Below are positions 1-64,000 of a stretch of DNA of 64,000 bases, one piece after another. Position 1 is the stretch's first letter. Every line of letters begins with the position of its first letter. The stretch is from contig OZ038383.1 of the NCBI GenBank assembly GCA_964036045.1, positions 89,747,514 through 89,811,513 on the forward strand, in the 5' to 3' direction. Both the position numbers and the translations under genes were made by a program. Source of the stretch: Eutreptiella sp. 'Long Island Sound 2002'. Lineage: Eukaryota; Euglenozoa; Euglenophyceae; Eutreptiales; Eutreptiaceae. The notes below the pieces were generated by a model, which saw only the letters and a list, made by a program, of their open reading frames with translations, was not told the origin of the DNA and did no database searches.

Positions 1-189
1 CTCTTGGACCAGTTTCGACCATTTTGCTCACTGTACTTTCAACTCTGTGCCAATAGTCTTGTGGACTTGTGCATCTTTTTCTGGAAGCCAAATTGTTGGA
101 ACAAGTGAGTTTACATTTTTTGATCATTTGTAACGCACATTGTTGGTTCAATATGTTGCTTTGTACTTGCACTATGTACGTCACACTTA

Positions 190-530
190 TGTTTGGAAGT
201 TACGTTTTTGGATCATTTTTGTGAACATGAATCGGTGGATCATTTCTTTTTTGGAACTTACATTTTTGGATCACATTTTTTCCACACAAATTGGCGGATC
301 ATTTCTTTTTTTGGAACTTAGCCAACCAAAAATGATCCAAAATTTTAAGTTTCAAAAAAGAAAGGATCCACCAACTTGTGTGGAAAAAATATGATCCAAA
401 AATGCAAGTTCCGAAAAAGAAATGATCCACCAATTTGTGTTCCTTTTTCTTTTTGGATTTTACATTTTTGCATCATTTTTTTTACACAAATTGGTGGATC
501 AATATGGTGCTTTGTACTTGCACTATGTGT
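190..530. repeat. AT-rich inverted and direct repeats
   Basis: A roughly 60-bp theme containing GGATCATTT, TTTTTGGAACTTA and ACACAAATTGG(C/T)GGATC occurs forward near 225-320, inverted near 327-440 and forward again near 460-515. The forward and inverted copies could fold into a long hairpin centred near 323. A separate theme (GCTTTGTACTTGCACTATGT) is repeated at about 158 and 510. No protein of interest is encoded. The remainder of 1-780 is low-complexity A/T-rich DNA with a short G-rich stretch near 625-680. Confidence 0.7.
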
Positions 531-786
531 TCCTGTTACTACCCGTTGGATCATCACATGTTTGCATTATGCATTATGCATAATGGATGGTCTGTTATAT
601 GGTGAATCATTTTGCTAGGGAGTGTGGGGGGGTTATGGGGTAGGTAATCCGTGATCCGCGGATTATTTGGGGGGGGTTGGTTCGGAGCCCCGCAGATCAG
701 TGATCCGCGAACTACCTACTCCACGTATGTTATAATATACGCACTCGTCTTTGATGTCATGCATCTTTTCGCTCTTGTGCCAACCA

Positions 787-802
787 TGTAACTACGAAGT
801 AA
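787..802 (+). repeat. Left terminal inverted repeat of element B
   Basis: TGTAACTACGAAGTAA, preceded by CA. Its first 13 bases match the terminus of element A at 11 positions, which supports a common transposase family. Confidence 0.85.
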
Positions 803-849
803 AGGCCCAAAGTGTTTCTTAGGTAAAAACCAGGTAAAAACCAGGTAAA

Positions 850-1080
850 ATGGCTAAAAAATCAATAACTTGCTTTGTGCGTGTTTGCTCGGGGGGTCAC
901 CGGTCACCTCAGAACCTCCAGCCGCGGCCAGCCGCAGTGAGAATCGCTCCTCTCTTATGATGTGTAACGGACACATTTGCATGCAAAGAGGCTGAAGCAT
1001 GGGTGAAAACGGAGGTGTTTTGCCACTTTTACGTCTCTCGCACCACAACACCACTATGTACACGCAATTATTGCTCCTTA
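850..1080. other. Left-end spacer of element B
   Basis: This lies between the left terminal repeat and the ACGCAAA-type cluster. It has a short direct repeat (AGGTAAAAACC, about 820-850). No gene is apparent. Confidence 0.5.
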
Positions 1081-1084
1081 CTGC

Positions 1085-1240
1085 CTTTTTACGCGCGGAA
1101 AAGGGTGTATTTGCGTGGTTACTATAAGTTCAGCTCGGACGCAAAAAAGGTCATTTACGCACGTAAAAGGGCTTATTTACTTGTCTCGTGAATTCTGTTG
1201 CGGACGCAAATTAGGCCTTTTGCGCACGCAAAATCCATGT
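1085..1240. repeat. Left subterminal ACGCAAA-type repeats (element B)
   Basis: Several degenerate copies of ACGCAAA / TTTACGCACG / TTTGCGCACGC lie just inside the left end of B. The same motif fills the other B spacers (10805-11035, 19258-19500, 21510-21625) but not those of element A. The cluster is followed by a pyrimidine tract and CTTAG (to about 1260), which looks like a 3' splice site before the gene at 1282. Transposase-binding or transcript-processing roles are possible; neither is shown. Confidence 0.65.
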
Positions 1241-1281
1241 AATTGCCTCTTTCACTCTTAGGGGCTTCTCTTTTATGGGAC

Positions 1282-2486
1282 ATGCCTGGCAAGAAGACTA
1301 GAGCCAAGGCCGCTGTCCAAGCCACCGGGGACCCGCAGCCACCGCCCAAGCCCGCACCTCCTCCCCGCACCACCCATGAGCCCACCCGGCAGGTTGTTGA
1401 TGAGTATGTGAAGGTGGTGGGTGTGGAAAATGTGGCGGGAGCTGGGATCCAGGTGTTGGATCTGCACTCTCGGTGAACGAGATTAAGGGGTTGCCGGCTA
1501 TCCCCGAGGATGTTTGCTCGGTGAGAGAGCGGCTGCAAAAATTGCAGCAGGAAAAAGGTGAATCCTTGAAATATTTGTTGAGAGTCAACCTGCAGGCCGG
1601 TCCAGTTGCTTTGACCAAGGGAGTTTTGAGCAATTTTTCTCTTGGCTCATACCACTGGCTGAGCCCTGCCCCAATGGGGATATTCCTGCAACTTAGCGTA
1701 GACACCTTAACGGCATTGTTTGCCATGATGCAACGTGTCCAAGGTCTCCAAAAGCAATGTGTGTCGGTGTACAATGAGCCGCATGCGGACCGGGAAAATG
1801 AGACCGGTAACCGACGGATGTGGTCAGACCCCGTCAAGGTGAAACATTGGGCAGAGCGCCTCGATACGGACACACACGTTTTTTTCCGGGAGTCCAAATT
1901 TCAGGACTGGTCGGCCTACGGAGCGATCCGGTCCGTGGGTCGGCGCGAGGCCTTGAAAGGACTGGCCATCCCTTATTTGACGCAGCTTACAATTTCTGTA
2001 ACGCAGGACGATTTTTTTGCGCTTGGCATGGGTTGCCCGTCGCCAGACATCGCAGTGAAATACCCTGTGTCTCGGCATCCGTTGCCGGATCCGCCCTCTA
2101 GGACCCCCGAGGAATGTGAGGCCACATGCTACCGTTTGGTGGAGGACATTCTGCCAGGGCACTTGGTGGATCAGTTATGTGCCGTGCATTTGGAGGGAGA
2201 GGAGAATTCGGAAGACGTTCTCCTCTCAGGGCCACAACCAAGGTCGTGGGCGCCGGTAGACCGCCCCGGGAAAGGTGAACAGGTGGCTTCCCTCGGAAAT
2301 CAAGTGGCGTTTGCTGCGCATTTTGGCAGACCTTTTCCCGGTGCTGGATGACCTAGTGGACCGGGAGCCCCGGTTGGTGGAACGGATGGACGCCCCCCCC
2401 TGGCGGGGCTACTAATGGCCGCACCGCGATTTCATGCTTACGTTGCGGGATGCCGCGGACACGATGGTGGTTTTCGTATCCCTGCA
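1282..2486 (+). pseudogene. Dioxygenase-like gene of element B, 5' part
   Basis: This is the N-terminal two thirds of a double-stranded beta-helix dioxygenase-like protein, a paralogue of the element A gene at 2828-4889. The proposed ATG begins MPGKK, matching MPGK in A, after similar 5' sequence. Shared landmarks are E-I-K-G-L-P near 1480, a hydrophobic strand near 1690, and W-L-P-S-E near 2282. The last segment reads P-P-W-R-G-Y, a TAA (2413-2415), W-P-H-R-D, where H2422 and D2428 form a candidate HxD iron-binding motif. Frameshifts near 1480 and 2270 are needed. The gene is interrupted at 2486 by element A and resumes at 10034. The Fe(II)/2OG assignment is by motif pattern only. Confidence 0.65.
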
Positions 2487-2504
2487 TGTACCTGCTAAGA
2501 TCTG
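2487..2504 (+). repeat. Left terminal inverted repeat of element A
   Basis: TGTACCTGCTAAGATCTG, preceded by CA. The mate at 10016-10033 differs by one base. Confidence 0.92.
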
Positions 2505-2515
2505 CCCCATTTTGT

Positions 2516-2725
2516 TCACATGTATGCGTACGCGTTACCGTACGCACTGTTTTTGTAACGCGCACGACCCAGCGAACCAGTGCGTACGCGTTGCGATCTC
2601 AGTGGGTACGCGTTGTGATCTGAGTGCGTACGCACTGGTATTTTGGCGCGTACGCGTTGGTATTTTAGCGCGTACGCACTCAGATTGCAACGCGTGCGCG
2701 CTGCCTATGGTGCCCGTACGCTGTC
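2516..2725. repeat. Left subterminal ACGCGTACGCGT cluster (A)
   Basis: About eight degenerate copies of a partly palindromic motif around CGTACGCGTTG, spaced roughly 20-30 bp. Equivalent clusters lie at 4898-5165, 7118-7375, 9578-9775 and 9972-10012, so the motif occupies both subtermini and each spacer between the A genes. Confidence 0.85.
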
Positions 2726-2790
2726 TGCAGTACTGGTGGTTGAATTGTGCTACTTTTGACGTGACAAAGAAAAACTTTTACTTTGCTTCA

Positions 2791-2811
2791 TGTCTGTTTT
2801 CCTTTCCTTAG
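2791..2811 (+). promoter_or_regulatory. Candidate 3' splice site before the first A gene
   Basis: A pyrimidine-rich run ends in CCTTAG, 16 bases before the ATG at 2828. The homologous position in B (about 1250-1260) has the same arrangement. Confidence 0.5.
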
Positions 2812-2827
2812 TGCTTTTCTGCACGAC

Positions 2828-4889
2828 ATGCCCGGCAAGGAAAACCGGCAAAGAAGAAGGTGGCGAGGAAAGGCTCCAGGCCTGCCGCCGAAGCCGGGGC
2901 CGTGGCAAAGAGGGCGCCGAGGACAAGTGTGGGTCAAGACGTGGTGGTGGGAGAGGAGGATTTTGAGGAGGAGGAGGAGGAGGAGGATGAGGTGGTGGCC
3001 GAAGGCAATAGGCCCGCCGAGATTGTGAAGCGGGCCTTGGAGGTTGGGGAGTTGGAGGAGGATGAAACGGTGGAGCGTTGGTTCACGGACACTCGTGAGG
3101 CAGGAGATCTTGCACACGGTGTTCATGGTGTTGTTGTTGTTCGTTTAACTTTGGGTGAGGAAGAAATTAAGGGTCTTCCGGAATTGCCAAGTTCATGGCA
3201 AGATGTTTTGCTTTTGGATGTGAATGCGCAAGCACTAGGTGTTATTGCTGTTGTTGATAGTCGTTCCGTTCTTGCATGGCCCAATGCCGATGCACTACCC
3301 CACACCCTTCTCCCTGCTGCTTTGTTTGAGTTTGTGGGTGAGCGTTTGCTCATGGTTTCCATTAGTTTGAGTTTTGGTGAGCGTGACGCACTTTTCACAA
3401 CCATGAATGGGTGCTTGCGTAAGAGAGTTGCCAAGACCCTTACCCACAAATATGCCGTGCTCAATGATGGTACCCTTTTCCCCCACCCCGTTGCCAGTAC
3501 CGTGGACAGCATTTGTTGCACGGACTCCTTTGTTCGGTACATGAGTTGTGCATCGGAGGAATGGAATGAGCATGGCCCCATTCAAGGCGTGCCCCCACCC
3601 CTTTCGGTAAAATACCACCCCGATTGCTCGACGCCATATGTGTATGCAGCCGCAACAGAAGGTTTTTGCAATGGGTTACGGTGCACCCACACCATTTTTT
3701 TGTGATATGCCGTTGCCCTCAAACCAGTTGCTTCCCGACGCACCCGTTGAAAATGTGCACGGGTTGGCACATGCCGGTTACTTCATTCAACGGCATTCGT
3801 TTGATGCCATTATTGGCGAAGCAATTTTAAACGTTGACATTGCCCCCCGGCATTGGGAGGTTATTACGTTGGAAGATGACACTTATGCAAGTGCCAACGT
3901 GATTCGGAAGCAAACAAAATGGTCGTTCAAATGGTTGCCCGAGGAGTTGCGCACGCAAGTGTTGGGTGTGGTGACGCGCATTGAGGGTGTTGAGTGGAGT
4001 GCGTTGAAACCCGTGGATCTGAAATTGTTGCATTGTACTCCATGCGACCCATGGGATGGGTATTAGTTGGTCCATTCGGATCACAACCTTATGGGTCCAC
4101 CTTGGATGAAGGATTGCATGCAAGTCTTTATTCCCTTGGACAATGTTCCTCCCGAGTGTGCTTTGCAAGTCGGTGTGGGTTCACATCAGGTTGGGCAACA
4201 TGAGTCCAATCGTTGGGATGTGTGTTCCATGGAATTGGGTGACATCCTTCTTTTAAAAGGTTGCACCTTTCATCGGCGGGTGGTGGGGAAAAGGGGCGCT
4301 ACACTTTGTTCATCCCGTTCGTCCCTTTGGAGCATGCTGCCACCATGTCAAAGGTGCATCTTGCTCGCCAATTGTATGCCCTTCCTCCTATGGTTCAATT
4401 TCTGAAAGATGCCAAAGGTGTTCCTATCCCTTGGGAATCTTTTACCCATTTGTCCGCTCCGTTGCTTGTTCGGCGACGGCAAGCTGTCCCCTATTGTGGT
4501 GACGTTGTGATTTTGGGCCATGGTGTGCAAGGTGCAACTTTCTTTTTCAATTGTTCCCTAGGCCCCGAGGAGCCACCATGTTCCTTGGCTCGGTTTCACC
4601 GTTGGTACCTCCCCAAGCCGAGTTTTGACGGCGGGACACGGTTCACGGTTGAGAAAGGTTCATTGGTGTTCACGCTTGCCACGTGTGGTTGACGTTGAGG
4701 CGGGATGAGGATGGGCCGGAATGGATGGAGTGGGCAGCCATGGGGCATGCCCTGCATGTGGCGGCCGCTAGTGTTGCGGAGGCAGTGGAGCGGAATTGGG
4801 TGGTGCAGCGGCCAACGGCGGGCGGCGGAATGGAGTACTCATGTGGGTGCATGCACCATTGCGATAATTATGGGGAGGTATGCATCTCT
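2828..4889 (+). pseudogene. Fe(II)/2OG dioxygenase-like gene of element A
   Basis: The start is MPGK, then after an early frameshift (about 2842) a basic then Glu-rich segment, then E-I-K-G-L-P (about 3166). The C-terminal half carries a jelly-roll dioxygenase pattern. H4073-S-D4079 is a candidate HxD motif, G-V-G-S-H follows near 4172, and F-H-R-R has a distal His at 4271, then a G-x-T-L-F-I-P-F-V strand. This resembles the phytanoyl-CoA-dioxygenase type of 2OG enzyme. A TAG (4064-4066) stands three codons before the HxD, exactly where the B paralogue has TAA. The tail ends in a Cys-rich motif (C-G-C-M-H-H-C ... C-I-S-C, about 4840-4890), also present in B. Frameshifts occur near 2842, 3660, 4300 and 4685. 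The substrate is unknown. Confidence 0.65.
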
Positions 4890-4897
4890 TGCGCATG

Positions 4898-5165
4898 TGA
4901 CACGTACGCACCGCGTACGTTTTGTGCACGTGCCTCGTACGCGTTACGTTTTTCGTGCGTACGTGTTAACTTGCCAACACGTACGCGTCGGCCAGACAAA
5001 TCGTACGTGTTGGGGTGACAACACGTACGCGTTGCCCGAGCGGTTCCTACGCGTTGGCGTACCAGCACGTACGTGTTGCCCAAGTAGATCGTACGCGCTA
5101 ATGTACCAACGCGTATGTGTTGTGTGCGCTGCCCACGCGTGCTATGTCACTGAGGTACGCATCTA
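4898..5165. repeat. ACGCGTACGCGT cluster between A genes
   Basis: More than ten degenerate copies of the A-specific motif. It is followed by a pyrimidine tract and TTGCAG (5199-5204), a strong candidate 3' splice site. A GAG|GTATGC donor-like site at about 4876 suggests the cluster may be intronic and that neighbouring ORFs could be exons of one gene. Confidence 0.75.
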
Positions 5166-5204
5166 GTGTCACCATTAACCTTCCTCTATGCTTTCCTCTT
5201 GCAG

Positions 5205-6449
5205 TTGAACGTCACCCCCTTCAAGTACAATGAGCGGCGCCCTTGGCCCTGTGAAGCACAAGTGCGCCCGACGCCTCCGGATGCGGGCCGGAAGGTGATG
5301 AAGCCGAAGTGGCTTCTTCAGAGCCCCCCAGGCGCTCCATTGGTGGCCACGGACCCTGAGTCGATAGGGACAATTCCAGGGCAACTGGTGCAGGTGAGTA
5401 AGGAGGAGGTGCTGGACAACGTCCATGTTGGGGATGCTGCCAAGTATAGTTTTTTTTATCAGGTTACATTGCAGGCAAAGGTAAAGGAAGACAGTGGTGC
5501 GGTCACATGGGCTGAGCCCATAATGGTCCGCTTTCCCATGTGGATGAAGGGGCATGCCGTTGGGAGGGACCCTGCAGCAATTTTTATTCGGGGGACTGTG
5601 TACCAGATTGAAGGTGACAGCCACAGTTACGTGCGGACATGGCGGGTGCAAGGAGGGCAGCTCAAGCAGGCCAAGCGTGTTCAGTGGTCAGGGGTGGCTG
5701 GTTACCTTCCAATCGCTGACGCTGCTGTTGTTGCACAGGTGGATGGGGCAATGGAGAGGTGGAAGCTTCTCCTTGCGGGGAAGGTTGGGGGGAAGAGGGA
5801 GACGGAGACGGGGGGGGGAGAGGAGGGCTACGACACCGACCAACCGCGGCACGGTTCTCGTATGTCCCGTGCCAAGAAACCAAAGCTTGGTGCCAAGGGG
5901 GGGCCCATACTCCCCCCAAAGCTCCCCCCCGCCTCCCCCTGAGCACCACTGCGTGAGCACCTCAAAGACACACAGGCGCAGCTAAACCCGCGAATTCAGT
6001 AACTTGAGAAGGTGCGCAAGCAGAGTGCGCAGGCAAAGAAAGCTGCAGAGGACATGCTGAGGGAAGAGCGTGTAAAGTGTGAGGAAGAGCGAAGAGAAAA
6101 GGACAGTGAGATTAGGGACTTAAGAGTGAAGCTGCAGGATGCCTCTGTGAGGGCAAGCAAGAAGGGCCCAGCCAGCCCTCGCCCTGGCGAGGGGGGGAAA
6201 GATGTGGAAGACCGGAGGAATTCTTTGTAGCTGGCAGCAATGGAAATCAGGGATGGCCTTGTCCAAGCCACCACATCCATTTGGGACCTGAGGGAATCAT
6301 TGCAAGATGCAAGAGGCAAGGAGTAGACACAAGGACAAAAGACTCTCTCTGCCCTTACAGCATTGAGGGACAAGTACACTGTGCAGAGTCTACAGTTAGG
6401 CAAGCCGGTGGGGCAGCCCGGTGGCAGTGGCAGTGGCGGTGGCAGTTGA
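5205..6449 (+). pseudogene. Coiled-coil protein of element A
   Basis: The frame is open from the splice-like acceptor at 5204. The N-terminal about 200 residues form a domain shared with B (11046-11700), most clearly around the Y-Q-I-E-G-D-S-H / L-K-Q-A-K-R-V segments at 5605-5690. A Pro/Gly-rich linker (5800-5940) precedes a strongly charged coiled coil rich in E, K and R (about 5946-6350). The C-terminus (L-R-D-K-Y, then a Gly/Ser-rich tail) aligns with the B copy. In-frame stops are TGA 5940, TAA 6000, TAG 6228, TAG 6324 and TGA 6447. The three UAR codons sit in coiled-coil sequence where Gln fits. A structural or DNA-organising role is a guess from the coiled coil. Confidence 0.6.
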
Positions 6450-7079
6450 CTCCCAGGGGCCGCGGCTCTCCACTCCTCTGACATATGTTTTTTGTTGGGG
6501 GGGTTGGACCGGGTGTGGCAGTCCAAGGACAGGTGGGGAGTACGATTGCGTTCCGCGTTGTTTGGGGTGGTGCGGCGTGGCAATGTCCGTGTGGCTGTTG
6601 CAACACGCACCTTCCCAAAGGTGTGCCGAGCCATCAACGCCTACGGGCGCGCACGGTTGCCATCGTGGTTCACTTGGACTGCCGTCCAAGTGAACCACGC
6701 TATTTTGCCTTCAAGCACTATGCCAGGGCACAAGCACCAGGACCACCTGCCCTTGAGTGCCATTGTGACTGTTGGTGATATTTCAGGTGGGGAGTTTTGT
6801 GTGGAAGAGGCTGGGCTCGTGTTCGCCACAAGGGGAACCCGCCCCTACACAATGGCATGTGTTGCAGGGCCAGAGGGCCATGACAGAGTGGATGAGGATG
6901 GGGTGGCATTGGATGCCCGGAATGGGGTTGTTTTTTGCAGTGGTGCTTTGCACATGCCAGCCCCGTGGTTTGGACAACGCTACGCACTGGTGTTTTTTAC
7001 CCAGGTCGGCCTCGGCAAGGTGTCGTGGGAGGACCTGGTGCTGCTGCGGAGTCTTGGGTTCAGGCTGTGTGCCGGGTAG
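6450..7079 (+). pseudogene. TET/JBP-like 2OG dioxygenase domain (element A)
   Basis: This continues in the same frame as the preceding coiled coil after TGA 6447 and has no upstream ATG of its own, so it may be a fused C-terminal domain. The core pattern is N-H-A (about 6690), then H6735-Q-D6741 (HxD), S-A-I-V-T-V-G-D, G-G-E-F (small-strand GG motif), and a distal H6951 in G-A-L-H-M-P-A-P. It ends with G-Q-R6978-Y-A-L-V-F-F-T, where the Arg would bind the 2OG carboxylate. This order is characteristic of the TET/JBP group of nucleic-acid-base dioxygenases. Those enzymes oxidise 5-methylcytosine or thymine in DNA and are known to be carried by some fungal transposons. All five key residues are present. 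No equivalent is seen in element B. Confidence 0.7.
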
Positions 7080-7117
7080 CATGTGCATGCATTGTGCATT
7101 GATGGGTGCAATGTGTG

Positions 7118-7375
7118 TCAACACGCGCGCGTTGTGGAAGGGGCGCGTACGCGCTGGGGTGCGTGGTGCGTACGCGTTACGGTGTTGCATCGTACACGTT
7201 GCTGTGTTGGCGCGTACACGCTAGGTTCATGACGCGTACGATTCGCTGTTCCGGCGCGTACGCGATGGGTTCATGAAACGTACGATTCGATGTTGTGGAA
7301 CGTACACATTAAAGATGAAACGCGTACGCGGCTCGTACGCGCAGACGTACGTGTTGAATGTTGCACTGGTGCCTA
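7118..7375. repeat. ACGCGTACGCGT cluster upstream of the A transposase
   Basis: Around ten degenerate copies of the A-specific motif. They are followed by C-runs, a pyrimidine tract and CCCTAG (to about 7431), then the ATG at 7460. Confidence 0.8.
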
Positions 7376-7459
7376 TACGTGTGAACCTTGTTGTGTCCAT
7401 GCCCCCCCCCCCCTTGTTGTCTTTCCCTAGGGTTCCCCCCCCCCCCCCACTCAGGGAAC

Positions 7460-9145
7460 ATGCCCCCGGTCAAGGAGTACCAACAGCCGGGAAGGAACAA
7501 AAGATGGGACCGGATGGCCCAACTGCAAACGGCAGTCACGGAAATTCTTGGTCCAACCTTGCAAGTGCAAGCTGGCGAAAACGTGAGCACCCTAATTTTG
7601 AAAGCGACGGATGGGCCCATGCCCCAAAACCAGATGTGGCATGCCGAGGCCCTCCTATGGGATTGCCGCAAAGAGGGCAAAAGCTGGCCGGCCCTACAGT
7701 ACTCCATCCCCACGTCCCGGATCAAATGCCCGAGTGAAGGACGAACTTAGTGCACCACCAGTAGTGGACTACAATGCAATGGACGGGGACCACACATTGC
7801 TGGGGGCCGGTACAAATTTGAGGGAGAAACTGGGACTCATGATGGCCGCCCGTAAGGGAAATTTGTACCCGGACCTCTGGGTACTCCTGTCTGTGGATGG
7901 TACACAACTACACAAGCGGCACTTCGAGCATTTTATGCTTGGAGTGCTTGGATCGGGCAACCCGCTTGGTAGCTGGTGCATTTTACACGGCTCTGAAAAA
8001 CGTGCTGTGCTACGATCGCTCACAAGGGTTAGCAAAATGGATGAGCAGGTGCAAGAGGCCCTGAACACAAAGTATGAGGTACAAGGGGGTTACATAGAAA
8101 AACCCCATATTTTCCTGGTTGCAGATGTCGTTGCACAACAGGCAATGGCAGGCATCAATAGATGGAACTGCACCAGTGTAGACCCAGTGTGTTGGGTATG
8201 TGGAAAATGCAGGGCACATTGCGATCCCGACTTTGGAAAGGGACTTTCACCCATTCTGTCACACTGGACCTGGTACGGGCAGGTGCTACGTAGCATTTTG
8301 CCCAAGTACAGGCCTCCCGACTATGCATTGCATGGGGTGACGCGTGTAACTCACAGTGGCCTTGATGGATGTTGGAGGGCTCTTGTACCGCACCATCGCT
8401 TCACGAAGAGGCGCGCTGTTGCATGGGTGCAGACCCATGTAAATCCTTGCAGGGTTGCCTCACACAGTGTTGCACCACAAGACATCGCAGGGCAGGGGGG
8501 TGAAAAACCATCACTCCGTTGTGAACAGAGCGTAGCAATTCTATTTGTTTCGACAAAGGCCTGGGGTCCCCTCATTGTAGAGCTGAACAATGAAGGTCTC
8601 TTGCAACATGTCGTGGAAGGGGGACACACATGGGCGCAAAATTTTGATTGGTGGTGGGACTGTTTGCACAAAAGTGCAACCATTGCCAAAAAGGAGGGGC
8701 TCTTAGGAGCCCAAGAACTTGACAACCTAAAAAATGTGCTACCCCAAATGGCAATGCATCACAAAAGGTGCCAATTGGGGCAAACCCTGTGGGTGCACCT
8801 TTGGGTTGACCACATGCTTGGGTTTGCTAAGCATGTAGTGGCATGCAGTGGCATGCCCTTGGGGCCTTTGCTGCCTTCAAGGCAGAAGAAAGGCACAAGA
8901 CTCTGAAAACAGAGATTCGGTTTATGAGCTTCAAGGCGGGGGCAAGGAAAGTAAAAGGGGGGGTACGGGGACGGAGAGGTAGACTGGTGAGGCAAGTTTT
9001 CGTGAAAGGGTGGAGGCAAGTTGTAAAAAATGATAATCTGGATTGGGGTTTGTTAAAGAGGGGATGGGATGTATGGGTGCGTGCATGGACACAACAACCA
9101 CACGTGAAGGAACACAAAACGTGTTGGAAGGCCAATGCGCCCTAG
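7460..9145 (+). pseudogene. Putative DDE-type transposase of element A
   Basis: Paralogue of the B gene at 19555-21276, aligned over nearly its full length. Candidate RNase-H-fold catalytic positions are D7896 in S-V-D-G-T and D8124 in V-A-D-V. They are followed by an inserted zinc-binding CxxC (C8190 and C8199), then L-H-G-V-T-R (about 8330). The C-terminal block is H-L-W-V-D-H-M followed by K-A-E-E-R-H-K-T-L-K-T-E. This D, D, CxxC, H..., E layout is typical of large eukaryotic transposases with a zinc insertion (hAT, KDZ, RAG/Transib), but I cannot place it in a named superfamily. Frameshifts near 7730 and 8870 break the frame. A TAG ends the last segment. Confidence 0.65.
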
Positions 9146-9369
9146 CAGTCTGTATGGTGTTTTAGCTCTTGTGTATGATATTTGATTGGGGATCCCATTG
9201 AAATGCTTTGGGCAAGTATACTTCGTCTTCAATGCACTGTGCATTCAACATGCTGTTCTGGTGCAGTACTGCTTTACGTGATGCTCTTTGCAAGGGTAGG
9301 GTGGTTCAGATTCCTGCAACGTTCGTTTGTGGATGAGTGGTTAAAAAAACCAAGGGCAGCTGGTGATCA

Positions 9370-9570
9370 CATTTGAATGCCTGTCTTCAGCGCCTGTATT
9401 TGTTGGTTGCGCCCCATGGGGTAAGCTTGTCCTCCACGTCCTTTGTGGGCCCCTGGTCTTGCGGTTCCTCTTCCTACGATGCAGACGCAGTGCGTATGAA
9501 AGGCTTTGAACCCAGGGTTCCGAAACGTAGGGAACATGCACATACCTCTAGACCAACCAGCTGCCATACC
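9370..9570. other. Non-coding block shared by elements A and B
   Basis: Two stretches recur in B at 19030-19235: GCCTGTCTTCAGCGCCTGT and a downstream segment with CATACCTCT. On the minus strand both copies contain a box resembling the internal B-box of RNA polymerase III genes (GGTTCAAAGCC here, GGTTCAAGCCC in B) and an A-box-like GGTCTAGAGGTA. No full tRNA fold is evident. In A the block follows the transposase gene; in B it precedes it. Confidence 0.4.
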
Positions 9571-9577
9571 ACGTAAC

Positions 9578-9775
9578 ACGTAGGCGGTGCGTAAGAACTA
9601 CGTACGCACCGGCAGATCAACACGTACGCGTCGGTAATCTAACGCGTACGCGCTGGTGAGCTGACGCGTACGTGTTAAGTTACTAACGCGTACGCGTCGA
9701 AACACCAACACGTACGCGCCACGCACCCAACGCGTACGTGTTGCACTTCCAACACGCACGTGTTAGAGGACAATC
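9578..9775. repeat. Right-side ACGCGTACGCGT cluster of element A
   Basis: Nine or so degenerate copies of the A motif between the transposase gene and the right end. A smaller group lies at 9972-10012, directly next to the terminal repeat. Confidence 0.85.
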
Positions 9776-10015
9776 TGAAAGCAAGGTTTTGGGAAATTCA
9801 GTACAGCTTTCGGGACACTCTGCGGAGGGAGAAAGCGACCTACGGTCGGCAATGTTTGCAGTGGCACCCAGTGGTACAGGGGAAGTGCAAAAAGGGGTTG
9901 GGTTGGGTAAGGTGATACCCCACACATGAATTTTCCATGAAAAATGATAAATTTCCAACAAAGAGAAAACCAGCGCGTACGCGTTGAGATTTCAACACGT
10001 ACGCGTCTATGCGAA

Positions 10016-10033
10016 CAGATCTTAGCAGTTACA
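10016..10033 (-). repeat. Right terminal inverted repeat of element A
   Basis: CAGATCTTAGCAGTTACA, followed by CA. Its reverse complement begins TGTAACTGCTAAG, close to the B terminus TGTAACTACGAAG. Confidence 0.92.
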
Positions 10034-10903
10034 CAGGATGATCCCCCAGAAAAATCCCTGCAAATTGCACCGGGGACAAGCCATGGCTACCACGCGTCCA
10101 ACACGTGGCATGTAGTCCAGCAAAAGCGGGGCAGTATTTTGCTGTTGGATGGGACGTCGATCCATCGTGGAGCTGGTGGGCCGGGGAGGACGATTTTTTC
10201 CCCCTTTGTGCCGGAAAAATTCCGCACACCCGTAAATGTGGTGGAACCGGAGAATGTCCCGGACCTGATGTTTGTTGAGCCGGAGGGACCGGAGGAGGAA
10301 GAGCCGGAGGAGGACCCCCCGGCAACCTCTTCGGGCAGTGATTTGCAGCCCCCTGCACCACCTGCCCCAAGGTTGAGTTGGTCGGCGCCCCTGAAAACGC
10401 CCCCGGGGATGGAGAAGAAAGTCCCCTACATGGGTGACGTGTGGGTCATTGGGACTAGGGTTGGGACCGCTGCCATTAGCGTGTGCCCATTCACAACGGA
10501 CGGTTTGGGGCCGGAGGACGAGAATGCCGAGGAGTGCTCGATGCCCTGGTACCACCGCTGGTGGATCCCCCCTCCAATGGCGGACAACATGGTGCGGGTC
10601 CCCGTCGCCCCCGGCTGCGTCTACTTTGGGGTCTGTCCTAGCAGCCTCGTCCTCACCCGCGCACCCAGCGCCCGTGAGATGCAGTGGGCTTCAATGACGA
10701 TGCACTATACCGCCTCAATGCCGAGCATGCAAGCCGAATCCGACGGCAAAGTGAAGTGGAACGTGAAAAAGAAGGAATACATGTGCCCATGTAATGAAAA
10801 GGTGTGTAATTACACCGTTTTTGCGTGCGTAAAATGCATCGTCCGCACATCGGCTATACACATGACGAGGACGCAAAATGGGTCATTTACACACGCAAAA
10901 TAG
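10034..10903 (+). pseudogene. Dioxygenase-like gene of element B, 3' part
   Basis: Continuation of 1282-2486 after the insertion of A. It starts D-D-P-P-E, then T-S-H, then G-S-I-L-L-L-D-G and I-H-R with the distal His at 10163, followed by G-R-T-I-F-S-P-F-V. It parallels G-D-I-L-L-L-K-G ... F-H-R-R in the A copy. An acidic Pro-rich linker (about 10270-10370) is followed by a second beta-rich segment, then a Cys-rich tail (C-P-C ... C ... C-V-K-C, 10778-10836). That tail corresponds to the one at 4840-4890. With H2422 and D2428 from the 5' part, the HxD...H triad is complete. Confidence 0.65.
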
Positions 10904-11035
10904 GGTATTTACGTCGTTGCCTAATTTCGATCTGTGACGCAAAATGGGTCATTTATGCACGCAAAATAGGGTATTTACTTCGTTGCCTGATTTCAACCCG
11001 GGACGCAAAACGTGTCATTTGCGCACACAAAATCC
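10805..11035. repeat. ACGCAAA-type repeat cluster between B genes
   Basis: Three longer units of about 70 bp built on ACGCAAAATGGGTCATTT, ACGCACGCAAAATAGGG and TATTTACGTCGTTGCC. It lies in the same relative position as the A cluster at 4898-5165, but with the B-specific motif. Confidence 0.8.
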
Positions 11036-11045
11036 CAGTAAATTC

Positions 11046-12107
11046 ATGTACTTCCTCCGTATCTTTTACATTGTCGTGAACTTCTTGCCCTTCGCGTTGG
11101 TGGATCCCGGGCCCGCCGACAACAGTGCTGGGTTTGGCGCCGGAGCTGCTGCAAGAGCCCAACCCGGGCACCGTGGCGCGGCTGGTGAAGGCGATTTGGA
11201 CGAGGTGACGTTTCCGGATGTCGATGATTGCGACGTCCGGTATGTGCATGGGTATGGCAAGGTTGCCAATGTGGAGGCACGAATGGTTTTTTCGGAGGAT
11301 CGGTCTGGGATCCTCCATTGGAAGATCTTCCGGGGAATTTCGGTGCGGCCCTTGGGTCCCAAGACCGCGGGCGGACGAGAGGTGGCGGGCGATGCGGTGA
11401 CGTTGATTTGCCCATTTTGGGGGAGACACAAGAAGGGGCAAGAGGAGAAAGTGTTCCTCGTTCCCTTTCTGTACATGCGGCCCCCCAGCTCCCACACGTG
11501 GGCCCTCCTGTGCACCCAGCACGAGCTGCGCCAGGTGCAGAAAGTGCGTAGGGTGCCACTCAGTGAGATCGGAGGTGTCCTGCCAGGGACACGTGAGGTT
11601 GGTGGTGTGGACCAGTCCACGGCACTTTTTGCGAGAGTGGAAGCCTTTTGGCTGAGACGGGAGAAGGAAGCGCGCAGCGACATGTTGCGAAAGTCGGAGG
11701 CAGAGGCACGGAAGGTGGCCGAGGCCCAGGGCAAGGATGTGGCTTCGGAATCCTCTGTAGGGGGAGAATCCTCCGTGCTCCCGGCGAAGAGGGCCCGTGG
11801 CCGCCCCCCCAAGGTCCCCGGGAAGCAGCCGGGAGTCTCTCCGGCCGGGCAAACATCCGAGCTCGTGCGGCAGCGCTCGGAGAATGAGCTGCTGAAGGGC
11901 AAGGTGGCCCTGCTATCAGACTAGGTGCGGGAGCGGGACACACAGCTGGCTGCTGTGCGTGGCGAGAGGCAGCGGGCCGATGCGGTGCTGAAGGAGCGGG
12001 ACGCCCAGCTGTTGGCGGAGCGCAGCGCGGCCCACGGGGGGGGTGGCCGGGCCCGGTCCTTGTATGCAACCCCCCCTCCCCCCCCCCCCCCGCGTTTGGA
12101 AAGATAG
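11046..12107 (+). CDS. Coiled-coil/AT-hook protein of element B, 5' part
   Basis: A long frame with a start-like ATG at 11046. The N-terminal domain is homologous to the A protein at 5205-5800. It is followed by an E/K/R-rich helix (about 11640-11740), then K-R-A-R-G-R-P-P-K (about 11787-11813), an AT-hook of the type that binds the minor groove of AT DNA. A second coiled coil follows (11850-12040), then a Pro tract. TAG 11922 lies between L-L-S-D and V-R-E-R-D-T-Q-L, in the same frame and inside the heptad region. The frame ends at TAG 12105. Sequence resuming at about 18045 appears to be the C-terminus, so the satellite array (12.3-18.04 kb) splits the gene. Confidence 0.6.
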
Positions 12108-12300
12108 TGGTGCTGGGTCGGCCACCAACAAGTGTCTCTAGAGAAAACTGTCTGGCGCCGAAGGCGCCAAATTTAATTTTCATGCTATGTGTTTATACTC
12201 AACATACTCAAAATTTTGTAGAGAAATCATATTTATGTTAAAACGAGAAAAATTTTGACGTGAAGGAGGGCTACAGGAGGGTTGCAGGCCCTAACAGCAA
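12108..12300. other. Spacer before the satellite array
   Basis: AT-rich non-coding DNA. It has a small perfect hairpin (GGCGCC-GAA-GGCGCC, about 12154-12168). No gene seen. Confidence 0.5.
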
Positions 12301-13459
12301 CATTAACCCTAGCCCTAACCCTAATCAAGACTGAATATTGGGACCGAGCTGCTGGGGGAGGGAACATCAGCTATAACTGGTGAGGGACATGAAGAATGAT
12401 TCACGCATTGATGGCTCTTTTGACAAAGGGAAATCAGCTTGCAAGTGAACCCCATCACCACGGGGCCCACTTTCAAGGCTTTTTGGACTTCTTAGGGGCC
12501 AAAATGCCCCGAAATGGGCTCAAAATGGGCTCATTTCACCCACTTGTGCACCCCAAATGGTCTTGGATGAGGTTTCGAAAAATGCGTTTTGGACCCATTT
12601 TTGACCCATTTTTGGTCCCAAAACAGCCCATTTTCAAGGCATTTTGGGATTTTCGGAGGACCAAAATGGGCCACCGGAAGCTCAAAACGGTCCAAAAACA
12701 CTTGTTTTAGCGTCGCACATGGTCTAGGATCATTTTTGAGAAAAGTCATCTTTTTGCCCCTACTGGACCCTGTTGACCCATTTCGGCATCCACCCGTTTG
12801 GGCTTGAGCTTGCAGCTTGCCGCAGCCTAGTGGGCCTAGGTATTGGGGTCTAGGGGTCCGTTTGGGCAATTCTGAGGGGTGGAAACCACATAAAGTGCGG
12901 GGTTGCGGGTGGAGTAGGTGCCCTCGGAATCGCATTTGGAGCCATGTAGCCAAAGATATGGCCTATTCTTGGTTTGTGGCTATCGGCAGTTGGAGCTTCT
13001 GGGGGCCTTTTTGGGCCGTTTCCGGGACATATCATGGAGTTAGAGGGCCGCAAAGAGCTCATTGACACGGGGAAGTCAAGCCGCAGGTGAAGGGTACCCA
13101 CCGTTTCCCTTCGTTTGGCCCTTTTGAATGTGTTCCAGGGCTTTTTTGGCCCAAAAATGGCTGTATTTCGCCCTAAACTGCAGTTTCTGAAACTGAGGTC
13201 CGCCACTTGCGAATCCCGTTCCCGGCCGCCACCGTTGAGTTTCTTGCTCAAACCTTGTGTGCTTGTACTTCACACCCATAGGTATCATCCACCAAAATTT
13301 CACCGGAATCTGAAGCACCACGGCAGAGTTCTGATTTTTCCCCATTTCGCGCGTGCTGCTGCTTGCTTGCTGCTTGCTGCTGCTTGCTGCTGCTTGCTGC
13401 TGCTAAACCTGGTAGGTCCACCCTAGACACTAAAAAGGGTTATACAACCAAGACTGGTT

Positions 13460-13523
13460 CCACCAGCTCGGTGACCCAAGCCCTAACCCTAATCAAGACT
13501 GAATTTTGGGACCGAGCTGGTGG
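13460..13523. repeat. Unit-junction hairpin with telomere-like loop
   Basis: Arms 13460-13472 and 13511-13523 are perfect inverted repeats; the loop contains CCCTAACCCTAATC. Equivalent structures are 14330-14342 / 14386-14398 and 15487-15499 / 15533-15545. The array starts with a right arm (12337) and ends with a left arm (18009-18021). Confidence 0.85.
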
Positions 13524-16188
13524 GGGAGGGAACATCAGCTATGAATGGTGAGGGACACCAATGAGTCACACATTGAAGCCCGTTGACAGAGTGAAATGAG
13601 CTTGCAAGTGAACCCTATCACCACGAGGCCCACTTTCAACGCTTTTTGGACCTTGTTGACCCATTTGGGCACCCACCTGTTTGGGCTTGAGCTTGCAGCT
13701 TGCTGCAGCAGAGTGGGCCTAGGTATTGGGGTCTAGGTGTCCGTTTGGGCAATTCTGAGGGGTGGAAACCACAAAAAGTGGGGGGTTGCGGGTGGAGTAG
13801 GTGCCCTCGGAATCGCATTTTGAGCCATGTAGCCAAAGATATGGCCTATTCTTGGTTTTTGGCTGTCGGCATTTGGAGCTTCTGGGGGCCTTTTTGGGCC
13901 GTTTCCGGGACATATCATGGAGTTAGAGGGCCGCAAAGAGCTCGTTGACACGGGCAAGTCAAGCCGCACGTGAAGTGTACCCACCGTTTCCCTTCGTTTG
14001 GCCGTTTTGAATGTGTTCCAGGGCTTTTTTGGCCCAAAAATGGCTGTTTTTGGCCCTAAACTGCAGTTTTTGTAACTGAGGTCCGCCACTTGCGAATCCC
14101 GTTCCCGGCCGCCACCGTTGAGTTTCTGGCTCAAACTTTGTGTGATTGTACTTCACACCCATAGGTATCATCCACCAAAATCTCAACCAAATCCAAAGCA
14201 CCACGACGGAGTTCTGATTTTTACCCATTTCGCGCGTGCTGCTTGCTTGCTGCTTGCTGCTGTTGCTTGCTGCTAAACCTGGTAGGTCCACCCTAGACAC
14301 TAAAAAGGGTTATAAAACCAAGACTGGTTCCACCAGCTCGGTGACCCTAACCCTAACCCTAGGGCTATCAAGACTGAACATTGGGACCGAGCTGGTGGGG
14401 GAGGGAACATTAGATATGAATGGTGAGGGACATCAAGAATGATTCACACATTGATGGCTCTTGACAAAGTGAAATGCACCTGAACCCCATCACCACGAGG
14501 CCCACTTTCAAGGCTTTTTGGACTTCTTAGGGGCCAAAATGCCACAAAATGGGCTCAAAATGGGCTCATTTCACCCTTTTATGCACCCCAAATGGTCTTG
14601 GATGAGGTTTCGAAAAATGTGTTTTTGACCCATTTTTGACCCATTTTTGGTCCCAAAACAGCCCATTTTCAAGGCATTTTGGGATTTTTGGAGGACCCAA
14701 ATGGGCCACCACAAGCTCAAAACAGTCCAAAAACACTTGTTTTAGCGTCGCACATGGTCTAGGATCATTTTTGCGGAAAGTCATATTGTTACCCCTTTCG
14801 GACCCTGTTGACCCATTTGGGTACCCACCTGTTTGGGCTTGAGCTTGCAGCTTGCCACAGCCCAGTGGGCCTAGTTATTGGGGTCTAGGCGTCCGTTTGG
14901 GCAATTCTGAGGGGTGGAAACCACAAAACGTGCGGGGTTGCGGGTGGAGTAGGTGCCCTCGGAATCGCATTTTGAGCCATGTAGCCAAAGATATGGCCTA
15001 TTCTTGGTCTGTGGCTTTCGGTAGTTGGAGCTTCTGGGGGCCTTTTTGGGCCGCTTCCGCGGCATATCATGGAGTTAGAGGGCCGCAAACAGCTCGTTGA
15101 CACGGGGAAGTCAAGCGGCACGTGGATGGTACCCACCGTTTCCCTTCGTTTGGCCGTTTTGAATGTGTTCCAGGGCATTTTTGGCCGAAAAATATCTGTT
15201 TTTGGCCCTAAACTGCAGTTTCTGAAACTGAGGTCCGTCACTTGCGAATCCCGTTCCCGGCCGCCACCGTTGAGTTTCTTGCTCAAACCTTGTGTGATTG
15301 TACTTCACACCCATAGGTATCATCCACCAAAATTTCACCCGAATCTGAAGCACCACGACGGAAATCTGATTTTTACCCATTTCGCGCGTGCTGCTGCTTG
15401 CTGCTTGCTGCTGCTTGCTGCTGCTGCTGCTAAACCTGGTAGGTCCACCCTAGACACTAAAAAGGGTTATAAAACCAAGACTGGTTCCACCAGCTCGGTG
15501 AACCTTAACCCTAATCAAGACTGAATATTGGGACCGAGCTGGTGGGGGAGGGGACATCAGCTATGACTGGTGAGGGACATCAAGAATGATTCACACATTG
15601 ATGGCTCTTGACAAAGTGGAATCGGCTTGCAAGTCAACCCCATCACCACGAGGCCCACTTTCAAGGCTTTTTGGACTTCTGAGGGGCCAAAAAACCCCAA
15701 AATGGGCTCAAAATGGGCTCATTTCACCCGTTTGTGCACCCCAAATGGTCTAGGATGAGGTTTGGAAAAATGCGTTTTTGACCCATTTTTGACCCATTTT
15801 TGGTCCCAAAACAGCCCAGTTTCAAGGCATTTTGGGATTTTGGGAGTACCAAAATGGGCCACCACAAGCTCAAAACGGTCCAAAAACACTTGTTTTAGCG
15901 TCGCACATGGTCTAGGATCATTTTTGAGAAAAGTCATCTTTTTGCCCCTACTGGACCCTGTTGACCCATTTGGGCACCCACCTGTTTGGGCTTGAGCTTG
16001 CAGCTTGCCGCAGCCTAGTGGGCCTAGGTATGGGGGTCTAGGCGTCCGTTTGGGCAATTCTAAGGGGTGGAAACCACAAAAAGTGGCGGGTTGCGGGTGG
16101 TGTAGGTGCCCTCGGAATCGCGTTTTGAGCCATGTAGCCCAAGATATGGCCTATTCTTGGTTTGTGGCTGTCGGCATTTGGACCTTCT

Positions 16189-17026
16189 GGGGCCTTCAGC
16201 AGCTGCGCGTCCGCACGTTGATGACGATTGCTTTGTCACGAAGCACACTTTCCTTATTCACTTTGGTGACCCTATTCCCTTACAATGGGACAACTCCACA
16301 ATCTACCTCAAGCATTGTGGTATTTATGCTTTTGACGCATCTAAAAAGCACAGCCTTCCAATTTGGCCTCGCTTTAGTATCTCCTTGCGATCTTGGGACA
16401 CTGGTAGTGCCACGCCTTGTGAAGACGACCATGTCACCAAAAAAATTCGCCCTAATCCGAGCAACTAGAGGTTGATCCTCTATCCAACGTCCTAACTTTG
16501 AATGTTTTGGTATTTGGCTTTCGCTTCATCGCGATCCCATCAATTACCTCCAATGTGCCTGTCCATTTCACCGCAATCAATCAATGCCCGACGTGGCCGG
16601 TACCTTTTTGACCGTATTTTGAATTTCGCTTTGTGCCATTCCGCCATATCCCATTAATTTGTGCCACGTGAGTTGGAAAAAAATTCGCGTGAATTTTTTT
16701 TCCTGCCCCCCACGTCGCCCTTAGCTTACTGCATACGTTGTGTTGTTTTGGACCACGTTCATCCTAACCTTGAAGCGAGCAACCTAACCCCGTACTCCAC
16801 TCGGAATGAATGTGCTCCCCAAGCTTCGTGTTGACGTCTGCGCTCGGCTTTCGCTTCACCGCGATCCCGTTCCTCTTTCTCTTGTTATGAGCAAATCAAT
16901 GCATATGTACAATGCATTGTACTTCCTGCCACATACCTGTACCAAAAAATTGATGTCTCTATCCGGCCATTGTGTGCCTGTCAAGTGTTGCATGTTCCTT
17001 GTTTCACGCATTACGGGGTGCCACAA
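16189..17026. other. Non-satellite segment inside the array
   Basis: This 0.84-kb piece interrupts a satellite unit. After it the unit restarts at an earlier point (17027 corresponds to about 15650), so it sits at a duplication or fusion junction. A frame at 16200-16468 looks coding in composition but is not recognised. A CTTTCGCTTCAYCGCGATCCC motif occurs twice (about 16518 and 16849). Confidence 0.55.
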
Positions 17027-18044
17027 GGCCCACGTTCAAGGCTTTTTGGACTTCTGAGGGGCCAAAATGCCCCCAAAATGGGCTCAAAATGGGCCTATTT
17101 CACCCGTTTGTGCACCCCAAATGGTCTAGGATGAGGTCTGGAAAAATGCGTTTTTGACCCATTTTTGACCCATTTTTGGTCCCAAAACAGCCCAGTTTCA
17201 AGGCATTTTGGGATTTTCGGAGTACCAAAATGGGCCACCACAAGCTCAAAACGGTCCAAAAACACTTGTTTTAGCGTCGCACATGGTCTAGGATCATTTT
17301 TGAGAAAAGTCATCTTTTTGCCCCTATTGGACCCTGTTGACCCATTTGGGCACCCACCTGTTTGGGCTTGAGCTTGCAGCTTGCCGCAGCCTAGTGGGCC
17401 TAGGTATGGGGGTCTAGGCGTCCGTTTGGGCAATTCTAAGGGGTGGAAACCACAAAAAGTGGCGGGTTGCGGGTGGTGTAGGTGCCCTCGGAATCGCGTT
17501 TTGAGCCATGTAGCCCAAGATATGGCCTATTCTTGGTTGGTGGCTGTCGGCATTTGGACCTTCTGGGGGCCTTTTTGGGCCGTTTCCGCGACATATCATG
17601 GAGTTAGAGGGCCGCAAAGGGCTCGTTGACACGGGGAAGTCAAGCCGCACGTGTAGTGTACCCATCGTTTCCCTTCGTTTGGCCGTTTTGAATGCGTTCC
17701 GGGGCTTTTTCGGCCCAAAAATGGCTGTTTTGGGCCCTGAACTGCAGTTTTTGAAACTGAGGTCTGCCACTTGCGACACCCGTTCCCGGCCGCCACCGTT
17801 GAGTTTCTTGCTCAAACTTTGTGTGATTGTACTTCACACCCATAGGTATCATCCACCAAAATTTCACTGGAATCCAAAGCACCACGACGGAGTTCTGATT
17901 TTGGCCCATTTCGCGCGTGCTGCTTGCTGCTTGCTGCTTGCTGCTTGCTTGCTAAACCTGGTAGGTCCACCCTAGACCCTAAAAAGGGTTATAAAACCAA
18001 GACTGGTTCCACCAGCTCGGTGACCTTAACCCTAACCCTAAACC

Positions 18045-18635
18045 CCCCCGCGCTCACCCCTGGCTGGACACCCGCATGACCCCCGGCCAGACCGCCCCCC
18101 CCAACCCCCGGCAGGAACACCCCCCCCCCGACCCACGGCAGGAACACCCCCCCCGACCCCCCCCCCGAGTTTTGAAAGATATTTGGGGTGTGGGTCGCAT
18201 TAGGACCGGTTGTGGTCACCCCTCCGTGGCGCGGCCACGAAGGCCGAGGCCGGGTGGCAAACCCGGGAGAAGAAGCTCCTGGACGATTTGGAGGCTGCGC
18301 GTGGGCATCGCGGGACGAAGCGCACCGCTCCCGAGGCCGTGGCTGTGCCGGAGGGTGTCGCGGAGGACAAGGCCTGGCTGACGCGGTGTGCCGTTGAGTT
18401 GCGAACGGGACTGCAGCAAGCAGCAACGGCCACGGCTCTATTGGAGGAGAGCCTCAAGCGAGTCGACAAGGATGCTGCGCCCCGTCCGTCCTCCTCAGCG
18501 GCGTTGGATGCGCTGCTGAAGAAGTACGACGTCGGAGACATCCTGCAACCGCCGAGGAAGAAAGGGGCAACTGAGCCCGGAACCCCAACGGCGGGAGTGG
18601 GGTCGCCACGGTCCCAAGGATTTGGGGTCCGTTGA
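18045..18635 (+). pseudogene. Coiled-coil protein of element B, 3' part
   Basis: A Pro-rich start (about 18060-18165) is followed by a charged helical region (18240-18510). It ends L-D-A-L-L-K-K-Y-D-V and a Pro/Gly tail terminated by TGA 18633. That end aligns with L-T-A-L-R-D-K-Y and the Gly/Ser tail closed by TGA 6447 in element A, so it is the C-terminus of the gene beginning at 11046. Short sequences at 12080-12125 and 18160-18200 resemble each other (AAAGATA followed by TGGGTCG), possibly a duplication made when the array was gained. Confidence 0.5.
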
Positions 18636-18648
18636 GGTGAACGGCGGC

Positions 18649-18806
18649 GATCGGATGGTGATGGTGTTGGTGAGTGATGGTGATCGGATGGTGATGTTGT
18701 TGGTGGGAGACGGTGATTGGATGGTGTTGGTGTTGGTGGGACATGCTGATCGGATGGTGATGGTGTTGGTCGGAGATGGTGATCGGATGGTGACGGTGTT
18801 GGTGAC
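18649..18806 (+). repeat. 33-bp minisatellite, ~5 copies
   Basis: Units begin GATCGGATGGTGATGGTGTTGG at 18649, 18682, about 18715, 18748 and 18781. Translated it gives an 11-residue repeat (G-D-R-M-V-M-V-L-V...), but it follows the TGA of the coiled-coil gene and is probably non-coding. Confidence 0.85.
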
Positions 18807-19029
18807 GTGGAGGTTACCCGGAGGCAACAGTGTTTCTGTTCCGCGCACGTGTGCCTTTCTATTCAAAAGTGAGAGGGTAAGTGTGTTGTTGTCGTTCATT
18901 TCTCTATTATCAAATTATCAAAATCACCGTATCGTTCATTTCAAAAGGGCCTGGGGGAATTGTCTTGTTGTCCGTCAATTGCTTTCAACATCAGTCTGTC
19001 ATTCCTTTCAAAAGAGTGGGTCACCGGTG

Positions 19030-19235
19030 GGTTTTGTGGTGTCCGCCTGTCTTCAGCGCCTGTTTGGGGGGTTGTGGCTCTTCAGGTTGAGTTTTTGAAT
19101 TGATCATCAACCTCTTCAACTTCTTCCGTTCTTCAATGGCCTACACACATGTTTCAAGTTTCGAGTGCGTTGGGCTTGAACCAAGGGGCGTTCCGTGTGT
19201 GAGTGTAGCATGCATACCTCTGACCCACCCGGTGC
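19030..19235. other. B copy of the block shared with element A
   Basis: Matches 9370-9570, including GCCTGTCTTCAGCGCCTGT (about 19046) and a segment with GGCTTGAACC and CATACCTCTGACC. The minus strand gives GGTTCAAGCCC. Between 18810 and 19030 nothing else is recognised. Confidence 0.4.
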
Positions 19236-19257
19236 CATGGCATTGCAAATGCCTCTT

Positions 19258-19500
19258 TTACCCCACTCTTGCGTATGCAAATGGCGCCTTTTGCGTGCTT
19301 GCACAACTTACACCTGGGACGCGAATACATCCTTTTGGGTGCGCAAATTGCATGTTTTGCGCGTCGACTATTTTTCGAGCGAGAACACAAAAGCACCCTT
19401 TTGCATGCGCAAAAGGCCCTTTTTGCACCGGTAACCAAAGTAGGGTAGGTACGCAAATAGGCGCATTTACGCTCGCAAAAACGCGGCAATTGCGTCTCCT
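19258..19500. repeat. ACGCAAA-type cluster before the B transposase
   Basis: Multiple ACGCAAA / TTTTGCGYG / GCGCAAA motifs in B style. They end at CTCCTACCTGCAG (about 19506), a candidate 3' splice site upstream of the ATG at 19555. Confidence 0.75.
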
Positions 19501-19554
19501 ACCTGCAGTGCAACGCGCTTGTGCCACATGCGTCCCAAGTGTTCTTTCTTCATT

Positions 19555-21276
19555 ATGCCGCTGCATCCGTGGCAGCTCCACCACTTGGCCCTGGGCAATC
19601 GCAAAGGCCGTGGTGAGCGGATCAGCAGCTTGCAGCGTGCGGTGCGTGACATTATGAGTGAGGATTGGAATGTGCGCATGCGGAGTGCGGTTACAAATGT
19701 GGGGGACGCCTACACAGATGTCCCCACGGATCATCAACTCGATTTGGAGTTGAATGCCATGGCGGTGTTGTGGGAATCGAGGAAGGAGGGTCAAAGTGTG
19801 CGGCGATTGCAGTACAGCCGGTCCACATCCACGTGGTATTGCCCATGGGCGAAATCTGTCGCCGTGTGAAAGACCTTGGGTGCCCCCCACCCCATTGATT
19901 TCTCGGTGCAAACTCCCGGCAGTAATGATTTGATTGGGTCCAGGGTGAATGTGAAGGAGAAGCTGCAGCTTATGTGGCAGCATAACCCCCCGGTAACACA
20001 AGGTAACCAAGTTTTGGTGGGGATTTCCATTGATGGAACCAAACTTTGGCAACGCTCTTTTGAGGACTTTGCTGTCGGCGAGTGGGGTAGCCGTGTGCCA
20101 TTGGGTTCATGGGTGCTACTCCAGGGCTCGGAGACCACCCAAATTCTTCGCGAGTTGGCCCACCAGGAAAATTTGAACCTTGATGTTTTGGATGTGAATG
20201 CGATGCAAGTTTTGAATGAGGGAGGGTATCCCACACCTGTTACGTGTGTGATTATCGCCGACACCAAGTCGCAAGTTGCCCTCTCCGGGTGTCGGAATTT
20301 TAAGTGTAATGATCCTTTGGCACCTGTGTGCTGGCTTTGCGGGGGGAACCGTCTTCATTGTTTGGGTGCGTTTGGGCAGGGAAATTCAATTTTGCTCAGG
20401 GTTTGGCAATGGGGGGGGATGACATTCCTAGCAGTCCTCCCTTTCCAAAGACCCCCCGACTTTGGACTCCATGGGGTGCACCGTTTGGTGCATTGTGCGG
20501 GCAGTGGGTTGGTTAAGGCTTTGATGCATCACCATGGGTGGACAAAGGGGAGGGCATTGGTTTGGGTGCAGTGGTTTTGGGATGACATCAAGGTTGAGAG
20601 CCGTACGGCCACGGCGGCCGATTGTGAGCAAGAGAAGGTGGGAAAGAAGGCCCTGCGTTTGGAGCAAACTGCCGGGGCAGCATAGGTCAAAGGGCAAGGG
20701 TGGGATTGCATTGCCGACTACTTGGAGGGGGACAATCTTTTACAAGTCCCGGTGCAAGTGGGGGGGGTTACAATGACATGGACTGCTTGTTGGCGTTTGT
20801 GGGGAGAGAAATTTGCAGTGACTTGTGACCTTGTGTGGAAAGAGAGGAGGTTGGACCTTCGCGATATGAATATGTTGAGAAGTGCTTTGACCGAGATGGG
20901 GAGTGCCCACAAAGCTTGTGGGTTTGTGGTGACCCTGTGGGCCCACCTTTGGGTGGACCACATGTGGGGGATTGTGAGGGAATGGGGTACCCTGTGCACA
21001 TTTAGTGCTTTTAAGGGTGAGAGGAGGCATCAGTCGTTGAAGACGGAGATTAGGAAGAGGACCTTCAAGGGGGGAAGTAAGAAACGGGGGTCTCGCCTAC
21101 GGGGGGCACGCCGAGCACAGAGGAAGGGGTGGGCCGAAGTGCTTCGGAACGACAACGTGGACTGGGGTTTGTATGCCAAGGGGTTCAACGTCTGGCAGCC
21201 TTCTTGGACCCGCCAAGAGGCATATGGGAATGCCAAGCAGTATTGGGAAAGGGTGATGCGTAAGGGGAAGTCGTAG
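19555..21276 (+). pseudogene. Putative DDE-type transposase of element B
   Basis: Same family as 7460-9145. Candidate catalytic residues are D20032 in S-I-D-G-T and D20260 in I-I-A-D-T. The CxxC is C20329 and C20338, followed by L-H-C and L-H-G-V-H-R-L-V-H (about 20470). The C-terminus has H-L-W-V-D-H-M-W (about 20945) and F-K-G-E-R-R-H-Q-S-L-K-T-E (about 21010-21050), followed by a basic region. The alignment with A is collinear through TAG 20683, which falls opposite a sense codon in A. TGA 19867 and frame switches near 19860 mark decay. The last stretch ends at TAG 21274. Confidence 0.65.
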
Positions 21277-21509
21277 GGTTTCTCGCATGTTTGTCGTACA
21301 ATCTTACAATTCTATCGTGTATACTCCGGAGGTTTGGTGGTGGAATACCACTTGGACATGTGTGACTAAATGATTGGTACAATGCAAAGAAATATCCCAG
21401 CAATTGCCTCCATGTTTCCTTGCACGCATGGCATGCATTGGACCCGGGATGTGGGTTTGTGTTTGCGTGCAAGGGGTGGGGTGGGGGGGGGTCAAAAGCA
21501 GGCATTTAC

Positions 21510-21625
21510 CTTGATTTTGCGTAGGTAAAAGGGGTATTTTGCGTCCCGAGTGGAAAAAAACTGGTAAGTAAAAAGGGCAATTTGCGCACGCAAAAGGGCC
21601 TTTTTACGCACGCAAAAACCAACTA
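21510..21625. repeat. Right subterminal ACGCAAA-type repeats of element B
   Basis: GCGTAGGTAAAAGG, TTTGCGTCC, TTTGCGCACGCAAAAGG and TTTTTACGCACGCAAAAACC lie inside the right end. Between this cluster and the terminal repeat (21626-21849) no gene is seen. Confidence 0.7.
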
Positions 21626-21849
21626 AAATCCCTGAAACATACTACCGGGCCTCAAAGGTACAAGAGAACACTGCGGGTAGGGGTAGGGGACCATTGTGCG
21701 TGTTTCCAACATGGATTGTGGAGCATGGGGGTATTCTTAGCATGCCGGATTTGAATTTCATACTCATTTTTGACCAAAATGCTGTTTTTGACCACTTCCT
21801 CATTTTTGCCCCTTTTTTGCGTCTTATTTTTGCTATTTACTGAGAAACA

Positions 21850-21865
21850 TTACTTCGTAGTTACA
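21850..21865 (-). repeat. Right terminal inverted repeat of element B
   Basis: TTACTTCGTAGTTACA followed by CA; exact inverse of 787-802. Confidence 0.85.
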
Positions 21866-22114
21866 CATTTGACCCATCTTCCATGTCCATGCATGCATCT
21901 TGATGAGCCCCCCCGTTTTGTATCATTTGGTGCCTAAGCATTTCTCATAGCATGTGGGATCATGTGGCAGACACAAGAGAGCATGAGGCCAAAGGTTGAG
22001 TGGGATGTCATGCAGTTCCATGTTTGGGTGAGGGTTTTCCTCTCCAAATAAGGTTTACCTATATGAGGTGTAGACTAACCGTTGCCTTTGGTCCAACATC
22101 CCGAGTGTACCTTG

Positions 22115-22330
22115 TCGTGGGGCCCGGTCTTGGGATAGGGATACTCTCGTGTTCTCCTCCGATAGGGACTCTCGTCTCCACATTGGATAGGGATACTCTC
22201 TTCTCCTCTTGAAATAGGGACACTCTCCTCTCCTCATTGGATAGGGACCCTCTTGTCCCCATTAGATAGGGACACTCCCTTCTCTTCTTGGGATCGGGAC
22301 ACTCTGTTCTCTCCTAGGGATAAGGGCTCC
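22115..22330. repeat. GATAGGGACACTCTC tandem repeat
   Basis: About seven degenerate copies of a roughly 30-35-bp unit, (G)GATAGGGACACTCTC plus a C/T-rich spacer. No gene is supported between 21870 and 23400 apart from short unrecognised frames near 22924-23390. Confidence 0.7.
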
Positions 22331-23411
22331 CACTCCAAGTGCGTGCATGCTCTCTCTGGTCAGGGTTAGGTGGCAATCTCTCTCCATATGCATGTTCTCC
22401 TGGCTTGGGCTATGGTGAGGTTCGCTTCTCTCAAGGCCTGAATTGCGGCGACACCATTTCCCTTAGAGGCAGGACTAATTCTCTTTGGGATAGACAATCT
22501 CACTATGGATGTTCTGTCATTAAACCCGTGATATCTCATCATATGCACTCTCTCTGCGGGCCGGGTCTAGGTCTCTGCAGGTGACCCGGGGCACCTTCTT
22601 ACCCCATCTATCTCTAAGTTGCACGCATGGAATTGGTTCGGTGTCACACGAACATGCATGACGGGTAGACATTATTGCTTTCACATGTCCATGTGTGGAT
22701 TGTTTCTTTTGCACATGCCAATTTGTGTGTGTCAATGCCATCGGGTCCCAAGCAATTAGGCACGAGGTGATGGTACGGAATGGCACGTCCAAGCATGTGA
22801 GTGGATGATACATATGTTTTTTTGTTTCTATTTTTGACTTTGGTTCGCGACACTCTATCCATAGGGAGCCCACCAATTAGTATGTGGCATACACTAAACA
22901 TTTGAAGTCTGGTCGGCTGGCCCTTGTTGATGTCTTGTCTTCAGGCAACCGGTAAACCCGCCAGCTTGTTCACTTGCTGGCCATGGTGTATGTTATTGCT
23001 GAGAGTGAGGCACCCGGCCTTCAGTGTGAAGTACGGAGGTGAAATACAGTATTGCCTTCACGATGATGCATGTGTCACGCAGGCCATGGTGTTGTCCTTG
23101 ATCCACATTGAGAACACTTCTCATGTTTGGAGTCGGTGTTTCTTAATTTGATTCTTTTGCCGCCTTGTGGGCAAGGGTGAGGATGGGTCATGTGTGCCCA
23201 AGGTACATGGAATCCAATGATGCCATTGTGTGCTGTAGTGATTGTGTCGATGTTTTGCGTTCACCATTCAGGTGGCGGTCCCTAATTCATGCCGATTTTG
23301 CATATGCCTGCTGTACATATGCATTGTTCTCCGCCATTGCCGGGAGTTCTTCTTTCACTTTGTTTCCTTTGTCTCCGTTGAATGTGTAGTTGCCCGCCAT
23401 TTTGATTACCA

Positions 23412-24260
23412 TTGCTTTTGTCTGATTCATCCTGTTTGATTTGGAGTTTGTGCTCACGGCACTCGCAGCTCGAGGAAAAGGTCCTAATCTCGATGGTCGT
23501 TCAAACCCGACCCGCCCGCCCCGGGATTTTCGGGAGATTTTCAAAGAGCACACAGGGTGCTAGCTCGTTTGGCAGCAAAGGCTTCCCTCAAGCCTTTTGC
23601 AGCAGCGGCAATGATGGAAGATGTGAACGCGAATGGAGAGATTGGAATGATTGGGGTTGGGGACAACCACCGTCCTGGCAAGATGAGAGCACTCCCTCGT
23701 CTTCGTGAGCAATTACGGCTAATGGTAGGGTCCCAACCAATTAAATTGCAGTGTCACGAGTTGGACAACCTATCACCCTCGCACATCAATCCTCAGCACA
23801 ACCCATGGTCCCTGATTCCCCACCCACTCACGGCCTCCGAGGACCATCACCAACACCAGCCTATTCATGGGCGGCGGCCACGCCCGATGGACGATGACGG
23901 TTTGAGGAGGTCCATGAAGGATTTGACACCAGGGGGTCCCTAATCAGGACAATCAGGATGGCAGAATACCAGCCTCAAGAGACCGTCGGAGCTACCCTGG
24001 AGTACCTTCATAGGGAGCCGGCCCATTTGGCCAATCGGGTAAACGAGGCCAATCAAGACATGGGTTCCACGTTGGTGGAAACCATGGCGACCTTGCAAAT
24101 TTTTATTGTACACGTAAACTCCAGCAAGGACGTCCTTTGGGGACGAGGACGTCCCCTCCGTGGAAATGTGGAGAATGTCCGCAGCCCCATCACGAACGAG
24201 CAATCAAGCTTACGCCAAGAGCTCCAAGGACAAGTACAAGAGTGGCGAATTCAAATATGA
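23412..24260 (+). pseudogene. Unrecognised, gag-like frame remnants
   Basis: Frames at 23557-23943 and 23958-24260, related by a frameshift, encode a charged segment with Pro/His-rich linker and a short helical part. The style and length recall retrotransposon capsid regions, but no zinc knuckle or named motif is present. Function not assigned. Confidence 0.25.
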
Positions 24261-24415
24261 AGGATCGATAACGAGTTATATCCGGGGCATGGGCCCGAGG
24301 ATATCCGCAGATATCCGGGGCATATGACCCGGGATACAGCGGTGATATCCTGGGTCATGTGCCCCGGACATGTGCTGATATCCTTGGGGCATGTAGCATA
24401 TCATCAAATTTGTAG
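24255..24415. repeat. GATATCC/CCGGGGCAT palindromic repeats, copy 1
   Basis: Several interleaved GATATCC, CCGGGGCAT and CATATGACCCGGGATAC words in both orientations, able to fold. Related to 25280-25445. Confidence 0.7.
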
Positions 24416-24624
24416 ATTAATCACCGCGAACAACAGAATCACCTCGGGTTGTGACCAATCAATGAAACTGCCTTTCCGAGGCGGTTCCAATGAGCTAAGG
24501 AAGAGAACGCCTTTAATATCTTTTCAATTTCTCTAACGATGGGTCTCTCTCTCGTCACGTGGCAGGGCAAATGGCGCGTAGCAATTTCAGCACATGTAAA
24601 AATCAACACAAACAAATGCCACTA

Positions 24625-25225
24625 GCGTGAGGTCGTGTGTGTTAGCCTCAGTCCGGTCAAAGTAGAGAAGAAACGGAAGGATAGGACACCTTCTCCATCC
24701 TCTCCGAAGGTCGTCATTGATCTAACAGCGGAGGAGGAGTATGCCACCTTCCCGTTGACACAACTGAGTGAGAAAGAACCTTCTATATATGTGCTCAATG
24801 AGAAAGAGAGCATTGTATATGAACGTGACATGTACCGTTCTCATGCATGGGCTGCCCTAGCAACACCTGCCAAGGCCCCCAGTAAGTCAAGATTTGTCCA
24901 GTATTCCATCTCCTTTTGCCCAGGCTGCATTTGAACAGCAACCCAAAAAAAAAGGTGAAAGAGGAAGTGCAAGTGAAAAAGGAAATGCAATATTACCGTT
25001 GTGATTATGCCATTAAGAAGAATGCAGTTGGTGGCCAACGATCGGTCACGTGTGACATTTGCCATGTTGTGTACCATATGTCTTGTGCCAAGCTCAGGTT
25101 TCCTCCGAAGTTTGGCTCCTGGGCCCGCAAATCTTCTGTCAGAGACATGATTGGCTCCCAACACACCATCTATATGTGCCTATATTCCATGTTTGTAGAG
25201 AGCTTACTTGAAGCACCATGAGAGA
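24625..25225 (+). pseudogene. Fragment with SUMO-interacting motif and PHD-like Cys motif
   Basis: The first part (from about 24650) is Lys/Ser-rich and contains V-V-I-D-L-T followed by acidic residues (24712-24740), a classical SUMO-interacting motif. After a poly-A (24941-24950) the reading continues in another frame: K-K-E, C-D-Y, then C-D-I-C-H-V-V-Y-H-M-S-C-A-K (about 25048-25092). That is the C..C...H..C core of a PHD finger. The first CxxC pair is incomplete, so the finger may be broken. A GTAAGT ... TTTTGCCCAG pair around 24890-24930 could be a very short intron or chance. Confidence 0.4.
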
Positions 25226-25279
25226 AAGTGTGTCTCGGATTCGTTCCACTTGAAGTGTTGAGGCATCAAGGGCGAGCGA

Positions 25280-25445
25280 AGGGTTGCGCGCAAGGATCCC
25301 GGGTCATATGACCCGCATATCTGCCGATATCCTCGGGCCCTAATGCCCCGGATATAAGAATTGGGCCTAATGACCCGGCTGTCTGCGCTGTATCCCGGGG
25401 CATATGCCCCGGGATACAGCGCATATATCCGGGTCATAGGCCCAA
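25280..25445. repeat. Palindromic repeats with a 40-bp perfect palindrome
   Basis: 25384-25423 reads identically on both strands over 40 bases, centred on GGGGCATATGCCCC. Flanking words (ATCCCGGGTCATATGACCC, GATATCC) match the copy at 24255-24415. Confidence 0.9.
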
Positions 25446-25488
25446 GTTTTGTGTAGAATCTCAAGGCCCAATCCATTTCTCTTGTGGA

Positions 25489-25788
25489 GATGACCCTTAA
25501 CCAGTAGCTGGAAAGAAATTTTGAAGCTGCTGAGAAGCAGCTTGCTAATGAGGAGCTCACCGATGAAATTCGCCGTGCCATTAAGGAAACGGAGAGGAAG
25601 CAGAAAGAAGAATTGGCTAGCCTTCGCCAAAGCCTCCAGCTGCTAAGCCGCCGGATACAAGTGGTCGAACAATGACCCACGGTAGTCCACCAATCCGAAG
25701 GAACTGCAATCTCTTTACATGCGACGGGAGCTCTTGAAGCAAGGTTAGAGGCGATCGAAAGACGCCTTGGGTTCATGTAAAATCTAGA
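25489..25788 (+). pseudogene. Coiled-coil fragment
   Basis: Reads M-T-L-N-Q, TAG (25505), L-E-R-N-F-E-A-A-E-K-Q-L and a long E/K/Q-rich helix up to TGA 25673. It then continues in the same frame to TAA near 25777. No domain can be named. It may be the gag-proximal coiled coil of a retroelement together with 25843-26403. Confidence 0.35.
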
Positions 25789-25842
25789 CAGTGTGATCTT
25801 TGCCGAGTTCTAGACACAACGGAAAAAAGATCGGGAAGTACA

Positions 25843-26403
25843 ATGGGGCAGAAGAACTGCTACGACCGGGAATCTAATCAAGCCGTGATGGCCATGACGG
25901 ACAAGGAGATCAAGGCGTTCAGGAGTGATGTGGATCGACTTTGTGCGTTTGAACAAAAGCCAGAAGAGCCCTCACGTCCAGCCGCGTCTCCAGTTGTCTC
26001 GCGTGCAAGGTTTGAGGAAGTCTCCCCGGAAGGAGGAACATCATTCGCATCCACAACCACCAGCATCGGGTCCCAGCATGACGGAGTTCGCTCAAGGACT
26101 GTAAGCGGGTCCACTAGAGCAGTACCTGAGCATGCCCCTGCACGGCGCATACCAACTATCAGTGGAAAGGACGCCGCCACAGAATTATGCATGTGCGGGG
26201 ATTACGCCAATGTACACCTCAACCTATGGATCAACCTGTGCGCCGCCCCCTATGTTTCATCACCACCACCAACCTTATGGGCAACAAACTGGGACGATGC
26301 GACAAATTGGATGTACGAGTATGAAGGGAGGAACAATGGCGTAATACGGAAGCACCTGTGCAACAACGGCACTACGAGAGGTCCCCGCCTATTAATCTCC
26401 TAG
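25843..26403 (+). CDS. Unrecognised ORF (gag-like)
   Basis: 186-codon frame: an acidic/helical start (D-K-E-I-K-A-F-R-S-D-V), a Ser/Pro-rich middle, then a Trp/Tyr/Asn-rich end. No signature motif. Ends at TAG. The position after a coiled coil suggests retroelement origin, but this is weak. Confidence 0.25.
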   Translation: MGQKNCYDRESNQAVMAMTDKEIKAFRSDVDRLCAFEQKPEEPSRPAASPVVSRARFEEVSPEGGTSFASTTTSIGSQHDGVRSRTVSGSTRAVPEHAPARRIPTISGKDAATELCMCGDYANVHLNLWINLCAAPYVSSPPPTLWATNWDDATNWMYEYEGRNNGVIRKHLCNNGTTRGPRLLIS

Positions 26404-26604
26404 AGGGCCAAGTAGTTATGGTCCTGAGGACTATGCAGAAGGATGCCAATGCAAAGATAATACTTTGTTTATGGCTCCAAAAGGGTGCTCCACGTCCACA
26501 ATGTCATCTCTGAGGAAACAAGGGCTCCGGGGGTTTTTGAGGGTGAGGAATCTGAATTTCAACACCATTTCGTGCACTTTTGACATTTTCCATGTGAGAG
26601 CCCC

Positions 26605-27250
26605 ATTTATTGTCTAGGCTTTACGTCCTGCGTGTGCTGCATGTTCTGCCTGCTGAGAGCAGCAACGGGTGCGACGCTTCCGACGCGCACGACGTGCTCT
26701 ACGATGTGGCTGTGGAGATCAGAGTCACGTCCTCCGTGTTCTGCTGCCAGGCATCCTCTTTCCCAATGGCCGTGCGCCTCTTCTCCCGCCAGTACCAGCT
26801 TCCTGGTACCCACCTGGAGGCCGGGGACCTCCTGAGCCTGTTGGACACGCCCAACCGCAAGCAGGAGTCCACAGCGGTGGTGTTTCAAGTTCGACGGCAA
26901 ACAAGTTTGTTTCGTTGCCCTGTCGTTCATCACACACCATGCACGCGTAAAACCAACGGACTATCTCTGCGTCCTCTGCGTCTGCCTCTTGGTGCTGCAC
27001 CGCGGTCGGTGTCTGCCGCGCTCCCCTGTCACAGCTAGGTTCTACGCCGTTTGGGTTCAAAAGGTGACGACCCTGCAGGACGATGAAGGGGAGGAGTGGT
27101 ACAACCTGCACTTCACCCAGGCGGTGACGTACCAGATGCACACGACAACGGCCCGTACCAGATGCACACGACAACGGCCCGTGGCTGCTTCATGCAAAAC
27201 ACCTGGTTGCAAGTCAACATGGTGGTTGGCATGGGCATGATCCGAGCGGG
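26605..27250 (+). pseudogene. Unrecognised coding-like segment
   Basis: The frame following TTGTCTAG (splice-like, about 26617) shows coding-like composition (D-V-A-V-E-I-R-V, L-E-A-G-D-L-L-S-L-L-D-T, then W-V-Q-K-V-T-T-L-Q). Frameshifts occur near 26890 and 27100. A 26-bp direct duplication (CCAGATGCACACGACAACGG...) lies at about 27130-27182. The product cannot be named. Confidence 0.3.
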
Positions 27251-27559
27251 CAGTTTTTCAGGTTTCGTCACCGACGAGGTATTTTTGGCATTCATACTCC
27301 GTTTTCCCTCCTCTGTACAAAGAACGAAACTCCACGTCACACATGCACCCTTGGTGAACGAGGGCTAAGCGGCCGTTAAAATGCCAGATTTGATTCACGT
27401 GAATTTCACCCATTTTTCGTGCTTTTTTTTTTTTTTGAAAACACTATATTTTGGCTTCAATATGACGCATTTGATGGGGTAAACCTCAGGCCCCATTTGC
27501 AATCCCCATGATTCAGTGCAAGTCCCGCCCCAAACGGACCCATAACACCTAAATCGCGC

Positions 27560-27800
27560 CCCAAAAAACTCCTGGCAACAATTTACGGTACCCTTGGGCT
27601 TGAATTTGCGAAATTCGTACGAAATGCGTGCGAATTTCGCAGATTCGTACCAATTTCGTGTGAATGAGACCTGCGCTGCCTGCGAATTCGACTAGAATCC
27701 CCTCATTCGCACGAAATTCGCACGAAACTCGTACGAATTTCGTACGAGTTTCGTACGAATTTCCAAAGAGGCCAAATTTCAGCAAAAACCCAGCCCAATT
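27560..27800. repeat. TTCGTACGAA palindrome cluster
   Basis: About a dozen occurrences of AATTTCGTACGAA, ATTCGTACG and GCACGAAATTCG in both orientations. Not coding. 27260-27560 contains a poly-T run and nothing else recognisable. Confidence 0.7.
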
Positions 27801-27984
27801 GGCATGAATTCGTGCATGCATGAACTTCGTGAATCCGTCTTGCGTTCACGGTAACTGGGCCGAATATTCGCGGCGCCAGGTTACGGGCAAGACACAGCAA
27901 AAATTTCTGAAGTTCGCGCCTCCGTGAATCTCCCATTCAAACGGCCGTTTCACGAAGGGTACACAGTGCCTCTTCATTTCTTAG

Positions 27985-30579
27985 GAGGAACCAAAGCAGA
28001 AAAAGAAGTAGAAAAAGAAGGAGGCGAGCAAGGACGATGTGGAAGCCAACGAGGTACATGGCAACAAGAAAAAGAAGAAGAAGCACAAGCAGCGCAAGGT
28101 GAAGCAGGAGCCGTCCCGAGTGAGTAGCCCTCAAAGGTGGTCGCAAGGTAATGTGTGCCCCCCCCCCCCCCCCTTCGTCAAGTGAGTCGGCTGTTCTGGG
28201 TGATCCTGACGTCAGGCTCTTATCGTGGCTCCATGGTGTCCTCCGCGTCACCCGCGTCCTGCATGCATGCTCCATGTGTGGGCTCTGGTCTAGCAGTACC
28301 CGTCCTACGTGTCCTGCATGTCCTGCACGTGCTTTGTTTGTTCCGTAGGATGTCCAGCGGGGCAAAGAAAGCCCCTCGGTCAACCATAATGGAGTGCCCC
28401 ATGGAGGACGGCGACGACAATGACGACTTGGAATAGCTCGGGGATACGAGCAGCGGCGAAGAGGAGGAGAGCGAGGAGTAGGAGGAGGAGGAGGAGGAGG
28501 AGGAGGAGGAGGAGCCCGTGGCAGCAAAGCTGGGCAAGAAGGCGGCTCAAAAAGCCGCGCTGGCAACCATCAACAGTGAAGGGGCGAACGAGAAGCACAC
28601 CCACTTCTTCATTCAAGGCAAAGGACCAACCTACCGCGTTCCGACACATGCAACACGCGGCGAGAAGTACGCGGAGGGGAATCAGCGCAACAAGAACCTC
28701 GCCATAATGCAGAGGTACTTTGAAGGAGTTGACCTGACGGTACCACAAGTGCAGCGCCACTACTCTGTATGTATGGACGGGACACAGAATGCGAATTGTG
28801 CATGTTGCACGAGTGGGCCGTTCTGGGTGACTGTTACGTCAGGCTCTCATCGTGGCTCCGGAGTGTCTTCCGGGTCGGGCGTGTCCTTAATGCATGCTCC
28901 ATGGCGGTCCTCTGGCACAACGGCACACGTCCTGCACGTTGCACGCATCCTATGATCCGTATCCTGTTTCGGTTCTGTAGACCGACAGATTCTGGTCCTC
29001 GGCCTGTTGTTGTGGAGCAACGCCTCCCCAGGAAAGGTGCAGAATCTCTTGCGGTGCGGGGTGAAAAATGCACAAACTTTGGCGGCAACGTTGGGGTTGT
29101 ACGAGCAAGTTTTCCCTACTTCAGACCCGGACAAGGCAGCCGATGGTATCATTCGCAAGATTGCTCAATGTCACCTCGGATGCGCCAACGCCCCACCGGC
29201 ACCCTCGGCACAGGGAGGGCCGGTGGCCCTCGGGGCACTCAGTGCTGCTGAGGCAGAACGGCAGCTGCCACTAACCCGTGGAACAAGCGCAATGGGCCGG
29301 GGTCCACCATATTGGCGATGGTGGACATGACGGAGGAAGAGGTCCTCGAAGCGTACGCGGATGTCATCAAGAAGGCTCGGATGATCCGGTATCTTCTTCA
29401 GTCGAAGCACAGCATTGTCCAAGAGCCATTGCAAAAGCCTTGGGCACGGGTTACAAGGGCCGACTACAACGTGCTAAAACCGCAAAAGATACCCCCCCCC
29501 CCCTTTCCCTTGCCGCACGCGGCTCAGACGACCCCAACGTCAGTGACACTGTGCTCTCGACATGGCTCGGGAGTTTTCTTCATGTTCGCCGCGTCCGCCA
29601 CGTCCTCCCCGGTCTGCTCTTCTTGTGGCTCCGGAACGGTTTACGCGTCCTCCGTGTTTCTTCCGCCGAATTGACATCGGCCGCCGTTTATGGGCCAACC
29701 ATCGGTGGGGCTGTATCCACCGCACCCACCGCCACCGCCGCAACTGCCGCATACGCCCCAGTATCCCGCGGTGCAAGAGGACCCACACGCCAAGTTGGAA
29801 TTCAGCTGGGAAGAATGGGAGAACGAGGAATGGGATCAAGATGAGGCCTGCCGCGCCGGGTACAAGCAGCGGCAAGCGCGTGCACCGGACGATGGATGAT
29901 GGCACAGCCGCTTCTGGGACGATGGCAAAGGCCGCCCTTGGGACGACGGCAAAGGTCGCGCATGCGACGATGGCAAAGGTCGCATGTGGGACGACGGCAA
30001 GTGCCGCATGTGCGGCGATCGCAAGGGTTGCACGTGGGACGACGGCAAGGGCCGCACGTGGGACTATGGCAAGGGCCACACATGGCATGATGGCAAAGGC
30101 CGCACTCGGGACAATGGCAAAGGCCCCTCATGGGATGACAGCAAAGGTCGTACGTGGGAGGATGGAAACGGTGGCAACGGAGGCAAAGGAGGCATCGACA
30201 ACAGTGGAAAGGGGCGACTCGAAGAGAAGGATAGTGACGTGCTGCCCCAAGGAGCATACCAGTGGTCAGGTGTGTGTGCCAAGCACCTCCCTGCATTTCT
30301 TCGTCGTGGTTCCTCATAGGCTCCGGAATGTCCTCTGTGTCAGGCTCGTGTTGCATGTCTTCTTCGTCGGGCGCCCATGTTGGCTCTGGAGTGTGCCACA
30401 CGTGGGGCGCGTTCTCCATGCTAGCAGCCCTCTGTCCTATTTGCTCTGCATGCTCTACAGGCACGCTGCAGCCCGCGGAGGGTGTGCCCAAGGTCAAGAA
30501 GGAGGAGGAACCGAAGTGGTCGCCCTCACGTGCACTAGGAGCACCCTTGCTGACGCAACCCACGTAGCAAGGGTTGTGA
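27985..30579 (+). CDS. Intron-containing gene with Lys/Glu-rich and W-D-D-G-K repeat regions
   Basis: Proposed exons are 27985-28136, 28349-28770, 28981-about 29530, about 29685-30269 and 30461-30579. The first follows CATTTCTTAG. Product order: Lys-rich basic region, acidic E-run, a folded region (G-K-G-P-T-Y-R ... V-Q-R-H-Y-S), a helical region (about 29000-29160), a Pro-rich stretch, and eight-residue W-D-D-G-K-G-R-T repeats. TAG at 28009, 28434, 28479 and 30565 lies in frame, and the last exon closes with TGA 30577. One frameshift near 29230 and an unclear third intron remain. The function is unknown; a chromatin or nucleic-acid-binding role is only suggested by charge. Confidence 0.45.
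28137..28348 (+). other. Intron 1, member of an intron-sequence family
   Basis: GT...AG, 212 bp. Contains GACGTCAGGCTC, CGTGGCTCC, TGTCCTCCGCGTC and CCTGCATG..., words shared with the introns at 28771-28980 and 30270-30460. Confidence 0.55.
28771..28980 (+). other. Intron 2, same sequence family
   Basis: GT...AG, 210 bp. TACGTCAGGCTCTCATCGTGG and CCGGAGTGTCTTCCGGGTC closely match intron 1. Confidence 0.6.
29900..30170 (+). repeat. 24-bp tandem repeat encoding W-D-D-G-K-G-R-x
   Basis: About eleven units of 24 bp, all in frame, giving an eight-residue repeat with invariant D and G-K and variable flanks (W-D-Y-G-K-G-H, R-D-N-G-K-G-P). Synonymous variation (GGCAAA/GGCAAG, GACGAT/GACGAC) outnumbers replacements at the D-G-K core, which suggests protein-level constraint. 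Confidence 0.8.
30270..30460 (+). other. Intron 4, same sequence family
   Basis: G|GTGTGTG ... CTCTACAG, 191 bp. Carries GGCTCCGGAATGTCCTCTGTGTC and a second GGCTCTGGAGTGT word, as in the other introns. The joined codon keeps the frame (W-S-G-T-L). Confidence 0.55.
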
Positions 30580-31240
30580 GGTGTGCGGATGGGCCTGTCT
30601 TGCACGTTGTACATGTTGTATGCTTTGTGCTTTGTCTGTGGCTCCAAAGGCGATGTGTCGTGTTACGGCCGTTGTGTCTGTTTAGCACGTCGGGAACACT
30701 ATTGGCTCCGAATTTGTCCTCCGTGTCTAGCGCGTTCGGCGCGTGCCACAACAACGTCCCGCGTGTCCTTAGGCGCCCCATCGCCAGATTCAACTCGTTG
30801 GTCTACACCGTCCTCAACCACACCGCTCCCCTTCTCCGAGGCCCCCCCCCCAAGTGTCCTGATGCCGACGAGGTGGTTGGCAGATAAGCATCGTTGCCAC
30901 AACCACCCCATGTGGAGCTCTTGCGCCTTGCGACGCGGAGCGCAACGCAACCCGTCCCTAATTACTGGGTCCGCAGTGCATACGAATGAATAATAGGATG
31001 CAATTTTAGCTCAGAGCGCCATCTTTTTTATGTACCCTGTTGCTTGCGTTATTCTTGGTTTTGTGTTTGCTTTCCTGCGACCAGTGCACTCAGGGCCGGC
31101 GCTGCCTTTGGGACTGCCGGTGCTTGGCACTTCTTGACTTTTTCGTTTTTCGATTTGGCGATTTGCCTCATGCCCATTCTTGGGTCTCGTACGTACTGTC
31201 ATGGACGTGATTCGACGAAAAAGGCCACAAAAATTGCATT
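30580..31240. other. Spacer with intron-family words
   Basis: GTGGCTCCAAAGG, GGCTCCGAATTTGTCCTCCGTGTC and GTCCTGCACGT words recur at 30600-30780 without a clear exon between them. Otherwise no gene is recognised. Confidence 0.4.
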
Positions 31241-31269
31241 GTGACCTGTTTGTTGCCGCCATTCGCCAC

Positions 31270-31500
31270 ATTTTGCCAACAGTTCCAAAAGTTGCCAAGA
31301 AGCTTCCCAACGGTTCCACAACTCTCCAAGACGTTGCCAAACGTTTCCACAACTCTCCAAGAAGTTTCCAAACGGTTTTGAAAGTATCCAACAAGTTTCC
31401 AAACATTTCCTAAACCTTCGAAGGGTTTTCCAACCGTTCGCAAACGTATGCGGAAGTTCCAAGTGGCTTCCAATGGTTTCCAAAAATCTTCAAGAAGTGT
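31270..31500. repeat. Degenerate TTTCCAAACG minisatellite
   Basis: Repeated GTTTCCAAACG / GTTCCACAACTCTCCAAGA words with a period of about 15-18 bp. Followed at 31500-31780 by intron-family repeats (GTCCTGCACGTCTTC, ATGGCTCCGGAGCTGTC). Confidence 0.7.
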
Positions 31501-31786
31501 TGCCAGCACCGACGTCAGCACTGTCTTCAGCACCGTCGGTAGTGTCAGCCACATCCTGCACGTCTTCCGTGTCCTACACAACAATGGCTCTGCAGCTGTC
31601 CGGCAGTGTCAGCCACGTCCTGCACGTCTTCGCGTCATGCACAATCATGGCTCCGGAGCTGTCAAGCAGTGTTAGCCACATCGTGCACGTCCTCCGCGTC
31701 CTCAAACCCTGTGGCTCCAGAGTTGTTGCACGTGACCTACGTGTCACAGGCGTCCGCACAATACACTTTGTCACCACCTCACTAAA

Positions 31787-33200
31787 ATGCCCAAGCTAAC
31801 CGACGTTGAGAAGGGTCCCCTGCCAAAGGCACAATGTGCCGGCAACATTGAATATGGCACCAGGCTTGGCACGTTGTTGTTGGAGGGGTTCTCAATAGAT
31901 GAGGTCTGGGACTACATGATGCGACCACTTCAAGGGCTCCAACGCGCTCTTCTGCTGGCGGGATACAAACATCGCCTCATGGACTTAGTGGAAAGGTAGG
32001 TTGTACGTTGCTGGTAGTCGACTCGTCGTACCTGTAGCATTAGCCGTAGCTTAGTGTACCGGACTTCCTCCTCCAGTGTTTAGGTACAACGCCTTCCTCA
32101 CATGCCTCAGCATGGTGAGACCCATGCACGTCGACGGGGTATGGAAGACGAACCACTTGGCTTACAACTGCTACATGGCTAGCCTCTTACCAAGAGGTAG
32201 GTACTACGCCCGCCAAAAGGCCCTCCGTACGGATGTCACGGACCTCTTGGAGGAATGCAATGCAGCCTGGGCCGCCGCTTGGGACATCGGGGGGGGGCAG
32301 TATGTGGAGACGAGGCGCTAGTTCTCCACACCGGGGGACGGAGCATCGGTGTCCGCCAATACACTGCCCGCAAACCCCACTCCACCGGCATTCAGTTGTG
32401 CGTCTTGCGTGACAACACGCAGGGTAAGTTGGATACCACAACATAGCACGGGAGCTAGCGGGAAAAGGTCAGCTGTTCCTCCTCGTTACAAAGCGGGACA
32501 AGACGGACGAGCCGTTGAACGAGGCCCAGCGGGCAACGAAGGAGGTGCAAGCCTTAAGGGCCGTTGTGAAGGGGCCCAAGTATGAAGTAGTGGTTTACAA
32601 AAACCTAAAGGTGGGACACAAGCCCCCTCGGTTGGTCCCCTTTGTCACCAATTTCCCGGAGGGGGGTCCCCAACATCGCCGGAGTGGTGAGGACCTCAAC
32701 CCGGTGGTGGCTGCGTACCGCGACTTCTCACGCGCCGTGCATGGTGCCAACCACATAGCCCTCCAAATGCGGCAGCTCGGACGGCAAATGACGTGTTCGC
32801 ATGATGTCCGGGCATTCATGCTTCGGTATGCCGCCGCAAACGCCTTCACGGCGTGCAAGCGCTTGGGGCTCATCGACTCCGGGATGAGCATGTGGGACTT
32901 CGAGTGGAGCATCCTCATGCAGCGCTACTTTGCGAGTTTTGGGGTGCCGGCCGTGCAACCAAGCGCAATGCACGACCTGGTGAAGTGGTCCACACGCCAA
33001 CCGTGTGCCGCCAGGAGACCACTGCTTACGTTTGCGCGGCATGTGGAAAGCACTTACACATCAAGTGCTTTGTGGCGGCCCACGACATGTAGCTTGTCAT
33101 GGAGATGCGGGCAATCAATGAGACGGTGGTGGAGGCCGAGGCCTCTGCTATCCCCGCCCTGGGCACCAATGGGAACCCTTTGGGAACCCCCGCGTAGGCT
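31787..33200 (+). pseudogene. piggyBac-like transposase gene
   Basis: ATG at about 31787. An intron (about 31996-32081; AG|GTAGGTTG ... GTTTAG|G) joins D-L-V-E-R to Y-N-A-F-L. The catalytic-core start D-E-A-L-V-L-H-T-G is followed by Q-Y-T-A-R-K-P-H-S-T-G-I-Q-L-C-V-L (about 32300-32430). This fits the piggyBac pattern DE..v..fkGR...rQY...KPh..GiKl. Next come Y-H-N-I-A-R-E-L-A-G-K-G, V-V-V-Y-K-N, and V-V-A-A-Y-R-D-F (about 32705). The Cys-rich tail is C-R-Q-E-T ... C-A-A-C-G-K-H-L-H-I-K-C-F-V-A-A-H (33003-33084). The segment normally holding the second catalytic Asp is missing near 32430, and the third position reads N. TAG 33090 and 33195 are in frame. Probably inactive. Confidence 0.65.
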
Positions 33201-33279
33201 GCATCCCCAACTGTGAGGACGCGGCCCCACACCCCCCCGACACATAGCGTCCTACGCGTCGTACGCGTCTTGCGCGTCC

Positions 33280-34094
33280 ATGTTGCAACCGTTTAGGCTT
33301 CAATTCCCGATGACGCGCAGGACGTGTCAGTGGGGCTCTAGCAATAAATGGATGCACCATAGGCAAAGGAATATGGATGAGGTTCCTACCCGTCCGGGAG
33401 TACCCATGGGCCCCATCCCGAAGGACGCCAACGGGGACTTTCGCCATTGCCAAGGCATCTTGCTGGACTTCTTCGATGAACGCAGGGCATTCGAACCCTT
33501 TGCCTTCCTCTACCCTGTACACGGCGACAAGCAATTGCCAAAGTTCAAAGCGCGGGGCATCTTGAAGGGCATGGCGTTCGCGGAAATGCCTTTGGAACCA
33601 GCCGAATGCCGATGACTATGGCGTTGGGGAGCATGTATATGGGTGGATATCCGATTGATGGACCGGGAGTGCACGGGCATTTAGCCACGCCGATGTTGGA
33701 TCAGCGGATATTGCAAGAATGGCAAAGGAAGGTGAAGACCCCAAAATGCGACGGGGCTGGAGACCCCGCCCATGATTGTATGAGGAAACTGCTAAAGTGG
33801 GGACGCGATGTGAGATGTACTGAAGGGGAGTGCAACCGAATACATGCCCTTATTGGATGTATGTTGAACTGGATGGCCGATCCACCGGAAAGTGGAACGG
33901 AGCAACAGATGATGACCTACCTTGAGGTCTATCGGGTTGTCAATCAGGAAGTGTCAATGGAGAACGCCGCCATCCCGGACATTGTGGAACACCGTTTCGA
34001 GACCGTGACTTTAGCGGAGAACGCCACACCGTCTAACTTCGCCTTCCATATGGACGACTCACGCGGGCCTCAAAATTTTTCATGCACAGCTTGA
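33280..34094 (+). pseudogene. gag-like region
   Basis: Two frames (33280-33615 and 33606-34094). The second encodes a helical, Trp/Cys-containing segment of capsid-like composition. Assignment rests mainly on position upstream of the zinc knuckles. Confidence 0.4.
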
Positions 34095-34203
34095 TAAAGC
34101 ACAAGCATTTGGCGTCCAAGATGATTTCCGAGCAAGACTAGTCGGAAGTGGGATTATCTCCGTCAATTTTAATTTGCCATGTCATTCGTGACCCAAAAGG
34201 AGG

Positions 34204-34720
34204 GTGAACCCAACTACCATCAGCGACAGAGGCGGCATGGAATTTCACTTGAACAGCAAGCCCACATCCGGGAGTTGGAAGTTGTGGGAGAAGTGGGATG
34301 AGAAGGAGGCCATGACAGATCTGAACCGCCGGATATGTGTGAGGGTGCGGTTGCGGACGAAGCGAGTGGACACTGAAGACAATGTACAAATCGATGTTTT
34401 TCGACAATGTGTTTATAAGAAAGGGCCCAAGTGTCCTCATTGTGGCTTCAATGGCCTTGCTGAGGACTGGTGTTTTAAAAAACCCCTGAACCGCGACCCG
34501 CACCCAAAGCTCAAGCACGAAAAAAGCTAGAGAAAAAGTGTGGTGGATGTGGCAGCTAGCTCCATCGGGACGCAGAGTGCTGGGAATTACATCCCCATTT
34601 GCGCTCCGATGGAAAGAGGAGACCGCCCAACCCTGCCCCCAGGAAAGGAGGCAAGTGCAAGGGGCAATGAAGACACAGGCGTAGCCGTCACGGCAAGCTA
34701 CTGCCGCAATCGAGCTCACT
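34204..34720 (+). pseudogene. Nucleocapsid zinc knuckles
   Basis: First motif C-P-H-C ... W-C (34432-34473) has CX2CX4LX4C spacing, i.e. the His is replaced. After a poly-A frameshift the second motif, C-G-G-C-G-S-[TAG]-L-H-R-D-A-E-C (34539-34581), has exact CX2CX4HX4C spacing only if the TAG (34557-34559) counts as a residue. Confidence 0.65.
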
Positions 34721-34749
34721 TTGGCCTGAGTGTCAAGTGGACGTGATGG

Positions 34750-35189
34750 GGGCGTCTGCGAAGGCCCAAGAGTGGCGAGTGAACCACACGGGTTCGGCAC
34801 CTGAAGTGCTCCGAGAGCCGCGACCATTGAGGGAGGAGTGTGGTCCACGAAGGGGTATTGTCCTCGATGTCGCGTACTTCCCCCTTAAGGGGCAGCAACC
34901 GGATGGAATCACGGTCAAGTCTGTAATCGAAACAGGTTGCAAATGCCATAGAGCAGCCGGATTTGAGGTCTTCCCTCAACATATGTGGGAGAAAGCGGAC
35001 CGGCTCTTGCACGTGGTCGGAGTGGGCAAAGAGAAATTCAAGGTCGGAACTTGGATCATACGGGCACAAGCCTCGGTGGCTATTGAGGGCTCAAAGAGCC
35101 CAATGATGGCCCGATGCACGGAGATGATGATCTATCTTGCAGCAATTGGCCCTAGGGCCATCCTTAGTTACCCTTTCCTCCACACTTAA
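34750..35189 (+). pseudogene. Retroviral-type aspartic protease region
   Basis: V-I-E-T-G-C (about 34925) stands where ID(T/S)GA is expected, so the catalytic Asp is replaced by Glu. Downstream A-I-L-S-Y-P-F-L-H (about 35160) matches the ILG.P.L. strand typical of gypsy proteases. Confidence 0.55.
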
Positions 35190-35199
35190 GGCCTGGGCA

Positions 35200-36727
35200 T
35201 CTTACTAAGTGTGCACGAATGGGGGTTGGAAGAGACACTTGGGCTCCCAGGTGTTAAGAAAGACAGACCGGATCCAAAGGGAATGCATATCTTGCAAGAA
35301 AGTCCAATCCGAATTTGCACATCCACGGCGCCAAGTCCAACTGCGATGTTGGAGAAATCTTGTCCGGACAAGACCCGAATTATTCAGTTGGAGGATCCAA
35401 GATTGCAAAAACCTCCACCGGGATGGACGGCTCTTGTCGGTTGTCCCATTTCCTATATTGACTACTATATTTGGCGGAGATGTTTCCGACCATCGCTATG
35501 GTGATTGGACACGTCCAGACAGTCTCACCAACAGCGACCGCCCAATTCTTTGTGGATATGATTGCGACCTCCAACTCCGAAAAGGCGAGTCTAGACCACG
35601 AGCCCACTGTGAGTCCGAAGGGCTGGATGAATGACGCCCTAGGGTCCACTATGACCTCCATGTTGCTCCATTGGGCGTACTGCCTGGCTGCGGCGCACCC
35701 GCATCAGCCTGAGTTCCCGCGAGAATGGAAGCTCATAATTGGCAATCCAAAGATCTAACGACATTCGGACCCTTCACCCTGATCACCAGTCCAAGAGGAT
35801 ATTTTGACCACCATGTTGTACGGTCGCAAGCCGAGGCGAGTCACACATGAAGACGACCTTCGCATAGGTTGAGTGGCCATGGAAGCCATGGACCAAAGCC
35901 ATCAAACCCATTGTATAGACAAGCTCTCATCCCACAATGGTGGGTAGGCCGATTGGGACGCTAAATTCCTCTCACCGGAGGAAAGTCCATCCCTCGACGG
36001 AAGTATTTTCACGGAAGAGGGCTTTGGAGATGAAGAGAGTGTCGGATTTGACGCCCTTGGATGACTTCATAGAGGGATTTGGGTATTTGCCGGGCCCCGA
36101 TGGCCAGAGAATGTCCAAAATGGATGTACTAAGTTCCCAAAGTGATGGTGTGGCCACACCCAAGGTTGGAGGGAGTGCAAAGCGGACTCCCCGAATGTGG
36201 TTGGAGAAGTCGCGGCTTGCGCCACCAAATCTACGGGAGCAATTTTGCGGGTGATGCCTAGGTGGGGGAAAATCAAGGCACCCGACAGCCGCAAGCGTGC
36301 CGGGGTACAAGCATTAAGGAAGAGCGAATTCCAGCTTGAACCTGAATGGTACAAAAAAATTGCGGAGTGGGCTGGACCGGGTTATCAAGCGGCGCAATAC
36401 CCCGAGCGACGAACGCCGGAGCAATTTTCAATCCAAGAGGATGTGAGGAAGGAGAAAGGGGATACTGGGAGAATAAGACGTCAAGACGCAAAGCAAGCTT
36501 GGTATAAGCCCTGGGACCGAAGAAAGGTATTTCTGATGCCCAATGCTTCTGAGGCAAACTAGGCGGCAAAGAAGGCAATGTGGGAAGGAGCCCAAGCGAT
36601 GGCAGTGATCCCATTGCGCAAGAGTCAAAAATGGTTCTGGCAAATTGGTGCAACCACCGTAACGGTGGGACATCGCACCAGATCACCCAAATTTGTAGAG
36701 CTTGAAAGGAAAACCATTGCAACCTGA
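35200..36727 (+). pseudogene. Protease-RT linker region
   Basis: Mostly broken frames. From 36197 the frame reads through TAG 36560 (A-S-E-A-N then A-A-K-K-A-M-W-E) to TGA 36725. It contains R-K-S-Q-K-W-F-W, of the kind that precedes RT in gypsy-type polyproteins. No enzymatic motif found. Confidence 0.4.
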
Positions 36728-37389
36728 GGCTCATACCCCACTGAGAGCCATTATTTTTGATGATATTGGACTTAAACAAGAAGGTGAGAACCGCACGGAT
36801 TGCAAGAAGCCGCCGAGTGAAGCATTCCCCGTCGCTAACCGACCAACGAAGGTCACATCCGGGGATAAGAGACATGGACGTCGACCCGTTGGTACCAGGC
36901 GGAACAAGTGGGTTGCATGTATTCGAACCCTTGAACTGCACCACCGCACAATAAAAGAGTACACAATTCTCTATTCGAGGAGGAGTGCCCAATTTGTCGG
37001 AAAGTGGAGCTAGATCAAGAGGAGTGGTGGACCGGTTTGGCCACTACGATGCCTTTCCGCATGGAGAACCTGCAGACGAATGATGTTTCCACCTTCCTTC
37101 TGAATCATGATGACTCCTTTGATGTGATTGTAGCTGCCTCTCCTGCCGACCACTCCGTTCCGGAAGTGCACATCCAATCCAATTCACCTCCGAAAGCGTC
37201 AACGAATTTCGAGACCGATGCGTCACCAAGGACAACCGAACGAGGCAGTGGATGGCTCAGCCCCTGTTGGCAGAGACCCCAGGGCATTGCGGCCGTCGCA
37301 TGCCTCCCCGGGAATTATTCCGACACCGGACCCGCAGTACTCAGTCGGTGATCGAAGCTGACCAGGTACCGCCCGAAGCTTAGGCCTTT

Positions 37390-38035
37390 GGTCAGAAAAA
37401 TCTTGAAGAATTCAAGGATACCGTGCTCAACTCGGAAAACAGAATTGAGATGTCATCCGCCAACATGCGGATCAGCGTGGACCCCATTGTTATTGCCATC
37501 TGAAACTCAAGGACGGGAGCAAACCGGTCGCTCACCATCCTATACGAGACGTTGGTCTCCGACAGCAAGCCATGAAGGACAAAATTGAAGAATTCAAGTC
37601 CCGTGGCTACATCGAGGTTGCCGAGTCGCCTTGGGTTGCGCGAGGATTCCTTGTCCCCAAACCGGGCACCAACAAGTGGAGGTTCATCGTCAACTAGTGG
37701 TATTTGAACACGTGTCTTTAAGGACATGAGTTCCCACTACCGGTGATCGAGGTGCTCTTAAACCAGCAGGGCAACCACCTGTGGACCATTCTCGACCTTC
37801 AAGATGGATTCCATCAGATGCCCTTGACACTGGAGAGTAGGCCCCTAACGGCATTTTGCACCCCGTTCGGGACCTTCCAATGGAGGGTGCTCCCAATGGG
37901 CGTGAAAGTTGGCCTTCAAGTTCCAGAGGATAGACCCCCGCAACCTTTCCACCCTCCAAGACCCCCTGCACGTCTTCAGGCGCCTACCGCAAGCCCTCCG
38001 GGAGGCAAAATTGGAGGGCATGCGGTTATCAGACA
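37390..38035 (+). pseudogene. Ty3/gypsy reverse transcriptase, core deleted
   Basis: K-S-R-G-Y-I-E-V-A-E-S-P-W and F-L-V-P-K-P-G-T-N-K-W-R-F-I-V-N (about 37590-37695) are RT regions 1-2. L-D-L-Q-D-G-F-H-Q-M (37795-37824) holds the first catalytic Asp, then F-G-T-F-Q-W-R-V-L-P-M-G-V-K (about 37870-37910). After that the frame shifts straight to H-V-F-R-R-L-P-Q-A-L-R-E-A-K-L (37960-38010), the helix normally found after the catalytic YxDD. The YxDD segment itself is missing. TAG 37695 and TAA 37719 also interrupt. Confidence 0.85.
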
Positions 38036-38059
38036 TTGCCCCGAGCTCGCCCCATCACC

Positions 38060-38560
38060 GCAATGCCCCCGAGCCGCACATGGTCAACTCGCCCTCCCAA
38101 AAGAGCCAGCGCACCAACACGGGGACCTGCGCAAGTTGCCCCACGACACCACAAAACCCCACACGCCAAAAAGTAGGACACACCCGACACCCGCACCGAC
38201 GATGCCCCCACCTCACCCACCACACAGAGCCAGCACAACCCGGGGAACACCATGACAACACCTGTACACTCAGCGCCGACCACACTGTGACCGCTACCCA
38301 TCCAACACCGCACCAGGGACAAAAATCACCCACCACCCACGGCGGACGCCAACCGTGAGAAACCACATCAACGCCGCTGGACCGGGCAGCGGCTGTCCCG
38401 GCCCCAGCAACACTCGATGGTCGGTTTGATCTGGGGGGACAAGGAGGAGGGAAGTGTTTGCGACAGGGTAGTAGTGGTGAGGAGCTTCCACGTGTGCCTA
38501 CACAACGGTGAAAACCTTTAATCATGGGCGGTGCGAACTCTCGGATAACACCTGGGCCGC
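38060..38560. other. C/A-rich low-complexity DNA
   Basis: Strong strand asymmetry (ACC, CCAC, CACACC words). Long overlapping frames on both strands are explained by composition. No gene recognised. Confidence 0.5.
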
Positions 38561-38651
38561 ATACCAAACACTCCGGAGGTGCCCGACGCTTTTTTTTATT
38601 TTATGTTTTTTCTTGTCCTACATATGTCCTACCCTTTGGTTCTTTCTACCT

Positions 38652-38945
38652 GTCAAGTGTGCGCGTAATTTTACCCGCAGCTCGTGTACCCTGTCCCTAC
38701 ACGGACGACCCGTCAAGAGTGCCCGAAATTTTACCCGCAGCTCGTGTAGGCTGCCCCTACACGGACAACCCGTCAAGGGTGCCCGTAATTTCACCCGCAG
38801 CTCGTGTAGGGTGCCCCTACACGGACGACCCGTGAACGGTGCCCGTAATTTTACCCGCAGCTCGTGTAGGTTGCCCCTACACGGACGACCCATCAACGGT
38901 GCCCGTAAGCTTACCCGCGGCTCGTGTAGGCTGCCCCTGCGCAAC
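38652..38945 (+). repeat. 60-bp tandem array, ~5 copies
   Basis: Exact 60-bp period with little divergence. The unit contains TTTTACCCGCAGCTCGTG followed by a hairpin (GTGTAGG-CTGCC-CCTACAC) and ACGGACGACCCGTCA. Open in several frames because 60 is divisible by three. Confidence 0.95.
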
Positions 38946-39409
38946 CCACCCGGAAACCCAGAAGGAAAAGAGTTGGCGACTCCCACAGGCGAAATCAGAA
39001 AGTCTTGTGGTATTTTCCCAAGCCAACAGGACCACCAGAAGCGATCAGCACAAGCAAACCGCGCCCCCAATACCCACACCAACACTACTCCTACCCACCA
39101 CCCAAGAACCCACCCTCCATAGCGGACGCGGCTACATCGCCGCCCTAACACCCGCCGCCCCAACCAACACGGACGCGACGAAAGCCACACCCAAGTAGCA
39201 CTGCAACGGCCAACCGAACTAGCGCCGCATAGTGCTCTCACTAAAGCCGCCACCAACACCCTGCTGCACCAGGGGCATGCCACTGCACAACGCCCCAGAG
39301 ACCAGTACGACCATGAACCCTCGAGCGCATTGCACCAACGCCGCCACGAGATACGACCGCCGACCACCGATAACCGCACCCGCCACTATCGTGCCAAACA
39401 GCCAACCCA

Positions 39410-39540
39410 CTAACCATTGGCGAAGCAGACACCCTGACTCTGACCCTGACCCACACCACTAACCATGCCCTAAGCAGACAACCTGACCTTGAACCGGACC
39501 CACACCACTATCCATGCCCGAAACAAACACCCTGCCCCTT
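39410..39540 (+). repeat. Short direct repeat of ~60 bp, 2 copies
   Basis: CCTGAC...CCGGACCCACACCACTA(A/T)CCATGCCC repeated. The surrounding 38945-40000 is C/A-rich with no recognisable gene. Confidence 0.6.
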
Positions 39541-40004
39541 CGCTTGCCCCAACCCACACCAATGTACAAAGCCACGAACGCCGCGCACCCCCGGGGCGCG
39601 GCCGCCAAGGACAAACACGGCATGGGGCACCAAAGACCGACAACACCACCGCAAAGCACCGTCCGCGGCTGCTCAGGGAGGAGGGGTAAGGGGAGGGACG
39701 GGCACCAGAGGACTGTGCATTTGTACTTGCTTTCCTTTGGTTTTTAGTGGATGTTTGTTTTTCGCAGGGGAACCAAAGCTGCTAAATAGGTCAAAGAAAA
39801 GCAAACTAGCGCACAAAAGAAAACCAATGCACCCAAGCACACCCAAGCACCCAATAACGACAATACAAAGCAAAAAAAGCGGGGGGGGGGGGGCAAACGA
39901 AACACAAGGCTTCAATAAAGAAAAGGAATGTGGCGGTCAAAGGGCAGCGGGCACCAAAAACCCCACACGCCCTACAAGCGCACAGACAAGCAAAACACAC
40001 CCGC

Positions 40005-40195
40005 GGTGAACAAGAGCCAAAGAGCCATGGACACCGCACACGCACCAACACATCACACACGCACATTGGAGGTGAACAAGAGCCAAGGAGCCACGGACAC
40101 CCTACACACTCACACCGAACACGCACGCGCACAACGCGCCGCCCGTGAACGATGGCCATGGAGCCATGGACACCGCACAGGCGAGCCCATCTAGG
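40005..40195 (+). repeat. ~70-bp tandem repeat, ~3 copies
   Basis: GTGAACAAGAGCCAARGAGCC and ATGGACACCGCACA words recur at about 40006, 40071 and 40146. No gene is supported in 40200-40740. Confidence 0.75.
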
Positions 40196-40744
40196 GAACC
40201 ACGAGCACAGGGAACCAAACACCGCTCCCCACAGAACGAAGCAACTCGGGGAACCCAGCCAATCCGCCGGGCCACAGGTAGGGGTAGTACCCCAGGGCCA
40301 CTGGTCCGAGTCGAGCTAGGCTGCGCTTGGGACCATGGCAAAGTCACCCGGAGCCATGGCAGCAACCAGCGCCAGGCAAGCTGGTGCACAGCCCAAGAGT
40401 GGGTCGCGTGCCAAGCAGAGAAGCTCCGCAACTCAAGGCACAGGGGTGAAGCGGTCGTACCGTAGACATCGGGAGCAATACCTCTCGTGCCGAGAGACAC
40501 TCCACACGGCTGGGCAGCTAGAGCTGCCGCCCAAAGGAGGGGGCATGTGGCCACGCACGCGGGCACATGTGGGGACAACATCACACCCGGGACACATGGA
40601 CCGGATGGCTGCGATCGTGCCTTCCGAAGCATGAAGGCGGGAGCGGCTTAAGAGGCACCTACCATAGGGCAGTGGGAGGGACACAACGTCCCCAAGAGAG
40701 GACCTTCTTCCCGCATCCTCAAAGAAGGCATCCCCAGCTCCCGA

Positions 40745-41045
40745 AGACACCTACCTACCTACCTCAAGTACCTGACCTGGGAGTGGCGGGGACCCAGACC
40801 CAAGCCAGAAACATCAAGTACCCCAACCAAGGCTGGCCGGGAACGAAGATGGAGTCAAAGAAGATGGGCACCCCAGCTAGGAGTCGCAGGCGCCCAAAAG
40901 CACACCAAAGGCGGCCGGCACCTGAGCAAGGAGTGGAAAAAAGCCCAGGACGGCAGCATAAGGCACCCCAACCAGGAGTTGTGGGGTCCCAAAAACCATG
41001 GCAAAGGCGTTGAGAGCCCCATCGAGGAGTAGCCGGAAACCCAAA
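40745..41045 (+). repeat. ~53-bp degenerate tandem repeat, ~5 copies
   Basis: Units built on (G)GCACCCCAACCAGGAGT, GGGACCCA/CCCAAAA and CAAAGG(A/C)G. Copies begin near 40763, 40818, 40870, 40918 and 40965. Confidence 0.65.
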
Positions 41046-41254
41046 GCCCAGCCGCAAAGCGACAGAAGATTGTCCGAGTGCATGCGGATAGTTGCATCCG
41101 GCACAACACTAGACACATGGCTTGGTGCAGTCGCCACATTTTTGTGGTTAATACCAATGACAAAGAAGGGGCACACTAGTTTGTGTGTGCCTCCAATTGT
41201 CGTGTGGCTGGAGCTTTTCATTATTTGGGTTTGGGAACCTGAAGCTCCATTCAT

Positions 41255-41866
41255 TTGATCCGCCCTTTCTTGGTGGCCATGACAAAGCTTTCGCTAACCA
41301 GCAAGCACCGCGCCTTGGGATTCCAAACGGACGGTTGGTCTTGTGGTTTTCAAAGCTTGAACATCGTGAACGTGGCGGTGGAGCACCGAGGTTCTTTTTC
41401 CGATGTCCCCCTCGTCCAAATGGGTCCCGGTTTTGTGGACTATGTGCTCGGCATTGTTAATGATGACCGTGTTGTGCGGGTTGTTGAAGCGCCCGGTGAT
41501 GATGTGGAGGGCGTGACCGAGCTTCCTTGCCCTCCCCAGTCCGCCCCCAGCTCCCAAGTTGAAGGTAACCCTTCGGTGATGGAGGAGAGTGTTTAGGCCA
41601 CCCCTACCCCACCCGAAGGCAAGGAGGCCTCCGCCGAGCAAAGCGTGGAAAGCCCGGAGGCTAGGTCGCAACCTTCCATGGCCACCCCCACAGAGGAGGA
41701 CACCCGTCCCAAGGTCCTCATCAGTGGAGAGTGGCGCAAGGTGCCGGATGGCTACCCGAGAGATGCATCTGGCTAGCTAGGGCGTGACCAGCTTTTCATC
41801 AATGACTTGGCCAAGCAGCCTAGTGGCGGAGTTGTGCGCCGCTCGTTAGCTTAACCCCAATCCTGA
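41255..41866 (+). pseudogene. Ulp1-like (C48) cysteine-protease fragment with low-complexity tail
   Basis: G-F-Q-T-D-G-W-S-C-G-F (about 41318-41350) matches the Q....CG catalytic C-terminal motif of Ulp1/SENP-type SUMO proteases, with Gln forming the oxyanion hole and Cys the nucleophile. The His/Asp half is not seen upstream. The tail is Pro/Ser/Glu-rich, then G-E-W-R-K-V-P-D-G. TAG 41594, TAG 41774 and TAA 41852 are in frame and the reading ends at TGA 41864. Such domains are often carried by Helitrons, MULEs and other large DNA transposons. Confidence 0.5.
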
Positions 41867-41869
41867 TGC

Positions 41870-42860
41870 AAACCCCAAGTCCAGCGACACAAAAGCCGAC
41901 TTGATCTACAAGTGTGCATTCTGCAACTACTTTTAGCGGGTGCATATTTTGTGGGTTGTATTTTCCTCCGCCCGTTTGGTGGAGCGTATAAGCATGCTAT
42001 TATATTGGCCCCATATCAGCGCCTTGGTGGCCTATAATGGTGGCACTAGCGTTGGCCATGGCCCTATCAGGACTCTTCTTCTTGAGCCTGATTTTGTTCC
42101 CAGTGCTGGCACATTGGATGTTGGCCATGGCCCTGTCAAAACTCTTTTCTTGGGCCTGATTTTTTGTCCAGTGCCAATGACACCAGGTGAAACCATGTTA
42201 TATTGGCCGAGTCCCAACCAATTGGTGGCTACACAGAGTATTATGTGCTTTGTGGACTCGGGGTCCCATCGCTAAGGTCGCGATGGGGTGCCGTACGGAA
42301 CCGGCAGCTGTACATATTGCTCATGTGTTGCAAAAGTTGCATTTTTTTCAATTTTTCAATTTTGTTTTATAATTTATAGGACTTTCCGCAAAAAGAAAAT
42401 TACACAAGTTGACCGCAACAAAAAATTCATTTTTTTTTTTTGAATAATTTACACGACTTACCGCAAGAAAAAAAAAGTTACACACATTTACTGCAAATAA
42501 AAATAAGACGACTCGATGATTTTTTTGTACACCAGTTACATTTTTCACCCCATCGTCTTGTCATTGAATTAAGTAACCAGGGGACCCAACCACATGCCTG
42601 AATTGTTTGAAGTGTTCTGCTTTGCTTTGTGGGTGAAATGCCTATTGGACAAAGGACTGCAACAGTTTCACCCCATGCATTGTTTCATTGTGATAGTTGT
42701 TTTTGAATTGTTTGGGAACCCGCCCGCCAGCCCATGCTGTAGGGAGGATGGACCCTTCCACCCAGCGACGAATAATTTCGGTTTCAGTTTCTTTGGCTGT
42801 AAAGCTGTTGAGTGCAAACCTCAGAGGACACAACCATATGCCTGAATAGACAGAGGGTTC
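41870..42860. other. Unrecognised spacer
   Basis: Includes a direct repeat (GGCCATGGCCCTRTCARRACTCTT at about 42053 and 42122) and an A/T-rich stretch (42330-42540) with TTGCAAAA-like words. No gene recognised. Confidence 0.4.
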
Positions 42861-42989
42861 GGATTTGCTTTGTGGGTGAAACTGCTAACACTCATCAATT
42901 TTCCTTTGGAGAAATGTCATTTCATTTGTGCACCACTAAATGTCCCCCTAAATGTCCCTCCCCTCCCTCCTTGGTGTACATGCCATGTT

Positions 42990-43886
42990 CCTTGCCTTGC
43001 TAGCCCTGTAGTCAGGGAGCGTGATATGGACAACTGCTTCTGGGCAAAGAAAAATGCATTGTTTGCCCTGTGGTAGATCAAAGACATCATTGTTGACCAA
43101 GGTGCAACCAGGTGGATCAGCATGGCGTGTGGTAACGACAGACGTCGCTATAGGTTAGGCAAATCGACCCAAGAGCTGTTTCACACCCTATCCTTTGAGC
43201 AAGTGTACGAATATCTTGTATAGGAGCTCATGCACAACAATTTTTTCCATGTAGACCAGAATGCAATGAGGCAGGGAGCAAAAGGAGTCCCAATTGTAGG
43301 TTTTTTGTCAGCCCAGATCATGGTGCTTCATGCAATTTCTGTTGAAATTCTACTCAGGCAGCTAGATGGATTGTCCAAGCACATGAAAGAGGTGCAGAAA
43401 AGGCGCAAAAAGAAGGGCCTCCCAGATTTCACGTTCAGCCCAAGGCCACAATTACATTTTCAAAAACCACTGTTGGTTCCCAAAAACGCACACTCTTTCG
43501 GGTTGTATGGTATGCGCGGATGGTTTGACCAGCAGAGCAAAACATCGGGTTCAGTCACACTGCAATGCGTCATTTGTGATGTTCAACTGCTACAGCTCTA
43601 GAATTCACACCCCAGGGGAGCTTCAAATATATTGTAAATGCAGCACCCAAGCGAGCCAGGCACTGTTAAACACGCATTTTGTGATGTTTAACAGCAAGCA
43701 TATCATGTTGTCAGAAACACACTTTTTGCAGGGCTGCCTAGCCAGCGACAAACCACCCACCAGCAAACCAACCCCGTCTTATGGACAAGGCACATGTGGG
43801 ATTCATTGCCATTCTTGAACATGTCTGTGAGTTGTTTGTGCAGTTTGTCGAAGTCTTTTTGGATACATTGTATATCATTCTTATGA
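42990..43886 (+). pseudogene. Reverse-transcriptase-like fragment (non-gypsy)
   Basis: One frame runs from about 42990 to TGA 43884, crossed only by TAG 43074, TAG 43221, TAG 43599, TAA 43635 and TAA 43689. It contains L-F-H-T-L-S-F-E-Q-V, then N-N-F-F-H-V ... R-Q-G-A-K-G-V-P-I-V-G-F-L-S-A-Q (about 43233-43316). This fits RT motif 4 (RQ..GiPmGG..S..la) followed by a helix. A YxDD motif is not visible, so this is an incomplete fragment. The motif style fits non-LTR or Penelope-type RTs better than gypsy. Confidence 0.45.
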
Positions 43887-43899
43887 AATAGGAACTGCA

Positions 43900-45640
43900 C
43901 AGGCCCAGTACTAGACTGGTGCGGATGCAGGGTGATTACCAGCCCTAGTCTGGTTTTGCTCACGAAGGGCATCATTTTCTAGCACCTTGATGCCCCCAAC
44001 CCTTTGCCTGACGATGCCCTCTTGGATCGCTGGGTTGATGCTGCGTCACCAACGCCCCCACGGTTCTGCAACTCATGCTACCGGCCATCACCGACAAGCT
44101 GTCGGTGTATGCGTTGAAAATTTGCACAGGTAAGTGAATCTCACCGCTATTGTCCATGGCTGTTCATGGCTATTCATACAAGGGATATTGCAAACAGTGG
44201 TGGTGGCCCCCTTTCTGGTACAGTTAAGCCAGCTCATACCAGCATGGCCAGTCAAGAAGTGTGCCCTGGAGGACAGGGAGTTCAGGAGGTCCTGGGGCCA
44301 GCTCGTGCTGTGTAATTCGCACCGCCGCCCAGGACCTCCTAAGTGCTGCATCTCAATTTTGGTTTGCTGTTACCTTATGCAGTTTACCTCAAATTGCCTT
44401 GCTGTACACCCCAAGTGACACTCAGCCCTGCATGCAAACACCAGGTGTGCAGCCGTATCCAGGTTCCACAGTGCTGTGTGAAAGCCAAAGGTGCCACATG
44501 TGTGATGAACACCATTTATACGCTTCATGATGCCTGGCAGGTTTTGTGTTGGGCATCCCCTGTGTGCAGGCTCTGCCATTGACCACTGAAGATCCAGTGC
44601 CCATTTGCCAGCTTTATGTGCAATATTACTTTTGACTTTTTTACTTTTTTTTCCTGAGGAGATTTCATCACCTCACAGTTGCTGATGCCTGGTCTGCAAT
44701 TGGCGAAGAAACTAAACAAACCTTGCCATTGCTCCATGTTCACATTTGCATCATGCACACACAGCTCTGCAGCTGCCTTGCTCTCAGAAACCATTGTGGT
44801 TGTGCATTTCTTTCTTGCTTGGTGCCGTGCAAGAGGTGGGACGAAACCCAGGTACAAGAAGTGCCAATCGCCTGACAATGAGACTACAGGGGTGCACACA
44901 AGTGCCATAGACTAAGATGTTTTCCCAGTGGTGCCACCCCAGCAAGGAAGGTGCAGCCGCATCCAGGCCCAAGCCACCGCAGCAGATTCGTCACAGATCA
45001 AAATTGAGGCCCAGGAATCACAGCCGGAGCAGCCTTACACACCCCGCAGAGAAGTGATTGATGGGGTATGTGTTTATTGTAACGATCAGGGGTTAGAGCA
45101 CCCCAAACCTGAAATACACTTGTCACCTCCTGCATTTCACTGTTGCCTTGGATGTAGGTTCTTTATCTGCTGCGTGAATTGCTGACCATGTCTGCGCGCA
45201 ACACAGCCGATAAGAAGACTTCGCTGCCCTCCATGACCCCACGCACACCGACCAGTAGCCCTCCGCTATCCTTGTTCGGAAGTACTCCTAGAGAGCAGCC
45301 AATGACACCAAAATTGCAGTCTCAGAAGTCTCATAGGCATGGCTTGCGTGTCCTCGGTGTAAGCACAAAGTCTACGCAATGCAAAAATAGGTCAACAAAG
45401 CAACTGCCACAAGAACAAATTTTCTCACAGGAAGCATTGTGTGCATGGACTATGCATCCTTGAGGAATTCAAAGCACACTAAACATAAATGCAAGAGATT
45501 CTGTTTCATAAGGTCAAAGGTTGTGGATTGCATGTTCTTCCCTACACGTTGCTCTAAACCTTTTGGCCACTGCAATGTGCTAGTGCCCCACCACACACAG
45601 TCGATTTCCAATCCGTCTCCCAGAAAACGTTAATGAGGCT
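43900..45640. other. Unrecognised DNA
   Basis: Short frames only. An inverted repeat around 44276-44345 (CAGGAGGTCCTGG / CCAGGACCTCCT) could form a hairpin with about 40 bp loop. Confidence 0.4.
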
Positions 45641-45682
45641 TGTGGCAGTACCCATTCATTTCGCTGGCACATTGCTTGTCCA

Positions 45683-46044
45683 GTGTTTGTTCCAACTCTT
45701 GATACAAACTTGCCATATATCTTGATCAACCCCGACCTGTCCTACACATCTTACATCCGGTTGCCATCGAACATCAGCAATATGAACCGCTGCTGCAGGG
45801 ACACCGTGACACTGCCGTCTGCTGCGAGCTCAGACCATGCTGCACTGGCACAGCGTGAATTGGACCGTACTGCGCCTGTGGGCTTCCAGAAGGCGTCCGT
45901 CATAGGCACCCATTTGTCACGCTTCACAGGCTTCTTCAGTCCAGAGTACAACACCCAAACGAAACGCCTAGGACCAGGTGATGCACTGACCCTGGCTCTT
46001 GCGTTTATCTTGGGCCATACCGGTCCGTTCCCAGGCATCTTTTA
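45683..46044 (+). CDS. Unrecognised ORF
   Basis: 120 codons, balanced composition (P-Y-I-L-I-N-P-D-L-S-Y, R-F-T-G-F-F-S-P-E-Y). No family recognised. It may be a displaced piece of the RT element upstream. Confidence 0.3.
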
Positions 46045-46104
46045 AAGGGCAGCCCTTTTATTTGACCGTTTGGCTTTTGGGGAAGCTGGTAGAACTGGAT
46101 GTTT

Positions 46105-46885
46105 TACTTCAGTACCCCCCCCCCCCCCTTGTCGTTCCCCACCCCTTGTCGTTCCCCAGGGGGGGGTGGGGGACCGTCACTTGGCCAACCCAAAAATTTT
46201 CGTTGCGGCTCATTGTGTTGTTGTGTGGGTGACTGTGTTGTGGGACACTGCCACTTGTATCCCTTGCACTCATGGCGGGACATTTTGCTTATTTTCGCTG
46301 AAATGGAACTTGACAGCACAACCATGTTTCCCCCTGGGACCGGACAAATGTGACGGATGATGATAGTGACCTGAATTCTGACACGGAGGTTCTGTGGGTG
46401 AAGGGTGCCCGTGGTGTATGGGGTATGGGACACAGTTTTGGGAACAAGTTGTATTTTACAAGGGACATTCCCGAAGGGAAATGGGTTCCCAGAAATCTGC
46501 ATGCGCCTGGCAAGCCTCCTACCAAGAAGGCAAAACCACCACCCGAGAGTGCTGCCCAAAGCATTCCAGTGGAAAGTGGAGAGCATGTGCAAGAGTTCAA
46601 GGTGAAGTGGAGCAGGACCAAGAAATTTTACACCGAGCCGGTCAAGGAGTAGGTCTTCGAACATTGGCAGCCCTTTGAATGCATCCTATGCTGAATTCTT
46701 TCATTTTATGCTGCAATTTCTGTGCCTGCAAATGTGCGTGTACGGTGGTAGTGCGGTCCCCCAGGGGGGGGTGGGGGACCGTCACTTGGTGACCGTCCCC
46801 CGGGGGGTGGTGGGGGACCGTCTTCCCTGGGGTGGGGAACGACAAGGGGCGGGGGGGGGGGGGTACTTGAAAAAGAGGGTCCTCT
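46105..46885. mobile_element. Small inverted-repeat unit (possible MITE-like element)
   Basis: Left side: AGTACCCCC..., CTTGTCGTTCCCCACCCC, GTCCCCCAGGGG-like run (46111-46185). The right side (46755-46880) carries the inverse GGGGTGGGGAACGACAAGGGG and GGGGGTACTT. GGTGGGGGACCGTCACTTGG also occurs directly at 46165 and 46768. It encloses the ORF at 46350-46652. No clear target duplication can be read through the homopolymers. Confidence 0.5.
46350..46652 (+). CDS. Unrecognised basic ORF inside the inverted-repeat unit
   Basis: About 100 codons. Acidic start (D-D-D-S-D), a Gly/Trp/Phe core and a Lys/Pro-rich second half (K-P-P-T-K-K-A-K-P-P). Ends at TAG. Could be a DNA-binding tail; no family identified. 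Confidence 0.3.
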   Translation: MTDDDSDLNSDTEVLWVKGARGVWGMGHSFGNKLYFTRDIPEGKWVPRNLHAPGKPPTKKAKPPPESAAQSIPVESGEHVQEFKVKWSRTKKFYTEPVKE

Positions 46886-47331
46886 GTTGGCACTCTCATT
46901 TGCAATCCCCTGCTAGTGGGCAGGGAGTTTGAGCTGGGGAGCCGCTTTTCACCGCGGTGCTCGACTTGTTGCTGAATCATGTTCCAATGAGACGTGCATT
47001 TACTCTTCCTGCAGTGTGGTCTGAATTGTGTTTTGCGTCCTGCACACACAATGTCAGGCTTGTGGTGGTGGGGATGTAAGTAGCTGGTGAGCCTTTGCTC
47101 GTTTTGCTTTGCATTGTGTGCGCACGACAACCAAGCCCCTGTATCAGTGACCAATTTTCACCAACTTCGCCAATACAGTCTGCCAATACGTTTAGTTCCT
47201 GATGTTCGCAGATACATTTCGCTGATACAGAGGGTTTCCAGGTTAGCTGAAACAAAAAGTGTTAAACTGGTTGCCAGGGATAGGCATAAGATGGTTGCCA
47301 GGGATAGGCATAAGAAGTGGGTCACATTTCT

Positions 47332-47365
<34 letters not shown>
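47332..47365 (+). repeat. (GT)n microsatellite
   Basis: About 16 GT units. A 21-bp direct repeat (GGTTGCCAGGGATAGGCATAAG) lies just upstream at about 47269-47312. No gene is seen in 46900-48500; 47660-48080 is rich in A-runs and GACAG words. Confidence 0.9.
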
Positions 47366-47367
<2 letters not shown>

Positions 47368-48561
47368 GTTGTGGCGCACCTGGGGTTCATTGTGGGGGAC
47401 CTAATCTTGTCGTACAGTGTGGTTGGAGTGTAGGTACAGACCCGTTGGGAACAAAGTGGACTGACATGTGCAGCTCATTGGAGACCTCCTGTTTTTTTAT
47501 GTTCCTTGTTGAGATGGACACCATCAAGCGCTTTTACTGCTCACAAAATGGGGCCTTTGTGGTCTCTTAGGTTTCCTTGCTTCCTGCTGATCAGACTTTT
47601 CTATGGGCAAGCACCCTGATGCTGGTGAGGGTGCAGCTTGCGACTCTGTACACCCCAGCTCATTTTGTATGTTGTAAGTTGTGTATTTTTTTTTGCTGTC
47701 GGCGTGTGTACCAAAAAATTGCCACGTTGTGTAATTTCTTTTTTTGCTGTCAGCGTGTGTTAAAAAAAATTCCCACGTCGATTAGTAAGTCTTCTGCACA
47801 CAGCCGCAAGATGAGCTCACGAAGCAAGTACTGTTGGGATGCGCATGATGATTCCCACGGAGATAGGCAAACTGAGACTTCAACATAAAACATTTTTTTA
47901 AAGAAAGAAACTAAACACGCTGACAGTGATAAAAATTACACACTAACAGCCCAAAAAAATGACATGCACTGACAGTTGACAGTCAAAAATATGACACACG
48001 CTGACAGCAAAAAAAAAATTACACGACTGATGGTAAAAAGGATTACACATGTTGACAGGAAAAAAAAAATACAGGAAGTGGCAATTTTTTTATGCACGAC
48101 TTAGATTTTCCACGAGTTCATTCTTTGGGCGGTCAGCCAAGTACTCAGGTGCCATGTTGTTAGCCAAGCAGATAGTGGGTTCTAGGCTCCGTCTCCCTTT
48201 GGCTTCTCTTGCTGAGGGTTCTGAGGCTTTCTGGTGCCACATTTTTGGTCACACACTCAGTGGATTATGGGCTTGTGCGTGCTGCAGCGTCCCGTGCGAA
48301 GTCTGCCGGTGCTGCCATGGGTCTGTGGCGGATTCACTTTCACCAGAGGCCTAGAGCAAGCGGTTGTTAGCTAGGAACTGTAAACAAAGGGAAACAGTTG
48401 TGTGTGCTTAAAGCTTTATCCTTGCAAACCCGGGTCGATACATATGATCCATGTGGGTTGTATGATTACGGTGATTCCATGTATTGTCGGCCACACGAGT
48501 AGATTATTTTCATGAAGACTCTTTGACAAAGTATGTATTTTCAAACACTTGTGACATTCCG

Positions 48562-49325
48562 TTATTGAAATGAACCCGTGCTGCGGCAGAACTGGTGCTT
48601 GCTCCCGGTTGGGGCCTTGTCATCACAATTCGCCGTGCTCAACACCCAAAGACCCGCGGGGGAGCGGGCCAAGCGATCAAAATTGGCCAAGGAGATGTGG
48701 AATTGCGTCCAATTGGCCCGTAGGCATGCCCCCGGATGATGAACATCAACAGGAAGGAGAGGGCGATATACCTCTTCGAGCTTGGCTGGGAGAGGATGTA
48801 CTTGACCCATGATGCGAAGAGCCATGAGATTCCCGTGGCCTTGGGCAACACCGTGGCAACGGGGTCATCCAATTCCATCGGGCCGATCAACTCCTCCTAG
48901 CGGGCTTGGAAGTCGTGCTCGGTGCAAGGGCCCGGGCATGGGGGCCACCGGGGATGGTGCGGTGGTACTCTGGCTTGTGGAGCGCGTAGAGCTCCGAGAG
49001 AGTCCTCCAGGAAGACTTGGGGGCACGCAAGTTGAGCACTAGCTCCTACATGGTGTGGGAGTAAGGAGGCGGTGTATGCCTCAATGGTGGCTTTGCATGC
49101 CTCACCCGCAGTGCGAGCAGAAGTGGCGGCATTGACATGTTGGACAGCATTATTGAATTGCAGCCATGCTAAGGGGCCAGCTAGGGCCCACATAGCCAAG
49201 TCATGGCCCACCCAGTGATCCTTGAGGCTAGTAGCCCCACTCAAGTGCCGTAAGGGCTTGGACGATGGGGACCGATCCTCCCTGGTTGAGGATGGTGCAA
49301 CAGGGGTAGTTGCAGGACGTTTCAT
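48562..49325 (-). pseudogene. Unrecognised minus-strand frames
   Basis: Two frames (49325-48897 and 48890-48562) of balanced composition, including W-V-G-H-D-L-A-M-W-A-L-A and F-A-S-W-V-K-Y-I-L. Probably a retroelement gag remnant by style, but no motif supports this. Confidence 0.25.
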
Positions 49326-49329
49326 GAGG

Positions 49330-50640
49330 ACGAAATATCAAAAATCCAAGTGTGAGACAAGGGGACATGCAACAATGCACCATAGGCAATAGCAAGCGTG
49401 CACGGTGGGGCAACAAACAAAATGGCACTTCTTGGTTCGGATTATATCGTTCTACTATTGATCTAGTCTAGGCTAGAACGCCCGCACGATGTCGCTCTAG
49501 GCTACAATGAAATTGGGTTTTTCTGCGTGTACCAAAGGAGACGACCCACGCTCACCGTGGTGTGCTAAAGTTGCGCAAGCCACCTCTTCGGCGATCACGA
49601 ATCAAGGCCGTCTTCTGATTTGCCATACTCGCTAGTCACACATGGGGGTGTCCCCATGTGGTCTGGGTGGGGGCGTCGACTCCTCATACCAGTAGTTTTC
49701 CGGGTAGACTGAGCAACCTAAGGGCCGTGAGCAGAATGTGTACTACCTTCTCTTTGCTACTACTTGCGATCTTTTGCCATTTATTGATTCATCGCTTGAT
49801 CCTAATCGTCGTATGGTTTGGTGCTCATTTGGAAGCATGTTTACACGCCTTTTTGAAGTATGTATGCATGTGTAATTGCCACGTTTTTGGTGTCGGGGTC
49901 TTAGGTAATAGTAGGGGCTATACCCGACCCAAGTCAACTATTTTGTACTTTTTTGTGCTACGTGCTGGTTCCCGAGGCGACTCGCTGAATGTTGAGTTGC
50001 CTGAGAAGCTGCCAGCCGCCCGCCACTGTCCGTCCCAGTGTGAGCCTACCGACCCGCCTGTGCGGTGGGGCGGTGACCCCGTGGTGTACTGCCCTGCTAA
50101 AGTAATTTGATAGCAGTGAGTTGTATTTTTGATTTGCGGTTGTGCTTTCCTTGTTCTAGTGAACTAGCATTGCTTCGTCTTGTCCTTTGGGAAGTCTAAC
50201 TGCAATCCCACCGGACTCTTGGTTATTCTTTTTCTCGACACTTTGTTGCTTTTGAACACCACCGCTCTCCTTCTGCTTGTTTGTTTTGCGCAGCGAAAAC
50301 GAAAACAAAAGAGCACACCCTTGCAAGACCCATGCACTGCCACCACCAACACCAGCTCAGATTTGGTCTCCTGATCCCGTGTTGCTGAATCTCTAACCAG
50401 TCCTCAATATCCTCCGGGCGGACAGAAACTTTCACAGTTCCTTGCATACATTGGTCCGTGAAAGAACAATATAATACATATCGCTGGACCTTACTTAACA
50501 TCACGATAACTTAGACCAATCATCGCAGTATCCCTTTTATATTAAGCAACACTGAAACAGCGTACTAAAAATGGTAACTCAACAGGGTCTCATTCCTTCA
50601 CCATATTTGATGCGTCCTCGGGGTGAGCGTGCCTCTTCTA
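49330..50640. other. Unrecognised DNA with a hairpin
   Basis: CACATGGGG-GTGT-CCCCATGTG (about 49638-49659) is a perfect 9-bp hairpin. Otherwise no gene recognised. Confidence 0.4.
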
Positions 50641-50644
50641 TCTC

Positions 50645-51271
50645 GTGCCTGCGATCGCCACGACATTTCACTGTACTGGCCATTCGGGCCTATTGCACTC
50701 CCCTCACAAGCTCAGTGCCCGCTCACCAAACATCGGCACTAGGCTGAAAGCAAATAATATAGGCATGAATGGGCCAGAAGTACACATCCCTGCACCGACA
50801 CACTCCACCATGCACATCCTTGCTCACACGCTAACTCTGGGGGCACTCTACCATGCAACCCATGCTCCAGCAATGTGCACCCGCACATGGGGCGGTATTC
50901 TGTTATATAACACAGCCTTCGGCCACTTCAGTTTATCCGGACCTGACCTAGCTTGCTCAACAGAAGCACCGCAACAGACATACCCTCAAGCATTGAACCA
51001 ACTAATCCCACATGAAAACTACACGACACTTGCGGGTGTTTCGTCTGACATCCACCTGTGTGGCGAATCCGCGGCGACTTCTTGCCGCACCGGTTGCAGC
51101 ATCTATACAAGTGCCGAACATCCTCGTCATCGGATCTCATGGAGCTGGGTGACTGGAACCTACAATGGCTACCCATTGTTGTGGATGGCACATCAAGGCA
51201 CGAGGCCTCGTATGTGCGCCAGCTGCTGCATTGTGTTCAGCGGCGTGAGTACATTCTCTGAAACCATTTGA
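50645..51271 (+). CDS. Unrecognised 208-codon ORF
   Basis: The longest plus-strand frame in this part. His/Thr/Ser-rich with no motif, transmembrane segment or repeat. May be fortuitous. Confidence 0.2.
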   Translation: MPAIATTFHCTGHSGLLHSPHKLSARSPNIGTRLKANNIGMNGPEVHIPAPTHSTMHILAHTLTLGALYHATHAPAMCTRTWGGILLYNTAFGHFSLSGPDLACSTEAPQQTYPQALNQLIPHENYTTLAGVSSDIHLCGESAATSCRTGCSIYTSAEHPRHRISWSWVTGTYNGYPLLWMAHQGTRPRMCASCCIVFSGVSTFSETI

Positions 51272-51724
51272 AGGCTCCTACTTACATGGCCATGTGCATG
51301 CTCCAACTCACAGTGAGGGGGCAAAATAAATGTGAGGTGTTCGACTACTATGCAAAGCACCACCGCAATACTTGTAAACTCACCATGCACCATGCACACC
51401 CTTGTACTCATTGCACGATAATGTTTGTTCAGTCATCGTCTCACAACTTAAGTTTACTGGTCCACAGCCTGCAAAAAGCCCATAAGCCTTGGCTCAAAAA
51501 CTGAAATGCGGAGCTACTTACATACCGGACTGCATCTGGTGCAAAAGCCAGTATCCCAGCAGTCATGTCGGTGTCCCAGGAAAAAAATCTGAGCTAAAGG
51601 CATATATAAGTACCAGAAACAGCCTTGCAACACCACAGAGGGTATTTGTGGCCTCGTTGCTCAAGCCATTTTGGCATCCAAGCCAGATCCAAATCACATT
51701 CACGGCCAAAGCAGGAAAAACAAC

Positions 51725-51900
51725 ATCTCGCGCCTTGGGACCTCAGAGCTGCCCACCAAAGTGACAGCTCCAACGCCACGGACGCGTCAAATGCTCTGGC
51801 GCCTTGAGACAGCGCAACTCCCCATAAAAAGAGCGGCAACCCCGCCGTGGACGCCGTGCTCTAGCGCCTTGAGACAGCGCTGCCGCCCCAAGAAAGGAGC
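51725..51900 (+). repeat. ~73-bp degenerate repeat, 2-3 copies
   Basis: GCTCT(G/A)GCGCCTTGAGACAGCGC at 51793 and 51869, with a weaker copy (TCTCGCGCCTTGGGACCTCAGAGC) at about 51726. Confidence 0.7.
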
Positions 51901-52139
51901 ACGAGGTTTCCTAAATTTATAATCATCCCAAGTGCATGCAAATACAATGCGAGTTGCAAATAATACGGGTTCGTGCAATTGAACTTCCAATGTGGTAGAA
52001 ATGTTATGTGGAAGGTTGCATAACATTGTTAAAGGGAAGGGGCAAGACATGTGAATGTAGATGCTGGTGCATGGAGCAAAATGCTGCACGCAACATGATG
52101 CGTGCGAAGTTTGCGGCTTATGTGCCTTGAAAAGGTAGA

Positions 52140-53238
52140 TCACTACGTGAGTGGGATATTGAATAAACGTTGATGAGTAGTATTGCAACAATTGTTGATG
52201 CGTTAAGAGTAACGCGCGAATGGGCAATTGAATTCATTTGAAAGCCCAAGTAGAGGACGGAAGAATTGCATTTGTCGCTGCATACTTGTCGCCGGTGTGC
52301 ACGAATCATATAGTCCGGCACCATATGATGCTCCACATGTAGTGAATTGGGCATTACATTCCATCAAGCAAGGACATTAGAAGGACACAACTTTGCCGCT
52401 TTCCTTCTTGAAAGTCAGTGCAATATGTGCTGCTTTGCTCTCCTTAGCTGGCTTAGGCCGGACCGCTTTGGGAAATTAAATGGTGCGGTGATAACATTGA
52501 GGTTTCGTGGCCTCATCTTTTGTGCCTATCGATGGCAACTCATGAGCAAATTGCACATAGTTCACTCGGACGACAATATTGGGGGGTAGACCCCTTGGAC
52601 TCTCGAAGTTCAAAGTAACGGCATTGGCATCCGCCTTACCCGTGACTCCGTGTCGAGCGAGCATGACGAAAGAATCCTCAGTTTCGTACATTGTAATTGG
52701 TATGGTGGCCTCGTGTTTCAAGTCTTGCGGGCGAGCATAACTTTGAGTCTGTGTGGCAAAATTTGGTCGCGGAATTTTGCGTGGTGGTGTCGAATCCATG
52801 GGTGATGTCGATGCACACAGAGAGGATACGGGCACACATTCACTTGTGTTATCTGGCGTGTACACCCAACCGCATACCACACAATCACAATGTTGGAGGT
52901 CAGGAACTGTGGTTGCACCGCATGAGAACTTACATCCCGAAGCGGATTCATGCCAGCATTTGAATGAGTAAGTTGTGCCCCACTTTTTGATGCGCGCACA
53001 CTGCACACAAACCTGGGGGCCAATGATGTGGAACTTTTTTTGGCGGCTCCGTCCACTTGAAAGCCCCTTGGTGACGGTTGTCCGATTTGTCATTGGGGCA
53101 TGCTAAAAATGCCGGGTGGAAATTCGGAGTCGCTTGGCCGCTAACCTTGGGGATTAGTTCGGCGTGGCACATGGGGCAGGTGGGCGCAGTGTCCATATTT
53201 GAAGCAAATGTACTCCGGGACACGAATGCACCTAGCAA
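52140..53238 (-). pseudogene. Zinc-binding protein, possibly Helitron-associated
   Basis: Minus strand from about 53238. The first segment is C-P-M-C-H-A-E-L-I-P-K, P-N-F-H-P-A-F-L-A-C and G-A-F-K-W (53180-53060), which has the spacing of a GRF-type zinc ribbon. After a frameshift near 53030 come further CxxC pairs (V-C-V-Q-C, F-K-C, C-K-F-S-C, C-D-C-V-V-C). The frame continues past TAA 52476, TAA 52377, TAA 52203 and TAG 52143 to TGA 52140. GRF-type and CxxC modules accompany many eukaryotic DNA transposons. Orientation and proximity suggest a link to the Helitron at 54.5-60.7 kb, unproven. Confidence 0.4.
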
Positions 53239-53683
53239 GAGGGAATCAAAATGTGGGAGATGGAGATGGAGATGTGGATGTGCGAAATACAGGGTTGTAC
53301 TGGAACATAGCCTCTGAGTGCATGTTCAAGGGATGGTTGGGACCATACGTGTGTATTACCTCAAAGTAGTGGTGAAGGATTGGCAACCCGGTCCCTTATT
53401 GTCATTTGAACACTACGCACCATGGACAACATTTTCACACGGCTTGCGCACAAGTTACATTTCTAGGTGGATGCTAACTTAACTTTTTGTAGTGAAAGGG
53501 GGGACCCTTTTATTGGTGTGTGGCCAATGTTGGCTTTTGGCTAAGGGGGGGGGGTGTGCACATTGGCATTATTTACGTTGTTTGGAAGGGATGCAACTTT
53601 GGTACCCTCGGGGCCTTGTGGATTGAACATGGCAATGGATTAGAGAATGGAGTGTTTTACTTGAGTTTGAGGGACTTTTGAAG

Positions 53684-54190
53684 GTACCCCCGTTAAGGGT
53701 ACACCTGTGATCGAAATCAAGAAAGCCGGAAAGCTTGACCATGGAGATGCTTTAGGAAATGGATTGATTTCCCTTCAAGTGTTGCTCAAGGTAACCCCGT
53801 TAAGGGTACACTTTGATCGAAGGCAAGGAAGTCAGAAACATGAACGTCACCCATGGAAAAAATGGGAGGCACACGCACAACGTGGTTTGCCATGGATGGT
53901 TTGAAATGATATTGAAAGTAAGTGAAAGTAACTCCGTTAAGAGTACACCTGCTTTCCAAACGAAATGTTCACCGTATGTTTTAGAAAATGGATCACCCTC
54001 AGTTAGAGCGTTGTTGATGCTAAACCTGTTAAGGGTACACCTTGATCGAAGTCAGGGAAGTTGGGAACCGTAACTTACCGATGGAAACAATAGACGGCGC
54101 GCGCACAATGTTGTCTACCATGGTTGGTTTGTACTTTTGTTGCAAGTAAGGGAAGGTAACTTCGTTAAGACCACACCTGCGTACTACTTC
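53684..54190. repeat. GTTAAGGGTACACCT tandem repeat
   Basis: CCGTTAAGGGTACACCTTGATCGAA-type words at about 53686, 53792, 53932, 54027 and 54163, giving a higher-order period near 232 bp with two unlike halves. 53240-53680 and 54200-54540 hold nothing recognisable. Confidence 0.75.
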
Positions 54191-54533
54191 GTGTACTAAT
54201 TGTATTTATGTTTCCTAAATTTGTATATGTTAATCGTACCCCTGGGATGCGAAGCCCACAAAGTCGGAAATTGCAATGCAACAAGTGCAAACAATACATA
54301 TTTGCAAAGTACATGCAATTGCCCGCAACAGACAAATAGCATGTATAATAGATGCAACGGAAGCTGTTTCGTGGAGTTATGTAATGGTGGGCGCCATCTC
54401 GGGTGGAAATATACATACATGGTGCATCATTGTACATTAGAAACGGAGGTGTTGATGGTGATGACGTAGGATCGAAGTAAATCCCCAAGGTTGGAAGAAG
54501 TAATATACATCAGTTTGTTCATGTACGGCAAGT

Positions 54534-55561
54534 GCTTAGTTTGGCCTAACGCAACATGTCTCTTGCACAACCAAAAACCTGCCATCGTTGCTTTGCGAGT
54601 GCATCTGACGGGATTTTGTCCAGATGCAGTTGGAGACTCACAGTGCGGTATTGTAATGTTACCTGGGTACTATCAGCAGCTCCCAAGAACTGCAAAGCAT
54701 GCTTGCGGCGTTGGCGTCGACTTAAATTGCCGTCCGTGACAAGATTTAACCACTTCTTGATTTCTTTCTCGGATGGTGTAGCATGATTTACTGGACGTTG
54801 TTGTTGTCGTAGCCATGCTGTTGGAGGCTCTTGGCATGTTGAATCAGATGGACGGCTCGAACTTGATCGCTTGCGTCTAGAATGAGACTCTTCGTGGTCC
54901 ATTGTATGGCCTTTCTTGGACCTCGGCTTAGACTCGGAGTTGGATGACCGCTTCTTTGAGGAGTGGTTTTGAGAAGTTGGGTTTCCCTCTTGTCCACTTT
55001 TGGGAGGTGGTGGACGGTGCGACTTGTAGGGTGGTGGTTTGCAAGTTTGGGTACGTGGAGGCATATTCGTCTTTCTTGTCTTTGGCATTCTTCTTGTAGG
55101 CCCATTGGGTGGCTGTGCGGTTTGTGGGCTTGCCCTTGTGGTCCCTTTACTTCTTCCACATTTCTTACGGGTTGACGAATGTGCAGACTGCGCGTCGTTG
55201 GACGGTGAAGACATACCACTTGCTGATGTGGACACTGATGATGGCATGTATTGGTGGCTGTGAATTGCAGCCTCCATGTCGCCGTTGCTGACGGAAGGTA
55301 GGGCCCTAGCCTCCGTCATTGCCCAATCAACCAGCTCATCGTACCCCTTTAAAGCATCTTCATATGCTAAGCAGGATGGACACACATAATCCCAATTATG
55401 AGTTATTGTTGTAAAGGTTCTTCGTGGATGAGGAGGAACTTGGCTTGGTGGTTTGGGAGACAAGACGTTTGTGGCCACAAACCAATTCCATAATTGCACG
55501 TAATGTAGATCAACAAGGAAAGTGCGCCAAGACGATGCACATTTCATTAGCGCCCAATCGT
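54534..55561 (-). CDS. Helitron protein C-terminal tail
   Basis: A long minus-strand frame, about 340 codons. It has a folded-looking start (W-A-L-M-K-C-A-S-S-W-R-T-F-L, L-W-N-W-F), a CxxC-containing Y-V-C-P-S-C, a long Ser/Pro/Lys/Arg-rich low-complexity middle, then a helical end. With the inverted segment flipped back, the frame would follow the Ulp1-bearing segment, so it is probably the C-terminus of the same polyprotein. It passes TAG 54546 and then meets TGA at about 54534. Function unknown. Confidence 0.5.
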
Positions 55562-57210
55562 GCGGGTTGCAGAGGAGAGTGACGAGGACCATTTAATTCT
55601 GCAACAAAACGTTGCACCAGATACTGATGTGTCACTACAAGACTTGGAGGATGCCCCCATGTTGGTTGGACGTAGAAATGCTATAAACCCATGGAATGAA
55701 CACTTCAACGGCTCAATTGGGGTCAAGCATTGTAACCTTCGATGCTAGCTACGTTGACATGGGTGGTGCTCCTACCAATCAAGCAATGTGCGACTACATC
55801 AATTCTCACAATCGGCGTGTTCTGCCTTAGCAAGTGTGTGTCGCGGCGGGCATGAGGGCCTGGCTTATTCGAGATGTCTCAATGGACTCAACACTTGTTC
55901 TGATCAAAAGCTGGTCTAATGATGTCATTGTGGTAAGCCCGGTGGGGCGCGCAAGGGAGTACCCCATCGGCCGTTTCCAGCAAATTATTCCGGTGTACGG
56001 CCCGTCCGTGCAAGTCAAGATAATCCGATTTCGTATGCTTGCTGGATACTCATGTACTGTGCACGGTACACACGGCGGTTGTTACGACCGCGTATGGGTG
56101 GACATGGCAGCATTTTTTGCCGCAGCACACACATATGTTGCTTTATCACGCGCGCGTTCACTTCAAGGCCTATTCATTGTTGCCACACGGCAATTCCTCT
56201 GTGAAGCCGGTCATTCAAGATGTGACATTGGCCGTAATAATGCAGCATGCTCTGACTTTAAGGGTTATCTGTACTCTCGGATATGCCCTACCCGTACTAC
56301 TCACCTTGCAGCACTCAACTGTTGGAGTTCATTTCGTGTTAGTCACGAACATCTCCATTGAAAACAAGACCTTGGTCATCCACGATCCTAAAGATCACTC
56401 GTCTACATGTGGCGCATGGTTCCGGGCAATTATGAGTAAAAAGGGATGGCCCTTTACATGGCATCATTATAGAACTCAACGAGATCGCGATACATGTGGC
56501 TCCCGTGTCATCATGCTCGCCATGCAATGGTGTCATACAGATCGACTCACGGGGCAACTCCCACGGTGGTTCTTGATATATTGTGCAAGTGTTCTGCGGC
56601 TTTTAGCTGACGATACAAGCAACTTCCATTCTATAGTGAATACGTTTCAAGATTGAGTCAACATGCTCCGCAATATTTAATATGTGGCATTTCCGTATTG
56701 GTCGTATATTGAGAGACAATTGCGTGGAGACAAGATGTCCTTGGACATTGATGATCTAAACAAGGATGGAACGGAGCAAATCTGCAAACAAGGACGACCT
56801 GCTGGTACTTTCCGGCAACCATCACAAGGTTTCAAACTATTGGACGGGTGTAATAACCCACGAGTGTTTGCTACCCATGACTTAGCTCAAATGTCAATTG
56901 TGCTATCGCAGACATTGTGTGCCACACACAAGCTATCAACTTAAGGAACCAAAGCCAAGTTTCAAAAACACATCCTACAAAAGCAAAAACACATTCAACC
57001 TGCATCAGCTGCACCATCGCCTACACAATCACACGCACGAGTACGACCTGTACCGTCATCCATCAATGATTTCCCCCATTTGCAGGCAGGAATTCATCAC
57101 TTTGGAGAGGATTTTGGGCCACAAGAAAGAAGCGATACCACGGATGAAAAGGTGCACTTATTGGAGTGTGCATGGTTGTCTTGCGTAGCAGTACAATGCT
57201 TACTAGGGGT
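55561..57210 (+). pseudogene. Inverted segment: helicase C-terminus plus Ulp1-like protease
   Basis: Plus-strand coding inside a minus-strand Helitron. Order: A-P-M-L-V-G-R-R-N-A-I-N-P-W-N (about 55655), a frameshift, then G-M-R-A-W-L-I-R-D (about 55850), V-H-G-T-H-G-G-C-Y-D-R-V-W-V-D and H-T-Y-V-A-L-S-R-A-R-S-L-Q-G-L (56055-56172). These are superfamily 1B helicase motifs V and VI. Next, V-H-F-V-L-V (56328), V-I-H-D-P-K-D (56374) and R-T-Q-R-D-R-D-T-C-G-S (56470-56505) give the H, D, Q, C residues of an Ulp1-like C48 protease. TAG 55828 and TAA 56942 are in frame. The coding runs on to about 57210. Confidence 0.75.
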
Positions 57211-58250
57211 CGCATTACGTCTGTCAGCACAAACGAAGCGAAATGGTTTCGAAAGAATGCAGTGTCAGAAATATCCAAATCAACAGAGGGGGGTTGCAAT
57301 GGATCACCTACGAGGAGCACTATAATGCCACCAAAAGGATTACGCTTGTCGCGGCGTACCTTGTGTAGCATATCGTGGAGCGTGTGAAGGAGCTTGTTGG
57401 ATAAGAGGGAGAACTCATCGACAATAATAATATCGGCAGTTCAAGTCATCCGCCACAAGGTTGTGCCTTCTTTTATTTGCCACTCCAAGTCCAAAGATAA
57501 TGAAAAGAGGCTGTGGATTGTGCGTCCTCCAACATTTAGGGCACCTACCCACTAGCACCACAAACTAGCATCCCGAAACCAAGGGCTCGTAACTTGGCAA
57601 TTAGTAGGCGGACATACATAAGGATTGCCGGTTCCCGCGACCCCTGTAAGAACAGCACACAATTGCGGAACACTACTTCCACGTGATGTGCGGCAATGTT
57701 GGGAAATATCCGGACCATTCTCAAGAGTTTGCCGTTGAAAATGTGTAGTAAAAATGTCAAATATACGTTGTTGCGCTTGGTTCAAAGCATTCACAAGTGC
57801 CTCTGCAGCACGTGTGTCGTCGGCATCCATGAATTCCCTTAAGTCCTCTCCCGATGGGGGATCCAGTTTGGCTTCCTCGGCCATTGCCGGTTCATCTTCT
57901 CCAAAGCGGTGCTTTTCAAGCTCATCTAAATCGGACATGTAGGTATTGAAGACGGTGGAGTCTAGGATCTCTTCGGCAATAAGAACTTGTGCAAGAACTC
58001 GCAAACGCTCAACAGAACACCCACGTGCCTAGGCATTGTTTAACGTTTCTCTTGCCCATTCCTCATAACCGCGAAACAATCCTCGATGCATACACTCCCC
58101 CATGTATGTTTTAGAGACATTGTTGGATGAGAGGAGTTTTCGTTCGTGGTCTGCTTTTGTGAAGGGCTGCGACAATAATATCTTTTGCCAAAAATACAAG
58201 TCTGCATCTTCTCCATAGGGGAGGTAAAAGTTCTACCTCGGGATCGCAAT
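57210..58250 (-). pseudogene. PIF1-type Helitron helicase, N-terminal motifs
   Basis: Minus strand. Walker A is L-T-G-V-A-G-T-G-N (about 57655-57630), then a frameshift into R-L-L-I-A-K-L-R-A-L-G-F-G. Walker B is I-I-V-D-E-F-S-L-L (about 57435-57405), followed by G-G-I-I-V-L-L-V-G-D-P-L-Q-P-P (57330-57290) and F-V-L-T-D-V-M-R (about 57232-57210), where the inversion begins. In Walker A the Lys-Ser is disrupted (N-P). Upstream (58000-57760) is an acidic helical linker ending N-Q-A-Q-Q-R-I-F, typical of the pre-helicase region. Confidence 0.8.
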
Positions 58251-58445
58251 TAGCCTTCGCACAATCCACTTTTTTCCCACCTCTTCCGTGAATGTCTTCT
58301 CCAAGTTTTTCTGGTGGTGACGGCAACCAATATGCTCGTTCACCCTCATATGGGCGTACATTGGCCTTAAAACGATCTCCGCTCACTGCATCATCTGATT
58401 TGCTAGAAGGAGAATCATATACAAAGTCCTCTGCTGGATTGCTTG

Positions 58446-59996
58446 CTATAGCATTGGTGCCTCCGGGTTCACGTTGTGTTCAACGATAATAGCGATAGTA
58501 GTCAGGTACTTGATGGGGATTGCAGCAATGGGGCGCTCCAAATATTGGGCATAGCGAGCCAAATGCCAAACATATGTGGACTTATCTTCGTCCGGGAGAT
58601 GCTTTTGACGCTTCAGCCGTCCTAGTTTTGGCCTTGGATCTGTTGGAATCCATACCACCTCTCGGCTACCTTGACATTGATAAATTCCTAAGAGCATCAT
58701 TCCTCTCTCCATGTGTTCCCATGAACGCAGCTTGAGCAGACGCTCCACATCGCTTGCATAAGGAGAGATGGTCATGGGCACTGCTACGACTTTGCTGGCT
58801 TTGTGAGATATTTGGCGAGATATAATTCCAAACCCAAAGATGTTATCCGTTGCATATTATTGTGGCGCTGGTGCCGGACCAACAAACGGCGATTGTGCGA
58901 AACAACACATGCATCTTCGGCTTCATATCTGCGATAAAGCAAGCGGACACCACTGCCATTCAATTCTTCTCTCTCCTGCGGCACGCTAAAGGGATAACCC
59001 AACTTGCACTTGGTGCATACGCACCCACGACCAATATTGAAAAACTTGTGAGGGTAGCATTGATGCACCATGTTGCACTCCTTGTACAGTTCCCCAAGGT
59101 ATGCTATGAACTTTGGATCAAAGCCGTCGCTTTCACGAGGCATTGTTGCACAAATCACATCGTCCGGGATGCTGCTAGCTTCACACCATACCACGTCATG
59201 TTCATGCAGCCGGCCTCGCTCTGGATATTCAAATCCAAAGCAATAATCCCACACCTTACCAAATGGACCATTTTTGCCAATAGCCAAGAACTGCCGCCCG
59301 AAGATCTCTACCCGCTTGGAACGCCACACAAGCCTCTATATCGTGACCATCTTGGATTGGCTTGTTTGGCCCTGTCTTTTTGGGGTATTCTCCAGGCCAC
59401 ACAGCTCCTGCACGGCACCCTTTTTGCACAGCAGCTTGCAAATCGGCTCAGATGTCATTCATGGTCAAGGTGATGAAAAGGTCTGCCTTGCCAAGTTCAC
59501 GACTCATGGCTGTAAGATCTAAACGTCGTGAGGCCCAATACGAACGGGTTCCAACCAATTTGGAAGGTACATAATTTCCATACCGATAATACTGGTTGAG
59601 CTCGGCAGTACCTTTATTGGTCCCCTCGCACTCGAGTTTCTGGTTCATAGATTGTACGCCGTCTTGGTAGCATGCACGCGGGTTTTTGCCTTGACTAGTA
59701 GGCGGAGTTGACGGCGATGTAGACGTTGCTGCACGCTGGGAAGGGAATGGAGGGTGTTGGGTGCTTTGAGTTGCACATTCTGAAGATTGACTTGCTCGGT
59801 TGCATTGACCAACTTGCGGACATTGTGAGGTCGTGTGTGGTTGTTGTGAGGTAAACTTTTTTGGCGCCGGTTTTGGAGCTGTGGAACTCCTCGCACTTCT
59901 CAAATGTGCTGCAGTAATGTCCTCTGCTCGATTCGCACGTTGAGCCTTGAACTTTTGTTGCTTGTACATCCATTGGACCTTCATGTCTTTGCTCAC
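58446..59996 (-). pseudogene. Helitron Rep (HUH endonuclease) domain
   Basis: Minus strand. L-F-I-T-L-T-M-N-D-I (about 59480-59450) is the conserved Helitron-like N-terminal strand, followed by TGA 59448 where Trp is usual. E-R-G-R-L-H-E-H-D-V-V-W (59220-59185) carries the HUH metal-binding pair. Y-L-A-K-Y-L-T-K-P-A (about 58830-58800) has the two candidate nucleophilic tyrosines. The region down to 58446 matches the Rep-helicase linker by position. A frameshift lies near 59320. Confidence 0.8.
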
Positions 59997-59999
59997 TTG

Positions 60000-60690
60000 G
60001 AAAAAGGACCACCACGGGTCACGACACCATCGGCCATCAAAGGCTAGCTACCGACTACGGTAGTAGGCAGCACATCCCATTCCGCAACCTACGGTATATC
60101 CACCAACGCCGCCAGGATACAAATCGGGCAATACACACGGTTCCAATTTGGGGTCATTAAAATGCAAATAAGTGTCATTGGCCAACGATTGAGCGGCCGT
60201 GGTACCGTTTTCACATGCTTCTTGGAAGGGTGTGTGATGGAGGAAGCCCACTTTGTCCGAGTGAGGTGCAAAATCAGGAATGATGTTCCGTGGGGCATCA
60301 CACCCCAAGCAACGTACTCATCTTGTATATGGTACTCCAAGTGTTTCCCGTACTTGTCTTCATAGGAGCGCTGTATCAATGTGCCCATGGTGGTGGCCGC
60401 ATTCTCCAAGTATCGGTACAACGTCTCATAGTGCACCAACAATTGAGAATAAAAAGGGTGAATTTTCTTGAGCAGCAACAACACTTGGTTTATTTCGTGG
60501 GTGCTTTGCTCACTGTCCTTGGGTTTCTGGTAATCACGCAAAATATCCTCTTTCATTGGCATGAAACCATAAAGTGCATTGTAGTGTTGGCTTGGCTTCC
60601 TGCCGTGCCGCCCCTCCCTTGGGAGAATCATGGACTGGGGGCCAGACACTGTGCCACGTCGGCAACCAGCGCGACCGTGTTGTCGCACAG
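60000..60690 (-). pseudogene. Helitron N-terminal region
   Basis: Minus strand. Y-N-A-L-Y-G-F-M, a helical segment (L-L-L-L-K-K-I-H-P-F-Y-S), Y-V-A-W-G-V-M-P-H-G-T, then in another frame L-P-D-L-Y-P-G-G-V-G-G-Y. The order fits the zinc-rich N-terminus before the Rep domain. TAG 60048 falls inside Y-Y-R-S-R-[TAG]-L-A-F-D-G-R-W, and the frame continues directly into the Rep ORF. Confidence 0.55.
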
Positions 60691-60989
60691 CTCTGCCACG
60701 TGGTCCGTTGCCACCAGTAAGTGATGCCGTGGCCCGTGTTCATCGCCGGTACCATACAGACCTTCCAAGGCACTGCACAGCTCGGTGGGCGGCGGAGAGG
60801 CGTCCCCGCCATCCCGGAGCCAGGGAAGTGCACCCGGGACTTGCCCCCCCCCCCCCCCCGACTAGATGGTGGCTTGCACTGTCCGCATGTCCCGCCACAT
60901 AACCGTGGCCATAGGGTCTTGCGAGGGTTGGGGCCTCTCAACCCCCCACTGGAGGGAGACCACGACCACGGGACCATGGCACCACGACC

Positions 60990-61035
60990 AGGGGAGAGGG
61001 GTGTGGTAATATATATTACTACGGCCCTCTCCCCT
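60990..61035. repeat. Hairpin at satellite unit boundary, copy 1
   Basis: GGGGAGAGGG ... CCCTCTCCCC arms (60991 and 61025) around a palindromic GTAATATATATTAC. Equivalent to 62342-62403. Confidence 0.8.
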
Positions 61036-63690
61036 GAAATCTAGCTAACAAGCAACGAGCAACAACAAGCAACAAGCAACAAGCACTTCTCCTTCCGGTT
61101 TGGCCATTGCTCCGCGTCATTGCTCCAGGCTCTACTCTACTCTAGCCATCCTACAGCCTGGGTGGTGGCCATGCGAAATCCAAGATTTGAGCCAAAATCT
61201 CACCGCTGGCGCCCCGGGGCGGGGGCGCCAAGTCGGGAGGTGCCCTCCCAAAACTTCGCATTTTGTGCCCCAAAAGAGCCTTTTTTGGCCCAAAACGGCC
61301 CCGAAACCCACTCAGAACGGCCAAACGAAGGCAAACAGTTGCTACACTTCACGTGCGCCCTATTTGCCCCGTGACCAAGGGCCTTTGTTGCCCTCTAACT
61401 GCACGAAATGTCCGAGAAACGGCCCAAAAATGGCCAAAAGTGGCCTGAATGTGCGCTGTTTGTGTCAAACACGCCCAAAACCAATCTTCGCCACGTGGCT
61501 CAAATCCGAATTCCGAGGGCACCTAGTCCACCCGCAACCCCCCACTTTTTGTGGTTTCCAAGCCTCCGAATCGCCCAACGAGACGCCTAGACCCTTGTAC
61601 CAGTGGTCACTTGGTGGAGGCGGAGGGCAGCACAGCCCGCGCACGGTGGGGGCCAACGGTGGGTCCACCGTGGTCCCCGGGGCGAACAAAATCATTTTTT
61701 TCAAAGTTGTCCCTAGACCATCTCGGATGCTCAAATAAGTGTTTTTAGGCCGTTTTGAGCCCTTGGTAGCACGTTTTGGGCCATGGAAAATCCGAAAATG
61801 CCTTTAAAAGGGGCCGTTTGGGAGCAAAAATGGGTCAAAATTGAGTCGTAAACGCGATTTTGCAAAAACTATCCCGGACCATTTGGGATGCTGAAACTAG
61901 TGTTTTTAGCCCATTTTGAGCCCGGGGTCATGCGTTTTGGACCATGGAAAATGCCGGAATGCCTTGAAAATGGGCCGTCGTGGGACCAAAAATAGGTCAA
62001 AAATGGGTCAAAATGTGTTTTTCCAAAAGTGATCTTGGTCCATTTGCGATGCTCAAACAAGTGTTTTTAGCCCGTTTTGAGCCCGTGGTGACGTGTTTTG
62101 GCTCATGGAAAATGCCCAAATGCCTTGAAAATGGGCCGCTTTGGGAGCAAAATTGGGTGAAAAATGGGTAAAAAACGCCCTTTTCCATAGGTGATTTTGG
62201 ACCATTGGGGGTGCACAAACAAGTGAAAGGAGCCCATTGTGAGCACGTTTTGACTGAGTTTTGCAGCTTTCGCCTCGTGTATGCACCAAGTTGTCCACTT
62301 CGCAAGTACCTTAGAGCCGTACCGTGGAGCCACCTAGAGTTGGGGAGAGGGGTGTAGATTAGAGGATATACATACATACATATATTACTACACCCCTCTC
62401 CCCTTAAATCTAGCTAACAAGCAAGCAACAAGCAAGCAAGCAACAAGCAAGCACTTCTCCTTTCCGTTTTGGCCATTGCTCCGCCTCATCGCTCCAGGCT
62501 CTACTCTACTCTAGCCATCCTAGAGCCTAGGTGGTGGCCTTGCCAAATCCAAGTTTTGAGCCAAAAACTCAGCGGTGGCGCCCCGGGGCGGGGGCGCCAA
62601 GTCGGGAGGTGCCCTCCCAAATCTGCGCATTTTGTGCCCCAAAACAGCCTTTTTTGGCCCAAAATGGCCCCGAAACCCAGTCATAACGGCCAAACGAAAG
62701 GAAACGGTTGATACAATCCACGTGCGGCTTGACTTCACCGTGTCAAAGAGCCCTCTACTGCCCTTCAACTCCATGATATGTCCGAGAAACGGCCCAAAGA
62801 GGCGCCAAAAAGCCCCAAAATCTGCGCCATGTGCACCAACACCCCGAAACCAAGCACGGGCCGTATCTTGGGCTATGTGGCTCAAATCCCGATTCCGAGG
62901 GCGCCTATTCCACCCGCAACCCCCCACTTTTTGTGGTTTCCAAGCCTGAGAATCGCCCAACGAGACGCCTAGACACCCGTAGCAGTGGTCACTTGTTGGA
63001 GCCGGAGGGCAGCCCGGCGTGCACCCGGCGAGGGCCAACGGTGGGTTCACCAGGGTCCCCGGGGCGAAAAAAATGATTTTTTTCAAAGTTGTTGCCAGAC
63101 CACTTGGGATGCTCAAACAGGTGTTTTTAGCCCGTTTTGAGCCTGTGGTGACGCGTTTTGGGCTATGGGAAAATCCCAAAATGCCTTGAAAATGGGCCTG
63201 TTTCCAAACCAAAAATGGGTGAAAAATGGGTCAAAAACGTCTTTTTCCAAAAGTGATCCTGGACCATTTGGGATGCCCAAACAAGTGTTTTTAGCCCATT
63301 TTGAACCCGTGGTGACGTGTTTTGGCCCATGGAAAATCCCAAAATGCCTTGAAAATGGGCCATTTTGGGACCAAAAATGGGTCAAAAATGGGTCAAAAAC
63401 GCGGTTTTCCAAAAGTGATCCTCAACCATTTGGGATGCTCCAACAAGTGTTTTTAGCCTGTTTTGAGCCCCTGGTGACGTGTTTTGGCCCATGGAAAATC
63501 GCAAAATGCCTTGAAAATGGGCCATTTAGGGACGAAAAGTGGGTCAAAAATGGGTCAAAAACGCATTTTTTTCAAAAGTGATCCTAGACCACTGGGGGTG
63601 CACAAACAAGTGATTTGAGCCCATTTTGAGCCCGTTTTGATCGAGTTTAGTCCCTTCCGCTAAGTGTATGCACCAAGTTATACCCTTGGC
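61035..63690 (-). repeat. Satellite array, inverted orientation
   Basis: Two units, about 1.37 kb and 1.3 kb (starts at 61035 and 62404), each opening with AAATCTAGCTAACAAGC and (AACAAGC)n. Reverse-complement identity to the array at 12.3-18.04 kb is clear around 61490-61590 and 62865-62975. Each unit also holds three to four sub-repeats of about 163-166 bp (TTTTGAGCCCGTGGTGACGTG...), e.g. at 61753, 61913, 62076 and 63135, 63301, 63463. ORFs within are repeat echoes. Confidence 0.9.
62342..62403. repeat. Hairpin at satellite unit boundary, copy 2
   Basis: Perfect 16-bp arms GGGGAGAGGGGTGTAG (62342-62357) and CTACACCCCTCTCCCC (62388-62403), with a 30-bp AT-rich loop. Confidence 0.9.
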
Positions 63691-63693
63691 ACG

Positions 63694-63963
<270 letters not shown>

Positions 63964-64000
63964 GCGTTTTCAGGGGGGGGGGGGGGGTCATTTCTGGGGT

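Follow-up and report, generated by a model that had tools for sequence, protein, structure and literature searches.

Transposons of fungi that carry TET/JBP genes were reportedly described by Iyer et al. in 2014, and TET/JBP expansions are said to be linked to KDZ elements in that work. In fungi, DNA transposons with a TET/JBP gene (TET+) have been reported from a wide range of superfamilies, namely, KDZ, hAT, IS3EU, PHIS, EnSpm, ESTA, Plavaka, and Helitron (Kojima 2025, PMC12730594). The locus analyzed here, a nested pair of elements in a stretch of 64,000 nucleotides (hereafter the window), belongs to a group of DNA transposons with dioxygenase-like genes in Eutreptiella sp.

In the window, a terminus scan located exact copies of TGTAACTRCKAAG at 787 (+), 10021 (−), and 21853 (−); the copy at 2487 (+) differs by one base. 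When as many as two mismatches were tolerated, six matches were found, as compared with a mean of 2.5 in shuffled sequences, and 4 of 100 shuffles also reached six; the element calls therefore rest on the pairing of the ends and on their flanks. The outer transposon E1 (787..21865, + strand) begins with a perfect 16-bp terminal inverted repeat (TIR; 787..802, +) and ends with an identical one (21850..21865, −), and the inner transposon E2 (2487..10033, +) has TIRs, delimited by end comparison, at 2487..2504 (+) and 10016..10033 (−), 17 of the first 20 bases of its two ends being paired, with one early mismatch. The dinucleotide CA lies outside both ends of E1 and likewise of E2. E2 was placed within the dioxygenase-like gene of E1, because the flanking E1 pieces (2350–2484 and 10034–10840) correspond, in alignment, to successive portions of the E2 protein. 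A nested pair with related termini, CA flanks, and a common gene order, as the earlier note had read it, is therefore borne out by the paired TIRs, the flanks, and these alignments. E1 is also interrupted by a satellite block of about 6 kb made of ~1.15-kb repeats (approximately 12116..18180, by repeat scan), which splits its coiled-coil gene; the block is missing from a related copy, L046, in which the coiled-coil gene is unsplit. Because E1 and E2 share only about 30–46% protein identity in the aligned pieces and a single 33-bp stretch of alignable DNA, they are, judged by this divergence, separate families rather than copies of a single one. Stops and frameshifts mark both elements in the window as decayed, and open frames are present elsewhere in the genome.

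A third complete family, E4, has its ends, gene order, and 2-bp duplications in common with E1 and E2. The common TIR of the group is 16–18 bp long (TGTA.CT.C.AAG), being perfect over 16 bp in E1, 17 bp in E4, and 18 bp in both copy L023 and a neighbor copy, and 2-bp direct repeats flank all five elements with both ends present (CA for E1 and E2, TG for the neighbor copy and L023, and GA for L047/E4). The genes are arranged in the order of dioxygenase 1, coiled coil, in E2 the TET/JBP-like gene, and transposase. Searches of the 2.28-Gb genome gave, in partly scored lists, at least 97 matches to the E2-type transposase, at least 146 to the E1-type, and at least 152 to the TET-like gene, and in 12 of the 97 listed E2-type transposase matches the reading frame is open over precisely 679 residues. 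With TIRs, target site duplications, and dispersed copies containing open transposase frames all observed, E1, E2, and E4 represent separate families within a single cut-and-paste DNA transposon group. The search for further copies proposed in the earlier note hence found them in number, open frames among them, supporting a multi-copy group with a DDE-type transposase motif. No relatives were found in viral and prokaryote contigs by the patterns used.

The transposase genes of E1 (19555..21276, +; two in-frame stops) and E2 (7460..9145, +; frameshifted here) were assigned by similarity, copy searches, and alignment. All five rows of the transposase alignment A4 retain D161, D237, C(2)C, H307, and H314, and the four rows that extend far enough also show a late K(G/A)E.RH. 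The E1 and E4 proteins contain C(2)C plus H(3)H in the interval from the second D to the E; in E2, T takes the place of the first of these H residues. As a presumed DDE enzyme, the protein would bind the element ends.

All three delimited families hold a dioxygenase-like gene (dioxygenase 1) with the motif H-x-D...H...R. In E1, its left part (1283..2486, +) is similar to the E2 and E4 proteins, and its right part (10034..10801, +), assigned by sequence reading and similarity, extends up to a putative splice donor; in E2, the gene (2828..4877, +; by similarity) is frameshifted with one in-frame stop, the frame being longer and open in copy L024. The H-x-D stretch reads GFQIPHRD, GYQWPHRD, and GYQLVHSD in E4, E1, and E2, respectively, and the distal stretch IHRGAGGPGR / FHRGAGGGEKGR in the same order. 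The arrangement of H-x-D, about 60 residues, H, and R with a PGT/GSH-like stretch, present in all three, is the pattern of PhyH-like 2OG oxygenases. A stop at an identical position ahead of H-x-D in both E1 and E2 raised the possibility of an alternative genetic code (TAA/TAG = Gln). This was rejected, since Gln codons occupy that position in related copies and many transposase frames are open in the standard code.

The coiled-coil gene follows, at 11040..12110 (+; similarity, Pfam) and 18204..18635 (+; similarity) in E1 on either side of the satellite block, and at 5205..6449 (+; similarity) in E2, with in-frame stops here. Its left part in E1 contains an AT-hook-like RGRPPK, for which the Pfam match is weak (E 9). 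In E2, a comparison of splice sites revealed a putative intron (4878..5204, +; GAG|GTATGC...TTGCAG|TTG) that holds a repeat array and has identical donor and acceptor sites in all four copies examined, and the coiled-coil protein and dioxygenase 1 may be one spliced gene. The coiled-coil/AT-hook protein of the earlier note is thus present, with a weak AT-hook, and it may not be a dedicated one.

E2 contains in addition a TET/JBP-like open reading frame (ORF; 6450..7079, +), constrained from about position 6558 on, as judged by copy alignment and dN/dS. Two dioxygenase types in one element, as previously claimed, accordingly hold for the inner E2 and not for the outer E1, which has one type only. 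Drawing on 150 of the 152 TET-like matches, a same-strand TET-like match lies no more than 10 kb upstream of 77 of the 97 listed E2-type transposase matches; the distance is at most 1 kb for 69 of them and 509–538 bp for 36. None of the E1 and E4 copies that were read showed the gene, which is therefore dispensable for the transposon group. This absence, the stops in some copies, and a pooled dN/dS just moderately below 1 would suit a gene that a single family picked up as a passenger and that is now degenerating without a role. Against this stand the best 24 of the 152 matches, which are 99–100% identical and stop-free, a 31%-identical relative located in E3 between the coiled coil and the transposase-like gene (with H-P-R-D instead of H-x-D at the aligned motif), and a constraint unlike that of the neutral leading segment: dN/dS by segment is 0.99, 0.68, 0.505, and 0.21 (19 of 23 copies), that is, about 0.5 in the core versus 0.99 in codons 1–36. 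We therefore regard a mere passenger as very improbable.

As to translation of the TET-like ORF, the TGA that separates it from the coiled coil is kept in 21 of the 22 covering E2-family copies (L031 differs; L026, having no coverage there, and L029 are left out of the count), and E3 also keeps it in a similar context, TGACTCC. Readthrough of this stop is disfavored because codons 1–36 past it evolve neutrally. Candidates for the entry are a start codon, although among the 14 E2-family rows in alignment A2 only five have ATG at codon 37, and a splice acceptor (NAG|G).

Profile searches against Pfam, PDB, and PHROG recognized neither dioxygenase-like protein; Pfam oxygenase families gave no match to dioxygenase 1, and the sole genomic match to PF12851 lies on a different contig, with none in these elements. 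AlphaFold models of the two enzymes, built on shallow alignments (15 and 9 rows), were unusable, with pLDDT of 33 and 29. Hence, the dioxygenase-like genes expected from the earlier note are found in all three families, with a second, TET/JBP-like one in E2, and the profile comparison it had proposed (HHpred, PF12851, PhyH, DDE clans) left the enzymes unmatched in these databases. Both proteins are candidate oxygenases by their sequence motifs. The failure of profile and structure tests to confirm a dioxygenase fold would be explained if the conserved genes encoded ordinary accessory proteins (DNA-binding, TnpA-like) with a coincidental H-x-D...H...R. We consider this improbable, since the motif is kept across dioxygenase-1 rows only 32–44% identical to E4 (52% in one short piece) and in 23 E2-family copies of the TET-like gene (H 23/23, D 21/23, second H 22/23, and R 21/23), in which the middle residue of H-x-D varies among five residues.

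The elements also contain family-specific CpG-rich repeat blocks at both ends and between genes, with a 22-bp spacing that is clear in E2 and E4, and the array units are CpG-rich palindromes. The array motif was found 26 times in E2 and 58 times in E4, as compared with means of 1.0 and 4.1 in single-base shuffles. In E2, motif and repeat scans placed RCGTAYGY arrays at the left end (2526..2677), and motif scans between dioxygenase 1 and the coiled coil (4902..5118), upstream of the transposase (7145..7352), and at the right end (9600..10004). The E1 arrays, of the TTTACGCACGCAAAA type and found by repeat scan, occupy corresponding places (1083..1233, 10818..11035, 19395..19500, and 21573..21617). 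Cytosine methyltransferase (PF00145) has 55 matches in the genome, six spanning more than 300 of 324 positions. CpG transitions exceed those at CHH only 1.3-fold in TET-like copies, and in the right part of six copies CpG transitions are 2.7-fold and CHG 2.5-fold over CHH; the mutational trace of methylation is mixed.

We think it somewhat probable that the transposon genes act against silencing, combining a DDE transposase with array-targeted dioxygenases that oxidize modified bases. The repeat blocks would be binding sites for element proteins and would also serve as promoters or switches. Through its probable splicing to the coiled-coil/AT-hook part, dioxygenase 1 would be brought to the arrays, where it and, in E2, the TET/JBP-like protein would oxidize methylated or otherwise modified bases, relieving silencing by host cytosine methyltransferases. 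A narrower version is tentative: dioxygenase 1 with its coiled-coil/AT-hook part might bind the 22-bp CpG-palindrome arrays of its own family and strip or rewrite modification on its own copies only, and some families would have gained a TET/JBP-like enzyme besides. In that case, dioxygenase 1 would be, to our knowledge, the first PhyH-like enzyme acting on DNA from inside a transposon. The PhyH-like motif occurs mostly in small-molecule and protein hydroxylases, no profile links either protein to a DNA-acting family, and the methylation trace is mixed, all of which would fit a protein target (histone, transposase, or host factor) or an RNA base, substrates of a kind used by many PhyH-like and 2OG enzymes, with some other benefit such as chromatin state or transposase maturation. 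The arrays of CpG-rich palindromes, the many methyltransferase matches, and the fungal precedent (PMC12730594) make this other substrate rather unlikely. If the motif reading holds, the strategy of the fungal elements recurs here beside another kind of transposase, joined by an additional enzyme type and by family-specific arrays, and a single genome contains at least some hundreds of such copies. This would provide a natural experiment on mobile DNA countering host DNA methylation: one-enzyme families, two-enzyme families, and deleted ones coexist in the genome, and direct reads of base modification would allow a comparison among them.

Compared with known systems, the group resembles KDZ elements (Kyakuja, Dileera, and Zisupton; linked to TET/JBP in fungi) in large size and accessory genes. 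It differs in its 2-bp target site duplication (TSD), as against 7–8 bp, and one transposase each of E1, E2, and E4 matched no KDZ-type Pfam model at E ≤ 10; neither of these two KDZ features was thus found, in keeping with the different transposase layout of the earlier note. The CMCT clade (EnSpm/CACTA, Mirage, Chapaev, Transib, Plavaka, and ESTA) is characterized by C(2)C and H(3–4)H located past the second D and ahead of the E, a signature that E1 and E4 show and from which E2 departs at the first H. The short TSD (2–5 bp in that clade) is shared, but the ends are TGTA...TACA instead of the CA...TG of most members, and no Pfam match was obtained. En/Spm TnpA and VANDAL VANC likewise combine an element protein, short subterminal motif arrays, and a link to DNA methylation loss; we know of no oxygenase in them, and their arrays are not known to agree in sequence or spacing with the present ones. 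Fungal TET+ transposons, in the accessible account, are similar in being complete elements with a TET/JBP-type gene beside the transposase and a proposed anti-silencing role, but belong to other superfamilies with other TSDs; their TET/JBP genes are taken as recognizable by homology, unlike the TET-like gene of E2 without a PF12851 match, and that account describes for them neither a PhyH-like first dioxygenase nor 22-bp arrays (PMC12730594). A group "not yet described" is thus too broad a claim given these fungal elements (PMC12730594), although the different transposase, the gene with a PhyH-like motif, and the arrays set it apart. Collectively, the present elements appear best read as a variant of the fungal TET/JBP-carrying transposons, with a presumed anti-silencing function.

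The inner transposon (E2, 2487–10033) was found to lie inside the dioxygenase-like gene of the outer one (E1, 787–21865), and the two share the 13-base terminus TGTAACTRCKAAG, which is exact at 787 (+), 10021 (−), and 21853 (−) and carries one mismatch at 2487 (+). If 2 mismatches are tolerated, the window has 6 matches versus a shuffle mean of 2.5, and hence the terminus motif by itself is weak, and the case is carried by the pairing and the flanks. The terminal bases of E1 are identical over 16, the ends of E2 agree at 17/20, and CA stands on either side of each element, bearing out the earlier note's nested pair with common termini and 2-bp CA flanks. The coiled-coil gene of E1 is also interrupted, by a ~1.15-kb repeat that occurs five times at 12116–18180 and contains CCCTAA runs; the gene is unsplit in a related copy (L046).

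The window (G000:C6:89747514–89811513) comes from a genome that is eukaryotic in size and content (2,280,300,865 bases, 2205 contigs). Searching this genome gave at least 97 matches to the E2 transposase, at least 146 to the E1 transposase, and at least 152 to the TET-like ORF of E2, all lower bounds, with 97 of 5144, 142 of 4398, and 150 of 3751 first-look candidates scored, respectively. A 679-aa open frame recurs exactly in 12 of the 97 E2-type transposases listed. Through seven of the listed transposase matches, 50–51% identical to E1, a third family (E4) was reached, with a complete element of 6754 bp (2127–8880 in another stretch of the genome, L047) whose ends are TGTAACTACGAAGCCAA and which is flanked by GA on either side. 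TG flanks were found for a neighbour copy of E2 (−63104 to −59126 in window coordinates) and for a further element (L023). Direct repeats of 2 bp therefore surround all five elements having both ends (E1, E2, the neighbour copy, L023, and E4), a count that omits L022, L024, L025, and L046, in which the stretch read holds no intact pair of ends. Collectively, E1, E2, and E4 are a real, coherent, many-copy transposon group, and the further copies with termini and genes on which the earlier note had staked its proposal do exist.

The gene order that the note had ascribed to both elements was likewise recovered: dioxygenase 1, coiled coil, and transposase follow one another on one strand in E1, E2, and also E4. 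In E2, the TET/JBP-like ORF lies between coiled coil and transposase. Among the 97 E2-type transposase matches listed, 77 have a same-strand TET-like match within 10 kb upstream, 69 within 1 kb, and 36 at 509–538 bp; 20 have none upstream. A more distant element upstream of the window (E3, L011:5750–9281, window about −4250 to −719) comprises a coiled coil, a TET-like ORF, a transposase-like gene, and inverted GGGGTGCAACAAGG arrays. Its TET-like relative (L011 6509–7096), 31% identical and with the motif H-P-R-D, lies between coiled coil and transposase-like gene, and in both the E2 family and E3 (L011:6506–6520) the coiled coil is separated from the TET-like ORF by an in-frame TGA in like surroundings (TGACTCC). 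The ends of E3 were not found, nor was dioxygenase 1 found around it in the interval of roughly −16 to +1 kb. A further transposase-like frame with a CWLC motif (L049:156–848) resembles the E3 transposase. Separately, a 1000-aa open frame (L053:2–3001) contains GIY-YIG-like and reverse-transcriptase-like stretches and is perhaps a Penelope-like element.

Repeat arrays also recur by position. E2 contains 26 RCGTAYGY sites versus a mean of 1.0 in single-base shuffles; they form blocks close to each end, in the gap separating dioxygenase 1 from the coiled coil, and ahead of the transposase, with spacings within blocks being multiples of 22 bp in 17/21. The same four kinds of place are occupied in E4 by 58 GGCGCGC/GCGCGCC matches (4.1 in like shuffles) with a 22-bp period, and corresponding places in E1 by a distinct motif of the TTTACGCACGCAAAA type at 22- or 66-bp spacing, with few strict matches (6 versus 0.06). 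The E3 array motif differs again and lacks the 22-bp period. In 4/4 E2-family copies examined, the block that separates dioxygenase 1 from the coiled coil is bounded by a donor GAG|GTATGC and an acceptor CTTGCAG|TTGAAC; judging from DNA only, a putative splice across it would join the dioxygenase 1 and coiled-coil frames in phase.

The first motif stretch of dioxygenase 1 reads GFQIPHRD, GYQWPHRD, and GYQLVHSD in E4, E1, and E2, respectively, and about 60 residues later the comparison of the three gives IHRGAGGPGR / FHRGAGGGEKGR. An E1 copy (L049) has HGD, and L046 has IHGGAG; the window's E2 copy diverges past FHR, at a frameshift, and the single open E4 frame shifts further on, inside a run of C. 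This pattern resembles that of PhyH-like 2OG oxygenases. In the TET-like protein, H is kept in 23/23 E2-family copies, D in 21/23, the distal H in 22/23, and R in 21/23, the residue within H-x-D being variable. Pooled dN/dS over 19 copies (non-independent pairs; L026, L028, L029, and L031 excluded as partial or shifted) was 0.99 for codons 1–36, 0.68 for 37–91, 0.505 for 92–186, and 0.21 for 187–210; for the whole ORF in all 23 copies, the median pair value was 0.55 (250 pairs with dS >0.02).

Profile searches of the PF12851 and PhyH type recognised no dioxygenase family. For both enzyme-like proteins, Pfam (E up to 10), PHROGs, and PDB, by sequence or by profile, gave no dioxygenase, nor did profile–profile comparison of dioxygenase 1 with the TET-like protein or of the latter with a true PF12851 protein, these tests being weak because of low alignment diversity (Neff ~1.7–2). 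AlphaFold models were unusable (mean pLDDT 33 for the TET-like protein, alignment of 15 rows; 29 for dioxygenase 1, 9 rows). For the claim that each element encodes a dioxygenase-like protein, the motif common to E1, E2, and E4 stands, and from the motif the dioxygenase identity is probable. The genome's sole PF12851 match (L001, G000:C2034, 1501–1923, minus) is part of a 534-aa frame, and the contig that carries it is small, AT-rich, and possibly giant-virus-like; after the match, this frame has a glycosyltransferase-looking domain.

As for the host, PF00145 (cytosine-C5 methyltransferase) has 55 genome matches, each flagged above cut-off and six covering >300 of 324 positions, which are candidate host methyltransferase genes. 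Many fall into equal-score groups whose members are on different chromosomes, and mobile DNA might thus itself have spread these genes. Among changes confined to one copy, transitions per 1000 sites were 7.4 (CpG), 5.8 (CHG), and 5.9 (CHH) in TET-like copies, whereas the right part of six copies gave 14.9, 13.9, and 5.6; cytosine methylation has therefore left a mixed trace. We infer that the element enzymes may have an anti-silencing role.

In the transposases, D161, D237, CWLC/CWVC, and HGV.R..H are invariant across the five rows aligned, and all four rows extending far enough have a late K(G/A)E.RH. These residues uphold the DDE-like transposase of the earlier note. Features of KDZ (Kyakuja/Dileera/Zisupton) transposons were not found in the E1/E2/E4 group. 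Evidence for membership of the CMCT clade (EnSpm/CACTA, Mirage, Chapaev, Transib, Plavaka, ESTA) is mixed, its H(3)H being found in E1 and E4 but not in E2. Because, in addition, PF12851, the test for the TET/JBP family, has no match in the present elements, they are not filed with known TET/JBP-carrying transposons. A paper on Ectocarpus transposons (PMC12477816) describes giant KDZ and EnSpm elements that carry additional genes, and the passages covered do not use the word dioxygenase. Listings of open-licence papers showed no TET/JBP-carrying transposons from beyond fungi and none bearing a second type of dioxygenase. In fungi, according to Kojima 2025 (PMC12730594), TET/JBP genes occur in many superfamilies of DNA transposons, for which escape from methylation is proposed; if the motif reading is right, the present elements would work alike.
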